The position numbers and the translations under genes were made by a program. Positions 1 through 64,000 of a stretch of DNA of 64,000 nucleotides are shown piece after piece. Below the pieces are notes generated by a model, which had not been told where the DNA came from, made no database searches, and was given only the letters and a program-made list of their open reading frames with translations. Every line of letters starts with the position of its first letter. Position 1 is the stretch's first letter. Source of the DNA: Pyropia yezoensis (Eukaryota; Rhodophyta; Bangiophyceae; Bangiales; Bangiaceae); the NCBI GenBank assembly GCA_009829735.1, contig CM020620.1, forward strand, positions 14,629,420 to 14,693,419, written 5' to 3'.

Positions 1-378
1 GAATAGACTTCCGAATGGCAGGCAGGCCCACAAGGTCCAACAACTGCTGCAGCTCGTGGATGGGCGGGCCCCCCTGACAAGAGGCCCACCTACCAACCTC
101 GACGCCCACGTCAGTCAACACGTGAAACAGACCCGCGATCAACGGACCCACACGGACCGAGCCAGAGGCAGCCCCCGATTGCCCGAGAAGTGGAGCCAAG
201 CCCTGACTCACTTGCTCAGAGATCCGGCCATCAAGAGACGACAGGACCTCGTCCGGAACGTCGCGGTGGGCCATCGGGGACGCCATCAGCATACGTGGGG
301 CCGACGAGGAGGGTACGACGGCCGGCGGCGGGAAAGGCGGACCGGCAGCGGCGGGATTAGCGGGCGGGTTGGCCATTA
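1..378 (-). CDS. Unidentified protein, part, open at the left edge of the window
   Basis: On the minus strand a frame is open from the MANPP methionine (about 378) to base 1 without a stop, so the coding region continues outside the window. The visible part starts with a Pro/Ala-rich linker and continues into a well-mixed, probably helical stretch (DEVLSSLDGRISEQ, IAGLFHVLTDVGVEVG, IHELQQLLDLVGL). Directly upstream in the same frame comes an acidic helix (WDEMEARELARDQEEE), so the methionine is probably internal. It most likely belongs with the two ORFs to its right (376-789 and 940-1545), as parts of one gene with small introns or a disturbed frame. I do not recognise the family. A mobile-element structural protein is possible but unsupported. 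Confidence 0.45.
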
Positions 379-789
379 TCTCTTCCTCTTGGTCCCTCGC
401 CAATTCTCGGGCCTCCATCTCGTCCCAACTGTACCGCAGCGGGGAGCAAAGTCCTCATCCTTGTAAGCCGTCGCGGACTCCGCATCTCGCTCGATGCGAG
501 TAGCAACCCAAGAGCCCCGGTGCCGCCAAGTCTTGTCCTCCGACTGAAGGCGGTCTGAGAAGGCCATCGTATGTGGAAGATGGTCGAGAAGCGCCAGCAT
601 GGCCCCAAACTCTGCTCCGGCTACCATGTCGACAACGCCGGGGCCCACACGAACCGTCTCAAGTCCCACGCGGAGGATCCACTGCCCGAGTGGACGAGAG
701 CAGAGCCATTGTCGGCGGGACTTGTGGTACTCATCTACCAAGTAGGCACCGGCAAGGTCGGCCCACTCCGACCGAAAGACGTTCCACAC
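376..789 (-). CDS. Unidentified protein, middle part
   Basis: The minus-strand frame carries well-mixed residues with Trp, Tyr, Leu and charged positions (VFRSEWADLAGAYLVDEYH, FGAMLALLDHLPHTMAFSD), unlike the Pro/Arg-rich shadows around it. Reading in from the right, a pyrimidine-rich CTACTTCTAG stands just before codons for ELLFANNAWVWN, a plausible 3' splice site. The neighbouring part at 940-1545 has a GTAGGT donor-like site, giving an intron of roughly 150 bases. At its left end the reading frame passes to that of the 1-378 part within a few codons, which may be a small indel or another small intron. No known domain was recognised. Confidence 0.45.
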   Translation of the reverse strand: MWNVFRSEWADLAGAYLVDEYHKSRRQWLCSRPLGQWILRVGLETVRVGPGVVDMVAGAEFGAMLALLDHLPHTMAFSDRLQSEDKTWRHRGSWVATRIERDAESATAYKDEDFAPRCGTVGTRWRPENWRGTKRKR

Positions 790-939
790 CCAAGCGTTGT
801 TGGCGAACAGGAGCTCCTAGAAGTAGGTCAACGACGGGGGCATTTCCACCATAGCGCCTTAAGGGACTCCAACCGCCGACAACCAAGGGGGCACTCGTGG
901 GTAGTGGGCCGCCCAAATGGTAACCGAGCAAGAGGGGAA

Positions 940-1545
940 CTAGTCCTCATACCAACCTACGAAGAGCCCGCTGGTCTTAGTGCGGTGGAACCGGTGGGCC
1001 GTCACGAGCTGATGCGGAGGCCGAAACCCAGAGCGGCCGATGAAGGGGGTGTCCATCACCACGTACTTGGCCAACGGGGAGGGGGGCATCTGGGCCATCA
1101 CGACCGTCGCCAACAGCGACTTGGCCGCCTTGGTGTAGCCAATCTCCGCTTCATGACGCACCACCCTGATGGCCTCGCTACGATTGTCGGCCCCCGGGAC
1201 GTAGGCGTCCTTCAAGGCCATCATCTGCTTGCGGAACGAGTTCCCGTGACTGCCACCGTCAACGGCCAACATGGTTCGGTGGGCCAACGTTGAGGTAGTC
1301 CACTCGCGACCGCGCTCCCGCTCCCACGCTTGGGCCCATCCCGCCATGTCGTGCTCGTCGGCCGGTAGGGCACCCACCGCCGACTCGTACGGGACCGCCT
1401 CCTGCCCCTCCTCCGTCACCGGGCCCTCCATGTCGGCGTGAAGGCCCACAAAAAGAAGGTGGGCGACGTCGGCCAAGCACCTGACGAGGAGATAGCCGAC
1501 AACGAGGTGACTGGGGCAGCGGGGCGCTAACCAGACGTTTGACAT
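940..1545 (-). CDS. Unidentified protein, N-terminal part
   Basis: The ORF runs on minus from ATG at 1543-1545 (MSNVWLAP), about 201 aa; the frame is open further upstream but becomes low-complexity there. The composition looks coding: a hydrophobic stretch (LVVGYLLVRCLADVAHLLFVGL) then charged and aromatic residues (GWAQAWERERGREWTT, FRKQMMALKDAYVPG, GYTKAAKSLLATVVMAQM). It is the probable 5' part of the gene continued at 376-789 and 1-378. I cannot assign a family. The order hydrophobic/helical domain, then Pro-rich linker, then helical domain would suit either a host protein or a mobile-element structural protein. Confidence 0.45.
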   Translation of the reverse strand: MSNVWLAPRCPSHLVVGYLLVRCLADVAHLLFVGLHADMEGPVTEEGQEAVPYESAVGALPADEHDMAGWAQAWERERGREWTTSTLAHRTMLAVDGGSHGNSFRKQMMALKDAYVPGADNRSEAIRVVRHEAEIGYTKAAKSLLATVVMAQMPPSPLAKYVVMDTPFIGRSGFRPPHQLVTAHRFHRTKTSGLFVGWYED

Positions 1546-3050
1546 GGGAGAAGAGAACAGAGGGGGAGTTTCCCCCTGGAGGTTTGGTTGGCCGACGAAG
1601 ACGCCCAAAAGACCCACAACCCTCCTGCCGATGGCCTTCTTATCCCTGGTACCTTGTCCTTCACCTCCCCCCTCCTTGTGGCCTTCGCTTCCCTTCTGCA
1701 CGATTAGTGTGGCCCTTGCGTACACCCCTGTAGCTAGCGGAAGGCCCACCGCCACGTCAGAGCCCCCATCGCGTGGAGCTGAGACTACGTGGGCCGAACG
1801 ACACGCAACGGCCCGCCCGGTCCGCGTCATGGCTGGTCGTGGATGGCCACCCTCTCCTCCTTCCCTCCCCTCACTGTCTCTCGAGGCCCCTGGACCTGTC
1901 CTATGTGTGCGGCCGGCGGGGACGCTTGGCCTTGGCAAACGGGCCGTGTGGCGTGTGTGGCCGTCGTTCCCCCTCCTGGGACCGCGGAGTGCTGGCCTAC
2001 GTTGGGGCGTCAGCGGATCATTGGTCGACCGTCACGGGATGGCGGGCACTGCTGGCCGCTGGTTGTGCACTGACCGGGGGAGGCGGTTGTACCCCCATGG
2101 ACTTGGTGCCTTTGGATTTGACTGTTTTCTATGCATTTGTCTCTTCTCGATTTTCCTTGGGTATTTTCGCGCTTTTCGCCTTTTTTGTCCCTTTGGGTTT
2201 TCCGGGCGGATTGCATCTGTGTGTGGGGGGTTTTCGCTTGCTTTTCTTTCGAGGGATTTTTGTTGGCGCGGGTGCCCCGGTGCGCTCCGGTGTAGGCCAG
2301 GTGCATGCTGGCACTTGGCCCGCTGAAAGGGGCGCTTGGGAGGTCCCCTGGGGAGCGCTTTGGAGGGTTCTTCGGGGCTTGGCCCAGGGTCCCAACGAGG
2401 TCCCTCTTATAAAACAACGTTGCTTTGGGCTTCTCCTTCCCCTTGGGCAAAAGAGTTTTACCTTTACTTTGGACCTTGAGGTGGGCAAGCGCGCTTGGGG
2501 TTCCCTGGCCCGTTCCTTCTATTGGTTACCCCTTGTCCCTCTGGGCTGGATCGGGTTCCCTGTGGGCACGCGGTAGTTATAACGCTACACCAACGTGCGG
2601 TGATGATCCTTGCCACGCGTGTGCCGCTCGAAATGTTCCACCGACTCAAATGCACGACCGCACGGTTCGCAACGAGGTAGGTTTTGCGGGCGGTTCATTG
2701 TGTAACGGTGGCGATGGGATCCGCGGTGATCACGCAGCACAGTGAAGCTGTTGCTCCGCACACCGTATGAATTGCAAAGGCATTTCCCTTGCGCCCCATG
2801 GTGGCTCTTGGCAATTGGGCGTCGCTCACGTTGCTCAACCGCGCGCGCGGTGGTTGGCTTAATAAAAACCAGTCACAAGCGGCGGCGGGGCGGTGTATCA
2901 GCGCTCCGGTTCTTGGGGTGGCAGTAACAGGCGACGGATGACGTGGGCTGTCGTGTCCTTGGTGGCAGGGCCCGTTTTCTTGCCCGAGATGAGGGGCTTA
3001 GTTGCGGTCCGGCCCGCCGAGGGGAGGCGGACTGGGACTGCCGGGGTAGG
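1546..3050. other. Intergenic stretch with a T-rich, A-poor segment
   Basis: No gene was recognised. From about 2100 to 2560 the plus strand is strikingly T-rich and A-poor (runs such as TTTTCGCCTTTTTTGTCCC), the opposite of the segment at 3480-3980. A TATAAAA sits at 2408-2414 on plus, but no convincing ORF follows it. Long frames across this stretch read Arg/Pro/Gly-rich on both strands and are not believed. Confidence 0.4.
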
Positions 3051-5808
3051 CATCGTCACAAGAGTATGATTTCTCAACGAGGGCCGGTTTCGTTGAGGCC
3101 TGCGTTGGTCAACGAAGGGGGTGCTCGATGTTGATCGTTGGGGATTCTCGGTGAGGTTTTGGCTTCGTTGAGGCGTGCTCGTTGACACAAAACGGCTACA
3201 ATCTCGATATCCCCCGCGTTGGATGACTCTAAAGTGCACGCCGTAACAAATGCCGTCGACGGCGCGGGATGCTGACAATTGTACTTCATACGTCGGTGAA
3301 ATACAATACAGTTCTGAATTACTGCGAGCGTCCAGCCTGAATTCTTCCCGCTGTCCGACCCCCCCGACCGCAACAACGCCCACGTCCACGCCCACGCACG
3401 CGCCCTCCCCCTCGCCCTCGCCCACGCCCTCAAGGCAAAACGTACGAACACGTACGCGCCGCCCTACACTCACCACCACAGCGACAACATGAAAGAGGAA
3501 AGAGAAAAAAGAGAAGTAACGTAAAGCAAAGAAGAAACAGACACAACACGAAAAACAGCAGCTGACTGCACTCTCCATCCCTGCACACAACAAGACCAAA
3601 CATGCGTTGCTCAAGGCGCCACAGGGCACAAGCACAACGAGCAGAGCACAATACGTTCAACGTCAACAACATACCCCGGCCCGTGTGCACAAGAGACAGA
3701 AAGATTGAACACAGGCACAACCACCCACATAGACAAGATCGCACAACTTCTACGTGGGTGTCATCGGGAAACAAATAGATCGCACAAGAACAGCAGCATC
3801 CCGCAGAAAAACACGTCCAGACAAAAAGAAGAGGACAACAAGGGCAACGATCCACTTACAGATGATCAAAGCATGCACAAACAGCAGCCAGCCGAACTCA
3901 CTCAACCACCTGCACGAAAGATGGCACTCCCAGATGCAAACACAATCAACAGCAAAAGCACGGCCGGCAGCTCCACATGTTGCACAACGCCGGGGGAGGA
4001 ATAGAAGAGCGAGTGGTGTTCGAAAGGGGGGTGCGAGAAGGGGAGGGGATAGGACAAGAGCAACGCGCCGCGCGCGCAGCACAGGCACGGAGCACGGCGA
4101 AGCGCGCGCGCGTCACGACTTCGTCGTGTACGGCGCGGCTCCACGCGACAGAGCGCGCGTGCTCAAGGGGCTGCTGCTGCCCAAGCACACCGGGCGCCCC
4201 TCTTCCTGGTGCCCCTGAGGGGGGGACCCCTCTGGTGCGCGAGTCAGCCGGTATCGCAGGTGGGCGGGCAAACTACACCCTCCCTCTGACCTACCTGTGA
4301 CTGTAGTTCATGGAGTAGTTAGATTTGATGTGGTCCGACACGGGAGCAAAGGCCCCGTGCCCACAGCGCGCGTTGCAGATTTCCGAAGATTGCCGTCTGC
4401 CTGCGCGTGCTGAGCATGCTGACAGCCGACTGCACCAATGAGTGCACCGAACGGGCAGTCGAAGGCCCCTGTGTGCTCATTTTGGAGTTCTCGCTGGTGT
4501 GCGCGCCAGGAGTCTCCTCTGGAGGCTAACGGGCAGAAGACTGGTAGCCAATGAGGGCTCATAACCAGGGGCCAAGAGGGGAAGATGCGCCAGTAACGTG
4601 ACTTTTATAGATAATACACCGTAGGCTAGGCTAGCGCCCCCTGGCCGCTAGCTGACTGCCCCGCGTAGCGGGGCGGCCCTACGTGGATAGACAGAGAAAA
4701 ACAAAGGTACAGGCGGTGAGACGCATGCAGACAGCCAGCTCGGAGCAGCGCAAACGTCTTGAGATGCGCCAGCGGGCGGATAGGGCGTTGGCTGCCCTGC
4801 CGTCAGCGGTCCAGCTCGCGATGTAAAGCGCGCGCCAGGTTGACCCAGCGTCGCGGCTCGTGCGGCAAGCGCGAGCGGCGTGTGATGCGTCTCCCACGAG
4901 GAAGAAGGGCGCTATGACCCTCGAGCAGCAGCGGCCTCGAAAACGCAAAGGGATGGGCGGGCGGGCAAGCGCGAGGAGACAGGACGCTGCCGACCGGTCT
5001 GGTCGGCGGTGACCCGTCCCCGCCGCGGGTCTTGTACCGCGGCGGGTCGCGCCGCCCCCCCGCGCTGGTGCCCCACGCCGGTGCCCCCCAAAGCACGCCA
5101 AGGGCGGGGGGTGGGGGGGGGAGCAGCCGGCGCGCGCCTGCGCAGGCGGGGGCGCCGCTGCCGGGCAGAGGCGAGTGGAAGCAGGGGGGGTGAACGGTGC
5201 CGCGCGCGCACGCGCGCGCGCGCGTTGCCGCCGCCGCCGCTGCCGCCAACGTCCGCTGCGCGGGCGGCCACAGAAGCGGAGGAGAGGCACAAAAGCAGCA
5301 GCCAAAGGCAGGGGCCGCCGCGACAAGGATGACGTGGAGGGCGGGGACGCACGGTACCCCGCCCCGCGGCGGGGCCCGCCAGTGACGGCCGCCGGTGCGC
5401 GCGGGGGAGGCAGACACCACCCGCGGGCAGGCGCCCATCGATGGGACGGGGCGCCAGGAAGCGCCCGCTCCACAGCGGGGTGGAAGACCGCCAGATAATT
5501 CGAGCCGCGTGCCACCGCCGCGGCCGTCATGAGGAAGTACAGGACCAGTTACAGGAAGAATACAATTCAAGGCAGAACGGATCGAGGCGCGGCCACAGCA
5601 CAGGATTTATTGCGAACACGGAGGCCTCAGACAGGCGTTCGCGCGGGTCTAGGCGAATGAAACGGCCCATCGAAAAGCGCTTTCGTTGACGCAACGCAGG
5701 GGCCTCGATTGGCCATTCGAGCCCTCAACGAAGCCCTGTTTTGATGCTCGATGGCCAACGAGGGCCTCTCGTTGGGCCTCGTTGAGAAAACATACTCTTG
5801 TGACGATG
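3051..5808. mobile_element. DNA transposon with TIRs, probably non-autonomous
   Basis: Left end 3051-3083 starts CATCGTCACAAGAGTATG. The right end 5781-5808, reverse-complemented, starts with the same 18 bases and continues TTTTCTCAACGAGG where the left has ATTTCTCAACGAGG. That gives an inverted repeat of about 32 bases with one mismatch. Both inner flanks carry several further CAACGA/TCGTTG motifs (3072-3190 and 5680-5790), typical of subterminal transposase-binding repeats. The 2.76-kb interior contains no recognisable transposase; it holds an A/C-rich T-poor segment (3480-3980) and a GC-rich G/C-repeat segment (4950-5450). A clear target-site duplication is not visible. Superfamily cannot be set from the ends alone. 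Confidence 0.75.
3480..3980. other. Strand-asymmetric A/C-rich, T-poor segment inside the TIR element
   Basis: About 500 bases in which the plus strand is rich in A and C and very poor in T, with many ACAA, AAGAG and CACAA runs. No repeat unit and no believable ORF is seen. The strand bias contrasts sharply with the GC-symmetric surroundings. Confidence 0.5.
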
Positions 5809-7098
5809 GAGGACGCGCCTGCCGGGGGGTTGCGTGCCCTCGGGCGGGCGCCTGCTTGCGGCGGGGCACGTGCCGAGGGCGTGCCCCGTGCCGACGAGGG
5901 GCCGCGTGCGGACGGAATGTGGGGCGTGAAGGCGCCACGGGCCGTCGGGGGTGCGCGGACCGTCGGGGGTGCGCGGATCGTCGGGGTGCGCGGATCGTTG
6001 GGGGTGCGCGGATCGTCGGGGGTGCGCGGATCGTCGGGGGTGCGCGGATCGTCGGGGGTGCGCGGATCGTCGAGGGTGTGCGCACCGGCGGGGGGCCACG
6101 TGATGTGGACCCCGTGTAGCGCGCCGAGGATGTCCGGCCGGTCGCCATTGCTGAGGAAGTGTATTCCGAATCTGATGTGGATCTCACTGGGATTCAACAA
6201 TCAGTTGACCAAACGAAGCATTCCGTGAAAAAGAACCACAAGGGTTGTGTCAGGAATTTGTTCGTTAGGTAGGGGGGAGGGGGGGGGAGTGTCACCAGAG
6301 AGAAGACACCACCGTGCGCAATAACGACAGCACACGGCCGTGGGCGCCAGGCCTGGTGTGCCCCGCTCGCCAGGCCTGGTGTGCCCCGCTCGCCTGCCCG
6401 TCGCGGCTCGGGGCCTGGCGGCGGTGGGTGCATCTGTATGTAGGTACAGGAGAAACATGTGGCACTTCGCGGGGTGGCAGAGGGAGTGGAAAGGGGGGTG
6501 CTGGTCAAGTTATTGGGGGGGAGTCGCCGCCGTCGCCACCGCCGTGACAGGCAGCAGGTTGGGGAGAGGGTGCCTGTTGTATTTCGTCGACGGCGCTCGC
6601 CGACGGGATGGAAAGGGCGGCACGGCGCCGGTCGACGAAGCGGGCCAGCCCGCAAGGCGCGCCTCCTCCCCTCAGGAGAGGGCACTGGGTGTGTGTACCG
6701 TACCCCGCACCAGGCGTCCCTCGGCGCGCCGCCTCTGCCCCGTCGCGGCCGCCGCCGGGCGGCGACGCGGCCACCCCGCTGCGTGACCGTGGGCGCGGCC
6801 GAGTCCGCCCCGCCCGAGAAGCCAATTTGCTGTCAGAGCCCCCCCCCCCTACTGGGAGGGGGACACGCGCATCTTTTGTACTACATGCACCCCCTCGCGC
6901 CACCCTTCCCCCCGCGCACCTGCCCCCCGGTTGGCGCGGCTCGCCTCTCCCAGGCGCTCACCACGCACCCCCCCCCCACCTTTTCGTGTCTGCGGTTGTA
7001 CTTACATCTGTACCCCGCCTGGCGGTGGCTACTCGGCGCGTCGCCCACGGGGGCTCCTCCCGGGCCGCCCCAGCCGCGGCAGGCGTGCACGCCGCCGC
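5809..7098. other. Intergenic stretch with minisatellite, no gene seen
   Basis: Apart from the short tandem repeat at 5944-6078 and a two-copy repeat of GCCAGGCCTGGTGTGCCCCG near 6350-6395, nothing recognisable is present. The long frames here are Arg/Pro/Gly shadows of GC-rich DNA. Confidence 0.4.
5944..6078. repeat. 18-bp minisatellite
   Basis: About seven to eight head-to-tail copies of a unit close to GTCGGGGGTGCGCGGATC, with one shortened copy. The repeat explains the Arg-Ser-Ala-His-Pro and Thr-Pro-Asp-Asp repeats in the frames crossing it. Confidence 0.85.
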
Positions 7099-7929
7099 TC
7101 ACGCGTCGCGCCGCGCGGCGATGGCGGCGGCCCCCCCGATGGGCGCGCGCACGGCGGCGGCGGCGGCCAAGCTCCGCTCCCCCACCCCCGCGGTCGTCAC
7201 CGCCGCCGCCACCAGCCCCGCCGCCGCCGCCGACGGCGCCGTGGCGGTGCTGTCGACGAGCGTACACCCCGCCGCCGGGTCGTCCTCCCCCGACAGGTGG
7301 AGCAGCGGCACCGCCGACGTGACGGCAAACGTCCACAGCCGCTCGCCGCCCAGCACCACCGCCCCGCAGGTGATGGGGGCTTCGTAGACAAAGGCGAGCG
7401 CCGCCTGCGGGTCCACGTCGAGCAGCGGGGTCAGGTCCACCCCCGTCCCGCGGACCACATCCAAGAGGGCGGCGCCGGTAAAGCCCACCAGCACCGACTC
7501 TGCCGCCGCGCCGGTGCACCCGGCACCGTCGACGGTCAGGCCGGCGGGGGCCACCAGGAAGGTGCCATTGTCCATGGCCAGTGGGCTGGCAATGGTCACG
7601 GAGGGGGGGCACCCGTAGCGGGTCTGCGTCGCGTCGGCCAGGACGTACGCGTCGTCGGTCAGGACAGAGACGCCCACCGCCAGCGGCCGGCCCACCGCGG
7701 GAACCTCCCCGCCACGGGCCGCGCGGGCCGCCGCCGCCGCCACCGACTGGAAGGCCGCAGCAACGGCGGTGTCCGCCGCCGCCAGCAGCGCCGCGTCGAC
7801 GCTGTCCAGCCGCGCCGCGGGGGCGGCGGCGGCAACGGCGGCCACCACCGCAAGCACGATCGCGGTCCCGACCGCGGCGGCGGTGCCGCGCAGACCCGCC
7901 CGCGGGGACAACCCCATCCACTGCGCCAT
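7099..7929 (-). CDS. Secreted or membrane-anchored Cys-conserved protein, paralogue A
   Basis: Start chosen at the ATG giving MAQWMG, because it aligns with MALWMA of the paralogue at 12174-12983; the open frame upstream is only Pro-rich. The protein has 276 aa. Residues 5-35 form a basic N-terminus and a long Ala/Val hydrophobic segment, a signal peptide or signal anchor. The body shares with its paralogue GRPL..GVSV, a YGCP/VGCP cysteine, SIASPLA.DNGTFLV, GGCTG, VDPQAA, PITCG and GCTL. Four cysteines are therefore conserved, probably as two disulfides in an extracytoplasmic domain. NGTFLV contains a conserved N-glycosylation sequon. The C-terminus is Ala-rich. No intron is needed. I do not recognise the family; a cell-surface or extracellular role is inference only. 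Confidence 0.7.
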   Translation of the reverse strand: MAQWMGLSPRAGLRGTAAAVGTAIVLAVVAAVAAAAPAARLDSVDAALLAAADTAVAAAFQSVAAAAARAARGGEVPAVGRPLAVGVSVLTDDAYVLADATQTRYGCPPSVTIASPLAMDNGTFLVAPAGLTVDGAGCTGAAAESVLVGFTGAALLDVVRGTGVDLTPLLDVDPQAALAFVYEAPITCGAVVLGGERLWTFAVTSAVPLLHLSGEDDPAAGCTLVDSTATAPSAAAAGLVAAAVTTAGVGERSLAAAAAVRAPIGGAAAIAARRDA

Positions 7930-9515
7930 CTTTGCACGGGAGAGGAAAGGACGGGCGTCGAGGGAGGGAAGGGGGGGAGGCGGTGGCGGAATCGGGGGTG
8001 GATCTACCGAGACGGGAGGGGCGTGCACAACACGAGGGAAGAGGGGTGAGCTGGTGGACGGTGGTTGAGGTGAAGATGCGACGAGCGGGGGGGGTCAGCT
8101 GGCCACCTGCGCCACACGGCAGCGCTCTTATGCGTGTTTCGTCCGGTTCCCACTATGCGTGCACCCACCCGCGGACCGCGCGCGCCCCCGCTGCCGGCGC
8201 AGCGTATCCACGGATGGCCTGGCCCCGTGTCGGCCGCGCCAAAGGCCCTGACGGCCACGCAGGGGCCTGGACCTTCAGGCCGCAGATCCCTACGGAGCAG
8301 GGAAACAGTACCCCCCCACAGCGAGCTACCCGCCCCGCAGGGGGGATGGTGTCCGCGTGGGGCGGGGGAGCACCTGCTCCTTGTCAAACGAAAACCACCA
8401 GGGCGACCAGTAGGAGCGCCCCTGCGGCGAGGAAGATCCCCGCCAGCGGTAGCGATGCATCATGCCGGCGTGGACCCCACCGCCATGGACCCCGCGCGGG
8501 CGGTGGCGTGCGTTTGCTGGCGCCCGTCGGCCGCGCAGCGAAGGCGGGCGCGTCAGGCGGGAAAGCTCACTCGTCTGGCAAGCAGGAGGATCATCCCCGG
8601 TGGTGCCACCGCCATGGCGGTGCGCAGCGTGGTCCCCCCCGCTGGCGCGTGTGTGCGCTGGCAGTGGGTTTGGTGCCGCGGTTCGCAAAGGCCGATGGAT
8701 GGCTGGCCACACCAATCTTGGAATCCCCCATGAGCATGGTCATGCGTTGCAAGGAGGACGCTGGGCGGTGCACGGAGACCCCGCGGCATGATCTCTTGTG
8801 TACCTGCCCCCGTGTGCCACAGCGGGCAGTACGAGGCATAGAATACCTGGTGGGCTGGTATTGTCAGGGCCACCGATGCCAGGCTCATGTCTGGTGAAAC
8901 AGTCCTGTGCGGTGGTTTTGTCAGGGCCCTCTGCTTGGTGACACGATGGCGGGAGGGCGGCCTGTGCAATGGCACACGCATGCGGCACCTTGAACCCTTG
9001 GCAGAGAAACGTCGTGCTGTCGAGTTTGTGTCTCGGTGTGGTCCTAGCCAGTTTTTTCCCTTGCCCTGCGGCGTTCACAGGCGATACCAGGCCCCTGCCT
9101 GGTCACGGGCGCTGACAAACACGACATGTGCTGGTGCGCCTGCGCGGGCGCGCCCCGGTGCGCCTGTTGCACTGCAAGAGTCCCGTTGCGGCCCATGTGG
9201 TTTTTCACCCCTCCACGTGCGCGTCCCCGCGGGGTGTTGGGTGGCGGCAGCAGCCGGACTCCCGCGGCGACACCGCCGTCCGTCTCTCCGGTCGGTGGGG
9301 GGCCCCCTGGGGGGGCGGGGTCGGGCGAGCGAGGGGGGGGGCGGGATCCTTGTCATATTGACGAGGTGCGGGCCTGTCGCTGAACTTTTGGTGTCGGCCC
9401 CCTCAACGACGTTCTTTCCGCACTGCCCCTCTCTCTGGCGCCCGTCGGCTAGCCGGGGAGGAGGGTGGGTGGGACGCCAGGGCCCACGACCTGCCCGGCG
9501 GCATCCTGCGACGTG
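7930..9515. other. Intergenic stretch, nothing recognised
   Basis: This is the upstream side of paralogue A. No gene, RNA or clear repeat was seen. Frames across it have Pro/Arg/His shadow composition. The promoter of the paralogue must lie in its left part, but I see no TATA or CCAAT element that stands out. Confidence 0.3.
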
Positions 9516-10954
9516 TAGTGTCTATTCTACTGACCGCCTCATTTGAGGCGATTCGCCTCATTTGAGGCGGTTTTTGGGTGCCCTTTTTCGAGGTCTTCCG
9601 CTTGCCAGACGAGGATTCCGACTCCAGAAACGGACTCAGCGCAGTCTGTTTGCCCTGGGTGGAAACGGAGTGCGTCCAACGACGATGGGCGGCCATCGGT
9701 TGGCGCCTTTTCTTTCACGCCACGGAACAGTTCCCGGCGGTGCAGCGACCGCCCAAACCGCGCTCCAGAGCGCCCAGAGAGCAAGGTGCCCGACCTGCAG
9801 AGGCTCCGCCGATGGCACGCGCACGCTTCTGTTCATTTGGACTGCCGCGCCGCGACCCGAGCCGCACGCAGGTCCCAGCAGCGGCCGCGCATGCGCCCCT
9901 GCCATGCCTGGTTCCCATCGTCCACCACTGCACTGTCGCGCACCGGCCGACCACGCACCCCATCCTGTACCATCTCTCTTTCTTCTTGCGCCTGCTCCCG
10001 CGTCATCCTCCCCCCCCCCCCCCCCCCGTCCCCCCCCTGTTTAACCCATTCTTTCAGCACCATGGACGAGCGGCCGACCGCTGGCTGGTCGACCACGTCG
10101 GCCCCCAAGGCCGGCTCTTCTATTCCCTCTGCGCTTGCTCCGCCAGTTCCCCCCGCCCCCGCTGCCACCGTGGCCCCCTCTTCAAACCCCTCCCGCCCCC
10201 CCATGGCTGACTCTGCCGGTCCCTCTGCGCTTGCTCCCCCGGTTCCCCCCTCCCCCAGTACCACCGTTGCCCCCTCTGCACCCCCCCCCCGCCCCCCCAG
10301 GCCCACCTCGGCCATTCCCTCTGCACTTGCTCCGCCGATTGCCCCATCCCCCACTGCCTATGTTGCTCCTTCTTCTACCCCCCCCCCCCGCCCTCGCCGC
10401 AGGACGGGAGACGGGGTGAGAGTGTTTAGGGACGAGAGGGGAGGGAGAAGGAGCCCGTGGGCGGATGCTAGAGAGTGGCTTTTGTGACAACGGCACGCAG
10501 CGGCGCGCCCGCGCCATGAGTCTGCTCACGGCCGCGGGGTGGCCGGCCGGCACCGTCTTTGCCACGCCGCCGCTGCCGCCACGGCCACCACCGCCTTCTA
10601 TGCGGCCGCTGCGGCCAGCCACCGCTCCACAAAGGGAAGAGAAGCGGGCTGGGGAGCCTCCACCGTGGTACAAGAGCTGGGGGAGGGGGGCATGTGTCGC
10701 AACATCCCATGCGGTGTCAACGGGTGGCATTCTGGACCCATCGTCGCCACCGCCTCCGCCGCCGCCCCCGCCGCCGCCGCCCCCGCTGCGGCCCGCCCCC
10801 AGGGGGGGCTGCAGGCCGAGCGGAAGCTGTCTGGGGAGGGTACCGACAGCCTCTTCTTTGTCAGACATGTCGAAATCGGCGATTTCCGGGGGAGCCTCAT
10901 TTTGAGGCTCGAGGCCGCCTCATTTGAGGCGAATGTGCAGTACAATAGACAGTA
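9516..10954. mobile_element. Second TIR element with palindromic subterminal repeats
   Basis: Left end TAGTGTCTATTCTACTG (9516-9532) matches the reverse complement of the right end, TACTGTCTATTGTACTG (10938-10954), at 15 of 17 positions. Just inside both ends stand two copies each of a short palindrome around GCCTCATTTGAGGC (left about 9536-9570, right about 10892-10931, one right copy with an extra T). The pairing of imperfect TIRs with matched inner palindromes supports a DNA element of about 1.44 kb. A proline-rich ORF lies inside (10062-10487). No transposase is recognisable, so it is probably non-autonomous. Confidence 0.65.
10062..10487 (+). CDS. Proline-rich repeat protein inside the TIR element
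   Basis: ATG at 10062-10064 is in a good context (CACCATGG) and follows a pyrimidine tract ending in TTCTTTCAG, which resembles a 3' splice site. The 141-aa product has three imperfect units of about 28-32 residues built around PSALAPPVPPSP..TVAPS, then an Arg-rich tail. Low-complexity composition makes the coding status doubtful. The context argues only weakly for it. Confidence 0.25.
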   Translation: MDERPTAGWSTTSAPKAGSSIPSALAPPVPPAPAATVAPSSNPSRPPMADSAGPSALAPPVPPSPSTTVAPSAPPPRPPRPTSAIPSALAPPIAPSPTAYVAPSSTPPPRPRRRTGDGVRVFRDERGGRRSPWADAREWLL

Positions 10955-12173
10955 GCCCCAACGGCAGCCGTGGAGCCGTCGAGCCGCTCGTCAGCCCCTC
11001 CCGGCCATGGACGGGAGGGACCCAGTCGACAGGCGAGACGTCACCCTGATCCATTTAAACTCGTTACACCGCCATTGCACATAATTACACATGGCGACGA
11101 CAGCACTACGTATGGTTGGGCCGCCCGCCACCGCCGTCCTCTTCGCCTGCTGGCGGGTGGCGGACACGGACGCCGCGCTTGACCGCCGGTGGCCACTGCC
11201 AGGGGGGGCAGCGGTGGCGGTGGCAATGGCGGCGGGAAGACATCACCGGCTAGCCGCGCCTCGGCGATAGTCGGGCCTGGAGCAGCAGGCTGGTTCGACA
11301 TGGACGGCGGCAGCTGTGACGGCGGCAGCGGCGGCGGCGGTGGCTTTGGCGACGTCGACAGCGACGACGGCACTGGGCGGCCGCTCCCTGCGGGACCCGT
11401 ACCAACGAGCAGGGGTGACCAACAGCGGGGGGTGCACCACCCTGGAGCGCTCAGCACAGCGCCCCATCCCGCAGACGCCCAGCCCGGCGCCCCCCAAACC
11501 GGTGGCTCTACGCGCAGGCGTTGGAAACCGGCACTGCTGGCAGGAGTGGTCCTTGCCCACGGGAGGGCGGGTCAAGGATGTGGTGCCACGCCATGACGGG
11601 AGAGGCCATCTTGGGGGGTGGGCGGCGACCGCCGCTGGCCGTTCCGTGAGGTGGTGCGATGTGCGAGGGACGGGGGGTACTCGCTGTGGGCGCAGCTGCT
11701 GCGTACTGCAGGCGGCGGCCGCTGGCCAAGCAGAGTCGAGTGGGGGGGGCCGGGGGTCCCGACCCCTGACGGTCCCCGGCCGTATGGCCGCTGACAGCGC
11801 CGGACAAGAGGGCGGTACACCCCGCCCAGGGCGGCCTGCAAATGTCACCCCAAACGCTCCCCGCACCCACCACACGCCCACCAACGTGCTGCTGCTGCTG
11901 GACACGGCCGTGGGGGCCCCGCAACCCTGCCCTCGGTCCCGCGCACTGCCCCTCCCCCCCGCGAGGAATGGGGCGTCGCGTCGTTTTACCTCACCGACCC
12001 TCTCGGCCAACCCTGTCGGCTTGATCCTCCCTCCCCAACCTGCACCCGTCTCGTCGCCTCTACGGGCACACCGCCTGGGTCTGGCGTGTAACCACCCGTC
12101 ACCCGCCCCAACCCATCCACCCCCCCCCCCCCCCCCCCCCCCCCCCGCTCACGCTGGCGTGGCCACCCCCCCT
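10955..12173. other. Intergenic stretch with a long poly-C tract
   Basis: No gene was recognised. A cytosine run of about 25 bases lies near 12120-12146, immediately downstream of paralogue B. Frames on both strands are low-complexity shadows. Confidence 0.35.
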
Positions 12174-12983
12174 TCACATCCCGTCTGACTCTGGCATGTT
12201 CGCGGGCTCCCCCCCCCCTGCTACGGGCACCCCGCGGGGCACGTCCAGCCTGATCGTCGCCGGCGGTGGCGTCGGCGCTGTCGGCACCCGGTTGGAGACG
12301 TCCGCGAGCGTGCACCCAACCGTCGGGTCGACGCCGTCGGTGAGGACAAGTACCGGCACCCCCCCGGCGACGAGGAAGGTCCACGTAGCGTCTTCAAATA
12401 CCACTTCTCCACATGTGATAGGCCCGCTAATGACAACGGCGACCGCCGCCTGCGGGTCCACCTCGAGGAGCTCGGTCAGGTTGCCCAGCTGGCCCGTCCG
12501 GTTTGCTGCGTCAACGAGGGCGTCCCCAAACAGGCCCACCAACCCCGTCGTTGCGTTTACACCCGTGCACCCGCCGCCATTGGCGGTCAGGCTGGCGGGG
12601 GGGACGAGGAAGGTGCCATTGTCCGTGGCAAGCGGGCTGGCAATGGACAACGACACGGGACACCCCACGAGGGCCTCGCTTGCGTTCAGGAGCATGTACG
12701 TGCCGTTGGTCACAACCGACACGCCGTCGGTCAGCGGCCGACCCAACACCGGCAGCGCCCCGCCGCGGATCACAGACGGCGCCACCGCCGCACGGACGGC
12801 CTCCGCCGCCGCCGCCCACACCCCACCCGCTGCCACCGGCACGGCCGCGGCGACGCCGCTGGCACGCGCTGAGGAGGAGGCGGCCGCCACAGCAGCTACC
12901 ACCGCAACCGCAACTGCGATGGAGGCCAAGGAGGCGGCGCTGCTCCGGCGAGCCCGCGGGGGTGACGCCATCCACAGGGCCAT
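12174..12983 (-). CDS. Secreted or membrane-anchored Cys-conserved protein, paralogue B
   Basis: 269 aa, starting MALWMA. A basic stretch (RARRSS) and an Ala/Val hydrophobic segment (about residues 18-45) indicate a signal peptide or anchor. The body aligns end to end with paralogue A: GRPLTDGVSV, VGCP, SIASPLATDNGTFLV, GGCTG, VDPQAA, PITCG and GCTL, with the same four cysteines. It has more N-glycosylation sequons than A (NGT, NAS, NGT, NAT, NRT, NLT). It lies on the same strand about 4.2 kb from A, so the pair looks like a tandem duplication later separated by the TIR element at 9516-10954. The function is unknown. Confidence 0.7.
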   Translation of the reverse strand: MALWMASPPRARRSSAASLASIAVAVAVVAAVAAASSSARASGVAAAVPVAAGGVWAAAAEAVRAAVAPSVIRGGALPVLGRPLTDGVSVVTNGTYMLLNASEALVGCPVSLSIASPLATDNGTFLVPPASLTANGGGCTGVNATTGLVGLFGDALVDAANRTGQLGNLTELLEVDPQAAVAVVISGPITCGEVVFEDATWTFLVAGGVPVLVLTDGVDPTVGCTLADVSNRVPTAPTPPPATIRLDVPRGVPVAGGGEPANMPESDGM

Positions 12984-13734
12984 CCCGACAGCGGGTACAA
13001 GGGCGAAGAAGGGGGGTCCGAAAGAGGGGGACGGAGAGGGGGGGGAAGGGAAGGGGGGGGCGGGGGCTCTCCCAGGGACTGGAGGGCGGGGTCCTGAACG
13101 AAATCACCACCAGAGGCTGCGATGGGAGTGCGGACCTGCGGGAGGATTTAGAGGGGGAAGGGCGCTTGGGAGTCCGTACCCCACACGCAGCGCTATTAGT
13201 ACCCCTCACGTCCCATGGACCGTGTTGGTGTCCCCCTGTTCCGTGGACCTCGCTGGTACGTGCAACTTTTCTGTGGACCACAGCCCCGGCGGAGAGTCGG
13301 GGGGGGGCAGAGCGCACGAGCGCGGGGAGGCGGCCCCACGCGTGCTGTTCAGCACATACCTCCTGGGGGCGGGTCATGCAATCTGATGCCATGCGTATGG
13401 CAGCGCCGCAGGAACCCGGTCAATGAATGGCGAGAACCTCACGAGGATGATCTCCGCGCCCACCGTACGCACCGTAGCCGCCGCGGCGGTGATAGGTGCT
13501 GGCGCAGGGTGCAGCACAAATCAGCACTCCCTGTGTAGGGGGCTCGTACTACCGCAGACCGAAAGGTGCTGGCACGCCGGCCAGCGCCCCGCGTCTGGGG
13601 TTGGTCGTACGGTCGTTGAATGGTGCAGATGGACATCTACGGGCGGGGCAACCGCCCCGGCGAGGCCCAGACACGCCTCCCGCCCTATCCCGCCCCTGGG
13701 ACCACCCCACACCTCACGTGCCACTCATTACTGT
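12984..13734. other. Upstream region of paralogue B, nothing else recognised
   Basis: No gene, RNA or repeat was identified. The first 200 bases should hold the promoter of paralogue B, but no consensus element stands out. Confidence 0.3.
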
Positions 13735-13936
13735 ACAGTCAGTATTGGGCATTGTCACGGCCCATGGCATGGCAGACACCACTGTATACCTTGCCCACCC
13801 CATTGCTATTTTTGGCAACGATGGACGTTGATCGCAGTGTGGAGGCCTTTGTAAGGCCATGATCGCCGATCGATCGTGACTGGGTATTGTCACGCGCGTG
13901 ACAATACTCAGTCAAAAAATACCCAATACTGACTGT
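13735..13936. mobile_element. MITE of about 200 bp
   Basis: ACAGTCAGTATTGGG at 13735-13749 is repeated in inverted orientation at the right end (CCCAATACTGACTGT, 13922-13936). Inside the right half is a second, near-perfect hairpin at about 13877-13915 (TGACTGGGTATTGTCACG mirrored by CGTGACAATACTCAGTCA). Short length, TIRs and no ORF are the hallmarks of a MITE. Confidence 0.75.
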
Positions 13937-14261
13937 AACGGTCGGGGGGCGGCCGCACAGTGGCCATCCGCTCAGGTGCTCATTCCGACGAGAGCTGGCA
14001 CGAGTAATCCTCTCAAAAAAAAAGAGAAAAAGTACGATAAGTCAACAGGTGACGATTCCAGCACGGACTAAAGCTTTATGGTACGTTGCACAAAAAAGAT
14101 ACATCGAGCATTATTTTCTTTCTTCTCCGGCGTTGTTCGGGCCACACCCCTCGGCCAATCAGGTGCCTCGGGAATTTGCCCTGGTGTAATGGACTGGTCC
14201 TGCTTGATGGTGGGCTCCTTTCGGGTGTGGTGTGCACGCTCATTAGTCAGGCTTTTGGGAA

Positions 14262-15295
14262 AGTGTGCAGGGTTTTGACGGCCGCCGCGGTGGCCACGCC
14301 AGGGGTGTCGCCGGTGCTGCGGTCGGCGTCGGCGACGGCGGCGACGGTGGCGACGGTGGCGACGGGGTGGCAGTGACGGCGGCGGCGTCGGTGGCGACGG
14401 CCGTGGCGGTGGCGACGGTAGCGCCTGGGGCGGCGGTGGCGACGCGGTGGCGGGGGCGACGGCCGTGGCGGTGGCGACGGCGGTAACGACTGGGGTGGCG
14501 GTGGCGACGGTGGCGACGGTGGCGACGGTGGCGACGGCGGCGGCGGCGGCGTCGGTGACGACGGCCGCGGGGGTGGCGATTGTAGCGACTAGGGTGGCGC
14601 AGGCGACGCGGTGGCGGGGGCGACGGCCGTGGCGGTGGCGACGGCGGTGGCGACGCGGTGGCGGGGGCGACGGCCGTGGCGGTGGCGACGGCGGTGGCGA
14701 CGCCGTGGCGGGGGCGACGGCCGTGGCGGTGGCGACGGCGGTGGCGACTGGGGTAGCGGTGGCGACGGGGTGGCGGGGGCGACGGCCGTGGCGGTGGCGA
14801 CGGCGGTGGCGACGCGGTGGCGGGGGCGACGGCGGTGGCGGTGGCGACGGCGATGGCGACGCGGTGGTGGGGGCGACGGCCGTGGCGGAGGCGTCGGCGG
14901 TGGCGACTGGGGTAGCGGTGGCGACGGGGTGGCGGGGGCGACGGCGGCGGCGGCGGCGTCCGTGGCGACGGCCGTGGCGGTGGCGATGGTAGCGACTAGG
15001 GTGGCGCAGGCGACGCGGTGGCTGGGGCGACGGCCGTGGCGGTGGCGACGGCGGTGGCGACGCGGTGGCGGGGGCGACGGCCGTGGCGGAGGCGACGGCG
15101 GTGGCGACTGGGGTAGCGGTGGCGACGGGGTGGCGGGGTCGACGGCGGCGGCTGCGGCGTCGGTGGCGACGGCCGTGGTGGTGGCGACGGCGGTGGCGAC
15201 GGGCGTGGTGGTGGCGACGGGGGTGGCCGTGGCGACGGGGGTGGCCGTGGCGACGGGGTTATCCGTGGCGACGAGGGTGTTGGTAGCTTTGGCTG
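14262..15295. repeat. GGTGGCGACGG-type minisatellite of about 1 kb
   Basis: The stretch is built almost wholly of interlocking GGCGGTGGCGACG, GTGGCGACGG and GCGGGGGCGACGGCCGTGGC units, arranged in higher-order blocks of roughly 60-120 bases. Similar but much shorter GGTGGCGACGG stretches recur near 37550-37660 and 38225-38290, so the motif is dispersed. Confidence 0.85.
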
Positions 15296-15659
15296 TGGAG
15301 TGGGGGGCTTGCGTTGGTGGCGGTGGAGACGGAGAGCTTTTTCTGACGGTGGGGTCGGCCACGTGTTTGGGACAGGGGGGGAGAGGTTGGCAGTATGCGG
15401 GGGGGGGGGGTCGTGGGCGGTGTGATTTATGTGACGGGATGGGAAGCGTAGGTGGTGGCGGTGTTGCTGGTGGGGTTGTTAGGGGCGGTGATGCCGCCAG
15501 CGCTGGGTGAATCGCCGGCGTCGGCACGATTGTTTTTTTATAGTAAAGGAGGGCGGTCATGGGTGCCTTGTCGACGATGTCATAGCCAGGCAAGGTATCC
15601 CAGAATGTCTCGTGCAGGAAATCGGTGGCGGGAGTGTAGGGCGCGGCGGAGCAACGCAC
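14589..15659 (-). CDS. Doubtful ORF with a minisatellite-coded tail
   Basis: The first 55 or so residues on minus have normal, protein-like composition (TDFLHETFWDTLPGYDIVD, APMTALLYYKKTIVPTPAIH). They then run into Pro-rich sequence and VATATP/RRHRH repeats dictated by the minisatellite. Either this is the end of an exon truncated by repeat growth, or a chance frame. I do not recognise the N-terminal part. Confidence 0.25.
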   Translation of the reverse strand: MRCSAAPYTPATDFLHETFWDTLPGYDIVDKAPMTALLYYKKTIVPTPAIHPALAASPPLTTPPATPPPPTLPIPSHKSHRPRPPPPAYCQPLPPCPKHVADPTVRKSSPSPPPPTQAPHSTAKATNTLVATDNPVATATPVATATPVATTTPVATAVATTTAVATDAAAAAVDPATPSPPLPQSPPPSPPPRPSPPPPRRHRRRHRHGRRPSHRVACATLVATIATATAVATDAAAAAVAPATPSPPLPQSPPPTPPPRPSPPPPRRHRRRHRHRRRPRHRVATAVATATAVAPATPSPPLPQSPPPSPPPRPSPPPRRRHRRRHRHGRRPRHRVATAVATATAVAPATASPAPP

Positions 15660-17793
15660 AATGCATGTAGACTACCCCCTCTCTCGCACCCCCGCGCAAA
15701 AGAGAACAGGCGCTTCTTTTCCCTATTTTCTTTTGCGCCCCGGCCCGAGACCACAAGAGCCATGCAGACCGTCGCGTTCCGCTTTTTTTTTTTTTCCCTC
15801 CCGTCTGCCTCCCATTATCATCCCCCTCCCCCCGCCTCGCCCACACGCCCGGGGTGCGTTTTCCTCACCCTGGCACGCCCACCACAGCTCATCTAACGTT
15901 GAGGCTGGCGGCACCTTCTCCCTGGTTACCCCGTCCCCCCATCCCCCGAGCCACGTTGGATGCACCGAGGCTGGCACCACCTAAGTCGCCAACAATGGAC
16001 CTGTCGTGCCAGGCGGGAGGAAAGGGTGGAAGGGCTGCTTGGCACTGGCTGGCGGGAGGGGCAGGACGATGAGAGGGAACCAGAAGGCGAGAGAGGCGCT
16101 CTCCGCTTCCTCATCGGGGACCGTCGGGGCGCACGCTAACGGTCTCGAAACATGACTAACGCATGAGCACCAGTCTTGCTCATCGACCAATCACACGAGC
16201 GCATTGGTTGGAACTATTTCCTCTCGCGAGACCATTTTATACGCGAGGTCTCGCGAGCGAAAAAAGAATCTGAAAAAAGTGCCCTCCAGCTGTCCCCGCG
16301 AAGCTCCCCTATCTCGACTACCCCCCTTCCAAGCCTCAGTTAGCACATGGGCCCGAATCAGCCCCCGAGCAGTGCAAATCAATGCGAAAAGAAAGGCCCC
16401 ATTTCAGGTTCGTCAGCATCTGGTCCACTCAGGGTGTCCCTCAGAGCGGTACACAAACCAGGAGACCCAAGGACCTCATTAGTTCGCAAGGACCTCTATG
16501 ATCCTTCTGTCAGCATAGCGGCCGTGGACCCCGTCACGGCCGATGTCCTGCCCGGGCCCGAGCAGAGAAAAACCTCGATGTATCTTTTTTCTGCAACGGA
16601 CCATAGGATGAAAAAGTGTCATTTTCCATCCGCTTCTTGGTGCACCGATAGAAGTGCTCTCGTCCTGTTCCTGCTCCTGCCCTCCCCCCCTTGCCTTTCA
16701 CCCTCTCCGCCCTGTGGGAATAAAACCAAGAGCGCGCGACCCGAGGCCGCTCGGTTCCACAGCCGGGAACGGAACTGCGTGGAGAGGCCCCTCGAGTGCC
16801 CTTCGCGAGCGTACAGCAGGTACTGTGTTATTGGCGGGAAAAATCCAGCGAAGCTTGCGCGGCAATCGTGAGTTTCACATAGCGTTCACTTGTTGGGGGT
16901 CCCCGTCACGATCCAAACCGTCAACCAATACTTACATACATACACACGGCGCTCCTCTAGAAATGCGCAACTTTTCCATTCGCGGGTCTCCAGGACACGT
17001 TGAGGGTGGTGTGGGGAAGACCCCGTCGCCACGGCTCGTAGGAGAGGACATACCACGCAATATGCTCGAGTCGGACAGACCCGGCTGCAGTGCAGGCCAT
17101 GTGAGTATCCCCACCCCCTCATCCTTCCCTTGCCAGATAGCCGCCCTATGCAAGAGCTTTGCGGGAACCACGCGAGGGAGCAGTCGTGCTCGTGTTCATG
17201 GCCCTTGTCGTGGTGGTCGTCAATTGTCCCTCGCCCAACAGGCACGCGCGTCGTGTTGGGCACGCACGTATCTGCGAGAAAAGCGGTGAAAAGACAGAAA
17301 CACGTCATATGACCTCGCGCTGTCCATGACCATATCCGATGGGCACGTCACGCCTGGGAGGAGAAGTGCGTACATACCATCGCGAGGGAGTTTGGGGGCT
17401 GGGGTGGGGGCGCCCACGGGTCACGGCGGGAGCGGCCGTTGAGGCTACATCTTCGCAGGCCTCCGGTATGTACGGCTGCGGCGCCGTGCGGCGTTGCAGG
17501 CTGCGGCCGGACTATTTATTCACCGCCGCCGACAGCGGCGCAGCGGATCCTGTGTAAAGCGGTGATTGCGGGAACTGCAGTCTCTTTTGCGTGGTCCTGC
17601 TACTACCGCTCGACGGTTGCAAACCTATTGAGCAGTGGGCCCCCGCCCAGACGGCAGCCGCCACCAGGTCCTGCTGCTCCAGGGCAAACGGCGCTGCAGC
17701 GGGGAGGGGGGCGCGGGCCCGAGCGCGCTCTTGCCCCCCCCCCCGCGCACTGGATGTTTTAAGCCGGGGTCCTTCAAGACCGTACTACCTATA
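15660..17793. other. Intergenic stretch, promoter-like motifs but no gene
   Basis: No ORF is convincing. Around 16,180-16,260 there are CCAAT (ACCAATC), an inverted CCAAT (ATTGG), and two CTCGCGAG palindromes within 40 bases (TCTCGCGAGA at about 16,222 and TCTCGCGAG at about 16,248). These are the kind of motifs seen in TATA-less promoters, but nothing downstream on either strand looks like a transcribed gene. Confidence 0.3.
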
Positions 17794-17909
17794 GTGCGTC
17801 CCGTAAAAAGTGGACGTGCTCGTGTCGTGATCATGTCAAATATCGGCCACTGGGCCAATCAAACCCCACACTGCACGACCCATGCACGTCCACTTTTTAC
17901 GGGACGCAC
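17794..17909. mobile_element. MITE of about 115 bp with 26-bp TIRs
   Basis: The left end GTGCGTCCCGTAAAAAGTGG plus 6 further bases to 17819 is repeated exactly in inverted orientation at 17884-17909. About 64 bases lie between the arms, including a CCAAT. Perfect arms imply a young insertion or selection for the hairpin. Confidence 0.8.
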
Positions 17910-19008
17910 AACGTATAGACGGCCCTGACGGGATGGTGAGGGCGTGCGAAAAATACATAAGCCAATCCCCCCACAGTGGCCGCAAACGCCGCTGTCGTGG
18001 ACAAGGAGAGTCACGATGCAAGCAAGACTTGTTGCGCGGTGGGAGGATGGGGGGCGCCGTCAGCCCAGCAGCCATCGGATTGGGGAGCGGCACGCCAGGC
18101 GCACCTGTTGGTCGGCCGCCTCTTTTCCCTCTCTGCAGAAGGGGTGTGCAGTGCAGCCCGCGGGGGTGGGATCTCGTGGCCCCGCACCGGTGCGGTCATG
18201 GTGCATCATGACTGCATTTTGGGTGGCGGCGGGAAGCAACGGCGTCGTCCCAGTTCGCTGGGTGCCCTATCTTCCCTGCCTCTCTAGAAGATGGTCAGAG
18301 GGGGGGGGGGGGGGGGGGGGGGTTGGGGGCGGTTGGCTCGCCAGCTCCCCCCCCAATTTGGCCCCCCCCCCCCCCCTTCCCCTCCAGTGGAGGGATTATC
18401 CACTGGAGGAGAGGGGGTGGGGGAGGGCGGAAGGATGGAGGCTCTCCATGATGGATCCAGCGTGCGACCTCTGATCTTTTGTGGGTCCCCATGTCACTAT
18501 CACTGCGTGCCCGGCTCTGAGCCATCCTCTCTCGAGGCCGGCGCCGCTGCCGCCAAGCGCCCCTTCCCGGCCAGACTGCCCGCAGGCGGCAGCCAAACAC
18601 CCACTCACCGGCCGCGTCTCCCCCCAGTCCATCCCTGATGGATCGCTGGAGGATCTATGGCCGGGGGCGGCCGCTGCCAGGACGCGCGGATCAACCAACC
18701 ACAGGGTGGGGATGTTTTGGGAGGGCGGACCCGGCTACGGCCCCCACCACCCCACCCTCCCCCCCCCCCCCCCGCGCCGTCCGCCATCCGCCCCGCCCCT
18801 CCCGCACAACCAGCCCGTACCCTCCCCCCCCCTCCCGCCCGCCCACGCCCACCCGCCACGGGCGCCCCACGTCACCCACACGGTGCGTGGCGCGTGGCGC
18901 TCGGCGGGGGCCCCGTCCACAGGAAGGCCTCCCCCCGCTGCGGCGGTGGAGGGCAGGGGGGTGGGGGGGGGTGGAGTGGCCGCCACCTTTGTATCCGTGC
19001 CGCACGGC

Positions 19009-19046
<38 letters not shown>

Positions 19047-19717
19047 ACTGGCGGCACCAGCGGCACCAGTGGCGGTGGCGGAGGCGGCGGGCGGCGGGCG
19101 GCCGCGGGCCGCACCTGTCACGACACTGCCGCGGCCCGCCGCTCGTGGGACCACGCCACGCGCGCAGTGCCGACGTGTGGGCGCAGTGGGCGCCCATTGG
19201 GGAGGGGGGGGGGGTGCGGCGGAGAGGGAGGGATCCACAGTCCATCCCCCAAAGCGGCGGCAGGGTGCCATGAAAAGGGGCGGGGGGGGTGGGGTGCGAC
19301 TGCTGCCGTGACCTGCAGCCTGCGGATGCTTTCCATAGTGACCCGCGCTTGCCTCGTCCCGCGGCTCGCCTCCACTGCCCCCCCTTTCCCCCCCGGATCC
19401 CCCCCCCCCCCCCCCCTTGCCCTGACGCGTCATCGCGCTCGCCCCCGTCGGCTGACCGGCGCCCTCCCGGGATCCTGACAAGAGCCCGCCCCCTTCTGCC
19501 GCCTCCCCGATCGCCTCGCCCACTGCGGGCAAGTCGCGTGGACGGGAGCTCGCCTCCTTCCCTCCCCCCTTCTTCCACCCGGCTCAACCCCCCCCCCCCC
19601 CCCCCCTCCCCCCCCCTCTCCTCGGTCCCTCTGGGCGCCCCGAGCTGTCTACGCATGCGTCGGGGACGCCACTTTGCAGGGAGCAGCAGCAGCAGCAGCA
19701 GCAGCGGCGGCGGCGCC
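17910..19717. other. Intergenic stretch rich in homopolymer runs
   Basis: Poly-G near 18300-18322, poly-C near 18362-18376, 18763-18775, 19398-19414 and 19588-19608, and a GGC triplet run near 19010-19045. No gene was seen. The right end is the upstream region of the expansin-like gene; no clear TATA box. Confidence 0.4.
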
Positions 19718-21882
19718 ATGGCCCCCCGCCGGCAGCGCAGCGCGGCAGCAGCAGCGGCGGTAGCGGCGGCAGCGTGTACGGTGCTGGTGGCGGCGGTGGG
19801 ATCCTCGCCGACGGCGGCCGCGCCGGCGACGGCGGCGACAGCGGCGGCGGCGTCGGCGGCGGGGACGTCGTCGGTGGCGGTTCGGGCGGGTGGCCCCACG
19901 TTTGCGCACAACGGCTACCACGCCGTGACAGGCAAGTCGCCCAACACCCCCGCCGCGCAGGAGGGGGTGTGCAACGCGACCATCCCGCCGTTTTTTACCG
20001 CCTCGGGGGGGCTGCGGGATGCGACGATTATGAACTATTATACAAAGCGCCCGTGGCAGACACGAGGGGAGTGGTATGTGGGGGGTGAGAGGGGGGGGGG
20101 GGTTGCACTGTACACACCTACACTGGGCGGATGGAGGGAAGAGGAGCGTGAGATGGCGGGGGTCGAGGGACTGGTGAGAGGGGGACGGGGGGGAAAGAGA
20201 AGGAAGGGGGATGGGGGTCAACGGGGTGGCTGCCACGCACTTTGGTGGCTGCGACGCTTTTTGGGGCGTCCAGACGTCCAGGCTGCTCTGGAGGTGCACC
20301 TCAGCGGTACCTCGCGCCGGAGGTACTAACCCAGCCGTCTCTTGCGTTGTGGCTCGACTGTTGTCTGTGTTTGTCTGTCTATGGTTTTCCTTTGATTTTG
20401 GACGTGGGGCGTGACCAGGTTCAACGTCCATGACTGGAACGCCGCGACGACCAACTGGTACGTAATCTCTTTGGGGGCTGGGGGAGGCGTGGACGCGTCT
20501 CCGTCGCGCTTGCTGTTCGCTCGACCAGACCGTGTCGGGTGGACGAGACGTCGGCGGGATGGCCAGTGCGGGACGGGCAATGTCAATGGCAGGGGACCTG
20601 TGCTGACCTCTCCCCTCGTGCAACGACGCCTTCCTTTGTCCTCCGTGCGTGTGTGTCCATGGTACTGCTTGCCATATACTCTCTCGTGCAACCCACGCCC
20701 TCCGCCCCCCCCTCCCATCCCCCCAAATGAAACCGACCCCATCTCTGCGTACGCGTCTGCAGCGTCGGCAAGTCCTCCTCAGCGTGCCTATCATGCTCCA
20801 TGGACCTCCCCGTCTTTGCCAAGAAGGGGGGCATCGCGCCCATTGGCGTCTTTAACGAGCTGTGGTGCACCCCCGCGATTGCCGCGACCTGCGGCATGTG
20901 CTTTAAGATCAAAGTGCAGCCCGGCTACGAGACCGCCCGTTGCAAGCGCGACGGCTTCTTTGCGCACCCCGAGTGCCCGGGCACGGTCGATGGGGCCCAC
21001 TCGTACAAGGACCACCCGGGGATGGAGTGGGCGTTCAACTATGCCGTCTACTATGACGACCCGGATGGCATCCCGTACATCATTGGCATGAACGTTGAGT
21101 ACGTTGGGCGGGACTGCAGTCTCAGAGAGGCGGAGGGGTAGGGGCACTGGGCGTGTTGGGATTTGGTGGGGGGGAGTGAGGGCCGCTCGGTGTCTCTCGC
21201 GGGGAGGGCTACTGGCCAAAGAACCCGCGGTCAGTGTCCATGAACACAACGGAAGCGTTCGTGGCTGGAGGCGGAGGGCATTCCCGCTGACCACCGCGCT
21301 ACTTCCGCTCTGGTCACGCCTCTGCCGTCTCGTGAGAGGGTGCCCCTTTGTGCGCTGTGGCTGTGCTCGCTTGCTTGTTCGTGGTCTATGCCCCGTCCCG
21401 ACAGGTGGTACGACGACCGGGCCGTGCCCAACGACCCGGTGACGCTGCAGCGACTGCCGTACGGCATCTCGCTGGGCACCATCTTTGGGGGCTCCCGCTT
21501 TTACGGCGGCTGGCCCATCTCGTACCAGGCGATTGCGTGCCCGACGGGCGGGGGCACCCTTCAGTACAACCTGGTCTACTGGCCCACCTACAAGGAGAAC
21601 CTGTACAACAAGAAGATCCAGATCACGGGCTTTGCCAAGCCCCTGTCGGGGGTGGAGATCCGGTCCGCGTCGGACCCCGAGTGGAAGGAGATGACCCGCT
21701 CGCAGGATGGCTACTGGGAGCTCTACTACACCCTCCTCGACGTAGACGAGAAGTGGGAGCTCCGCATCTACTGCGCGTCGGGCCAAAAGCCGTCGGTGGA
21801 GCACATCTGGGAGCCCACCTCCCTCTACTGCCGCTACCAGGATCCGGACTGCACGCCGCACTTCGGGTCGGTGGCGTGCTAA
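19718..21882 (+). CDS. Expansin-like secreted protein, four exons
   Basis: Start at ATG 19718 (GGCGCCATGGC). Exons deduced: 19718-20073, 20419-20457, 20763-21098 and 21405-21882. All three introns have GT-AG ends (GTATGTG, GTACGTAA, GTACGTTG donors; CCAG, GCAG, ACAG acceptors), and the frame is kept across each junction, giving EW-FNVHDW, TN-C-VGKSS and NVE-WYDDR. The N-terminus is basic then Ala/Val hydrophobic, a signal peptide. The middle contains CGMCFKIKV, like the CGxCY/FK motif of expansin double-psi beta-barrels. The last exon has a region (VEIRSASDPEWKEM..DGYWELYY..ELRIYCASG) resembling the expansin C-terminal beta-sandwich. Many cysteines fit a secreted protein. Expected role is non-hydrolytic loosening of cell-wall polysaccharide. 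Family assignment is from motifs only. Confidence 0.75.
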
Positions 21883-22582
21883 GGAAACCTCTGTTGTTTG
21901 GGGAGGGCGCCGGACGACTCGACGCTGCGACCGTGGGACGGGCCCTGCCCAGGCGGGCGGGCCTTTTATTTTTTGGTTTCGTTTCGTGTGTGACTAACCT
22001 GGTGGGGTGCGAGACACGCCCGGCGCGCCTTGCCCCCCCCAGCTTGCTTCGGCGCGTGGGCGTGCGGCCCACGCGCGACGGCGGTGGTGGGTGGACGGCG
22101 CGCCTCGCTGGCAGGGCGCGGTGCGTGCCGCGCCCTGCGGCTCGGCGGTCGGGCGCGCCTTTTGTTTTAACTTATAGACGGCCATCCCCAGTGGCCTGTA
22201 AACTACGAGCCCTCCTTTCGTGTGCAAATAACACGCACGGTCAGCCGCATACGCGCCCTACACGGTGCGGTGCAGGCTGCTGCTGCTGGTTGCTGAGTGG
22301 CAACCAGCCCTCTGCATTTCCCGCCACCCACACGGACGGGACACAGTCGGCTTGTGCGCAGACGCTGACGGGAATGCACCCCTGTCGCCCGGCCCGCTCT
22401 GCACAACACGAGTGAAAACCACCCGTACCTGCCGACGGCCAGGGACAAAAAGAAACAGGGGCACCATACGTACGTCAAGCCTGTGTTTGTTCCCCACCCC
22501 AGCCCTCGCGCGGCCGGCAATGGCCAACACGCGCTCCCCCCACCCCTACCTCCTCCCTGCCTGCCAGCCGCGTGGACGCCCC
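21883..22582. other. Convergent 3' region between expansin-like gene and kinase
   Basis: The two genes end towards each other here. No AATAAA is obvious. A stretch of alternating GC-rich direct repeats (GGCGCGCCT / CGCGCCTTG near 22015-22160) is present; no gene. Confidence 0.35.
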
Positions 22583-25500
22583 CTACTTGGGGAGCGCCAG
22601 CTTGATAAACGGGTGCTCCAGCAGCTTGGCCGCGCTCGGCCGCTGCCGCGGGTCCCACACCCAGCAGGCGGCGAGGAAGTCCCGGCACTCGCGGGATACG
22701 TCCTCGGGGATGGGCGGGTGGCGGTCCTGGACCATCCGGAAGAGCGTCTGCATGGCCGACAGCTCGTGGTAGGGGCGGCGGCCGGTGGCCAGCTCCAGTA
22801 CCGAGCACCCCAGCGACCAAATGTCCAGCGCCGTCGTCAGCGGCCGGCGGTTCTCCACCATCTCGGGGGCAATGTAGTGGGGCGTCCCGTACAGGTGGGC
22901 GCCCTGCGTCAGCGTCCGCACGTCCACCGACGTGGACACCCCAAAGTCACAGATCTTGACCTTGCCCCCCTGCGAGACGAGCAGGTTGGCCGGCTTGAGG
23001 TCCCGGTGCGTCACCCCATTGGCGTGCAGGTACTGCAGGCCACACAGCGTCTGCCGCGCGATATCCGCAACGAGCGTTTCGGGAAAGGCCGGGAACTGGG
23101 CCAGGTGTTCTGCCAGGCTCCACCCGTCCACATACTCGACGACCAGCGACAGGGTGTTGTACTCATTAAGGAAGGAGCCCTTGTAGCGCACAATGTTGGG
23201 GTGGTCCAGGCCGTGCCAGATGGCCTGCTCCTTGAGCGCCTTGCGGTCCACCGTCGCGCCCTTGTTGTGAAACTGCTTGATCGCCACCAGCCCGCCCGTC
23301 CGCGCGTCCCGGGCGAGGTAGACGGTGCCGTAGCCGCCGCGGCCGAGCACCTGCCCAATCTCAAACGCCTCCTTGGACGTACTCACCGCCGCCGCCAGCG
23401 CCGCCGCCGTCGCCGCCGCGTCGGTGCCCACCACCACCGACGCCGCCTGCGGCAGCACCGCGTCGCCCCCGCCGTCGGCGTCGCCGCCACGGCCGCCGCG
23501 ACCGGCGTGCGGGGGGGGTGCCGCGGGGGGGAGCACCTCCCCCCCCCCGCGGCCACCGGCGGCGGCAGCGGCGGCAGCGGCGCCGCCGCCACCACCCACC
23601 CCGCCCCGCCCGCTGCTGCCGGCGCCCATGTGCTCGCGGCGGTCCCCATAGCCGCCACGCGGCGAAGCCGGGGCGCCGCCGCCGCCGTGCGGCGGCGGCG
23701 CCCCGCCCCCTCCCTGGCGGCCGCCGCCGCCCCCCCCCGCCGGCGACACCCCCACCCCCACCGCCGAGCGCTGGAAGCTCACCACCCGCCCCGACGGCCG
23801 AAAGTCGCTCACCCGCGACTCGGACGTGATGGACGGGATGTGGCTCGCCGCCGCCGCCGCGGGGTGGGCCGCCGTCGACGCAGCCGCCGCCGCAGCGGCC
23901 GCCGGCGCACCGGCCGCCGCGGGGGCCACCGCGGCGGGGACGGCGCCGACGGGGGGCGGCACCGCCCCCGCGGGGGCGCCCCCCCCGCCAACGACGGGGG
24001 CGCCGCCGGTGGGGGCGCCGGGAGCGGGGGGGGCGCCCGCCGCGGCGCCCACCGCCGGATTGTCCCGCAGCAGCGCCACCGACACCCGCGACAGGCCGTC
24101 AATGGTGGCCGGCGACGCGACGCGAAGCGGGGAGGCGGCGGCGGCGGCGGCGGCGGTGGCGGCGGCGCCCCCCCCCCCCGGTGCGGGGGCGGGGGACCCC
24201 CCCGGGGCACCCCCCGGCGCCCCGTCGGCGGCAGCCGCCAGTGGGGCCAGCCCGGGGGAGGCGGCGGCGGCCGCCGCGTCCCGCAGCACCGCCGCGCGGA
24301 TGTCATAGAGGCGGGCGGTCGGCCGCCCCGCCGCCGCGTCGGCGGCCGTCCGCGCGCCGACGGTGTGGAGGACGGCCGCGCGAGAGCGCTCAGAGGCGGC
24401 GGCCAGACTCCGCAGCAGCTTGAGCGCCGCCCCCGCCAGCGAGTCGGTCGCCTCGGCGTCGGCCGCCGCCGTCGCGGACGACGGCGGCGGCGGCGCCCCC
24501 GCCCCCCCACCACCCGCCAGCGGCGGGGGGGGCGGACCCGTTTCGGTAAAGAGGGCGAGCAGCGACGGCAGCGCGCCGCCGCCGCCGGTGGCCGACAGCA
24601 CCACCTCCACCGCCGCGGGGGACAGGCACGTATTGTTCAACGCGAGCAGCAGGTCGAGGGTGGGCAGCAGCGGCGGCGGCCGCGGCGGCGGCGGCGGCGC
24701 CCCCCCCCCGCCGCGCCCGTCGGGGGGCGGCGGCGGCGGGAGGCGGGACACGAGGGCGGCGACCCCCCCCATGGCGACCACCGCTGCGCGCCCCCGGTCC
24801 TGGGAGGCCAGGTTGCCCAGCAGCCGCGCCGCCTCGGCAATCGCGTCGCGGTCGCCCGAGCCGGCCAGCACCCGCAGGGCGCCCGTCGCGGCGGCCGACT
24901 GGAGGATGGCGCCGTGCCAGCGGGCGTCGAGCGCCACCTCTGCCACCGCCGAGATGGAGTGCAGCAGCGCGTCGGGGTCGGTGGTGACCTCTGCGAGGCG
25001 GGCGAGCAGATGGAGGCCCGAGTGCTTTTGGATGAGGTACACCTGGAAGCGGGTGCGGTACGAGACGAGCGCAAAGAGCGCCGCCGCCGCCTCCCCCGCC
25101 GCCACCTGCGACGACCGCACCGCCTCCTCTGACAGCGGCGCCGCACCGGGGCGGGAGGAGGAGGCGGGCGTCGCGGCGGCCGCGGCGGCCGCCCCCGCCG
25201 CCGCGGCGGCGGCGGGCGACGCGCCGCCCGCGGCGGCCGCGTCGGCGGCCGTACGGGCGGCGGCGGCGCGGCGGCCCGCCACGCGGGTGCCGTGCTTGAT
25301 CACCCGCAGCAGCGGCGGCACGCAGTTGAGGCGGCACGCCAGGGCGGCGGTCGCCTCGGAGCGGACGAGCAGGTTGTGGAGGGCCCGGATGGCGGGCGCG
25401 GCGGTGCCGCCGTCGCCGACGGGGAGGCCCGCCAGGAGGCCAATGAGGGCGGGCAGCGCCGACGCGGCGACCAGGGGCGCCTCGGCGGCGGGGAGCTCGG

Positions 25501-26243
25501 AGAGCGTCACCAGCACGCGCACGGCCAGGAGCCGGGCGGCGGGGGGGGGGGCGGGGGGCGGCGCGCCGCCGGCGCCGGCCGCCGCCGCTGCCGCCGCCGC
25601 TGCCGCCGCCGCCGCTGCCGCGGCGGGCGTGACGCCCGCGCCGGCGGCGGGTGCTGCTGGCGTGGCGGGCCAGCCCAGCAGCGACAGCAGCGCGGGCACC
25701 GCCACGGGCGGCTGGGCGGCCACCGCGGCGGTGCGGGTGTCCTCGTCCGCGTCGAGGAGGGAGCGGAGGGCGGCGTCCACGCGCAAGGGCTCCCCCGACG
25801 CGACGGCGGCGGCCAGCTCCGCCGCCACCGCCGCCGCCCGTGACCGCCCGTCGGCAACGGGGGCGGCCGCCGCCGCCGCCGCCGCCGCCGCCGCTGCCGC
25901 CGCGCCGGCCCCCCCCCGGGGTGGTGGCCACATGCCCGCAACGGCCCCCGCGCCGCCGACGCGCGGGGACGGCGGCGGCGGCCGCGACGGCGCCGCCCCC
26001 GCCGGCGACGGCGGGTGCGGGGAGCCCCCCCCCCCCGCAACGGCGCCCCGCACCGACCGCCGGCGGTCGGCGCTGACGCTCGTCCGGTGCACCGCCGGCG
26101 AGTGGCGGGCGACCGCCGCCGCCGGCGACGACGGCGGTGGCGGCGACGGCGGCGGCGCGGCGGCCGCGGCAGCCGCCGCCGCGGCAGCGGCAGCGGCCTT
26201 GCCCCGCCGGGACCGCGGCGGCTTCGGCTCCTCCTTGTCCCGC

Positions 26244-26280
<37 letters not shown>

Positions 26281-26968
26281 GGCGGAGGCGGAGCGGCTTG
26301 CCGCCACCGCCAACACTTCCCCCCATCCCCCCCCCCCCCCCGCCGCCGCCAACGCCAGCGGCGGCGGCGGCGGCGGCCAGACCCCCCGACGCGGCGGCCT
26401 TGATACCCCTTGACGCGCCCCCATTGCCACCCACCCCCCCCGCGGGCGGCCCCGCGTGCGCGTTTTCCTTGCCAGGCGCCGCGTGGAGGGGCCCCTTGTC
26501 CCGCCCGCCGCCGCCGCCCCCCCCCCGATAGGGGAGCACCCCCGACGAGGCGCCCACCGCCGCCAGGCCGCCCCGGCCATGGGCGCCGACGTAGCCGCTG
26601 CCGCCGCCGCCGCCATCACCCCCACCGCCGCCACCCCCACCGCCGCCGCCGCCCCCCCCTCCTCCCCCAGCCGTGGATGACGACGCGCCCGGCGCGGCAG
26701 AGGTGGCGGCGGCGGCAGACGCGGCGGCAGCCGCGGCGGCAGCAGTGGCGCCCGCGGCTGCGGCGGCGGCGGCGGCCGACGCGGCCGCTGTCGCCGCGCC
26801 CGTCAGCACCCCCGACGCGCCGTGCGACGCGCCGGCGGCCGACGGGGTGGGCGCCGGCGGCGGGCGCCCGCCGACGGGCCGGGCGGCGGCGGCGGCGGCT
26901 GCCGCCGACGCCTTGGCCGCCTTGGCCGCCTTGGCCTTCTTGTCCCCAAAACGGCGGAAGAGGCCCAT
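22583..26968 (-). CDS. Protein kinase with armadillo-like middle region (STE/MAP3K-epsilon-like)
   Basis: One ORF of 1461 aa, start at MGLFRRFGDKKAK. The first 450 or so residues are Ala/Gly/Pro low-complexity. Residues of about 490-1000 contain leucine-rich helical repeats interrupted by poly-Ala/Gly (VPALLSLLGW, ALPALIGLLAGLP, ALHNLLVRSEA, GLHLLARLAEV, EAARLLGNLASQD), an ARM/HEAT-like solenoid. The kinase domain fills the C-terminus from about residue 1202: GRGGYG, the lysine in VAIK, HRDLKPAN (H1321, D1323), DFG, GTPHYIAPE, DIWSLGCSVLELATG and the final RPSA.LLEHPF. All catalytic motifs are present, so it should be an active Ser/Thr kinase. The kinase resembles the Cdc7/SepH/MAP3K-epsilon group, but in those the kinase is N-terminal and the ARM region follows; here the order is reversed. 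The gene is intronless and divergent from CLF1. Confidence 0.85.
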
Positions 26969-28318
26969 GGCTGAGGGAAGGGGGGGGGGGCGGGGGGGGG
27001 GGGGGGGGGGGGCAGGGGATGGGGGGGGGAAGAAGACGGGGGAATAGGACCGCGTGCGGGGGGGGTGGGGGGTGGGTGGGGGGGAGAGGGGAAAGGGGAG
27101 AAGGCCGGTATGGCCGAAGACGAGTGGATGACGGGAAAAAAACGAAAATTAAAACGGCGGGGAGGGGGAAGGTGGTAGGGGGAAGGGGAGGAGCGATGGG
27201 GCAGACAGAGATTGGGGGGATGAGCGATGGGAGGAGCGAGGGGCGGCACGGGTCGAGATGCGGTGGAGGGCGACGGCGCTCCTCTGCCGCGCGCGCCGGC
27301 GTGACCGCGGGACGGTGCGGGGGGGGGGGAGACGGCGTGGCAACGGATGGGCCCACCGCGCCCGCGTCGGCGCGACGGCACGCCCCCCCGTGCGGCGGCG
27401 GCGGCGGAAGCGCCAGCGGCCGACGCCGACCCGGCAGAGGCGGCCCCGCCGACGACGCAGACTGGACGGGCGGGAGGGCGGCCGGCCGGGCGGCGGCAGC
27501 GGCAGCAGCGGCAGCGGGCGGCGGTGGGGGGGGGGGGGGGGGGGGGGGGTCGGGAGAGGGGGCGGTGACGGCGGTGGCTGGCGGCAGGCGGCAGGGAGGC
27601 GGCAACACCGCCCCCCCCGCAGCGACCCCGAGCGGCGCCACCCCCCGCGGCGGGCCGCCGCGGCGCAGCGCGTCCGCAACGGGGCCGATCCAGACGTCAT
27701 GGGCGCGCGGGGGGTGGGTGGGGGGACGGTTGCCTGCCTGCGTGCGTGCGTGTGTCCCACGCCGCCGCCTCGGTCGCGGCGGCAGCTACCGGGGGGGCAG
27801 GAAGGCGCTTGGAGCCGTGTTTGGGTGGGGGCGGGGGCGGCGGGCCGGCACCGGGATTTGCTTGCATGGTCGCCTGCGCCATCCTCACGTTGTCTTTTTT
27901 GAATGGTTGAACCGTTTGAACGAGGCGGGATCTCCCGCGCTGGGCGGGCGCACGACTGCTGCAGCCCAGAAGGGGTGAGGGAATGAGAGCACCTCAACTT
28001 ACATGAAGTGGGCTCCGAGTACAAATACAATTATTTGAATAGAGAGATCACGAACAAGTCGTGTGAACTTGTAAACATGAGCCAGGCAATAGAATACTGT
28101 TCATTGGGAGTGGCTCGCCTTTCGTGACCCACCTTCGTCTCCGCCACCGTCCTCGTGTTCGACGGACGTGGGCGTCTCACCCCCCCGCCGACTCGCGTCT
28201 GCTCGTCTCTCCCATCGCCGACGGCGCCGCTCCCGCTTTGGGACCTCCCTGTCGCGCGCCCTCGCTTGACCTGCACCCCCGTGGGTGGTCCTTGACGTTT
28301 CCCCCTGCGTTGGCCGCC
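26969..28318. promoter_or_regulatory. Divergent intergenic region between kinase and CLF1
   Basis: About 1.35 kb separates the two divergent starts, so both promoters must lie here. The kinase side carries poly-G runs (26983-27018, 27522-27549). The CLF1 side, 27970-28110, is an AT-rich island with ACAAATACAATTATTTGAATAG and an inverted CCAAT (CATTGGGAG at about 28104-28112), the best core-promoter candidate for CLF1. Confidence 0.4.
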
Positions 28319-29518
28319 ATGGCGGCCATCCCGCCCGCCCCTGACGGCGGCGGCGGGGGCGGGGGCGGCGGCGGCGGCGGCGGCGGCAGCGGCGGCCTGC
28401 GGGGGCGGGTGAAGAACAAGTCGGCAGCGCCGCTACAAATTACCGCTGAGCAGCTGCTGCGGGAGTCTTGGCAGCACCAGGACGTGGCCCACCGGGACCC
28501 CCCCCCCAAGCAGCGCATTGAGTCGGCCGCGGAGCTGGCCGACTATCGCCAGCGCAAGCGCAAGCAGTATGAAGACTCACTGCGGATGAACCGCGCCTCC
28601 CTGCGCACCTGGACGGCCTATGCGCGGTGGGAGGATGCACAGGGCGAGACGGCGCGTGCGCGGTCTGTCTTTGAGCGCGCCCTCGAGCACCACGGCCGGA
28701 TGCCGACGCTCTGGTCGGCCTATGCCGAGATGGAGGCGGCGGGCGGGCGGGTCGGCTCGGCACGGAACGTGTGGGACCGGGCGACGGGGCTCCTCCCACG
28801 GGTGGACGCGCTGTGGGTAAAGTACGCGTGGATGGAGGAGGTGCTGGGGGAGGTGGCGCTCGCCCGCTCCATCCACGACCGGTGGATGCGGTGGGCGCCC
28901 GGCGCCGACGGCTGGGCCGCCTACGCCCGCTTTGAGCGCCGCGTCGGCACCCCCGAGACGGTGCGGCGGGTGTACGAGCGGCTGGTCGCGGCGCTACCCT
29001 CGCCGTCGTCGTACCTCTCGTGGGCGGCCGCGGAGGTTGCGTCGGGGGACACCCCCGCCGCGCGGGCCGTGTACGAGCGCGCCGTCGCGGAGCTGCCCGC
29101 CGCGGCGCTCGACGGCGGCGGCGTCTACGCCGCGTTTGGCAAGATGGAGGCGCGGGCGGGGGAGGTGGAGCGCGCGCGCGTCGTCTACGCCCACGCCCTG
29201 TCGGTGCTGACCGACGCGGCGGAGCGGGCAACCATTGAGGCGGCGACGGCGGCGCTGGAAAAGCACCAGGGGGGTGGGGGGGCGGGGGGGGAGGCCCGCG
29301 TGGAGGGCGCCCTCCTCGGCCGCCGCCGCCGCGCCTACGCTGACGCTGTCGAGCGGGAGCCCCGGGACTACTACGCATGGGCCGACTGGGCCACCATGGA
29401 AGAGCAGCACCACGCGTTGTTGTTGTACCGTGCGGGCCGCAAGGCGCGGCGGGCAGCGGCGGCGCTGCGGACGCTGGAAAGGGCAGGGGGAGGGGGCGGG
29501 GGCGCCACCCATGTCGAC

Positions 29519-29551
<33 letters not shown>

Positions 29552-30937
29552 TGTGGGGGCGGGAGCACCCCCGCCGCAGAGGACTCAGACGTATTGGCTC
29601 AGCGTGACCGCGTGCGCGACGTTTACGCCCGCGCGTCGGCGCACCCCCCCCCCCCTGGTACACGCAAGCCCCACTGGCGGACATACGTGTACCTGCATAT
29701 AGGGTGGGCGGTGTGGGAGGAGACGGGCGCGGCTGACGCGGCTGCCGCTGCGTCGGTCCTCACGTCCCTCATCAAGCGCCTCCCACGGTCGGTGACGTAC
29801 ACCAAGCTCTTCCGCCTGGCTGCGGGCGTTCACCTGCGAGCGGGCGCTGTGCCCGCCGCGCGGCGCATCTTGGGCGTCGGGCTGGGGAGCGCGCCCACCA
29901 AGGCCAGCCTCTACACCTACTACATCCGCACGGAGCTGCTGCTGGGCAATGTTGGGCGGGGGGCCAAGCTCGCCGACGCGTGGGCGGCCCGGGCGCCCGC
30001 GGCGGTGGCGGCCTACACCACGTTTGCCGAGGTGGAGGCCGCCCTCGGCGACGCCCCCGCCGCGCGTGCCCGCTACGAGGCGGGCGTGTCGCAGCCCGTG
30101 TTGGATGAGCCCGAGAGCCTATGGGCGGCCTACATTGGGTTTGAGGTTGCGTCGGGCGACGACGGTGGCACCCGCCGCGCGGCTGCACTCTACGAGCGTC
30201 TCCTCCAGCGGACGTCTTCCCCCCAGGTGTGGGTGGCGTACGCGGCGCTGGCGGCGAGTGCGTCTGCGGTGGAGGAGGCAGAGGCGCCCGCGTTGGCGGC
30301 GGCGGCCGCCGCCGCCAACGCGGGCGCGGCCGACGCGGCCACGACGCCCATCCGGCCGCGCAGCGTCTTTCGCCGCGCCGAGGCGGCGCTCCGCGACGCG
30401 CCCGGCGACGCGCCTGGCGGCGGTCGGGACGCGCGCGCGCGGCTGCTGGCCGACTGGCTGGCCTGGGAGCGTGCAGCTGCGGCCGCCGGCGCCGCCACCC
30501 CCGACGACGTGGCGGCGGTGGAGGCGGCGCAGCCGACGGCGGTGACGCGCAAGCGGGCAGCGGCGGGGGGGGCGTGGGTGTCGTACACCGAGTACGAGTT
30601 TGCCGAGGAGCGGCCGGTGCAGCCGAGCGCCAAGCTTCTTGCCGCCGCGCGGGTGTGGAAGCGCGCCAAGTTGGCGGCGGCAGCTGCCGCGGCAGAGGCG
30701 GCGGCGGCAGAGACGGCAGCGGCGAGCGCGGGCGGTGGGGGAGAAGGGGAAGGGGTGGGCGAGGGGGGGGGGGAAGGGGACTCGGAAGGGGACGCGGAGA
30801 GGGAGGGGTCTGGGGAGGGGGATGTGCAGGTGGAGGGGATCCCAGAGGGGGAAGGGGAGGAGGACCTTGCAGGCGGACGCCCCATTGGCCCTTTCGACAC
30901 GTTGCACGAGGACGGGGATAGGGAAGGGGTCAAGTAG
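28319..30937 (+). CDS. CLF1: Crooked-neck / Clf1-type spliceosome HAT-repeat protein
   Basis: Start set at ATG 28319 because of the strong GCCGCCATGG context and because the family N-terminus follows: a Gly-rich leader, then RGRVKNKSAAPLQITAEQLLRES, the conserved opening of CRNKL1/Clf1. The product is 872 aa without introns. HAT repeats follow one another (TWTAYARWEDAQGE.ARARSVFERAL, LWSAYAEMEA, DALWVKYAWMEEVLG, GWAAYARFERRVG, SYLSWAAAEVASGD, YYAWADWATMEE and others). The protein is a core scaffold of the Prp19-associated complex needed for spliceosome activation, acting in the nucleus. Oddities are a Gly-rich insertion near residues 380-425 and an acidic, Gly/Glu-rich C-terminal tail, both absent from animal and yeast proteins. 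Its presence fits the few-intron genome still splicing. Confidence 0.93.
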
Positions 30938-32429
30938 AGAGCGCGTGTGCGCAATATCCAAGTCTCTTTCTCTTTGGCTCTTGGCTCTCACGGTGCGCAT
31001 GCCTACAGGCCAGTTAAGATACGATTGCTTGGCGGCCTGCCATCCGGTAGCGCCGGGGGCGATAGGGATGGGGTGGCTACAGGGATGAGAGACGAAAAGT
31101 GGAAACAACGCGGGAGGAATGGACAGAATCAATAGAGGAAAGTGGAGCGAATACATGTCAGATGAGAGAGCGGGGGATTCACGAGGTGGACGAGATATGT
31201 AGGGAGGGGAGGGGAGGGGAAAAGCATTGAATATGTTTCGCACGGGTGGGTGCGGCTGCATCATTTTCGTCCCACTGTGGCATCAGTGTTGCAGTGGTGG
31301 GTGCGCGGTGACCGAGAGCTGGTGGCGTCAGGGGGCGACCGTCACCGGGTCAGTATGTAGCTCCGCCGTGGTGGAGCTCATTCATCCCCCCTGCCGGCGT
31401 GAGCGGACCACCACAGCAGCAGGTCCAGCAGCCAAGGGCGTAGGTGAGAGGGATACCATGCGCGTCCACCCGCCATGCACTGACTCAATATCACCCACCC
31501 TCGGGTGCGCTGCCATGAGCCACCAAAGCGGGGGCGTTCCGTGGCGTCACGGATGCATGCGCCTGGAGTGTTATCTGACATTGTCAATGGCGGAAAGCAT
31601 AGGCGGCGACGGAGCTGCACTATTGTCTTCCCCCCGCCGCCTCCCTCTGGCCCTGTAACATCATGTTGTGCTTTTTTGTTGTTTGTCGCTTTCTCTGTGT
31701 AACTCCATTGTTGGCCGTTGCCGAGCGCGGGGGGTACGATCGTACCCAAAGGCGGGGCCGCAGATTGACACTGACGGCCGGCCGGCGGGGTGACCACGGC
31801 GTGGAGCGTGGGCGGGACGTCGCCGGGTGCGCTTCGGCTCTTAACGGCCCGCCGCTTCCCACTGCTGCTCCCCCACCTGGCCAGTACGTCCGTCGTCTTT
31901 CGCGTCTCCCACCATCCTCCCTGCACCCGCGCCGCGTGCGCACGCCTTTTCGTCTTTCTGTGGGCCTACTGGAGCGCCCTCGCCGTGAGCGCGGGCGAGC
32001 GTTTTTCTTCTTCTTCTTGTCTTTGTTTGTTTTGCCGTAACCCAACGAATAAAAACACTGTCAATGGCTATGCGGCGCTTGCTTGCGTGTCTGTTACGCC
32101 ATGATGGCGCTGCCCACCAAGTGGGCGTGCATCAGACTGACCGCGGCGTCATGCGAAGCGCCGTCGCGACGAGTTCAGGACGACGACCAATGACGGACTG
32201 GGGCGGGTGGCGGGTGTGAACTGTAGACCCGCTTCTTGCCCGAGTTCAGTGAAGTGCGCTTCTTTGACCGTTGTGCTCACAAATTCAGACGGAGCATTTG
32301 GTGTCAAAGCACATGCAATCTCTGCGAACTGTTCATTCGACCGATCATGACCATGACATGGGGCATGCAAGAAGAGAGCTTGCAAGGCACCTGTTGCGAG
32401 GCCCGCCAACAGCATGGTCAGTAAAATAG
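30938..32429. other. Intergenic stretch, nothing secure
   Basis: It follows the CLF1 stop. An AATAAA at 32048-32053 on plus could be a polyadenylation signal, preceded by a T/C-rich stretch, but the 125-aa frame before it (31663-32040) is not convincing. GC falls towards the right end. Confidence 0.3.
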
Positions 32430-32921
32430 TCAACACGCCGAACGCCCCCCGGCAGCTGCACCCCTCTTGGACGCAGCCGGCACACGCCCTCTTTGAGAAG
32501 CCCGTACGCGCCCATGTTCTGAGCCACAGCCGCTGCCCACATCCCCGAGCCCCCCGCCAAAGCAGACCCCTCCCACCGCGGCGACGACGGGGAGGCGCCC
32601 AGACTCGGCCAGCCCATACACCGCTGTCGTGGCCGGGTCTGCAAACGGGTCGGCGGCGCCGCCCGAGCCGATCGACGCAAACTCGGCAATGTCCGCGCCG
32701 CCCGAGAAGAAGCCGCCGGCCGCGTCCCCGTACAGCACCACGCCACGGACGGCAGGGGTGGCGGCCAAGCGGGCGAGCTCTTCCCCCAGCGCCCGGAAAA
32801 ACAATTGAACGAAGATTGTCCTCATGAGTTTCAGCACTTGGAATCTTCGTTTACTGCGCGGTACGTCGTGGCACAGCCGTCGCTGCCACGCACGGCATCG
32901 TCCACCATGGGACGACCTCAC
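32430..32921 (-). pseudogene. Enoyl-CoA hydratase/isomerase (crotonase) fragment
   Basis: The frame on minus contains a clear half crotonase domain: RALGEELARLAATPAVRGVVLYGD, FFSGGADIAEFAS (the FSxGxDL-type oxyanion-hole motif) and LPVVAAVGGVCFGGGL (the second oxyanion glycine motif). The sequence in front (MRSSHGGRCRAWQRR..) does not fit the family, and after GGGL the expected ELALACDYRIA helix is missing; the frame turns into unrelated residues. The piece therefore covers about 80 residues of a domain of about 250. It is a fragment, either a broken duplicate or one exon of a gene whose other exons I cannot find nearby. The family acts in fatty-acid beta-oxidation. Confidence 0.65.
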
Positions 32922-33239
32922 CCGACGCGCAGTCTGTTGGCGGCCGGTCGCAGCGCAGCGCAGTGGCCGCCGCTTGCCGCCGCAGTGTCAGCCGCCCGCG
33001 CCTCCGCCCGCCCGCGCCTCCGCCGCCGTCGCGCGGGCGGTGGCGGCCGAGGCGGCGGCCACTGCAGCGACCGCCGCCGCAGCCGACGGCCCTGCTAGGC
33101 CGGTCGTTCTGCAGCCGCGGGCGCCAACGGCCAGCCGGGACCGCGACGGCACGCCGTGCCGAGGGCGGCGACGGCACAGGCCCCCTGCACCGCCTACGCC
33201 CCTGCCCCCTCCGCCTCTGCCGAGCTACGCTCCCCCCTC

Positions 33240-34150
33240 TCATCCTTCCCCTCCCCTCCCCCTTCTTTTCCTTCTCGACGAGGGTGGCCGCCCGACGGCC
33301 ACGTGCGCAAAAGATAGTCGCCCGTGCGACAGCCGCGACGCGGTCACCCCCCCCACGTCAACCCCCCCCTCCCGGCAGCGCCGCCATCGTCTGCTGCCGC
33401 AGGCTACACCCGCCGCCGGGGCCTCCCAGCACCCACAGCGGCGCCTCCCACCGCCGCTGGCGGGCGGCGGCGGCGGTCCCGTCGGGGGCGGCCACGTGCT
33501 CAATGAGCAGCACCCGCCTGCGGGGGGCCAGCACCCGCCGCACCTCGGCGACCGTGGCGGCCAGGGCGGCCGCGTCGCCCACCGAGCAGAAGACGGGGAA
33601 GAGGACGACCGTGTCAAGAGCGTGGTCGGGAAACGGCAGCGACGGCAGCGCCGCGTCCACCACCTCTATGGGCGGCAGCGTGCCGGGGGGGCCGGGGGGG
33701 GGGCGCCGCCGTCATGACCGCCGCCGCCACTGCTGCCGCTGACGCCGCATCGCGGGCCAGCCGTCCCTCCAGGCGCCTGCGCGTCCGGTGGTGGGGCTCT
33801 ACCAGCACCAGCCGCGAAGGCGGCGGACGCGGTCGACCGCCCTTACCTGATGAATCGTCCTATGCGGTGGCGGCGACAGCGGCGGGGGCTGCGGCAGCGG
33901 CAGCGGCGGCAGCGATGACGGCGATGGCGGGGGAGACTTTGGTGGCCGCAGCAGGCGGCGGGGGGGGCGGCGGCAGCTCCCCGGCGCCGGCGTCTGCCGC
34001 CGCGGCCGCCGCGGCCGCCGCCACCGCCGCCACGGCACGGTAGTGTCGGATGGAGGCCCCCTTCCCCGCGCCCACCTCCAGCACCGCCCCCCCGCCAGCG
34101 CCGGGACGCACCGATGTCGCTGCCGCCGACTCGAGCGCCGGCCTTCCCAC
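33240..34150 (-). CDS. METTL7-like class I SAM methyltransferase, frame disturbed
   Basis: Three minus-strand frames in the right order give one Rossmann methyltransferase. The frame at 34150-33860 has motif I, VLEVGAGKGASIRHY. The frame at 33808-33614 has VEPHHRTRRRLEGRL, the acidic residue that binds the AdoMet ribose. The frame at 33663-33358 has LPFPDHALDTVVLFPVFCSVGD, EVRRVLAPRRRVLLIEHVA and PLWVLGGPGGGCSL, the pattern of METTL7/thiol methyltransferases. Frame changes coincide with poly-Ala/Gly coding and with the poly-G run near 33690-33705, so small sequence errors or real indels in homopolymers are the likely reason; no stop lies inside the conserved blocks. The start is uncertain (MGRPALES at 34150, or upstream). 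An active protein is possible but not proven. Confidence 0.6.
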
Positions 34151-34403
34151 CGGAAAAAGTTGTCACCGCCCTGTGGACGATTAAATGTCCGGGGGCGGCG
34201 CTGCGCTGCCACAGCCACCGCCGGTCGCCTCTTGAAGAGAGGTTAGTCGCCTCGCGGACCATCAACAGTGAGCGTCGCGGTCTGCCTCCGGGGAGCCCAC
34301 AGGGAGCCTCGCGGCCCATCGACATCTCGTTCTTTTCGGTGCTCGCGGCTATTCACCCCACCGCTGCTCCCACCACGCTCTGCCTCTCAATACCTACTCT
34401 TCT

Positions 34404-34874
34404 ATGGATGCAGCCCGGAGCCTAGCTACTGCCAACGCCACGTCTGACATGGGCGCTTCTGACGAGATGGCCGCCCGTGTTGGCGCCCCCACCGACAAGG
34501 CCACCTTCGAGGCGGCCGCCGCCAAGTTTGTCATGGTCGCTATCGACAAATACATCGCAGTCGCATACGGAAGCAGCGCGCGCGGGGGCGGCGTTGGGAG
34601 CTTGGAGAAGGCCGCCGACGTGCTCGGCGCGGTCGTTGACCACTACGTGGCGGTGCGGTGCGCCGCGCGGGGAGGCAAGTTTCAGCCCAGCAGCGCGGAT
34701 CGATCTGTTCTCGAGGGCATGCTTGGTGGGGCACTTCGGGGACTTGTAGCAGCCGCGGGAGATCCGTATGGTGCCGGTTGGAAGCACAGGGAGCAATCGA
34801 AGGCGTCGGCGATGGCCGCGTTCCAGCCGGTGTTGGCAGCCTATGCAGACGCTGGGATGCGTTCAACTGCGTGA
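34404..34874 (+). CDS. Hypothetical 156-aa helical protein
   Basis: ATG at 34404. The composition is protein-like rather than shadow-like: KATFEAAAAKFVMVAIDKYIAVAYGSS, LEKAADVLGAVVDHYVAVRCAARGG, SVLEGMLGGALRGLVAAAGD, SAMAAFQPVLAAYADAG. Amphipathic helices are likely. There is no signal peptide or membrane segment. It is divergent from the METTL7-like gene with about 250 bases between. I do not recognise a family. Confidence 0.5.
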   Translation: MDAARSLATANATSDMGASDEMAARVGAPTDKATFEAAAAKFVMVAIDKYIAVAYGSSARGGGVGSLEKAADVLGAVVDHYVAVRCAARGGKFQPSSADRSVLEGMLGGALRGLVAAAGDPYGAGWKHREQSKASAMAAFQPVLAAYADAGMRSTA

Positions 34875-35178
34875 GGAGTAGACTCGGCACGACAGCGTGG
34901 CTGGTCTGACCCTGGGCGGCCTGGTCTTGACTCCTATCACCTCTGGCTCTGTGAGCTTGGAAGAGGGGCTCTGGAGCGCCGCTGGGGAGGCGCCCGCCGC
35001 TCGTGGCAGCTCGTCGGGGGTGCCCCCCTCCGGCTCTGCGCCCCCCACCTCTCCGTCCAGGCGCCCGCGTCGCCCCCCCCCCCCCCCCCCTTGCCTTTTG
35101 TGCCCCCTTGCCGACCGCGTGGCCACCGCCCCCCGACGGCCCGCCAGCGACTGCCCGCCACGCACCCCCCCCCCGGCC

Positions 35179-36254
35179 ATGGCAAGGTGGACGCTCCTGC
35201 TAGTGGCGCTGGTGGCGAGCGTCGCCCCCCCCCTCGCAGCGGCGTCGGTGCAGCTGTCGCCGGCGGGGCAGCACATCCCCCCCCCCCACCCCCCACACGG
35301 TGGAGGGCTTTTTGCTCGCCAACGCCAGCACGGGCGGCTGGTCCCGCCGCCTCGGCCACGGGGACACGATCCCCGCCGGCAGCGCCGGCGGCGGCGGCGG
35401 GGTGGACGTTGCGGCGCTGTCGTTGGCGGGGCGGCGGTACCCGGTGGTGGTCACCTCCCCCGCGGCGGTGGCGCACACGAAGCGCGTCGCGCCCTGCACG
35501 GCGGGGAGGGGGGACGACGCGGGGGGGGTGACCCGCGGCCTCCGCCTGCCGCCGGGGCCCGTCACGGTCGCGGCGTACGTAGGCTACCAAGCCGGCGCCG
35601 GGGGGGGGGGGGGATGGGGGGGGGGCGTCCGCGGCCCGGCCGCCGCGGCCACCCGTCACGACCGTGCGGCTGGTCGTCGTCGCGCCGGGGGGGGTTTGGC
35701 GCCCCCCGGCCGCCGCGGCAGGCACCCCCGCCGCCGCCCGTGACGCCCTGCCGCTGCGCGTCGCCGTGGCCGCCGCGGCTGCCACAGCCGTCGCCCTTCC
35801 CGACGGCGGCGCCGCCCCGGGTGGCCCACCCCCTGGCGCTGCCCACGGCGCCCGCCGGGTGTGCGGGCCGCGTGCTGCCCGCCAGCGTCACCGCCAACGG
35901 CGTGCCGGAGAGGGGCAGCCAGACCGGGCTGTGGTATTTTGGCGTGGGGGGGGCGGGGGGGACGGGGGCACCCCGGCCGCGGGCCTCGCCCGCCTCGAGC
36001 GCGCCGTCGTGGCGGGCGTGCTCGCGCTGCGTCGGGTGGGCGCGGCGTCTGCGATAGACGAGGTACTGGCTGGGTTTGCGGGTGGGGGTGGCGGCTGGGA
36101 GCGGGGGGTCCGCCGGGTGGTCGCGGGCGTGGCCGCCGCGGTGGCGGCTGGAGGGGAGGAGGTGGACGAGGACGGGTGGGGGGCATCGGTGTGGGGGCGC
36201 CTGGAGGTGGCTTTTTTTGCAGACGGGGGGAGGGGGGATGGGGCGGCTGCCTGA
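35179..36254 (+). CDS. Secreted protein, reading frame changed at G/C homopolymers
   Basis: ATG 35179 opens MARWTLLLVALVASVAPPLAAASVQLSPAGQ, a textbook signal peptide. Protein-like sequence then continues in other plus frames: VEGFLLANASTGGWSRRLGHGDTIPAGS and RRYPVVVTSPAAVAHTKRVAPC (frame of 35300), TVRLVVVAPGGVW (frame of 35664), CAGRVLPASVTANGVPERGSQTGLWYFG (the first frame again), and finally AAGLARLERAVVAGVLALRRVGAASAIDEVLAGF to the stop at 36254. Changes fall at the C-run 35275-35291, the G-run 35600-35628, near 35800-35830, and the G-run 35941-35961. Either the gene is decaying or homopolymer lengths are misread. The family was not recognised. Confidence 0.5.
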
Positions 36255-37282
36255 CGCGTGTGGGTATGCGGGGATGGTGGCCTGCTGGGGGCAGTCACGG
36301 GCGTAAATTCTCGAAGTCGGGCTAAACATTCTCATCTGGGTGCTGTGCCCGAGGTCCATCCAAGGCGCAGACAGGGTGCTCTTAGCATGGTAGCTCCACA
36401 TCCTTCTGCTACATGCTGTACACTGTTGTTCTTACCACATGATGCGCTCCACGCTCATGTGCTAATTCTTGGCAATAGGCCCACAATGACCATGTGGTGG
36501 CCTCGACCATACGCCATTCGTGGTACTCGCGAAGCCTCCGGCTGACCCGAAGTCCCATCGCCACCAGCGTCACGCATGGAAAACGAAGCACCACAGTGGC
36601 TCTTCCGCAGCATACCTTCCTTACGTCCGCACTAAAAATAGCGGTGTGTTTATCTGGTATGTAGCTCAAGAGAGCGTCTCGGTCTTCATGTGTCTTTGGG
36701 GAACGCCCCTCCCACTCGGAACATTGGCAAGCACTGAGCACTGCTGGGGCACAGTCTGGGACACTCCGAGACAGGCCCAAGACAGGGAAAACGGATAGTC
36801 CTATGCACTGAACATGTAATGTGAACCAAGATGCTCTCTCTGTGTCATGAGCTTCCATGAAGTGCCTGTAGGGGTCTGCGCTGGAAGAACTGTCGTCAAT
36901 AGTGCACAGTACAGTAGGCACAGCAGGGGCCATTGAAGAAGCACACGGTTCAGGGCTATGTTCTTGGCCTCTGTCGTGGACTGGAGCCATGATGCAGCGT
37001 GCTTGTGTGTCGAAAAGAAGTGAAGTGACAGGTCTGGAAGGCTTCCCGAACGCATGCGTGGTGGCGGGAGCGCAATGCGCGAGATTCCGACGCAGGATGG
37101 CATCACATGGTGTATCACACTCGGAGGAGCTCCAGGACCTCTTGTCCGTGAGCTACTGTTCCGCTCCGACCACGAACAGTCGAGAGTTGCCGGCAATGAA
37201 GGTCTGGCTCTCTCTCCAGAAATTGCCGAGACTACACGAGCTCTAATCAGCTCGTCCAATTACCTGATGAGGCCCTGGTCGA
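36255..37282. other. Lower-GC stretch, probably degenerate
   Basis: GC drops clearly from 36,300 to 37,290. The only protein-like frame is a short plus-strand ORF, 37054-37290 (REIPTQDGITWCITLGGAPGPLVREL, NEGLALSPEIAETTRALISSSN), 78 aa, without a recognised family. The composition change suggests an old inserted element rather than host intergenic DNA. Confidence 0.35.
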
Positions 37283-38860
37283 TTTCATGAGTGTTTCCAG
37301 GTTGCCACAGGACTTCGTGATGTCCTGTTTTTCTGGCCTACTGGTCTTTCTCTCGGATTTCTTGACAGCAGAATCGGACTCAGCACCGTCTCTTTACCCT
37401 TGGGGCAAAACATGGTCCGTAACCTGCGGCCGAACTGAGGGCGCCTCATTTAGGGTTGCGAGATTCAATCAAATAATTTCAGAGCGATTGTTGGGCCGGT
37501 GCCGACGCCGCTGGTGGTGCTTGGGCGGGGTCGAGTTGGTGGCGGCGGCGCGGACGGTGACGGTAACGACGGCGATTACATCGACGGTGGCGACGCGGGC
37601 GACGGTGGCGGAGACGGCAACGGCGACAGCGACGGTCGGTGGCGATGGCGCAGACGACAACGATGACGACCACTACAGGGCAGGGGCGGCTACTATGCTG
37701 GAGGTGTGGGTGGGCACGACGGTGGCATCCTTGGCGACGGGCATTTGGGGGAGGGGGACGACGTGGTGTCGGCGGCGGGAAGAGCGTATGTGTCGGGGAG
37801 TGAAGCGTTGGCAGGGGCGTTTGGGCAGCGGGAGACGAGGGCGGTGGCGTACTTGTGGGGGCGGGGGTAAAGCAGCGGTGTGGACGGTGTTTTCGGGGGG
37901 GGGTGGGGACGACGATGACGGCTTGTTTGGGTGGGGGGCTCGTCGTCACGGCGCGGTCGCCGGCCATCCCGTGGGGTCGCCACCCCCCCGGTGGTCGTGA
38001 AGGGTCAGCGGGGGGGCCGGCGGCTGTGGCGGCGGCGACGGCGGTGGCGGGGGGGTCTGGCGCCCACCCCTGTCACCCATTCCTTCTGCGGGGTCCGGCC
38101 GTAGCCGCCGTGCTTTCCGCCAGTCGGTGCGGCTGGCGACCGCTGCGGTGGTGGAGACCCCCACGGCGATGGGGTTGTGACCGTGCTGGGAGGTAGGGAG
38201 GGTGAGCGCCGGCAGTGGTGGCGTCGGCGCCGGCGCCGGCATTGCCAGCACCGGCGGCGACGGCGGCGGTAGCGATAGCGGCGGCGGCCGCCGTGGCCGT
38301 CGACGTGACCTGGCACGGCCTGCTCCGCCGTCGCCGGAGCCACCGCGGCGGTGGGCACGGCGGTGGTGGGGTTGGCGCGCGTCGGCGGCACCGCCGGAGG
38401 AACCGCTGGTGGCAACTCCGTCTGGCGCGCCCTCAAGCCTGCACTCTTGGTTTATCGCCCGAGGCCGGCGGGCACGCAAGGTCGGCTTTGGCGTCCGCTT
38501 CCTCACTGCCGTCGGGAAAGTGTTTGTGGTAGAGGAGGAGGGAGGGGTAGAGGGGGGGGGAGGGGGGGCTCGTGTACGAGGTGCGCCGGGTGATTTTGAC
38601 GATTGGGAGGGGTGAGGAAGGAGGGGGAAGGAAACGTCACCTCGTTTGTTTGGGAGGAGGCGCAGGGAGGTTGGGTGTTGTTGGGGGACATGATGGGGGA
38701 GGTGGTGTCGCTAGCTGGCGGGGGTGTGGCGGCTGCTGCAGCCAGCTGCGGCGCTCCGCGCCCTCGCTCGGGCGCCCAGGGAGCCTCGCTGACACTGCGT
38801 TTTTGGCTGCCGAGCTCGCTACGAAAGGAATAATAATTCCTCAGTAAGGTCCACAGGGCC
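37283..38860. other. Repeat-rich intergenic stretch
   Basis: A segment near 37365-37430 (GGACTCAGCACCGTCTCTTT and following) resembles 9625-9675 inside the TIR element at 9516-10954, so a relic of the same family is possible. GGTGGCGACGG minisatellite pieces lie at 37550-37660 and 38225-38290. No gene was seen; frames are Pro/Arg/Gly-rich on both strands. Confidence 0.35.
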
Positions 38861-39204
38861 AGGGCTATTCCCTCCAGATAGCGCTTCTCTCCGTGTGCTT
38901 CATGACCAGTGTTTCGTGGGGCTGCGGCGGAACACCGACGGCCTGCGAACAGCGGGGCGGGCGCTCGGCGAGGACGGCGCGCCCCCTAACACCCGTCTGG
39001 GCGTGCGGGGGGGGGCAGCCAGATGGCCTGCCGTCAGGGTCGTCAGGGTGGCCGGGGCTGGGGGGTCCCTGGAGAGGTCCAGGGAGGCTGCTCGGGGGGT
39101 GGCCGCTGAGGGTATGGCGGGGGGGGGGGGGCGACACGTTTCTCCACGTTTCTTCGTTGTGATTGGCCCATTTGCCTTCGCGCTTCGGCCATGCATTCGA
39201 TCCG
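38861..39204. other. Spacer, nothing seen
   Basis: No repeat, RNA or convincing ORF was noticed in this GC-rich stretch. Confidence 0.3.
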
Positions 39205-39425
39205 CGCACTTGAGTGAGTGTTGAGTGAGTGTTGAGTGAATGTTCATTGAGTGTTGATTGTTGGGTGTTGAGTGGGTTTTGATTGTTGTCGAGGGAATGT
39301 TGAGTGCCTGTTGGGTGGGTGTTCAGTGGCTGTCGAGTGCTTGTCGACCGAATGTTGAGTGGCTGCTGAGGGGTGTCAAGTGAGTGTGGAGCGGCTGTCG
39401 AGAGAGTGCTGTCTAGGAAATAGGG
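39205..39425. repeat. Degenerate GTTGAGTG repeat
   Basis: About twenty imperfect copies of a unit of about 10 bases around GTTGAGTGA, variably spaced (GTTGAGTGAGT, GTTGAGTGAAT, GTCGAGTGCTT). The unit is telomere-like in length but too irregular to be telomeric. Confidence 0.7.
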
Positions 39426-40336
39426 CGCTGGCGTTGGGGTGCAGGTTGATGGGGGGTTGGCAGGCCGCTGGTGTCCGGGGACAGCTGCTGGGTGAGGTGG
39501 AACGGCTGCTGGATGCGGGCGTGGCAAGCGCTGGAGGCGTGATGCGGTGCTGGCGGCAGGGGGGGGGAGGCCGAAGGGGAGGTCCGTTCGTGGGTGACGG
39601 GCGGGGTTTTGTTCGTGTGAGCGGCTGACGTTAAGTCCATTGATGCTGCGGGTGTCGTGTTCATTGATGATCTTTACATGGAGTGCGGTCGCTCACACCA
39701 TCGGATGGACATGGAGGCCAGTGCAGCAAGAACGCCATAATTCTACCGTGCGGCCGACCCCCGCCGTGCACGCCGCCTTGCGCCAGCAGTCCCCCACCGG
39801 CTGCCACCCCCCCTCCACCGCGGCCGGGCCGCCCCAAAGACTGGCCGCTGTGCCCCACCCCTCAGCGACTGCAACATCCCCCCGTCAACAGCCGCGCAGC
39901 CCCCGCGCCAGCGCTGCGCCGCCCCCCCGCCAGCAGCCACGCAGCCACTCCGCCTCGGCGGCCGCGTCGTCTCCCCCGCAGCAGCCGCCGTCCCTTACGC
40001 GCGGTCTATGACATGGTCTACCATGTGGCGCCGAGATTGTGTCACGACGTGGCATGCTCTCATTGGTTTAATAAACCACGTGTCTGCACTCGCCGTGCTA
40101 CAAACTCGGCGGTACCGCCACATGGCTCGGGCCACAGCCATGTGGCGCTCCACCTCGTACACAGCGCCACATCACTTACGTACCTTGCATATATGAAGTT
40201 GCTTAGATATTGTGTTCGAACTCCCCCGGGGCGCTCAGTGGCGAGGAATGAACTCGTCCGACGGACGGGCGCGCTCGCGCAACCCACGTCCTGCACCTCG
40301 ACGGATCGGTCCGCAACCTCTTCATCTCTCGCACGG
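39426..40336. other. Intergenic stretch with E-box/CCAAT cluster
   Basis: At 40010-40200 several CATGTGG/CCACATG and CACGTG motifs, a CATTGG box and GCATATATGAAG at about 40188-40199 are crowded together, like a promoter reading to the right. No convincing ORF follows on plus, so the meaning is open. Confidence 0.3.
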
Positions 40337-40756
40337 TCAGTTCCGGCGCGCTGGCTGTCGATCGTTTCCGCCACCGGCGACGCAGTTCTGAACGTACCAT
40401 AGCATGACATCCACGCTGTGTTCCCGACAACCTATGAGGGGGGGGGAGCGCGAGGGGGTGGAGCTGGGTGGCGGCGTTTGTGATGGGGTGGGGTGGCGGG
40501 GGGAGGGTGGTGGGAGGGGGCGGCTGGGGGGGGGGGGATGCGATCGCTGTCTGAGCACCCACCCGATCTGTTGGTCACATGCCTGCTGACCGCGTTCCTT
40601 GAAGGTGGAGGAGGGGATCAACTTCTCAACCAAACGCCGAAAGCAGGCCTCAGAGATGCGTGTGGCGCGAGTGAAACTCGCACCGTATCGTTTTGGCGAC
40701 AGTAATGCTCTCGAAAGAGCCCTCGCGCTGTCTCTCATCGCAACGCTCCTCAGCAC
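40337..40756 (-). pseudogene. Possible Harbinger/PIF-like transposase scrap
   Basis: On minus, about 65 residues look like the N-terminal part of an IS5/PIF-Harbinger transposase: RYGASFTRATRISEACFRRLVEKLIPS then QQACDQQIGWVLRQ, compare the F..FR.s...F..Lv..l.P and kQ..i.L..L pattern of HARBI1-type proteins. The frame then runs into Pro-rich sequence, so the catalytic DDE part is absent. In the frame just upstream on the same strand is SAGDSDEVFMVNVHLAAG, possibly part of the same relic. The assignment is weak. Confidence 0.25.
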
Positions 40757-41106
40757 CGCCCGCGGAAATACTGTCCGGCGGCGAGGTGCACGTTAACCAT
40801 GAACACCTCATCCGAGTCGCCAGCGGAAACCATGATGGAGTGGCATGCGGGAACACGCAGTTCGAAGACTGCTATGAGTCTGCGCATGACCGGAGAGGGT
40901 GACGGGTCGGGCGCGCACCGTTGGAACTATCGGTTAAACCCCTCCGGGAAACATCCGACTCATCCTGGGAAAGGTCCCCGGGAAAAGCCGGCGTCTAACC
41001 TACTAGTGAACGGCCGACAATTACCCATAATTGGCTCGTCGGCGAAAAAGGGGGCGGCTGACGCACCCCGTGGTAGGTGAGGGTCACGGGCAAGATGTGC
41101 GCTGTC
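40757..41106. other. 3' flank of the Fanzor gene
   Basis: This lies just downstream of the Fanzor stop on minus. In the family, the guide (omega/f) RNA is usually encoded at and beyond the 3' end of the ORF, so this is where it would be expected. The sequence is less GC-extreme than the ORF and has short complementary pieces (TCCGGGAAACATCC, CCTGGGAAAGGTCC, TTACCCATAATTGG). No element end was identified. Confidence 0.35.
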
Positions 41107-44100
41107 TTAGCGTCTTGCAGTGTCCACCAGACCACCGGGCGCGTCAGCCGCCCCCGTCGCCGCCCGACGTACCCCGTCCATGGCACTGCCGGCCGCCGCC
41201 ACCTGTTCCCCACCAGGAGCACCGCGTCGCGTCGTACAGGACGCCGCCGTCGCGTCGCCGTCGACGACCCCCCTACCACCGCCACCGCCACCGCCACCGC
41301 CACCGCCACCGCCACCGCCACCGCCACCCCCACCCCCACCGTCGCCGACAGTGTCCACTGCAGCCAGTACGGGCCATACATCGACCCGCGTAGTCGCACG
41401 GGTGCGACGTACAGGCGGGACGGGAACACCACTGGGAGGACGCTTGGTCGTCCAGGCCCACCTCATACCAAACGGGCGCTTGAAAGGCCACACGTTGGTA
41501 CCCGTAAGACGACGAGCGGCCACCCACGCCATGTTGCGGGCCGCAACGTCGTCCCGATTTCGAATCACGGGCGGGTGTGGCGCTGGGTGACCGGGGCCTT
41601 GTGGGGCCGCGAGAGAGCACGTGTAGCAGCCTTTGGCCGCCCACTCGCTCAGCCGCCTCGGGTCGGCATAGACGGCGCGGTCCTCGACGGCACAGGCGGC
41701 TAGCGCGGCCGCGCGCCGCGCCACAGCAGCAGCACGGGCAGTGGCTCGGACGGCCTCCCGGTAGGCGTCGGGGTCTGGCCCTCGGCGCGTCACGTGGGTA
41801 GCAGAGGGGAGGGCCCGCTTTGGCCGCCCTCGACGCGAGCCCGCCGCCATCCGCACACGCCGTGTCGACGGCAGAGGGCCGGCCGGCGGCCCATTCAGCT
41901 CTCTTGGAATCTTGGGGGGGGAGTTGCCCGTCGGGTAGATGAGCACCATCTTGTCGTGACACTCGGAGCACGCCTGGCTGGTGTTGAACTCGTCCTGGTC
42001 GACAAACCAGCACAGCCGTCGGAGGTGGCGGCGGAGCCAGGCGTCCCCCCCGCGCACGCGCGCGGTGCCCATGGCCACGACGACCGCGCCGCCGCCACGG
42101 ACCTGGCGAAGGAGGCCGCCGGTCAGGTCCCGCGCCACCGAGGCAGCAAAGCGGCCGCGTTGGATGGCCTTGCGCACACGCGCCGCCCGCAGGTGTCGCG
42201 TGGCTGGCGCGCCAAATCGCTGGCCGTACGCGGCCGTGTCGCGACGGGCGGCCCACTCAAGCGTTGCCTGCAGGTGCTTGCCGTCGTCGCCGGTACGCAT
42301 CGTGCCGTGTGCTGCTGCCAGGTCGACGGGTGGTAGGTGGCCAGCGACGCCGCCTCCCTCACCCGCCGCCGCCGCCGCAAGTCCCGCCACCGCCGCCGCC
42401 GCCACCGGTCCCGCTCCAGTACCGCTGCGTGCCCGCCACTGCTTCCACGCACGGGCCAAAAAGTTACCGCCGCTGGCCTCGCGAAAGTGGGCGGCACTCA
42501 GGCTGTAGCGAAGGCCGGGGACGGGTGCCAGCCGACGACACCCCTTGCGCCTGGGCAGCGCGTCCACCCGGTCCTGCAGCGGCGCGTCTGGGGTGGTGCC
42601 GCTGTCACTGTCGCCCGCCGCGGCAGTGGGGTCCACCAGCCACCGTGCCACCTTTTCCGCCTCGTGACGGGGCACAGTCCACCGGGACAGGCGCGTGCGA
42701 CGCAGCACACGCCGCACCGAGGTGGCGAGCTGGGTGCGGCGGGCCCGTCGGATGGTCGCCTGCGGCCCACGCCGCACGCGCCCGTGGCCACCGCCGGGGC
42801 TCGCCGTCTGGTAGGTCCTTGCCTCGGGGGGCGTCGTCGCACCCGCCGCCGCCGGGGCCACCGCCGCCGCATCATCGTCGTTGCCCTCGGGTGACGACCG
42901 CCGCGCTTTTCGCTTGGAGCGGCTCCCCCCTGTCCCCGCCCCTGCAGCCGGGGCGCCCGCCGCCGCCCGCTTCCTAGACCCCCCCGGTGGGTGGCCGTCG
43001 GGCACGGTTGCGTCTGCCGCCACCCCGTCTTGGACGCCCGCCCCACGCAGAAGCGCCACGGCCGCCCGGTTGAGCGCGTCCAAGCCCATGTGGCGGGACC
43101 ACGCGGCGCGCATCGCGGCTACAACGGGGCGGGCGGGGAGGTCTGCCGTCGCCACGCGCTCACCCGGTGCTGCCGACAGTACGGCAGACCGTCCCGGGTC
43201 TCCGCCGACCATCTGGAGCCACCGGACGCGCGCCAACGGCAGGCCAGCCCGCTCCAGCTGCGTCAGTACCCCCGCCCGGGACGCAAAGCCTTTGCCGCCG
43301 CGGTCCCGCGCACGTCCACCGCCGTCCAGCTTCTTGGCCCAGGCCACCGCCCGCGCCTCGGCCTCTGCGGCCGTGTCGGGTCGAGACAGAAAAAACGTCA
43401 CCGCCACGCCGTCGGTAGACAGCTGGGAGGAGGCCCGGTTGGCGCGGCCACCGACACCCGCCATGGCGGCCAGCACCGCTGCACCGCCCGTTCGCAGCTC
43501 TGGCCATGCTCGAAGACTGGGGTGGCCACGCACCCCCACGCCAGTGGCGACCGAAACTGCCCGCAACAGGGCGAGCATCTTGTCCGGCACCAGCGTGCCG
43601 TGACCGTGGAGCACCGCTCGGGCGCCAGGGATGAGGGCGTACGGGCTCCCCACACCCACATTCAGGACGTGGAGCAGAAACGGCACGTACGCCCACCAGC
43701 GGCGCTTCTTCACAGGCGTTGCTGGAAAGAGGCCCGCCACAGAGGGTGGCATGGCCGCCCGCATGACGGCCACCCGTTGCGCCAGCGCCTGGACCAGGTG
43801 CTGGGGGACGCCGTCGAGGCCCCGCCGGCCCGGCGTTGCCTTGTCCGCGGTACCCGCGCGGAAGCGCGCGGCCGCCCACCGCGTCAGCCGCCGCTCCGTG
43901 TCCCAGGCAGAGCCGCCCGCTGGAGCAGCCGTGGCAGCGGGGGAGGTGGCCAGCGTGTCCTTGGCCGCCTTGGCGCCCAGCTTGCGACACGCCGCGTCCA
44001 CACACCGCCCGGCGTGGGTGGCCACGATGGTGGCGACGGGCTCCCATCGTGCCGTGTTGTTGCTCGCCGGAAGATACCGGTCGCACGCAGCTGCCGTGAC

Positions 44101-45270
44101 GGCCATCATTTGCGTCAGGGCGTAGGAGAGCGCCTCTGCCAGCAGTGGGTGGCTCGTCGTCACAACAGAGCGGGCGCGCGCCATCCGCGTGTTGGCCCGC
44201 CCCTTGCCACACCCCGCACACACGGTGCCCGCTTGCAGGGGACTGCCAGACACACCCTCGCAGCCGCAGGCGTACGCCAACCACAGCCAGACGGGCGCCC
44301 AGTTTGCGGGCACGGCCCCCGCCCAGTCGGCGTCGTCGGCGGCTGCGTCCGCGACGGTCGACACCAGGCGCCGCAATGCCACGTCGAGGACGCGGAGCAT
44401 GAGGAAGCGGAGCTTTGTAGTCGCCCCAGAGAGGTCCTCCAGCTCTGCTTGCAGCGCCGTCTCCACCGCCGCGCGCGTGTCGGCGTCGTCCGTGTCGTCC
44501 CCAAACACCGCCCTCGCGAGGACGCCCACCGGCACGGTACACGCCCGCGTCTGCCGTCCCGTGCTCTGAAGCGGGTCCTTGCAGTCGGGGTTGACGCCGC
44601 GGTCGTAGGCCGCTGACACACCCCCACAGTGCCGCTGCACCGGGCAGGCGGCGTCCCCGCTGCTGTGGCCCCCTCCCAGGCAGTCGCGACACTTGGACGC
44701 GGCCGCCGGCCCTGCACCAGCCGGGGCCTTGCAAGAGCTGACCTTGTGCCCCGGCTCGCCACATCCGCCACACTTTTGCGTCCGCCCCTTGCGGGCGGGC
44801 GGTGCGTCCGTGGCAGCCTCGCGCCGGGGCAAGCCCGCGGCGGCCACGCCAATCAGACCAGCGGCCGTCTGGGCGCGTGCGGCGAGCTCCACCTCGGCCT
44901 CGCTTGCCGCCGCCCGACCACCACAGTACACGCTGACCGCCTGTGCCGCGCCTGTGATGGCCGCGACGAGGTCCTTGCCGGCGCCGTCGAGGGGGCCCGT
45001 CGCCTCCTCATCCTTGGCCGCCTGCTGCACCTGCGCGACGGCGGCAGACCAGCCGGCCGACGAGGCCGCGTCGCCCCCGTGGGGTGCAGACACGCCCTGC
45101 AGGCGGCTCAGGTTGGCGGCGAGCACCGCCCGCTTGAGCGTCACCACGTTGCGTGCGTCTTGAACGTACGCCTGCTCTTGTACCGGGTCCCACTCCTCGT
45201 CCGAGGTGGCGTCGCCGTCCAGCCCGTCGACGCCAATGTCTTGGTCGCTGCCGTCGTCATCATCGTTCAT
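41107..45270 (-). CDS. Fanzor: eukaryotic TnpB-like RuvC nuclease
   Basis: One uninterrupted ORF, 1387 aa, start at the ATG giving MNDDDDGSDQDIG. Residues 1-60 are acidic. Two CCHC zinc-knuckle-like motifs follow (CGGCGEPGHKVSSC, 167-180, and CRDCLGGGHSSGDAAC). The core has TDGVAVTF, a Fanzor signature, then RuvC-I GGDPGRSAVL (Asp691), RuvC-II VDQDEFNTSQAC (Glu1094), the zinc ribbon C1101/C1104 and C1215/C1218, and RuvC-III NRDDVAARNM (Asp1240). All three catalytic acids and all four zinc ligands are there, so the nuclease looks functional. The C-terminus after about 1290 is a Gly stretch coded by a GGTGGC repeat and may be variable. Fanzors are RNA-guided DNA endonucleases of eukaryotic transposons and large viruses; they are proposed to help retain or home the element. 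No flanking transposase was found. Insertions make it about twice the usual 500-700 aa. Confidence 0.85.
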   Translation of the reverse strand: MNDDDDGSDQDIGVDGLDGDATSDEEWDPVQEQAYVQDARNVVTLKRAVLAANLSRLQGVSAPHGGDAASSAGWSAAVAQVQQAAKDEEATGPLDGAGKDLVAAITGAAQAVSVYCGGRAAASEAEVELAARAQTAAGLIGVAAAGLPRREAATDAPPARKGRTQKCGGCGEPGHKVSSCKAPAGAGPAAASKCRDCLGGGHSSGDAACPVQRHCGGVSAAYDRGVNPDCKDPLQSTGRQTRACTVPVGVLARAVFGDDTDDADTRAAVETALQAELEDLSGATTKLRFLMLRVLDVALRRLVSTVADAAADDADWAGAVPANWAPVWLWLAYACGCEGVSGSPLQAGTVCAGCGKGRANTRMARARSVVTTSHPLLAEALSYALTQMMAVTAAACDRYLPASNNTARWEPVATIVATHAGRCVDAACRKLGAKAAKDTLATSPAATAAPAGGSAWDTERRLTRWAAARFRAGTADKATPGRRGLDGVPQHLVQALAQRVAVMRAAMPPSVAGLFPATPVKKRRWWAYVPFLLHVLNVGVGSPYALIPGARAVLHGHGTLVPDKMLALLRAVSVATGVGVRGHPSLRAWPELRTGGAAVLAAMAGVGGRANRASSQLSTDGVAVTFFLSRPDTAAEAEARAVAWAKKLDGGGRARDRGGKGFASRAGVLTQLERAGLPLARVRWLQMVGGDPGRSAVLSAAPGERVATADLPARPVVAAMRAAWSRHMGLDALNRAAVALLRGAGVQDGVAADATVPDGHPPGGSRKRAAAGAPAAGAGTGGSRSKRKARRSSPEGNDDDAAAVAPAAAGATTPPEARTYQTASPGGGHGRVRRGPQATIRRARRTQLATSVRRVLRRTRLSRWTVPRHEAEKVARWLVDPTAAAGDSDSGTTPDAPLQDRVDALPRRKGCRRLAPVPGLRYSLSAAHFREASGGNFLARAWKQWRARSGTGAGPVAAAAVAGLAAAAAGEGGGVAGHLPPVDLAAAHGTMRTGDDGKHLQATLEWAARRDTAAYGQRFGAPATRHLRAARVRKAIQRGRFAASVARDLTGGLLRQVRGGGAVVVAMGTARVRGGDAWLRRHLRRLCWFVDQDEFNTSQACSECHDKMVLIYPTGNSPPKIPRELNGPPAGPLPSTRRVRMAAGSRRGRPKRALPSATHVTRRGPDPDAYREAVRATARAAAVARRAAALAACAVEDRAVYADPRRLSEWAAKGCYTCSLAAPQGPGHPAPHPPVIRNRDDVAARNMAWVAARRLTGTNVWPFKRPFGMRWAWTTKRPPSGVPVPPVRRTRATTRVDVWPVLAAVDTVGDGGGGGGGGGGGGGGGGGGGGGGRGVVDGDATAASCTTRRGAPGGEQVAAAGSAMDGVRRAATGAADAPGGLVDTARR
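41276..41342. repeat. CCACCG hexamer microsatellite
   Basis: About ten copies of CCACCG on plus, inside the Fanzor ORF, coding a Gly tract near its C-terminus. Confidence 0.9.
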
Positions 45271-47319
45271 CGTGAATCTGGGGCGGGGGGGTGGGGGGGG
45301 GGGGGGGAGGGGGGGGGGGGGGGGGGGGGGGCGGAGGTGGATGAGCGGGTTGTGTGTGTGGGAACGACTGTGAGGAGGGTGGGTGGGAGGGATTGTCGAC
45401 GGTGGCTGACGGGGTTGGCAAAGATGGGCAACCTCGGGGCACCACCTACCGCCCTATTTATTGTCTGGAAATGCACCATCCGGGCCGGGGTCCTCACTCG
45501 ATGCCGTACGCGTGCTGTAGACGCTGGCGATGGGCTGCACGGGCCGTCAGGAGGCCGGCGGTCCAGGTCCTCCCAACGCCCTCCCGCCCCCCCCCTCCCC
45601 CCCCCTCCGCCCGCCCCCCGCCACCCCCCAACCGACGCTACCTCTCTGGCAGGGGGCAGAGCGGAGGATGCTCGCACCGCCACGTGCCCCTGTGGGCTGT
45701 CGCGTGGCCTTGGCTCGCCGACCCCGGAAATGAAAGGTCCTTCTCATCTCTGCGGCACCCGTGGCCGATGGTGGCTGCCGTGAGAGTGTCCTGTGGCGCG
45801 GCGGCGGCGGCGGTGGCGGTGGTAGGGCTGGCGGTGGTGGTGTGGTGGCGGCGGTGGTGGTGATGGGGTTGGTGGCCCAATTGCAGACCGCGCACAGAAG
45901 CTGTGCTCATGGCAGCCGCCAGTAGCGCGACGGTGGGTGCGGGACGGAGTGCACCGCATGCACTGTGGCATTTGAGCCGACTGACACGCCAGCATCCGTG
46001 CGGCTCGCCCAACCATGGCGAGCGAGCGCCCCCCCCCCCCCCCTCCCCCCCTCCCGACGGCACGTATTGGGAGAGTGACCGCCACCGTGCTGCGGGGCAA
46101 TAACAACACTGCAATTGAACCCACCCTCGACACTGCCTGCTCGCCACGGTGCATGTGGGGCGGCGTGTTGGGAAGCGGGCACCCAGCCTTTTGGTGCTTC
46201 CGGTAGGCCCCGTCCGTTTGCAATGCACTACGAGCACCGTTTGGGAAAAATGTCATCCTGGACGTCTTGTTGGGGGGGGGGGTGCAGTCGTGTAATGCAA
46301 ACCCACCGCCACAGACGGCATTGCCATGCTGCGAGCTCACCGCGCGGTGCATCCAAATGGCCTGTCACCAGCACACGACACCACGCGGTCCGCGTGGACC
46401 TACGGCTCGCGTCAGACCCGGGGGCGCCGAGGGAAGCGACTGACCTGACCTGCATGTGGCCGAACGTGCGGCCGACGGATGAGAGCACCCATCCCCGGAC
46501 ACCCCCGTCACTGTCCAATTCAACATCATCTCGCGCCACCGCCCAAATCCCCTCCCCTCCCGTTGATCCGCGTCGGTGTCAGCCGGTGATCGGGCTCCAC
46601 GGAATTCGAAATTCAATTCGTCCCCCCTCCCCCGCCCGTCGCCCTCTCTTTATGGTTTCCCCCCCACTCCCACCTGCCCCTCTTGACAAAGACGGCCCTC
46701 CCACCCTATCTATTTAGCGTCGGTGTCGGCCGGTGATCGGGCTCCTCGGAATTCGAAATTCAATTCGTCCGGGGGGCGCGCCCATTGAGGGGTCGATTCG
46801 ATGTATAATGACCTATGGACCTTTTCATGAGCGAATGGTGGGTCCTGCGTGTGTCCGAGTCATTTTTGTGTCACTGAGTGGTGGGTTTAATGCCCCTAAT
46901 TTTCATCGCAGACCAAGCCACCACCTGCTGATGTGGAGTGGCGCGTCACCACCCTGGTGATGTGCGCCTTGTGGGCTGTTTGAGAGGCAGTGACGCGGGA
47001 GTGCGTGTGTGAGTGTTTGAGGGGCAGTGAGGCGTGGGTGAGGCGTCAGTGCAAGTCCCTTGGCGGCAGGAGGGTGCGGGGGGGGGGGGGCCAAACCGCT
47101 CGGTGGCAGCTCGGTGGCAGCTCACACCATTGCCGACGAGGTCAAACGATCACATGTCTGGCAACGGCACCGCACCCGACTGGTGAATGGTAAACAGGTA
47201 AGTTCAACTTCTCGCCCCCCACGACCCCCCATTCCCTCATGAAAGTAGTCAATTTGCCGAAAAGAAATTAAGAATTACCATCAAAATCATGACGCAATCG
47301 GAAAACACTTATTCACCCG
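45271..47319. other. Intergenic stretch between Fanzor and the large element
   Basis: It holds the Fanzor promoter (nothing specific seen), G-runs at 45293-45331, C-runs, and the direct repeat listed at 46571-46770. GC falls to the right: 47,225-47,340 is AT-rich. No gene. Confidence 0.4.
46571..46770. repeat. Two direct repeats of about 52 bp
   Basis: 46571-46622 (CGTCGGTGTCAGCCGGTGAT and on through GAATTCGAAATTCAATTCG) is repeated at 46718-46770 with two mismatches, 147 bases apart. The repeats bracket about 95 bases of C-rich DNA. They might be the footprint of a small element or a tandem duplication. Confidence 0.8.
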
Positions 47320-47355
47320 TCGACACATAACAATCTCGACAAGGATCCGAAGAGC

Positions 47356-47726
47356 GTTATGTACATAACGCTCTACGGTCCGCCTGACAAGCCACGACTC
47401 CCAGATTCTACAATGGCTCGCCTGTCGCGTTATGTACATAACGCGACACGATCAGCTCTGGCCAACTATCTCGACAAACATCAGAAGAGCGTTATGTACA
47501 TAACGCGCCACGGTCTGTCTACCGTACCACACCTACCAGATTCTCAAAAAGGCTCACCTCACGCGTTATGTACATAACGCCACACGGTCAGCCTCGGCAA
47601 TCTGTCGGGACGATGCCAAGTGCTCGCAAGACGCGTTATGTACATAACGCGACTCGGTCTGCCTTGGCCAAGGCCCCGCCAATATCCGACCATGGAACGT
47701 ACCCATCTGTTGCGTTATGCACACAA
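47356..47726. repeat. Array of six GTTATGTACATAAC palindromes
   Basis: Perfect cores at 47356-47369, 47429-47442, 47491-47504, 47565-47578 and 47635-47648, and a degenerate one at 47713-47726; spacing 62-78 bases. The flanking bases also pair: the first copy extends to a 24-bp palindrome with AGAGC/GCTCT arms, the second to 26 bp with TGTCGC/GCGACA arms, so arms differ between copies while symmetry is kept. Each core is followed by a loosely conserved CGGTCNGCCT. Such arrays are typical of subterminal binding sites for a dimeric DNA-binding protein. Confidence 0.9.
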
Positions 47727-47936
47727 CATGGCATGACTCAAGACTGATGGGGGCACCATGGGCCACACACGCAAATCAAGACGTCAACTATACCAGTTGT
47801 CATCTACACTGGGGAAAAACCGGCCACCACATGAAAAGCGACACCTTCAAAGCATAAAAGAGAGGTGGGGCCGTACAGTCCCACCCCCTCCCCCACCCGC
47901 CCCGACCCTCCCCCCCCCCCCCTCACATACTCTCGT

Positions 47937-49076
47937 CTAGTACATCTTGTCGGGAGCCACAATGTTGATGTGCTCGCGGCCCGGTAGACCTGGCTGCCTC
48001 CACCTACGGCGGACGTTGTCCCACCAGCTCTTCCAGACACCTCCTGAGCTTGAAAGGTAGTCCATATCACCAATCACGTGGAGATGGCTCTGTGCCCGCG
48101 ACATCATGACGTTCACGCGCCGCTCGTCGGACAAAAAGTCGGTGTTCCCGCCGGGTGGCGCCCCAGGCTCTGACCGCACGAGGGAGAGTATGACGCAATC
48201 CACAGAAGCGCCTTGGCAGCCATCCACGGTGGACACCCTGACGTCGGCACATGGTCTGCGGGGCAGCCGCCTGCTGTCTCTCACCGACTGCACCACTTCC
48301 TTCAGCTTGTTCCGCTGCGCAGTGTACGGGGTGATGAGCATCACCTTGAGCTCGGTAGCCCCGCTGGACGTCGCCCACGCCAGCAGTAGATCCGTAAGAG
48401 CCATCTCGACCAACCGAAGCTCTGCAACGTTGATCAGGCTCTTGTTGTTGGAGGTGGTGGAACCTGACTTGTGCGCCCGATCGTTGGCCGGCAGGCGGGA
48501 AGTGTCTGTCACTTGCAGCCCGCCAAAGCGAATACGCCGACTCGGATGGTTGAGCCACGCGGGTGTTCCAAACCCCTCCTCATGGCGGGCCTTGGGCCCG
48601 CGCCCGTCCGACCATATGCCAATGTGCCGGTAAAAGATTTGTCGGAGGAGGGACCATAACAGCGGCCGCATGCGGTACTGCACGGAGAGGATGACGCAAG
48701 CGGACAGAAACCGGGCGAGCCGCTCAAAAACGCTGGACGTCATTGGCCGTGTCTCGCCTCTGTACTCCATGCCGGCGCTCGGCCTCAGCTGGGCATTGTC
48801 GCCAACAAGGACAATGCACTTGGTCCGCTGTGCCGGATGACCGTCCTCTTCTTCGTCTGACGAGCCACCCGCACGCCCCGCCCGCTTCTTGGCGCGAACA
48901 ATGGCGGCGACAGACGCAGGGACGCTTGTTGCCGCACCCTCGTCAATGATAATGGCGTCAAAGCCTTGACCGCCCACGAGCGCCACCGTGGACGTTGATG
49001 TGGTAGTGACAATGACGGACGCGCCGCCCACGATGCGCTTGCGGAGCTCCCGTTCCGCACGCTGCTGGCGACGCAA
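47937..49076 (-). CDS. SF1 helicase of the Upf1/Sen1 group, C-terminal part
   Basis: The ORF carries the later helicase motifs in order: motif II IIIDEGAAT (about 43-50), III VLVGDNAQLRP (89-99), IV SVQYRMRP (131-138), V VSTVDGCQGASVDCVILSLVRS and VI FLSDERRVNVMMSRAQSHLHVIGD, ending at the stop near 47937. It continues the helicase whose motif I lies in the neighbouring ORF 49083-54647, a few bases upstream and in register, so the two ORFs are parts of one helicase. The DEGA in place of DEAA/DEAC and the divergent motif III suggest an element-borne rather than a housekeeping Sen1. Family members unwind RNA:DNA hybrids or RNA with ATP. Confidence 0.8.
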   Translation of the reverse strand: MRRQQRAERELRKRIVGGASVIVTTTSTSTVALVGGQGFDAIIIDEGAATSVPASVAAIVRAKKRAGRAGGSSDEEEDGHPAQRTKCIVLVGDNAQLRPSAGMEYRGETRPMTSSVFERLARFLSACVILSVQYRMRPLLWSLLRQIFYRHIGIWSDGRGPKARHEEGFGTPAWLNHPSRRIRFGGLQVTDTSRLPANDRAHKSGSTTSNNKSLINVAELRLVEMALTDLLLAWATSSGATELKVMLITPYTAQRNKLKEVVQSVRDSRRLPRRPCADVRVSTVDGCQGASVDCVILSLVRSEPGAPPGGNTDFLSDERRVNVMMSRAQSHLHVIGDMDYLSSSGGVWKSWWDNVRRRWRQPGLPGREHINIVAPDKMY

Positions 49077-49082
49077 GGCAGC

Positions 49083-52000
49083 CTACAGGGCTTGCTCAGC
49101 ATCGGCACATTCCTCGAGGAGGTTTTGTGACCCACCTGCGCCCGGCTCTGCACCCTGGGCGCGGGAGCGATCATCCACACGACCGCCCACATCGGCCACC
49201 CGTGCCCTTGCCCGTTCCACCGCGGCTGTCACGGACGGGTAGGCGAAGGGGAGGCGCTCATCCACCACGGCGTCAATGTGCGTTGTCCTGGCACGGTGAC
49301 CATCCGGAGGGGGTTCACCCACACGGAGGAGCGTCACGGCGTCGGTTTCCGCGACGCCGTGTCGAGTCGCAGCCCCCGGCGAACAGAAAAACTCGTGCAC
49401 TGCGTCCAACAGCTCGTCACACGCCGTGTTTGTGCGCGACGTCAGCAGCACCCGCCCATCGGGCAGCGTCTCAAGGACCATGTCCACCATGGACACAATG
49501 GCGCGTGTCTTGCCCGTCCCAGGGGGGCCCGCCACCAGCTGCACGTCACACTCGTCCGACAACAGCCCCCGGCGCATGCAATCGACTGCGCGCCACTGGA
49601 ACTCGTCCAGATGGGCGTAGCGTGGAGGAGCACTCTGCAGGGGGGGGGGGGGCGGTGCCGGTACAGGAACCAGCTGCTGTCCCCCGCGCGGAGGCGTTGC
49701 TTCAATGGCGAGCGCCCTCTGCATGACTGGAGGAAGAAGGCCCCAGTGGCCGAGGCCGCCAAACTCGCGGCTGTCCGACAGGACACTATGAGACAGGGTG
49801 ACGACCACATTCGCCGTCCGGCGATGGAGCATCCGCTGCACGTCTGAACGACGCACGGCAAACCACCACCGCCGGGGGGGACCGGATGCGCCACCGTGGC
49901 GCGCCGTGCCGGCGTCATTGTCCTGCTCGTCCAGCCCCGGGCCAGGCGTCTTGTCCACCCACCATTGGCCTGCCCCCGCGGGCGGTGGGCCACCAACCCC
50001 CCCGCCGGGCTGCCCCTCCTTGTCCCCGCAGCGGCCAATAAACACCGCGTCCATGGGGGTGCTGCACACCGAGCCGACGGGTTCCGGTACCCAAAAGGCA
50101 CACAAATCACCCGGGGTGGCGTCTGTGGGGTCCACTTGACACTCTCCCCCGCGGTCCTTGTGGCGGCGGTGGTGGCGCCCAGCGGATCCCCCGGTAGGGC
50201 GGCCGCCCCCACCGGGGGGACGACCCCGGGGGGCGGGCATACGCACGAGCACGTTGCACATGCGACACGCCCGCGGGTCGTCCAGTATGGAGCCCCCCAC
50301 CTGCGGCGACGACAGGGTGATGGGCGCGTCGATGCGAGCCACGCCAAAGCGGGAGCACAATGACGACGTGGTCACGCGCCCACCGCGGCCGCCGCCGCCG
50401 CCATGGCCCTTGTTGCTGCTGCCTTCGATAGACTGCGCCACCGCCTCTGTACCGCGGGCGGCGAGCTGGCACAAGGTGGCCACAACGATGGCCTGCCAGT
50501 GGCCCCCAGGTCCTCTTGCGTACAACGGGGACGGGCGCAGGTGGGTTGGGACACCCTTCCACCCCGACTCGGACGTACAGAGCGTCAACTGACCGAGCGC
50601 CACCCGATCACCATCCGCGCCACACAGTGTGGGAGGACTGGCCTGGCTGGCACCACCCCCCGCCGCCGCCGCTGCCGCCGCGGGCAGAGGTGCAGCAGTG
50701 GGAGACGCGTCCCCCCCACCAGCCGGGGAACCGATACAAGGGCCTCCTACGCGGGCAGTCCCACCTCCAACAACTGCCGCCCCCGCGTCTGCAACTGCAG
50801 GCAAAGCGGGAGAGGGCTCCTCCCCCCGAGCCACTGCCGTGCCCACCGCAGCCACCCCCGCCGTGTCGGTTGCTGCATCAGTACCAGGTTCAGCAGGTGC
50901 ACCTCCGCCAAGACCCGCGTCGGCCACGGCCGCCGTGCCCGGAGGAGCCCCACCAACACCAGGAGCACCCACAGCCACGGCATCCACCGCGCCTGTGGCT
51001 ATACCCGCCGCCGATGGAGCATCGGGAGCAGCAGCGGTAACAGCAACCTCGGGCGTAGAGGGCCCGCCTGGGACGGCTGCCGTCGCGGAGGAGGTGGCAG
51101 CTACCGTCGCGACAGAGGTGGCAGCACTCTGAGCCACTGCCACACGGGGGGCCGCCCCAGTGGCGGAGGACGTACGCCGCTGCCCGACCAGTTGGCCGGC
51201 CCGGACCACCCGGGCCACACTGACGACAGTCACATCATCGTTCTCTGCGTCATTCCAGGCATCGTCGTCGTCAATGAACACAATGACGTTGCAGGGTTCC
51301 GCATTGTAGACAGGGGAAACTGCCTGCCCAGCCAACACATTGTCTGGGACCGCCACTGCGGGTAGGTAGCACACAAACTCGACTTCGCTCCCCGCGTCGT
51401 CGCCAATGGAAAAGGCGTCTGGGTCACCGTCACCGGACGGAATCGCCATGGTCGCATCGGGCGCTGGGGGAGGCCGCCCATCTTTGTCGGCACCTGACCC
51501 GGCACCTACCTCATCGGCAGGCGCAGCCCCCGCCCCTGCGTCGTCTGGCGCAGCTGCCCCCGCCCCTGCGTCTTCTGGCGCAGCACCCGCCCCAGTGTCG
51601 TCTGGCGCAGCAGACCCGCCGAGTAATTCGTCGATGCGCTGACGTAGTCGTACGACCAGTGGGCTGGCCCGCTTGCCAGGCCTGGCCGGCGGACAGAGCG
51701 CACCCTTCAGCGCGTGGAGGGCCTCCGAATAGGTCGTACCACCGATTTCTCCGACCCAGGGCCGCAGGCCCAACGGTGACGCCAACCAATCCAACGTTGA
51801 CTGGGCCAACACCCGCCGAGATGCCCACACGCCAACCGCAAGAGGCGTCCGCACCAGGTTATGGACGGCCGCGAAGTACAACCAGTTGTATAGTGACAGT
51901 GACCTGTCCGCCTTCACGTGCACGACAACAAGCTCCCAAAGCCACGGGAGCGCCTCCATCCACTCGTTGACAACGGGGGCCAGGTTTGCCACGTCCATGA

Positions 52001-54647
52001 TATCAAAGTGCGTGCAGAACTGCTTGTGCTCGGAGAGTAGGATGAGGCACGAGGACAAGGCCTTTTGGACGACACCCCGTGTGCCTCGCACGTCTCGGTG
52101 GATGTTCAGCCGCATGAGCAGGTGCAAGACACGGGCGAGCGCTCCGCTCGCCCACAGCTTAACCGACTCGCCGGGTGAGTCCGCAGGCGGGCGCCCCGCG
52201 CCCACGTCCGCCAACACTTGCCGGCTGCTCCGCACAAACGCCGTACATACGGCAAACTGCTGCAGGGGCACACCTTTCCAGGCACGATCATCACGATCTT
52301 CCCCGCGAGCGCGCACAGAGACGTCTAGCAAGTGCAGGGCGTTTTCGACGACGCGCAGGGCGTCAAAAGGCCTTGGGGGGGGGCCACTCGACGACACACC
52401 CGGGGCGGGAGCGCTGGTGGTCTCGCGGGCGGACACAGCGCGCCCCCCCTCATCGGACGGGACGGGTGCACACCCATCCAACAGGTCCGTGATGGACCAC
52501 GAGTCAGCCCCACCGCCTCCCCGCTCACCCACACCGGACAGGCAGCGGATGACCTGCCGGGCGGTCCGTCGGAAGTGTGAACTGGGGGCTACCAGCCACC
52601 CGACGCCAGTGTCCGAGGCAGTGACGCTCGCAACACGTGAAAACAGGGCCGCAGCCGGCGCGACAGCAGTAGCAGCACCCGGAGAGCCAAGGACGGACGA
52701 AAACAGCAACGCCGTCATGTCGCATAGGGCGGTTTTCCATGCGTCGACCTCTTTAAAGGCGACGAAGAAGTCTGTCGGCAACATCGCCAATGACCCGGGC
52801 ATAGACATCAGCAGGGCCACGTCGTCGGGGCTGCCTGCGCCTTCCGGGACAAGCATGTTGTCGCCATGACCCCGCCCCAGGGCGGAAGGGTTGCGGCCAG
52901 ACTCGACCAAATGCGACCACAGGCGGGTGTGTAGATTCAACGGCTTCGGCTGCAGCACCTCAGCACCTCCCTTGCCCGCCTGCACCGCCCGGTGGACGAT
53001 GGCAGTGTCTGCGCTACACGCGCTCAGTAGGAACCTCTGGGCCTCGGGGGGCCAGACACCCATGGACCAAGCGGTGCGAAAAAACGTCACTTGGTGCGGC
53101 CAGGAGGGAGAATCGGCCAGCGACCCGTGATCGTGCAACAGCTTTGAGCAGGCGGCGCCGACGGCAGCGACCATCTCGCGGCTGAAGTGGGCGAGCTCCG
53201 GACCACCCCCACTGCCAGCGTCTGCTGCACGCGCACCTTGCGCGGGAAGCGTCGCCGGCGGCGCGTCCGCCTCAGGTCGACGACCGGCCGCGCGGGGGGG
53301 GGTTAGGGCCAGAAAACGGGGAGACGGCGCCGCAGCCGGACCCGCGGGGCCACCAGGACCACCGGGCGCGGTGAGACGCGCAGCCGGACCCGCGGGGCCA
53401 CCAGGACCACCGGGCGCGGTGAGACGCAGCCGCTTTTGCCCCGACCGGCCGGTGATCATCATCCGGGTGGGCGCTGCCGCCGCCGCCGCCGCCGCCCGCA
53501 GAGACAGGTCGTCGATTGCCTTTCTTGCCCGCCACACGTTCGGAACCATGATGGGGATGACAAACATGTCGACGAGTGCCTCGAGGCTGGCGCGCGGCAG
53601 GTTGGCCAAGCCCGGGCCGCGAAGGGCGTGCCTCACAGTGGTTGCCATCTCACGTACCACGACAGGGTCACTCGCGTGCGGCTGGTACAGACGGGACAGG
53701 TGGGCAACAGCGGCTTTGGCAACCCGTACACCCGGGTCGCAACGAAGAAGGGCCGACGTGGTCTGGATGACACACAAGGCGTCGGCCTGGGACGCCGCCT
53801 GCGGGCCCATGCGAGCAAAGAGGGTGTCACAAGCATGCACCAGTCCGAGGGCACTCGTCGTGTCACCCCGCGTGGCCATGGCACCCCCCGCCGGGTCGGT
53901 ACCAACGGCCGCCGCTCCCGTCACCGCGGACCTCACCACCGGGTGAGTTACGTCCAGCACCGTCTCCGCCGGCTCGTCTGCCACTACAGGCGCATACCCG
54001 CCCGGTCGCACCGGCACAATCTCGTCGACGTCACAGTCCATCTCCTTCAGCCGCTCCGACGGATCGGTCGCCCGCACTGGTGACCCCATCAGCTGGGCCA
54101 CGCCCGACATTTGCACCTCCGCCTCGACCACCGGGTCAGTCTGTGACGCCTCATGCACCACACCAACCGACTTGGCGACCGGCATCGCAGCCGGCGCCAC
54201 ACCGGCCGGCTCGGCCACCACGTCTGCCGCGGCCGACGCCGCCTCCAACGACTCTGCCGGTGGCGCCGCTGCAGCCGAGACCGTCGGCTCCGCCGGCGCC
54301 ACACCGGCCGGCTCGGCCACCACGTCTGCCGCGGCCAACGCCGCCTCCAACGACTCTGCCGGTGGCGCCGCAGCAGCCGAGACCGTCGGCTCCGCCGGCG
54401 CCACACCCGCCGGCTCGGCCACCACGTCTGCCGCGGCCGACGCCGCCTCCAACGACTCTGCCGGTGGCGCCGCAGCAGCCGGGACCGTCGGCTCCGCCAC
54501 CGCCGACGCCGCAGCCGGGTCAGCCACCGGTGGCGTGACCGCCATCCCCACCAGCGGACCCACCGGCCTCGTTGCCGCCCCAACACCCGCAGGCTGGGCC
54601 GCCAGACACAGCAACACCACCCAGCCCGCCGCCTTGGCCGCTACCAC
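49083..54647 (-). CDS. SF1 helicase of the Upf1/Sen1 group, N-terminal part
   Basis: The open frame extends to 55220, but the stretch beyond 54647 is read from the tandem repeat. At 54648 stands CTTCCGCAG, a good 3' splice site, so 54647 is taken as an exon edge; the true start is unknown. The order is: Ala/Pro-rich leader with three 34-aa repeats, a long alpha-helical region (VAHLSRLYQPH, LEALVDMFVIPIMVPNVW, FDIMDVANLAPVVNEWMEALPWLWELVVVHV) recalling the helical N-terminus of Sen1, a low-complexity middle, a barrel-like region with the W-rich WWFAVRRSDV, then Q-motif DEFQWRAVD, motif I VAGPPGTGKTRA (1898-1905 counted from 55220) and motif Ia LLTSRTNTACDELL. Motifs II-VI are in the next ORF. 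A divergent host senataxin cannot be excluded. Confidence 0.75.
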   Translation of the reverse strand: MVAAKAAGWVVLLCLAAQPAGVGAATRPVGPLVGMAVTPPVADPAAASAVAEPTVPAAAAPPAESLEAASAAADVVAEPAGVAPAEPTVSAAAAPPAESLEAALAAADVVAEPAGVAPAEPTVSAAAAPPAESLEAASAAADVVAEPAGVAPAAMPVAKSVGVVHEASQTDPVVEAEVQMSGVAQLMGSPVRATDPSERLKEMDCDVDEIVPVRPGGYAPVVADEPAETVLDVTHPVVRSAVTGAAAVGTDPAGGAMATRGDTTSALGLVHACDTLFARMGPQAASQADALCVIQTTSALLRCDPGVRVAKAAVAHLSRLYQPHASDPVVVREMATTVRHALRGPGLANLPRASLEALVDMFVIPIMVPNVWRARKAIDDLSLRAAAAAAAAPTRMMITGRSGQKRLRLTAPGGPGGPAGPAARLTAPGGPGGPAGPAAAPSPRFLALTPPRAAGRRPEADAPPATLPAQGARAADAGSGGGPELAHFSREMVAAVGAACSKLLHDHGSLADSPSWPHQVTFFRTAWSMGVWPPEAQRFLLSACSADTAIVHRAVQAGKGGAEVLQPKPLNLHTRLWSHLVESGRNPSALGRGHGDNMLVPEGAGSPDDVALLMSMPGSLAMLPTDFFVAFKEVDAWKTALCDMTALLFSSVLGSPGAATAVAPAAALFSRVASVTASDTGVGWLVAPSSHFRRTARQVIRCLSGVGERGGGGADSWSITDLLDGCAPVPSDEGGRAVSARETTSAPAPGVSSSGPPPRPFDALRVVENALHLLDVSVRARGEDRDDRAWKGVPLQQFAVCTAFVRSSRQVLADVGAGRPPADSPGESVKLWASGALARVLHLLMRLNIHRDVRGTRGVVQKALSSCLILLSEHKQFCTHFDIMDVANLAPVVNEWMEALPWLWELVVVHVKADRSLSLYNWLYFAAVHNLVRTPLAVGVWASRRVLAQSTLDWLASPLGLRPWVGEIGGTTYSEALHALKGALCPPARPGKRASPLVVRLRQRIDELLGGSAAPDDTGAGAAPEDAGAGAAAPDDAGAGAAPADEVGAGSGADKDGRPPPAPDATMAIPSGDGDPDAFSIGDDAGSEVEFVCYLPAVAVPDNVLAGQAVSPVYNAEPCNVIVFIDDDDAWNDAENDDVTVVSVARVVRAGQLVGQRRTSSATGAAPRVAVAQSAATSVATVAATSSATAAVPGGPSTPEVAVTAAAPDAPSAAGIATGAVDAVAVGAPGVGGAPPGTAAVADAGLGGGAPAEPGTDAATDTAGVAAVGTAVARGEEPSPALPAVADAGAAVVGGGTARVGGPCIGSPAGGGDASPTAAPLPAAAAAAAGGGASQASPPTLCGADGDRVALGQLTLCTSESGWKGVPTHLRPSPLYARGPGGHWQAIVVATLCQLAARGTEAVAQSIEGSSNKGHGGGGGRGGRVTTSSLCSRFGVARIDAPITLSSPQVGGSILDDPRACRMCNVLVRMPAPRGRPPGGGGRPTGGSAGRHHRRHKDRGGECQVDPTDATPGDLCAFWVPEPVGSVCSTPMDAVFIGRCGDKEGQPGGGVGGPPPAGAGQWWVDKTPGPGLDEQDNDAGTARHGGASGPPRRWWFAVRRSDVQRMLHRRTANVVVTLSHSVLSDSREFGGLGHWGLLPPVMQRALAIEATPPRGGQQLVPVPAPPPPPLQSAPPRYAHLDEFQWRAVDCMRRGLLSDECDVQLVAGPPGTGKTRAIVSMVDMVLETLPDGRVLLTSRTNTACDELLDAVHEFFCSPGAATRHGVAETDAVTLLRVGEPPPDGHRARTTHIDAVVDERLPFAYPSVTAAVERARARVADVGGRVDDRSRAQGAEPGAGGSQNLLEECADAEQAL
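53341..53431. repeat. Duplicated Gly-Pro-Ala segment in the helicase gene
   Basis: Two near-identical copies of about 45 bp (CGCAGCCGGACCCGCGGGGC and on) code LTAPGGPGGPAGPAA twice in the helicase N-terminal half. Confidence 0.8.
54199..54504. repeat. Three 102-bp repeats coding 34-aa units
   Basis: Units begin at 54199, 54301 and 54403 and differ at only a few bases. The helicase frame reads SLEAASAAADVVAEPAGVAP then AEPTVSAAAAPPAE in each. The multiple of three keeps the frame. Confidence 0.9.
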
Positions 54648-54659
54648 CTGCGGAAGGAG

Positions 54660-56920
54660 GGGGAGGGGGAGGGGTGGGGGGGAAGAGGGGAAAAGGGCAC
54701 GGCAGAGAATCAGCGGCCGTGGGGTGGGGGAGCGGCTTGGGGGCGGCCCACCAGCAGCGGCGGCGGCGCGGCTTGAAGAAACCGCGCCGCCGGTGCTGGC
54801 ACGACCTGCCCCGCCCTTCTCCCAACAGAGCCGCCGCGCCCGTGCTCCCCCCCGGCCGGCCGCCGATCCTCCACCCCGCCCATCCCACACGCTCCCCCCT
54901 CTCCTCCACACGCCCCCTCCTCTCCCCCCCCCCCCCACAACAAACGCACCGGTCCAGCCGCCGCCACCGCCACCCAGTCCGCCGCCTTGGCCGCTGCCAC
55001 CTGCGGGGGGAGGGGGGGAAGAGGGGAAAAGGGCACGGCAGAGAATCAGCGGCCGTGGGGTGGGGGCGCGGCTTGGGAGCAGCACACCAGCAGCGGCGGC
55101 GGCGCGGTTTAAACCGCGCCGCCGGTGCTGGCGCGACCTGCCCCCCTCTTCCAACAGAGCCGCCGTGCCCGTGCTCCCCCCCAGGCCGGCCGCCGATCCT
55201 CCACCCCACCCCTCCCGCACTCTCCCCCCTCCTCACCCCCCCCCCCCCCACAACAAACGCACCACACAGACCGCCGCAACCGCCAGACAACCCGCCGCCT
55301 TGGCGGCCACTTGCGGGGGTGGGGGGAGGGGGTGGGGGAAGAGGGGAAAAGGGCACGGCAGAGTATCAGCGGCCGTGGGGTGGGGGCGCGGCTTGGGAGC
55401 AGCACACCAGCAGCGGCGGCGGCGCGGTTTAAACCGCGCCGCCGGTGCTGGCGCGACCTGCCCCCCTCCCCCAACAGATCCGCCGCGCCCGTGCTCCCCC
55501 CCGGCCGGCCGCCGATCCTCCACCCCGCCCCCCCCACACCCCCCCCCCCCCTCACCCCCCCCCCCCAACAACAAACGCACCGGTCCGGCCGCCGCAACCG
55601 CCACACAACCGGGGTGGGGGGGAAGAGGCAAAAAGGGCACGGCAGGGAATCAGCGGCCGTGGGGTGAGGGCGCGGCTTGGGAGCTGCACGCCAGCAGCGG
55701 CGGCGTCGCGGTTTGAAAACCCGCGCTGCCGGTGCTAGCGCGACCTGCCCCCCTCCCCAAACAGAGCCGCCGCGCCCGTGCTCCCCCCCGGCCGGCCGCC
55801 GATCCTCCACCCCGCCCCTCCCACACTCTCCCGCCTCCTCACGCCCCCCCCCCCAACAACAAACGCACCACACAGACCGCCGCAACCGCCACACAACCCG
55901 CCGCCTTGGCCGCTGCCAACTGCGGGGGGGGTGGGGGGGAAGGGGCAAAAAGGGCACGGCAGGGAATCAGCGGCCGTGGGGTGAGGGCGCGGCTTGGGAG
56001 CTGCACGCCAGCAGCGGCGGCGGCGCGGTTTGAAAACCCGCGCTGCCGGTGCTAGCGCGACCTGCCCCCCTCCCCAAACAGAGCCGCCGCGCCCGTGCTC
56101 CCCCCCGGCCGGCCGCCGATCCGCCACCTCACGCCTCCCACACTTTCCCCCCCTCCTCCTCACGCCCCCTCCTCACGCCCCCCCCCCCACAACAAACGCA
56201 CCGGTCCGGCCGCCGCAACCGCCACCCAGCCCGCCGCCTTGGCCGCTGCCACCTGCGGGGGGAGGGGGGGAAGAGGGGAAAAGGGCACGGCAGAGAATCA
56301 GCGGCCGTGGGGTGGGGGCGCGGCTTGGGAGCAGCACACCAGCAGCGGCGGCGGCGCGGTTTAAACCGCGCCGCCGGTGGTGGCGCGACCTGCCCCCCTC
56401 TTCCAACAGAGCCGCCGTGCCCGTGCTCCCCCCCAGGCCGGCTGCCGATCCTCCACCCCACCCCTCCCACACACTCCCCCCCTCCTCCTCACGCCCCCTC
56501 CTCCCCCCCCCCCCCCCACAACAAACGCACCGGTCCGGCCGCCGCCACCGCCACACAACCCACCGCCTTGGCCGCTGCCACCTGCGGGGGGAGGGGGGGA
56601 AGAGGGGAAAAGGGCACGGCAGAGAATCAGCGGCCGTGGGGTGGGGGCGCGGCTTGGGAGCAGCACACCAGCAGCGGCGGCGGCGCGGTTTAAACCGCGC
56701 CGCCGGTGCTGGCGCGGCCTGCCCCCCTCCCCCAACAGATCCGCCGCGCCCGTGCTCCCCCCCGGCCGGCCGCCGATCCGCCACCCCACCCCTCCCACAC
56801 TCTCCCCCCTCCTCACGCCCCCCCCCCCCACGACAAACGCACCACACAGACCGCCGCAACCGCCAGACAACCCGCCGCCTTGGCGGCCGCCAGCAGCGGG
56901 GGGGGTGGGGGGAGGGGTTG
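54660..56920. repeat. Seven-copy tandem repeat of about 284-336 bp
   Basis: The marker GCACGGCAG recurs at 54697, 55033, 55353, 55637, 55954, 56285 and 56614. Each unit holds a C-run, a CGGCCGCCGATCC block, AACAAACGCACC, an Ala/Val-coding block of about 55 bases and a GGGGAAAAGGG block. In several units a pyrimidine tract plus CCGCAG (minus strand) precedes the Ala/Val block, and a GTGCGTTTG donor-like site follows it, so a unit looks like a small exon with intron on both sides. Four units (55098-55123, 55418-55443, 56350-56375, 56679-56704) contain a perfect 26-bp palindrome with centre TTTAAA and GGCGGCGCGG arms. No independent gene is believed here. Confidence 0.9.
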
Positions 56921-57085
56921 GGGAAGGGAGGGGGCGCGGCACACCGTGGAGAGGGTGGTTGGGAATGGGGGAGAGGGCGCGGCACAACCGGGAAAGGGAG
57001 GGTGGGGGAAGGGAGGGGGCGCGGCACACCGTCGAGAGGGTGAGGTGGAGAGGGCGCGGCACAACCGGGAAAGGGAGGGCGGTGG
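56921..57085. repeat. GGGCGCGGCACA-type tandem repeat
   Basis: Two double units in which GGGCGCGGCACACCGT..GAGAGGGTG alternates with GGGCGCGGCACAACCGGGAA; each double unit is about 75 bases. It follows directly on the larger repeat. Confidence 0.75.
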
Positions 57086-57089
57086 GGGG

Positions 57090-57240
57090 ACGGGGCCGCG
57101 CGTGTACGCATGCGCGCGTGCACGCCCGAGGATGCACGCGCACGGTCCGCGCGCACGCATGTGCGAGTGCGTGGGCGGGCGCCGCGCGCATGCATGCGCG
57201 CGTGCATTCGCGCGCGCACGTCCGTGAGACGTGCGCCCCG
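57090..57240. other. Alternating purine-pyrimidine tract (Z-DNA-prone)
   Basis: About 150 bases made mainly of GCGCGT, GCACGC, GCATGC and CGTGCG steps, that is, alternating purine and pyrimidine with few breaks. Such tracts favour left-handed DNA. There is no coding sequence. Confidence 0.6.
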
Positions 57241-57354
57241 GGAAACGACGATGTTTGGTCCGACGATTTTTGTCCTGCGTATTACACACCGGCAGTTTGC
57301 GGAACAGCCAGAAGACTTTTCAGCACAACCCTTAGCGATCGACCCCCCCAAGAA

Positions 57355-57780
57355 CTAACATACGTCCCGGGAAAGGTCCCTCATTATGTACAGAGTGAGG
57401 GGCGGTTCATTAGGGGGGGGGCGGTTCATTATCGATAGGGGGGGGGGGGGGGGGGGGTTCGGGGCAAGGGTGTGAGCTGTGGGCCCACATTGGGGACCCG
57501 TTCGTAAGATCGACAGAAGGCTAAATCGTACAGAAAACTCCGTGTCCGCGGACATCTGAAAAAGCGTGGAGTTCTTGTAACTCCTCCTCCAATCGATAAA
57601 TCGCATTTCCTGTGACGGTCCTGAGACGTCAAGACTCTCGGTCTTGCGGGTACTGTATGCCATGACGGCCAATGTCAGAGCCCGTACAATTTTGGTGCGT
57701 TGCTCACGAGGGACGTCCCGCGAGAAGCGTGCATTAAGGACGTTGACAGAACGGGCCTGAGCAGGCCCAAGTGGGCGCAC
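57355..57780 (-). CDS. Hypothetical small ORF
   Basis: The first 90 residues on minus look protein-like (VNVLNARFSRDVPREQRTKIVRALTLAVMAYSTRK, EMRFIDWRRSYKNSTLFQMSADTEFSVRFSLLSIL) and the GC content is lower than in the neighbours; the end is Pro-rich and comes from a G-run. It is divergent from the coiled-coil gene at 58125. It may be an exon or a chance frame. Confidence 0.3.
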   Translation of the reverse strand: MRPLGPAQARSVNVLNARFSRDVPREQRTKIVRALTLAVMAYSTRKTESLDVSGPSQEMRFIDWRRSYKNSTLFQMSADTEFSVRFSLLSILRTGPQCGPTAHTLAPNPPPPPPLSIMNRPPPNEPPLTLYIMRDLSRDVC

Positions 57781-58124
57781 AGCACAACAACTGAGGGGGA
57801 GGCAGGGGACGAACAGGCAAGGGTCGTGGCCGCCGCCGTCGCGGGCGTGGCGTCTAGTCGCCGAGGCGGGGCTCTTGGTGGGGACGGTGGACGGCCGCTT
57901 CCCATGTTTTCATCGGCCTGGTGGGTGGCTGCCTGCTGAGCTCCCGGCTTGTTGGTGCGGAGGGTCTTGGTGTGCATGACGCCGCACAGTGGAGTACTTC
58001 CACTAAAGGCACTTTTTTTTCCTGCACAAGGCCCCCTCCCCCCGCCACCCCCCCCCTCCTTCCGCCCCCCCCCCCCCCCCCCCCCCCTCCCCCTCGTCCT
58101 TCCCCCAACCTCTGCTGCTCAGTC

Positions 58125-59222
58125 ATGCCTCGGCACCCTGCGCGCCGTGTCTCGGCCGCCAAGGCCCGAGTGGCCGTCGCGCGTGATGTGCACCCAGACG
58201 TACTCCGCACTGTCTTTGACGTTGCCGATGAAGCTGTGGCGTCTTTTCGGCGCCTGGCACTCGAGGTCCATAGCGAGGCAGACGGCGGCAGTGGGGCAGG
58301 ACAGGCAAGGACCAGAAGCAAAGTCGAACTGAAGAACCCGGGACGGCTCGACCTGTCGACGGCCGTCAAGGACGCCGTGCTAAATTTCCTGCGGCGCGCG
58401 TCTACGACGCGCGGGAAACGTGCGTCATCCGAGTGGGCCGGCGGGGGCGGCGCGGCAGGTGAGCGTGCCATCTACTCCGCGGCGGCCGCACCGGGCGGGG
58501 GCATGGGTGCGGCGGCGGCGCAGCCGCCCCCGCGCTATGATGCCGCCATTGACGACGACGAGGAGGAGGGGGCAGGTGGGGCGGGCCCCGCACCCGACGA
58601 GTCACCCCTTACCAGCAACAAAGACGTGCTGACGCGCATCGGTTTTTTCGAACCGGACACTGGGGCTGGGGGGGCCGCCGAACAGGAAGGCCAGGCGGGC
58701 AGAGTGACCAAGAGGCAGCTCCTCCGTCGCAGACTTACGGGCGCGCGCCGTGGGGTGATGAAGGACCTCAACCGCCGGGTGGCAGAGCAAGCCGCACTCG
58801 TACAGCACCTGCTGCAGACGACCAACAATCTGGCCGCGCTGCTGCGTACTGACGTGCCCAACGCGGTGTTCACTGGCGGACCATCCACGGAGGTAGGTCC
58901 CGTGCGCGTGTCCCGGGAGTCCGACCCCAACACTCCTCACGTCACTGAGGCGCTGAGCATCTTGGCCGGGATGTCGGAGAGGCTCCTCGAATCCTCGAGG
59001 AATCTACAAACGATGTCCGACGACTTGGCACACCAGAGGCGCCGGAACGAGGAGCTCCGCGACGCACTCGCGCGTGCAGGCGCTGTACGGCAGCGGGGCG
59101 ACGACAACGACTCCCTTGAGGGGTCGGATGACTCCGGTGGGGGCGGATGCGGGGGCGGATTGGGTGGGGGTGGGGGTTTGAACCAGCCGGCACCGGCAGG
59201 GCCGGAGCCTGGCCGCCGTTGA
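58125..59222 (+). CDS. Hypothetical coiled-coil protein of the large element
   Basis: ATG 58125 (MPRHPARRVSAAKARV) chosen because the frame upstream is a C-run; 365 aa. Residues 1-100 are basic and helical (AVARDVHPDVLRTVFDVADEAVASFRRLALEV, LSTAVKDAVLNFLRRAS). Then comes an Ala/Gly/Asp linker, a helix KDVLTRIGFFEPD, a coiled-coil-like region (MKDLNRRVAEQAALVQHLLQTTNNLAALL and ALSILAGMSERLLESSRNLQTMSDDLAHQRRRNEELRDAL), and a Gly-rich tail. It is the only long plus-strand gene of the element. A structural or DNA-binding partner role is conceivable, but no family was recognised. Confidence 0.6.
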   Translation: MPRHPARRVSAAKARVAVARDVHPDVLRTVFDVADEAVASFRRLALEVHSEADGGSGAGQARTRSKVELKNPGRLDLSTAVKDAVLNFLRRASTTRGKRASSEWAGGGGAAGERAIYSAAAAPGGGMGAAAAQPPPRYDAAIDDDEEEGAGGAGPAPDESPLTSNKDVLTRIGFFEPDTGAGGAAEQEGQAGRVTKRQLLRRRLTGARRGVMKDLNRRVAEQAALVQHLLQTTNNLAALLRTDVPNAVFTGGPSTEVGPVRVSRESDPNTPHVTEALSILAGMSERLLESSRNLQTMSDDLAHQRRRNEELRDALARAGAVRQRGDDNDSLEGSDDSGGGGCGGGLGGGGGLNQPAPAGPEPGRR

Positions 59223-59437
59223 CAGGGAGCCACAGCCACCGGCTGGCTGGCGTCGGCTTTGTATTGTCTCTCTGTTGTTTTCTTCTTCATCCTGGCTTTT
59301 CTTCGTAGCTCTTCTCCGTGCGTATGCGTGGCTGATGTTCACACGTTTCCCTCCCCGACCCGCGTGTCTGCAAGACCGCCCGCCCCCCCCCCCCCGCCAA
59401 AGTGCCAACGAAAAAAGGGCACACCCCACCCCACTCT
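59223..59437. other. Convergent spacer
   Basis: About 215 bases between the ends of the coiled-coil gene (+) and the SET ORF (-). T-rich TTGTTTTCTTCTTC near 59273 and a C-run near 59382 are present. No gene. Confidence 0.4.
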
Positions 59438-60415
59438 TCACCCGCTCATGGGGGCAAACGTGTGGGGTTTCGAGTGGCTCAGGAGGACGCCCGCCCCACT
59501 TGCCCGGCCGCGTCGCTCCCAGTCGGCCGAAGAAAAGACATAGTCCGGCCCGTAATCCGCGACGAGCTCCTCACCAACGGCAATGTCCCTCAGCGCGATG
59601 ACCACCATCATGTCGTGCCTGACAAAGTGTGCAGGCGTCAGCCGTACCGGCTGCGCGTCGTCGACATTGGCGACGATGACCACGTTTGGTCGCTCCAGCC
59701 AGACGTCTTCCCGGTCGCCACGTCTGCCGCCGGCGCCGCCTCGTCTCCCATCACTGTCCGCGGGCCCGGCGCCCGTCTGGGCCAATGTCGCTTCGGCATC
59801 AACCGGGGACGTTGCCCGTCCGTCATTGACATGGCCCGTCACACACAGTGGTGACGGTACGATAAACAGAGATGTAGGCACGCCCCTGCACCCAGCCAAT
59901 GTTCCGGTACCTAGGTCAGCAGCAGGGCCGCCGCCGCCGTGGCTGTGGCCTTTTTGGTTGTGTCGCTTTCGCATTGTGCGACCACCCCCCCCCCCTTCTT
60001 CGCCATCGTCGTACCGACGGCGGCGGTGGTGGCGAGGGCGGCGAACGTCAGCGTGCTCCTGGTTACCCGGCCCACCCCCCCCGACGTCCGCCTCTACCGC
60101 GTCATTCGGGCCATCTACGTCCAGTTCGTCAAACACCACTTCCATCGCGCGCTCCGAAAACTCCCGCGCCGTGGGGCCGTGGGCACCCAGCACAGAAGCG
60201 GCATACCGCGGCGTCTTGACCCGCTGCTTTGTCAGGTCAGCGTACACAATGGCCCCCCAAAAAGGTCCAATCGCGTCCTGTCGTTTGAACGGGCGCAACG
60301 CAAAGACGCCACGACCGGCCGTCCCACCCGCCAAGCGGCTTTGGGCAACGTACAGCCCCAGGTGTGCGGCCGACACGTGCAGCGCGACCTCCGCGTCCTC
60401 CACGGCAAGGCGCAC
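59438..60415 (-). CDS. SET-domain protein (putative lysine methyltransferase)
   Basis: The frame gives a split SET domain. AGRGVFALRPFKRQDAIGPFWGAIVYAD is the SET-N GxGxxA..I..G....Y.G block. After a charged, Gly/His-rich insertion of about 150 residues come NVVIVANVDDAQPVRL and MMVVIALRDIAVGEELVADYGPDYV, the SET-C NH-like block and the GEEL..DYG/Y motif that forms the AdoMet site and holds the catalytic tyrosine. No cysteine-rich pre-SET or post-SET is seen. The first in-frame codons lie within the end of the DNA-methyltransferase ORF (overlap 60232-60415) in another frame, and protein-like sequence (AAPVPVRLAVEDAEVALHV) runs upstream of 60415. The SET part may therefore be made as a fusion with the methyltransferase through splicing or frameshifting, or by a separate start. 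The target, histone or element protein, is unknown. Confidence 0.75.
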   Translation of the reverse strand: MRLAVEDAEVALHVSAAHLGLYVAQSRLAGGTAGRGVFALRPFKRQDAIGPFWGAIVYADLTKQRVKTPRYAASVLGAHGPTAREFSERAMEVVFDELDVDGPNDAVEADVGGGGPGNQEHADVRRPRHHRRRRYDDGEEGGGGGRTMRKRHNQKGHSHGGGGPAADLGTGTLAGCRGVPTSLFIVPSPLCVTGHVNDGRATSPVDAEATLAQTGAGPADSDGRRGGAGGRRGDREDVWLERPNVVIVANVDDAQPVRLTPAHFVRHDMMVVIALRDIAVGEELVADYGPDYVFSSADWERRGRASGAGVLLSHSKPHTFAPMSG

Positions 60416-62781
60416 TGGTACAGGCGCGGCCAGCTCCCGGCGCCAACGCCTTCCAGGCGGGCCACCTCAACACCCACATCTGCACCAGGTCGCGGCAGCC
60501 CGGGCGTCTGTGCCACGCGGCCCACCCGTTCAGCGTCTGCTTGCATGGCCCACCGCCCGGCAAAGTATCGCACCAGCTCCAACGACAAGGCAGAATGGCA
60601 GGGCAGCCCGGGGGGGGGCTCCCAGACAGCAGCATCATCTCGCATGACAGACGAGGGTGGGTTGATCATCAGCTCAATCTCCTCCCCGACAGCCGCACCA
60701 CTACCGCCTCGGCCCTCGCTGTCGGTCTCCTCCCCCGCCCCTGCTGCTGTTGTAGCTGTAGCAGCAGCGACCGACGCGGCTTCGATTGTCCGTGCGGCCG
60801 CAATGACATCGGATGTGACCACCCCCGTGCTTTCGTAGCCCCCCACCAGCACCTGGTTGACAAACTCCCGACGCAGACGAGCCCGACTCGCGTCCATGAC
60901 AACAGCATCCGAGTCGCAGCTGATGACCAAACGGTGCTGGCCCAGGACGGCCCGTATACACGCTGCCGCCGTCACACACGTCCCCGCAAACGTGTCCAGT
61001 ACGATGTCCCCTGGCTGGGAAAACCGCAATAGGAGCTCGAGGATGAGGGCAAGACACTTTTGCTCTGGTCGTATCCATTGCCGCGACCCGTCCCGCCATC
61101 GAAGCACCACCTCCTTAAAGTGTGGCGGTCTCACATTGTCAATGACATTGTCGTGGGCCAGGAACCGCGACGGCACAGCGTTCCAAGTACGGTAGTTGAC
61201 CATGGCGTAGCACTCTTCCCGGGACACCCCAGCGCGCGTGGCGTGGACAATAAACTCGACCTTGTTGGACAGGTTGGTCGTGCTCTGCCGCAGCGAGTTC
61301 ACCGCGTGTGCGTCCTTGATCGCCACCAGCGGGTGGCCGTCCACTCGAAACGCCGACAGGCTCTTCCTCCCCACCGGGTCCATATCCTTGAGCGCCTTGA
61401 GCGTGTCCATCCACGGACCCAGCTGACCCGCAGAGCAAAAAATCAGCACATGGCCGCCAGGGCGGACAACGGTCTGGAACAACCGGGCGGCACGCTGCAT
61501 GTCGGCAGAGGTAAACACGTCATGTGCAGACTGCTCCAGGCTCCTGTCCGCCCGAATGTTGTACGGAGGATCACAGAGCACCAGCTGTACCGAAGAACTA
61601 ATAAAGGGCGGGAGGGTGTGCTCGCCTGTCGGTGTAGAGGTTGTCGTCGCCCGCCCCCCGCCGCTGCCGTCCCCGTGGATGCCACGCGCACCGCCACCAC
61701 CCTCGCGACGAGACGCGTTGGACCGCGTCGCCACTTTTGTGGCGTGTGCCGAGAGCAAGTCATCAAACCCACAAGCGTAGGTCGCACAAACCTGGCCCAT
61801 GGCATCATCCAGCACGCCCCAGGCTTCCCCCAGGTCAGCCTGCGGAGCATCACCGGGGCCGTCGGGCCGCTGAGGCTGCTGACACGGCCGGTCCTGCCGG
61901 CCATCCCCACACAGCAACGCCGCCCCTCGGCCAATTGACAGCCCGGATTGACACCCTCCCACCACCTGCTGCTCTGCCATCAAGCCAGCCACTCTGCAGT
62001 CAGCACGAAACGCCAACTCAATCGTTCTGGCGGAAGATGCACAACGGTCGGGCGCAGGTGACAGCCCCCGACGAGCGACGGTAGACGCCGTCGCCCACGC
62101 AGGCACCGTACCCCCGCGGCCAGCGCGGGGGGGGCTTGAAAACGCAGTCAGCCCCGCCAAGACGCTGCGCAGTACTCTAGGCACATTGCTAGACAGACGG
62201 TCCCACTCTGGGTGCCTGTAGTCCTCCACGGTCAAGAAGCCCACGACCTTGCGCTGCTTACGACGCCGCTGTCCAGTGTGGGCTGCGTCGTCACCGTCGC
62301 CCGCAGGGGTCGCGGCGCTCGCGTCACCCGGACCTCCACGGCCCAGCAGGCCGCGCGTCACCGTAATGCCCAGGCGGTCTGCGCCGGTGCACACGTGTAC
62401 GTGCTCAAGCATGGTGCCAGCGGCCGCACGGAGCTGAGCATCTGCAAGCGGCGTCAGCCTCCCCACCGCCCTCTGGTCATCATCTTGTCCATCCGACTGC
62501 TGGCCTGACACTGCCCTCTGCCGTTGTACCGGGACAGTGCCACCACGGACCGGCCCTTTGCTGGTGTGCAGGTCCACTGCCTGTCCGTCGGGCGATGTGA
62601 GGTTGTCCTCTGCGTCCAATGGCCGCCCCAGCGCCACGAAGAAGCCCACAGACGGGCACCAGAGCATGTGCGTAGACAGCATCACCTCGGCGGAGCGAAA
62701 ACCCCGACTGCGCGCCACGACATCCCAACCAGAAACGACGTCGCGAACAATAGTCCGAATTCGGGCTGCCACGCCGTCCAA
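60232..62781 (-). CDS. Beta-class DNA amino-methyltransferase (N6-adenine or N4-cytosine)
   Basis: 849-aa frame. Catalytic motif IV VLCDPPYNI lies at residues 402-410, followed by LFQTVVRPGGHVLIFCSAGQLGPW. The AdoMet-binding motif comes later, in EQKCLALILELLLRFSQPGDIVLDTFAG (about 573-600). Motif IV before motif I is the beta-class order of the N6/N4 methylase family (PF01555), best known from bacterial restriction-modification and phages and rare in eukaryotes. The N-terminal 400 residues are unrelated and may recognise DNA or partners. The last 60 or so residues are read from the start of the SET domain in a wrong frame, so the natural end is near 60430. The first in-frame ATG is unclear: the frame opens directly after the 62812-63948 ORF and in register with it. 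Likely role: methylation of the element DNA or of host adenines. Confidence 0.8.
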   Translation of the reverse strand: MDGVAARIRTIVRDVVSGWDVVARSRGFRSAEVMLSTHMLWCPSVGFFVALGRPLDAEDNLTSPDGQAVDLHTSKGPVRGGTVPVQRQRAVSGQQSDGQDDDQRAVGRLTPLADAQLRAAAGTMLEHVHVCTGADRLGITVTRGLLGRGGPGDASAATPAGDGDDAAHTGQRRRKQRKVVGFLTVEDYRHPEWDRLSSNVPRVLRSVLAGLTAFSSPPRAGRGGTVPAWATASTVARRGLSPAPDRCASSARTIELAFRADCRVAGLMAEQQVVGGCQSGLSIGRGAALLCGDGRQDRPCQQPQRPDGPGDAPQADLGEAWGVLDDAMGQVCATYACGFDDLLSAHATKVATRSNASRREGGGGARGIHGDGSGGGRATTTSTPTGEHTLPPFISSSVQLVLCDPPYNIRADRSLEQSAHDVFTSADMQRAARLFQTVVRPGGHVLIFCSAGQLGPWMDTLKALKDMDPVGRKSLSAFRVDGHPLVAIKDAHAVNSLRQSTTNLSNKVEFIVHATRAGVSREECYAMVNYRTWNAVPSRFLAHDNVIDNVRPPHFKEVVLRWRDGSRQWIRPEQKCLALILELLLRFSQPGDIVLDTFAGTCVTAAACIRAVLGQHRLVISCDSDAVVMDASRARLRREFVNQVLVGGYESTGVVTSDVIAAARTIEAASVAAATATTAAGAGEETDSEGRGGSGAAVGEEIELMINPPSSVMRDDAAVWEPPPGLPCHSALSLELVRYFAGRWAMQADAERVGRVAQTPGLPRPGADVGVEVARLEGVGAGSWPRLYQCALPWRTRRSRCTCRPHTWGCTLPKAAWRVGRPVVASLRCARSNDRTRLDLFGGPLCTLT

Positions 62782-62811
62782 ACAGCCGGCTAGACGCTCC
62801 TCGTACTGCCG

Positions 62812-63735
62812 TTACTGCTCGCCCGTGTGTGGAGTCCATGTGGACCGGGATGCCCGCCGGAGATGTTGCTCAAGACAGTAGTAACACGACATGGACAAAA
62901 CGTGCTCAAATGCACGAACGGTGGACAGGTCGTCGTCGTCGTCGTCCACAGTGTCTGACGGGGTACGGCGACCACCCACACCGAGCACGTCGCGAAGCAG
63001 TAGGTGTTGCGCTAGCCCGGGACACGCGCGCCAACTTCTCCTTACAGGGCGATCTGGGGCGTCCTCCTCTTCCGTCTGACACCGTCGGCGGGACGCCCAA
63101 CGACAGAGCTCGGCAACGCCATCAACCTCGCCGCCCAGTACAAGCAGCAGTTGCCACACCCTCAGGTCAACATCCTCGTCCGCGGGGACGGGCACCAGCC
63201 TAACGTTCCGCTGCCGGTGCATGTCCTCGTCATCCGAGGGGTCTTCGGCCCCAGCACGGGGGACAGTACCGCTCGCGATTGCCACTGTGTGCCACCGCGA
63301 CCCGGATGCAAAGCGCAGTACCCGACCACGACTGAAGGAAGCACGCGGTACTGCTACAAACCGCTTCAGTACCCACACGGCTTCATAGACCCCGTGCGGG
63401 ATGCTATCGTGCAGCCAGCGAGTGCGGGAATGTAGCCTGGGTTGGCCCACTCTGTCCCACAGATAGACCGGATCCATGTCAACCATAGGCCGGCAATGGT
63501 GCTCGCACCAGTCGACAAGATCAGCCCATGTCCCAGAGCGTAGCAAGAGCCCTCCCCTGCCCTCCAGGGAATGGAGGACAAATAGATCGCGCAAAGACCC
63601 AAGGACGTAGACGACAACCCCACAAGGATACGGCAAAGGTGGTGAAGACGTCTCTGCTCGCGCTACCGCCAACGCGGCACGCTCTGCGAAGATTGTGACA
63701 AGGTTGACCACCTCTACAGAATCACTTGACGGCAT
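62812..63735 (-). CDS. Hypothetical protein upstream of the DNA methyltransferase
   Basis: Start set at MPSSDSVEVV (ATG at 63733-63735); the frame is open to 63948 with another ATG (MVDMLVMENS), which is an alternative. The composition is protein-like: VNLVTIFAERAALAVARAE, GVVVYVLGSLRDLFVLHSLEGRGGLLL, WADLVDWCEHHCRPMVDMDPVYLWDRVG, YEAVWVLKRFVAVPRASFSRGRVLRFASGSRW, with an acidic DTVDDDDDDLS near the end and a CYYC motif. It lies immediately before, and in register with, the methyltransferase frame, so it may be the N-terminal portion of the same protein. No domain was recognised; a BAH-like beta fold around VYLWDRVG...YEAVWVLKRF is a guess. A GTTATGTACATAAC palindrome sits about 250 bases upstream of the ATG. 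Confidence 0.55.
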   Translation of the reverse strand: MPSSDSVEVVNLVTIFAERAALAVARAETSSPPLPYPCGVVVYVLGSLRDLFVLHSLEGRGGLLLRSGTWADLVDWCEHHCRPMVDMDPVYLWDRVGQPRLHSRTRWLHDSIPHGVYEAVWVLKRFVAVPRASFSRGRVLRFASGSRWHTVAIASGTVPRAGAEDPSDDEDMHRQRNVRLVPVPADEDVDLRVWQLLLVLGGEVDGVAELCRWASRRRCQTEEEDAPDRPVRRSWRACPGLAQHLLLRDVLGVGGRRTPSDTVDDDDDDLSTVRAFEHVLSMSCYYCLEQHLRRASRSTWTPHTGEQ

Positions 63736-63985
63736 GGTAGTGACGCGGAGAAGGGGCCACAAACCGGGGAAGAGAACGCAGCCTAGGTCGCACCGTGCCG
63801 ACAGTAGACGTGGAGAGGAACGGCGATGACGGTGCCGAGGGGAGACCGGCAAGGAGACTGACACTGGTCGTATCTTAAGTACAAATGAATTTGCTTCCAG
63901 TACAGGGAGCGCCTCGTCCGAGTTCTCCATTACCAACATATCTACCAATCATTTAAAAGAATTACAGCATCGGAACGATGAGTTT

Positions 63986-63999
63986 GTTATGTACATAAC
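63986..63999. repeat. Right-hand GTTATGTACATAAC palindrome
   Basis: Identical to the cores of the 47356-47726 array and extended by one base pair each side (TGTTATG..CATAACA). Being at the window edge, it may be the first of a second array. Confidence 0.85.
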
Positions 64000-64000
64000 A

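What the first reader, a model, noticed from the sequence alone, without database searches (positions are those of the whole stretch)
47320..64000. Unclassified large element: palindrome arrays around helicase + DNA methylase + SET
The same 14-bp palindrome marks both sides of about 16.6 kb with a coherent, mostly minus-strand set of genes unlike the host genes to the left. I know no standard transposon family with this gene set. The mobilising enzyme may lie beyond the right edge or be one of the unknown ORFs.
Basis: inference. Interest (0 to 1): 0.85.

Follow-up and report, generated by a model that had tools for sequence, protein, structure and literature searches.

The report
Giant red-algal transposon with methylase cargo
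The window cuts through one copy of a very large jumping DNA element, about 45,000 bases long and present in dozens of copies in the genome of the nori seaweed, which carries a DNA methylase joined to a histone-methylase-like domain, a helicase and a Fanzor-like nuclease, but no enzyme that we can yet name as its mover.

Summary
The palindromes and genes are real, but the palindromes do not mark the ends. The window lies in Pyropia yezoensis (scaffold sizes match). It holds part of one copy of a dispersed repeat whose sharp left end is at window 40925 (shared by 38 of 39 other scored places) and whose right end lies 31.7 kb beyond the window (shared by 32 of 39). Without nested insertions and an assembly duplication this copy is about 45 kb. 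AACT opens the element at 14 of 15 ends read and closes it at 13 of 14, without further target duplication in most. Cargo: Fanzor-like protein, UPF1/Sen1-type helicase, DNA amino-methyltransferase in one gene with a SET domain, RING protein, unassigned ORFs. The 18-bp palindrome occurs 152 times in the genome, in four clusters inside the element, with 3-5 times fewer substitutions than its surroundings: probably protein-binding control sites. No transposase or recombinase was recognised, and the methylase gene is broken in all five copies examined. It is a new variant of a known kind (giant algal transposons with methylase cargo); its mover is the open question.

The parts
40925..40953 (.). 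Left terminus AACTATCGGTTAAACCCCTCCGGGAAACA
   Evidence: 38 of the 39 other scored genomic places begin within 4 bp of this base, none extends further left (40 of 142 candidates scored); AACT at 14 of 15 left ends read
41107..45453 (-). Fanzor (TnpB)-like protein, left-most gene, reading towards the end
   Evidence: Published Fanzor motif D-X(125,275)-[TS][TS]XX-C4-X(5,50)-RD found in 1 of 204 ORFs of the window (motif; spacing inside C4 set by me); weak Pfam TNB match, E 0.025, below cut-off; no PDB sequence match; substitutions by codon position 40/29/61 against copy A
47354..47729 (.). Palindrome cluster 1: five exact GTTATGTACATAAC and one degenerate, 62-79 bp apart
   Evidence: 5/427 substitutions inside against 91/1443 outside in four other copies, with short gaps inside in copies A and G
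47937..55232 (-). UPF1/Sen1/IGHMBP2-type SF1 helicase gene, two ORFs split by one in-frame stop in this copy; one open frame of 1779 aa in copy D
   Evidence: AAA_11/AAA_12, TIGR00376 E 1.4e-31, below its cut-off
54612..56939 (.). Seven copies of a repeat of about 320 bp over the 5' part of the helicase ORF and upstream; four of them carry an exact second palindrome GGCGGCGCGGTTTAAACCGCGCCGCC
   Evidence: in copies A and B the same repeat also lies at the 5' side of the large unassigned ORF
57858..59222 (+). Unassigned ORF
   Evidence: No Pfam hit better than E 0.24; little third-position excess
59438..60466 (-). SET domain, C-terminal part of the methylase gene; in copy A in one frame with methylase motif I
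   Evidence: PF00856 E 8.5e-7 over the last 25 positions of the profile; copy A ORF of at least 679 aa carries both
60232..62811 (-). Amino DNA methyltransferase, DPPY before FxGT (beta-class order, recalled)
   Evidence: PF01555 E 2.4e-11; RsrI and CcrM among the PDB matches; PHROG 67 E 9.7e-19
62812..63948 (-). N-terminal part of the same methylase gene, separated here by one in-frame stop that is absent from the three other alignments made (rows A/B, D, G)
   Evidence: copy B has a 1096-aa ORF with DPPYNI at residue 652 that runs through this place
63986..63999 (.). First palindrome of cluster 2, 47 bp upstream of the first ATG (63939) of the ORF above (start codon assumed); two more at 64041 and 64208
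   Evidence: 4/216 substitutions inside against 100/1860 outside

Best explanation
The finding is an internal slice of a giant DNA transposon family of the red alga Pyropia yezoensis, about 45 kb in the window copy (24.8 to 73 kb between ends in 15 paired copies, because of deletions and nested insertions). SHOWN: fixed ends, many dispersed copies, mostly 90-98% identical, co-linear content, and no target duplication beyond a shared AACT in most pairs read. INFERRED: it moves as a unit through a double-stranded intermediate and inserts site-specifically at AACT, either by a site-specific recombinase that uses AACT as exchange core or by a transposase with a strict AACT target; the enzyme is an unrecognised gene of the element or acts in trans. 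INFERRED: the palindrome is the binding site of a protein, most simply one encoded by the element, that controls its promoters and perhaps focuses the element's own DNA and histone methylation (methylase-SET protein) on itself.
For: Left end shared by 38 of 39 other scored places and right end by 32 of 39; AACT at 14 of 15 left and 13 of 14 right ends read. The ends share an inverted 20-bp motif (2 of 2000 mononucleotide shuffles as good). Third-codon-position excess in the helicase and Fanzor-like genes. Palindromes: 152 exact, 0 of the reversed control, within the element for most listed sites, conserved, absent from viral contigs. Methylase motif I and SET in one frame in copy A, methylase and N-terminal part in one frame in copy B.
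Against: No transposase, integrase or recombinase family was recognised in the element's own ORFs that were scanned, and the 28 phage-integrase-type matches of the genome are all more than 50 kb from the listed element parts. No empty site was found; the one junction searched has unique flanks. Copy 35.20 shares a longer CACCCTGTAACT at both sides, which the simple AACT rule does not explain. The methylase gene is broken in all five copies examined, and the methylase, its N-terminal part, SET and several other ORFs show little or no third-position excess, so they may be decaying or not translated as drawn. The binding role of the palindrome is untested.
Confidence: 0.6

Rival explanations
1. 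Crypton-like or Starship-like mover: a tyrosine recombinase excises the element as a circle and inserts it by exchange at the short core AACT.
For: Short terminal direct repeat of 4 bp and no other duplication in most copies, as described for Cryptons (passages of PMC3212892); inverted GAT and ATC flank the AACT core. The genome holds tyrosine-recombinase ORFs elsewhere (28 matches) that could act in trans.
Against: None of those 28 matches lies within 50 kb of a listed element part; the imperfect inverted motifs near both ends are not what is described for Cryptons.
Confidence: 0.3
2. Cut-and-paste (DDE) transposon with degenerate inverted ends and a strict 4-bp target AACT, mobilised in trans: a giant cargo carrier without a transposase of its own, as reported for some Ectocarpus families.
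For: Inverted subterminal motif; giant algal families without transposase genes are reported (PMC12477816, passages).
Against: A strict non-palindromic target is unusual for DDE enzymes (recalled); no smaller relative with both ends was noticed, though only 40 of 142 left-end and 40 of 91 right-end candidates were scored.
Confidence: 0.35
3. Endogenous large DNA virus or virus-derived element with fixed ends.
For: Size; methylase, helicase, RING and SET genes; element-specific palindromes.
Against: No polymerase, capsid, packaging ATPase or primase among the Pfam hits of the ORFs scanned; no relative of the methylase and no palindrome in the viral contigs (the first finds close relatives only).
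Confidence: 0.07
4. Segmental duplications of an ordinary host region, not a mobile element.
For: Some copies are truncated or rearranged (for example C1:43.3 Mb, where parts lie in opposite orientation).
Against: The same two ends to within a few bases in dozens of copies, with unrelated flanks in the 15 left and 14 right ends read, on three chromosomes.
Confidence: 0.03

Closest known systems
Giant algal DNA transposons with a ParB-like plus N4/N6 DNA methylase accessory protein (Sola1-1 of Ectocarpus; [quoted passage not shown] PMC12477816, passages seen)
   Same: Giant element, prokaryote-type N4/N6 methylase cargo, mostly unknown accessory genes, alga
   Different: 21.5 kb there, about 45 kb here; Sola transposase there, none recognised here; methylase joined to SET here; no ParB domain recognised by Pfam, PHROGs, NCBIfam, PDB sequences or phage tblastn
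Giant EnSpm/CACTA elements of red algae (Chondrus, 16-20 kb, passage of PMC6431247; Bostrychia, only as cited in PMC12477816, paper not held)
   Same: Large red-algal element with extra ORFs
   Different: Ends here are AACT...AACT, not CACTA; no EnSpm transposase hit in the ORFs scanned
Cryptons (PMC3212892, passages)
   Same: 4-bp terminal direct repeat, no other target duplication in most copies
   Different: No tyrosine recombinase recognised in the element; far larger; inverted subterminal motifs
Fanzor-bearing eukaryotic transposons (PMC3627910, passages)
   Same: Fanzor-like gene with the published motif
   Different: Those belong to Mariner, Helitron, Sola, IS4, MuDR or IS607 types, with an unclassified 3-kb family in a red alga; this one is giant and unclassified

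Membership tests
Mobile DNA element (transposon) | Dispersed copies with fixed ends and unrelated flanks | tested here: met
Mobile DNA element (transposon) | Encodes its own transposase or recombinase | tested here: inconclusive
   No Pfam family of that kind in the ORFs scanned; not every six-frame ORF was scanned and unknown families would be missed
Crypton | Short (4-6 bp) terminal direct repeats, no other target duplication | tested here: met
   AACT at 14 of 15 left and 13 of 14 right ends; exception copy 35.20
Crypton | Tyrosine recombinase gene in the element | tested here: not met
   PF00589: 28 matches genome-wide, none within 50 kb of a listed element part; the Crypton-specific Pfam model was not searched genome-wide
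EnSpm/CACTA | CACTA-type ends | tested here: not met
   Ends read
Helitron | 5' TC and 3' CTRR ends (recalled) | tested here: not met
   Ends read; the helicase is of UPF1/IGHMBP2 type and no Rep or Helitron domain was hit
Starship | Captain tyrosine recombinase as first gene, reading inwards (recalled) | tested here: not met
   The gene at the left end is Fanzor-like and reads outwards; no recombinase in the element
Fanzor | D-X(125,275)-[TS][TS]XX-C4-X(5,50)-RD | tested here: met
   1 of 204 ORFs; TNB match weak, E 0.025; the structure model without alignment was unusable, mean pLDDT 39
ParB-methylase accessory proteins of algal transposons | ParB domain together with N4/N6 methylase | tested here: inconclusive
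   Methylase met; ParB not recognised in the separate large ORF of L005; only a DG..R..AL motif by eye
Polinton or large DNA virus | Family B polymerase, capsid, packaging ATPase | tested here: inconclusive
   No such Pfam hit in the ORFs scanned, but not every ORF was scanned

The most novel reading that the evidence does not exclude
A new superfamily of giant eukaryotic transposons that inserts site-specifically at AACT with a mobilising enzyme of an undescribed type (possibly an unassigned right-arm gene, or with a part played by the Fanzor-like nuclease), and that marks itself through palindrome-targeted DNA and histone methylation by one fused methylase-SET protein.
Probability: 0.15. Interest if true: 0.9.

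Novelty: new variant of a known kind. Interest (0 to 1): 0.58.

Why it matters
It adds a very large DNA transposon of algae, with clean ends and enough copies to work on, whose mover is unknown. The joining of a bacterial-type DNA methylase with a SET domain on a mobile element offers a testable case of a transposon that may write both DNA and histone marks on itself, and the conserved palindromes are the obvious candidate targets. It also shows that large cargo elements in a crop seaweed are easily mistaken for host gene clusters.

Tried and rejected
Palindromes as element ends: rejected, homology runs through them to window 40925 and beyond the right edge. An element end at extended coordinate 74499: rejected, that is a break of copy A only, and most places run on. 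An end at extended 93369: rejected, a 2.2-kb nested element with inverted ends sits there and the true end follows at 95650. ParB domain for the large ORF of L005: not supported. JmjC-like reading of the ORF L005:2486-3670: by eye only; the one match is a sub-threshold zinc ribbon. Tyrosine recombinase in the element: none found. TnpB/Fanzor zinc-ribbon family over the genome: 7 weak matches, none over the cut-off and none at the window's gene. Empty site for copy 19.58: flanks unique, uninformative; flanks of 14 copies against all fetched loci: no other match. Structure predictions of window 62812-63948 and of the C-terminal part of the Fanzor-like protein, without alignment: mean pLDDT 34 and 39, not used, no fold search made. 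Fanzor by PDB sequence search: no meaningful match. Methylase relatives in viral contigs: none; in phages 5 distant methylases. Palindrome in prokaryote genomes: one stretch, taken as chance.
Full report
Where the window lies. The window is C3:14629420-14693419 of a 107,475,971-bp assembly of 11 contigs. Its three large contigs are 43.59, 34.33 and 29.39 Mb; the Pyropia yezoensis paper gives scaffolds of 29.4, 34.3 and 43.6 Mb (PMC7423979, section 6) and 65% GC (passages). I therefore take it as P. yezoensis, an inference from sizes. The left part of the window holds host-type genes: a protein kinase at 22583-26968 and a PRP39/HAT-repeat protein at 28124-30937.

The observation. The 18-bp form occurs 152 times in the genome, the reversed control never. 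Of the 50 places that the call listed, 40 are within 20 kb of another part of the element described below (random mean 1.5 of 50); five more lie 31-50 kb from one, and five belong to an array at C1:38.03 Mb with no other part near it in my hand-made list, though one search finds the left-array sequence there. The 18-mer is absent from the viral contigs and found in one stretch of the prokaryotic genomes.

The real element. A 701-bp query over the left array finds 32 other places with matches over 400 bp, at 84-96% identity, and some shorter ones. In the fetched copies homology runs through both arrays. To the left it stops sharply at window 40925: of 40 places scored (of 142 candidates) 39, the window included, carry this end, and no other copy extends beyond it by more than 4 bp. 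To the right it runs on through queries at C3:14703.0, 14706.2 and 14716.1 kb to a second sharp end...CCACCAGGATAACT, seen in copy D at C1:32635847; 32 of 39 other scored places (of 91 candidates) stop within 6 bp of it, seven stop earlier, none goes beyond. In the window copy this end is at extended coordinate 95650, C3:14725069. The window copy thus spans 54.7 kb. This includes a net insertion of about 4.9 kb that copy D lacks and that matches sequence in copies E and F, with a sub-threshold match to the copia-type reverse transcriptase (RVT_2, E 7e-4); a 2.2-kb nested element with inverted ends; and a 2.2-kb repeat behind a run of 500 N, present once in copies A and B, which looks like an assembly fault. 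What remains is about 45 kb. Ends paired by me as the nearest in the same orientation lie 24.8, 47.8, 48.2, 48.7, 48.9, 51.6, 53.2, 53.7, 54.7, 54.9, 59.1, 59.5, 63.0, 67.9 and 73.0 kb apart (the right end of the 59.5-kb pair could not be read). A possible pair 86 kb apart at C2:13.1-13.2 Mb was left out.

Ends. I read 15 left ends and looked for the 15 matching right ends; 14 right ends were found. AACT opens the element in 14 of 15 and closes it in 13 of 14. Beyond AACT the flanks show no target duplication: in 1 of 14 pairs the last two bases on the left equal the first two on the right. Copy 35.20 is a real exception, with CACCCTGTAACT on both sides. The base before the left AACT is T in 10 of 15. 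The predicted empty site is X-AACT-Y; I could not show one, since the single junction searched has unique flanks. The two ends share a 20-bp inverted motif 7 and 23 bp inside (2 of 2000 mononucleotide shuffles as good).

Gene content. From the left: a Fanzor-like protein that reads outwards (41107-45453), the only one of 204 window ORFs with the published Fanzor motif, with a weak profile match (E 0.025) and no PDB match; an SF1 helicase of the UPF1/Sen1/IGHMBP2 type, split by one stop here but one 1779-aa frame in copy D and 1433 aa in copy G; and a methylase gene whose N-terminal part, PF01555 domain and SET domain are separate ORFs here, while the N-terminal part and the methylase share a frame in copy B (1096 aa) and methylase motif I and SET share a frame in copy A (at least 679 aa). 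Motif order (DPPY before FxGT) and the matches to RsrI and CcrM point to the beta class of N6-adenine/N4-cytosine methylases (class recalled). Beyond the window: an unassigned ORF with a zinc-ribbon-like end (L005:2486-3670), a large low-complexity ORF (L005:5711-9835) with a ParB-like motif by eye only, a RING protein (L006:444-1646), two diverged ORFs in opposite orientation with a weak TFIIB-repeat match in one (E 0.015), and a right-arm ORF of 374 aa here and 492 aa stop to stop in copy D, without match.

Selection. Substitutions by codon position (the row A/B mixes copies A and B): helicase main ORF 74/71/121 (A), 110/115/155 (A/B), 119/127/168 (G), 99/108/156 (D); helicase C-terminal ORF 8/11/25, 13/11/27, 9/12/27, 6/8/28; Fanzor-like 40/29/61 (A). 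These support past protein selection, although the last three rows of the main ORF also hold 21-22 indels not divisible by three. The methylase excess is slight (23/20/27, 18/28/35, 18/15/30), that of SET present in one of three rows (9/14/8, 8/14/12, 8/8/14); the N-terminal methylase part (9/4/5, 18/8/13, 14/7/10) and the ParB-like ORF (32/22/26) show none.

No mover found. The Pfam scans of the main and many lesser ORFs name no transposase, integrase, resolvase or HUH nuclease. A genome-wide scan with the phage-integrase family gives 28 matches, 15 of them in ORFs of 1343-1424 aa, none within 50 kb of a listed element part. Not every six-frame ORF was scanned, and unknown families would be missed.

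What the palindromes do. They lie in four clusters inside the window copy: 6.4-6.8 kb from the left end, at the methylase gene, and two in the right arm, the last 1.1-1.4 kb from the right end in copy D. Cluster 2 begins 47 bp before the first ATG of the methylase ORF. Against four other copies, substitutions inside the 18-mers are 5/427 and 4/216, outside 91/1443 and 100/1860. The sites were chosen by their match in the window copy and the copies are related, so this contrast is somewhat inflated. A protein-binding control site is the simplest reading; partition-like sites for a ParB-like protein, or methylation targets, are further options that I cannot separate. A second palindrome, around GGTTTAAACC, is exact in four of seven repeats of about 320 bp at the 5' part of the helicase ORF; the same repeat lies at the 5' side of the large L005 ORF in copies A and B, which suggests a second control module.

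Comparison with what is known. Giant algal transposons with an N4/N6 methylase next to a ParB-like domain are in print (Ectocarpus Sola1-1; similar proteins in green and red algae; PMC12477816, passages), as are enlarged EnSpm elements in Chondrus (PMC6431247, passage) and Fanzor genes on many transposons, including a 3-kb family in the red alga Cyanidioschyzon (PMC3627910, passages). Cryptons have short terminal direct repeats of 4-6 bp (PMC3212892, passages). The element works like a large cargo transposon; it fails a tested defining feature of EnSpm, Helitron and Starship (ends or first gene) and of Cryptons (recombinase), and shows no hallmark gene of Polintons in the ORFs scanned. I found no paper that describes it in ten searches of open-licence papers only; the Bostrychia paper, the likeliest place for a relative, was not held. 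Novelty: a new variant of a known kind, with an unknown mover and a methylase-SET gene as its odd features.

Noticed in passing
L005:6048-8789: A run of 500 N is followed by a 98%-identical repeat of the 2.2 kb before it, probably an assembly duplication; further 500-N gaps lie at C1:5973600-5974099 and C1:32657225-32657724, in other copies.
   Followed up: partly
L019:5700-8000 and the start of L020 (extended 87842-92560): Copia-like retrotransposon remains (RVT_2, E 7e-4) inserted in the element's right arm, matched in other copies and flanked by a 175-bp repeat; probably carried along when the element moved.
   Followed up: partly
Extended 93371-95607 (L020) and C3:4406404-4408647 (L044): A 2.2-kb nested element with imperfect inverted ends (ATGGTACGTTGCA ... 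TGCAACGCACCAT), at different places in two copies of the giant element.
   Followed up: partly
C1:39063250-39078480 and C1:28368919-28402006: Tandem ORFs of about 1370-1390 aa with phage-integrase-type recombinase domains, period about 4.7 or 5.0 kb, perhaps DIRS- or Crypton-like elements.
   Followed up: no
L006:7538-8368 and L006:9319-10000: Two related ORFs in opposite orientation (about 69% DNA identity) with a weak TFIIB-repeat match in one; they may be cyclin-fold proteins encoded by the element.
   Followed up: partly
window 14330-15256: Long minisatellite of CGGTGGCGACGG-type units in the host part of the window.
   Followed up: no
C1:43316224-43440113: A copy whose left and right parts lie in opposite orientation about 100 kb apart, a sign of inversion or ectopic recombination between copies.
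   Followed up: no
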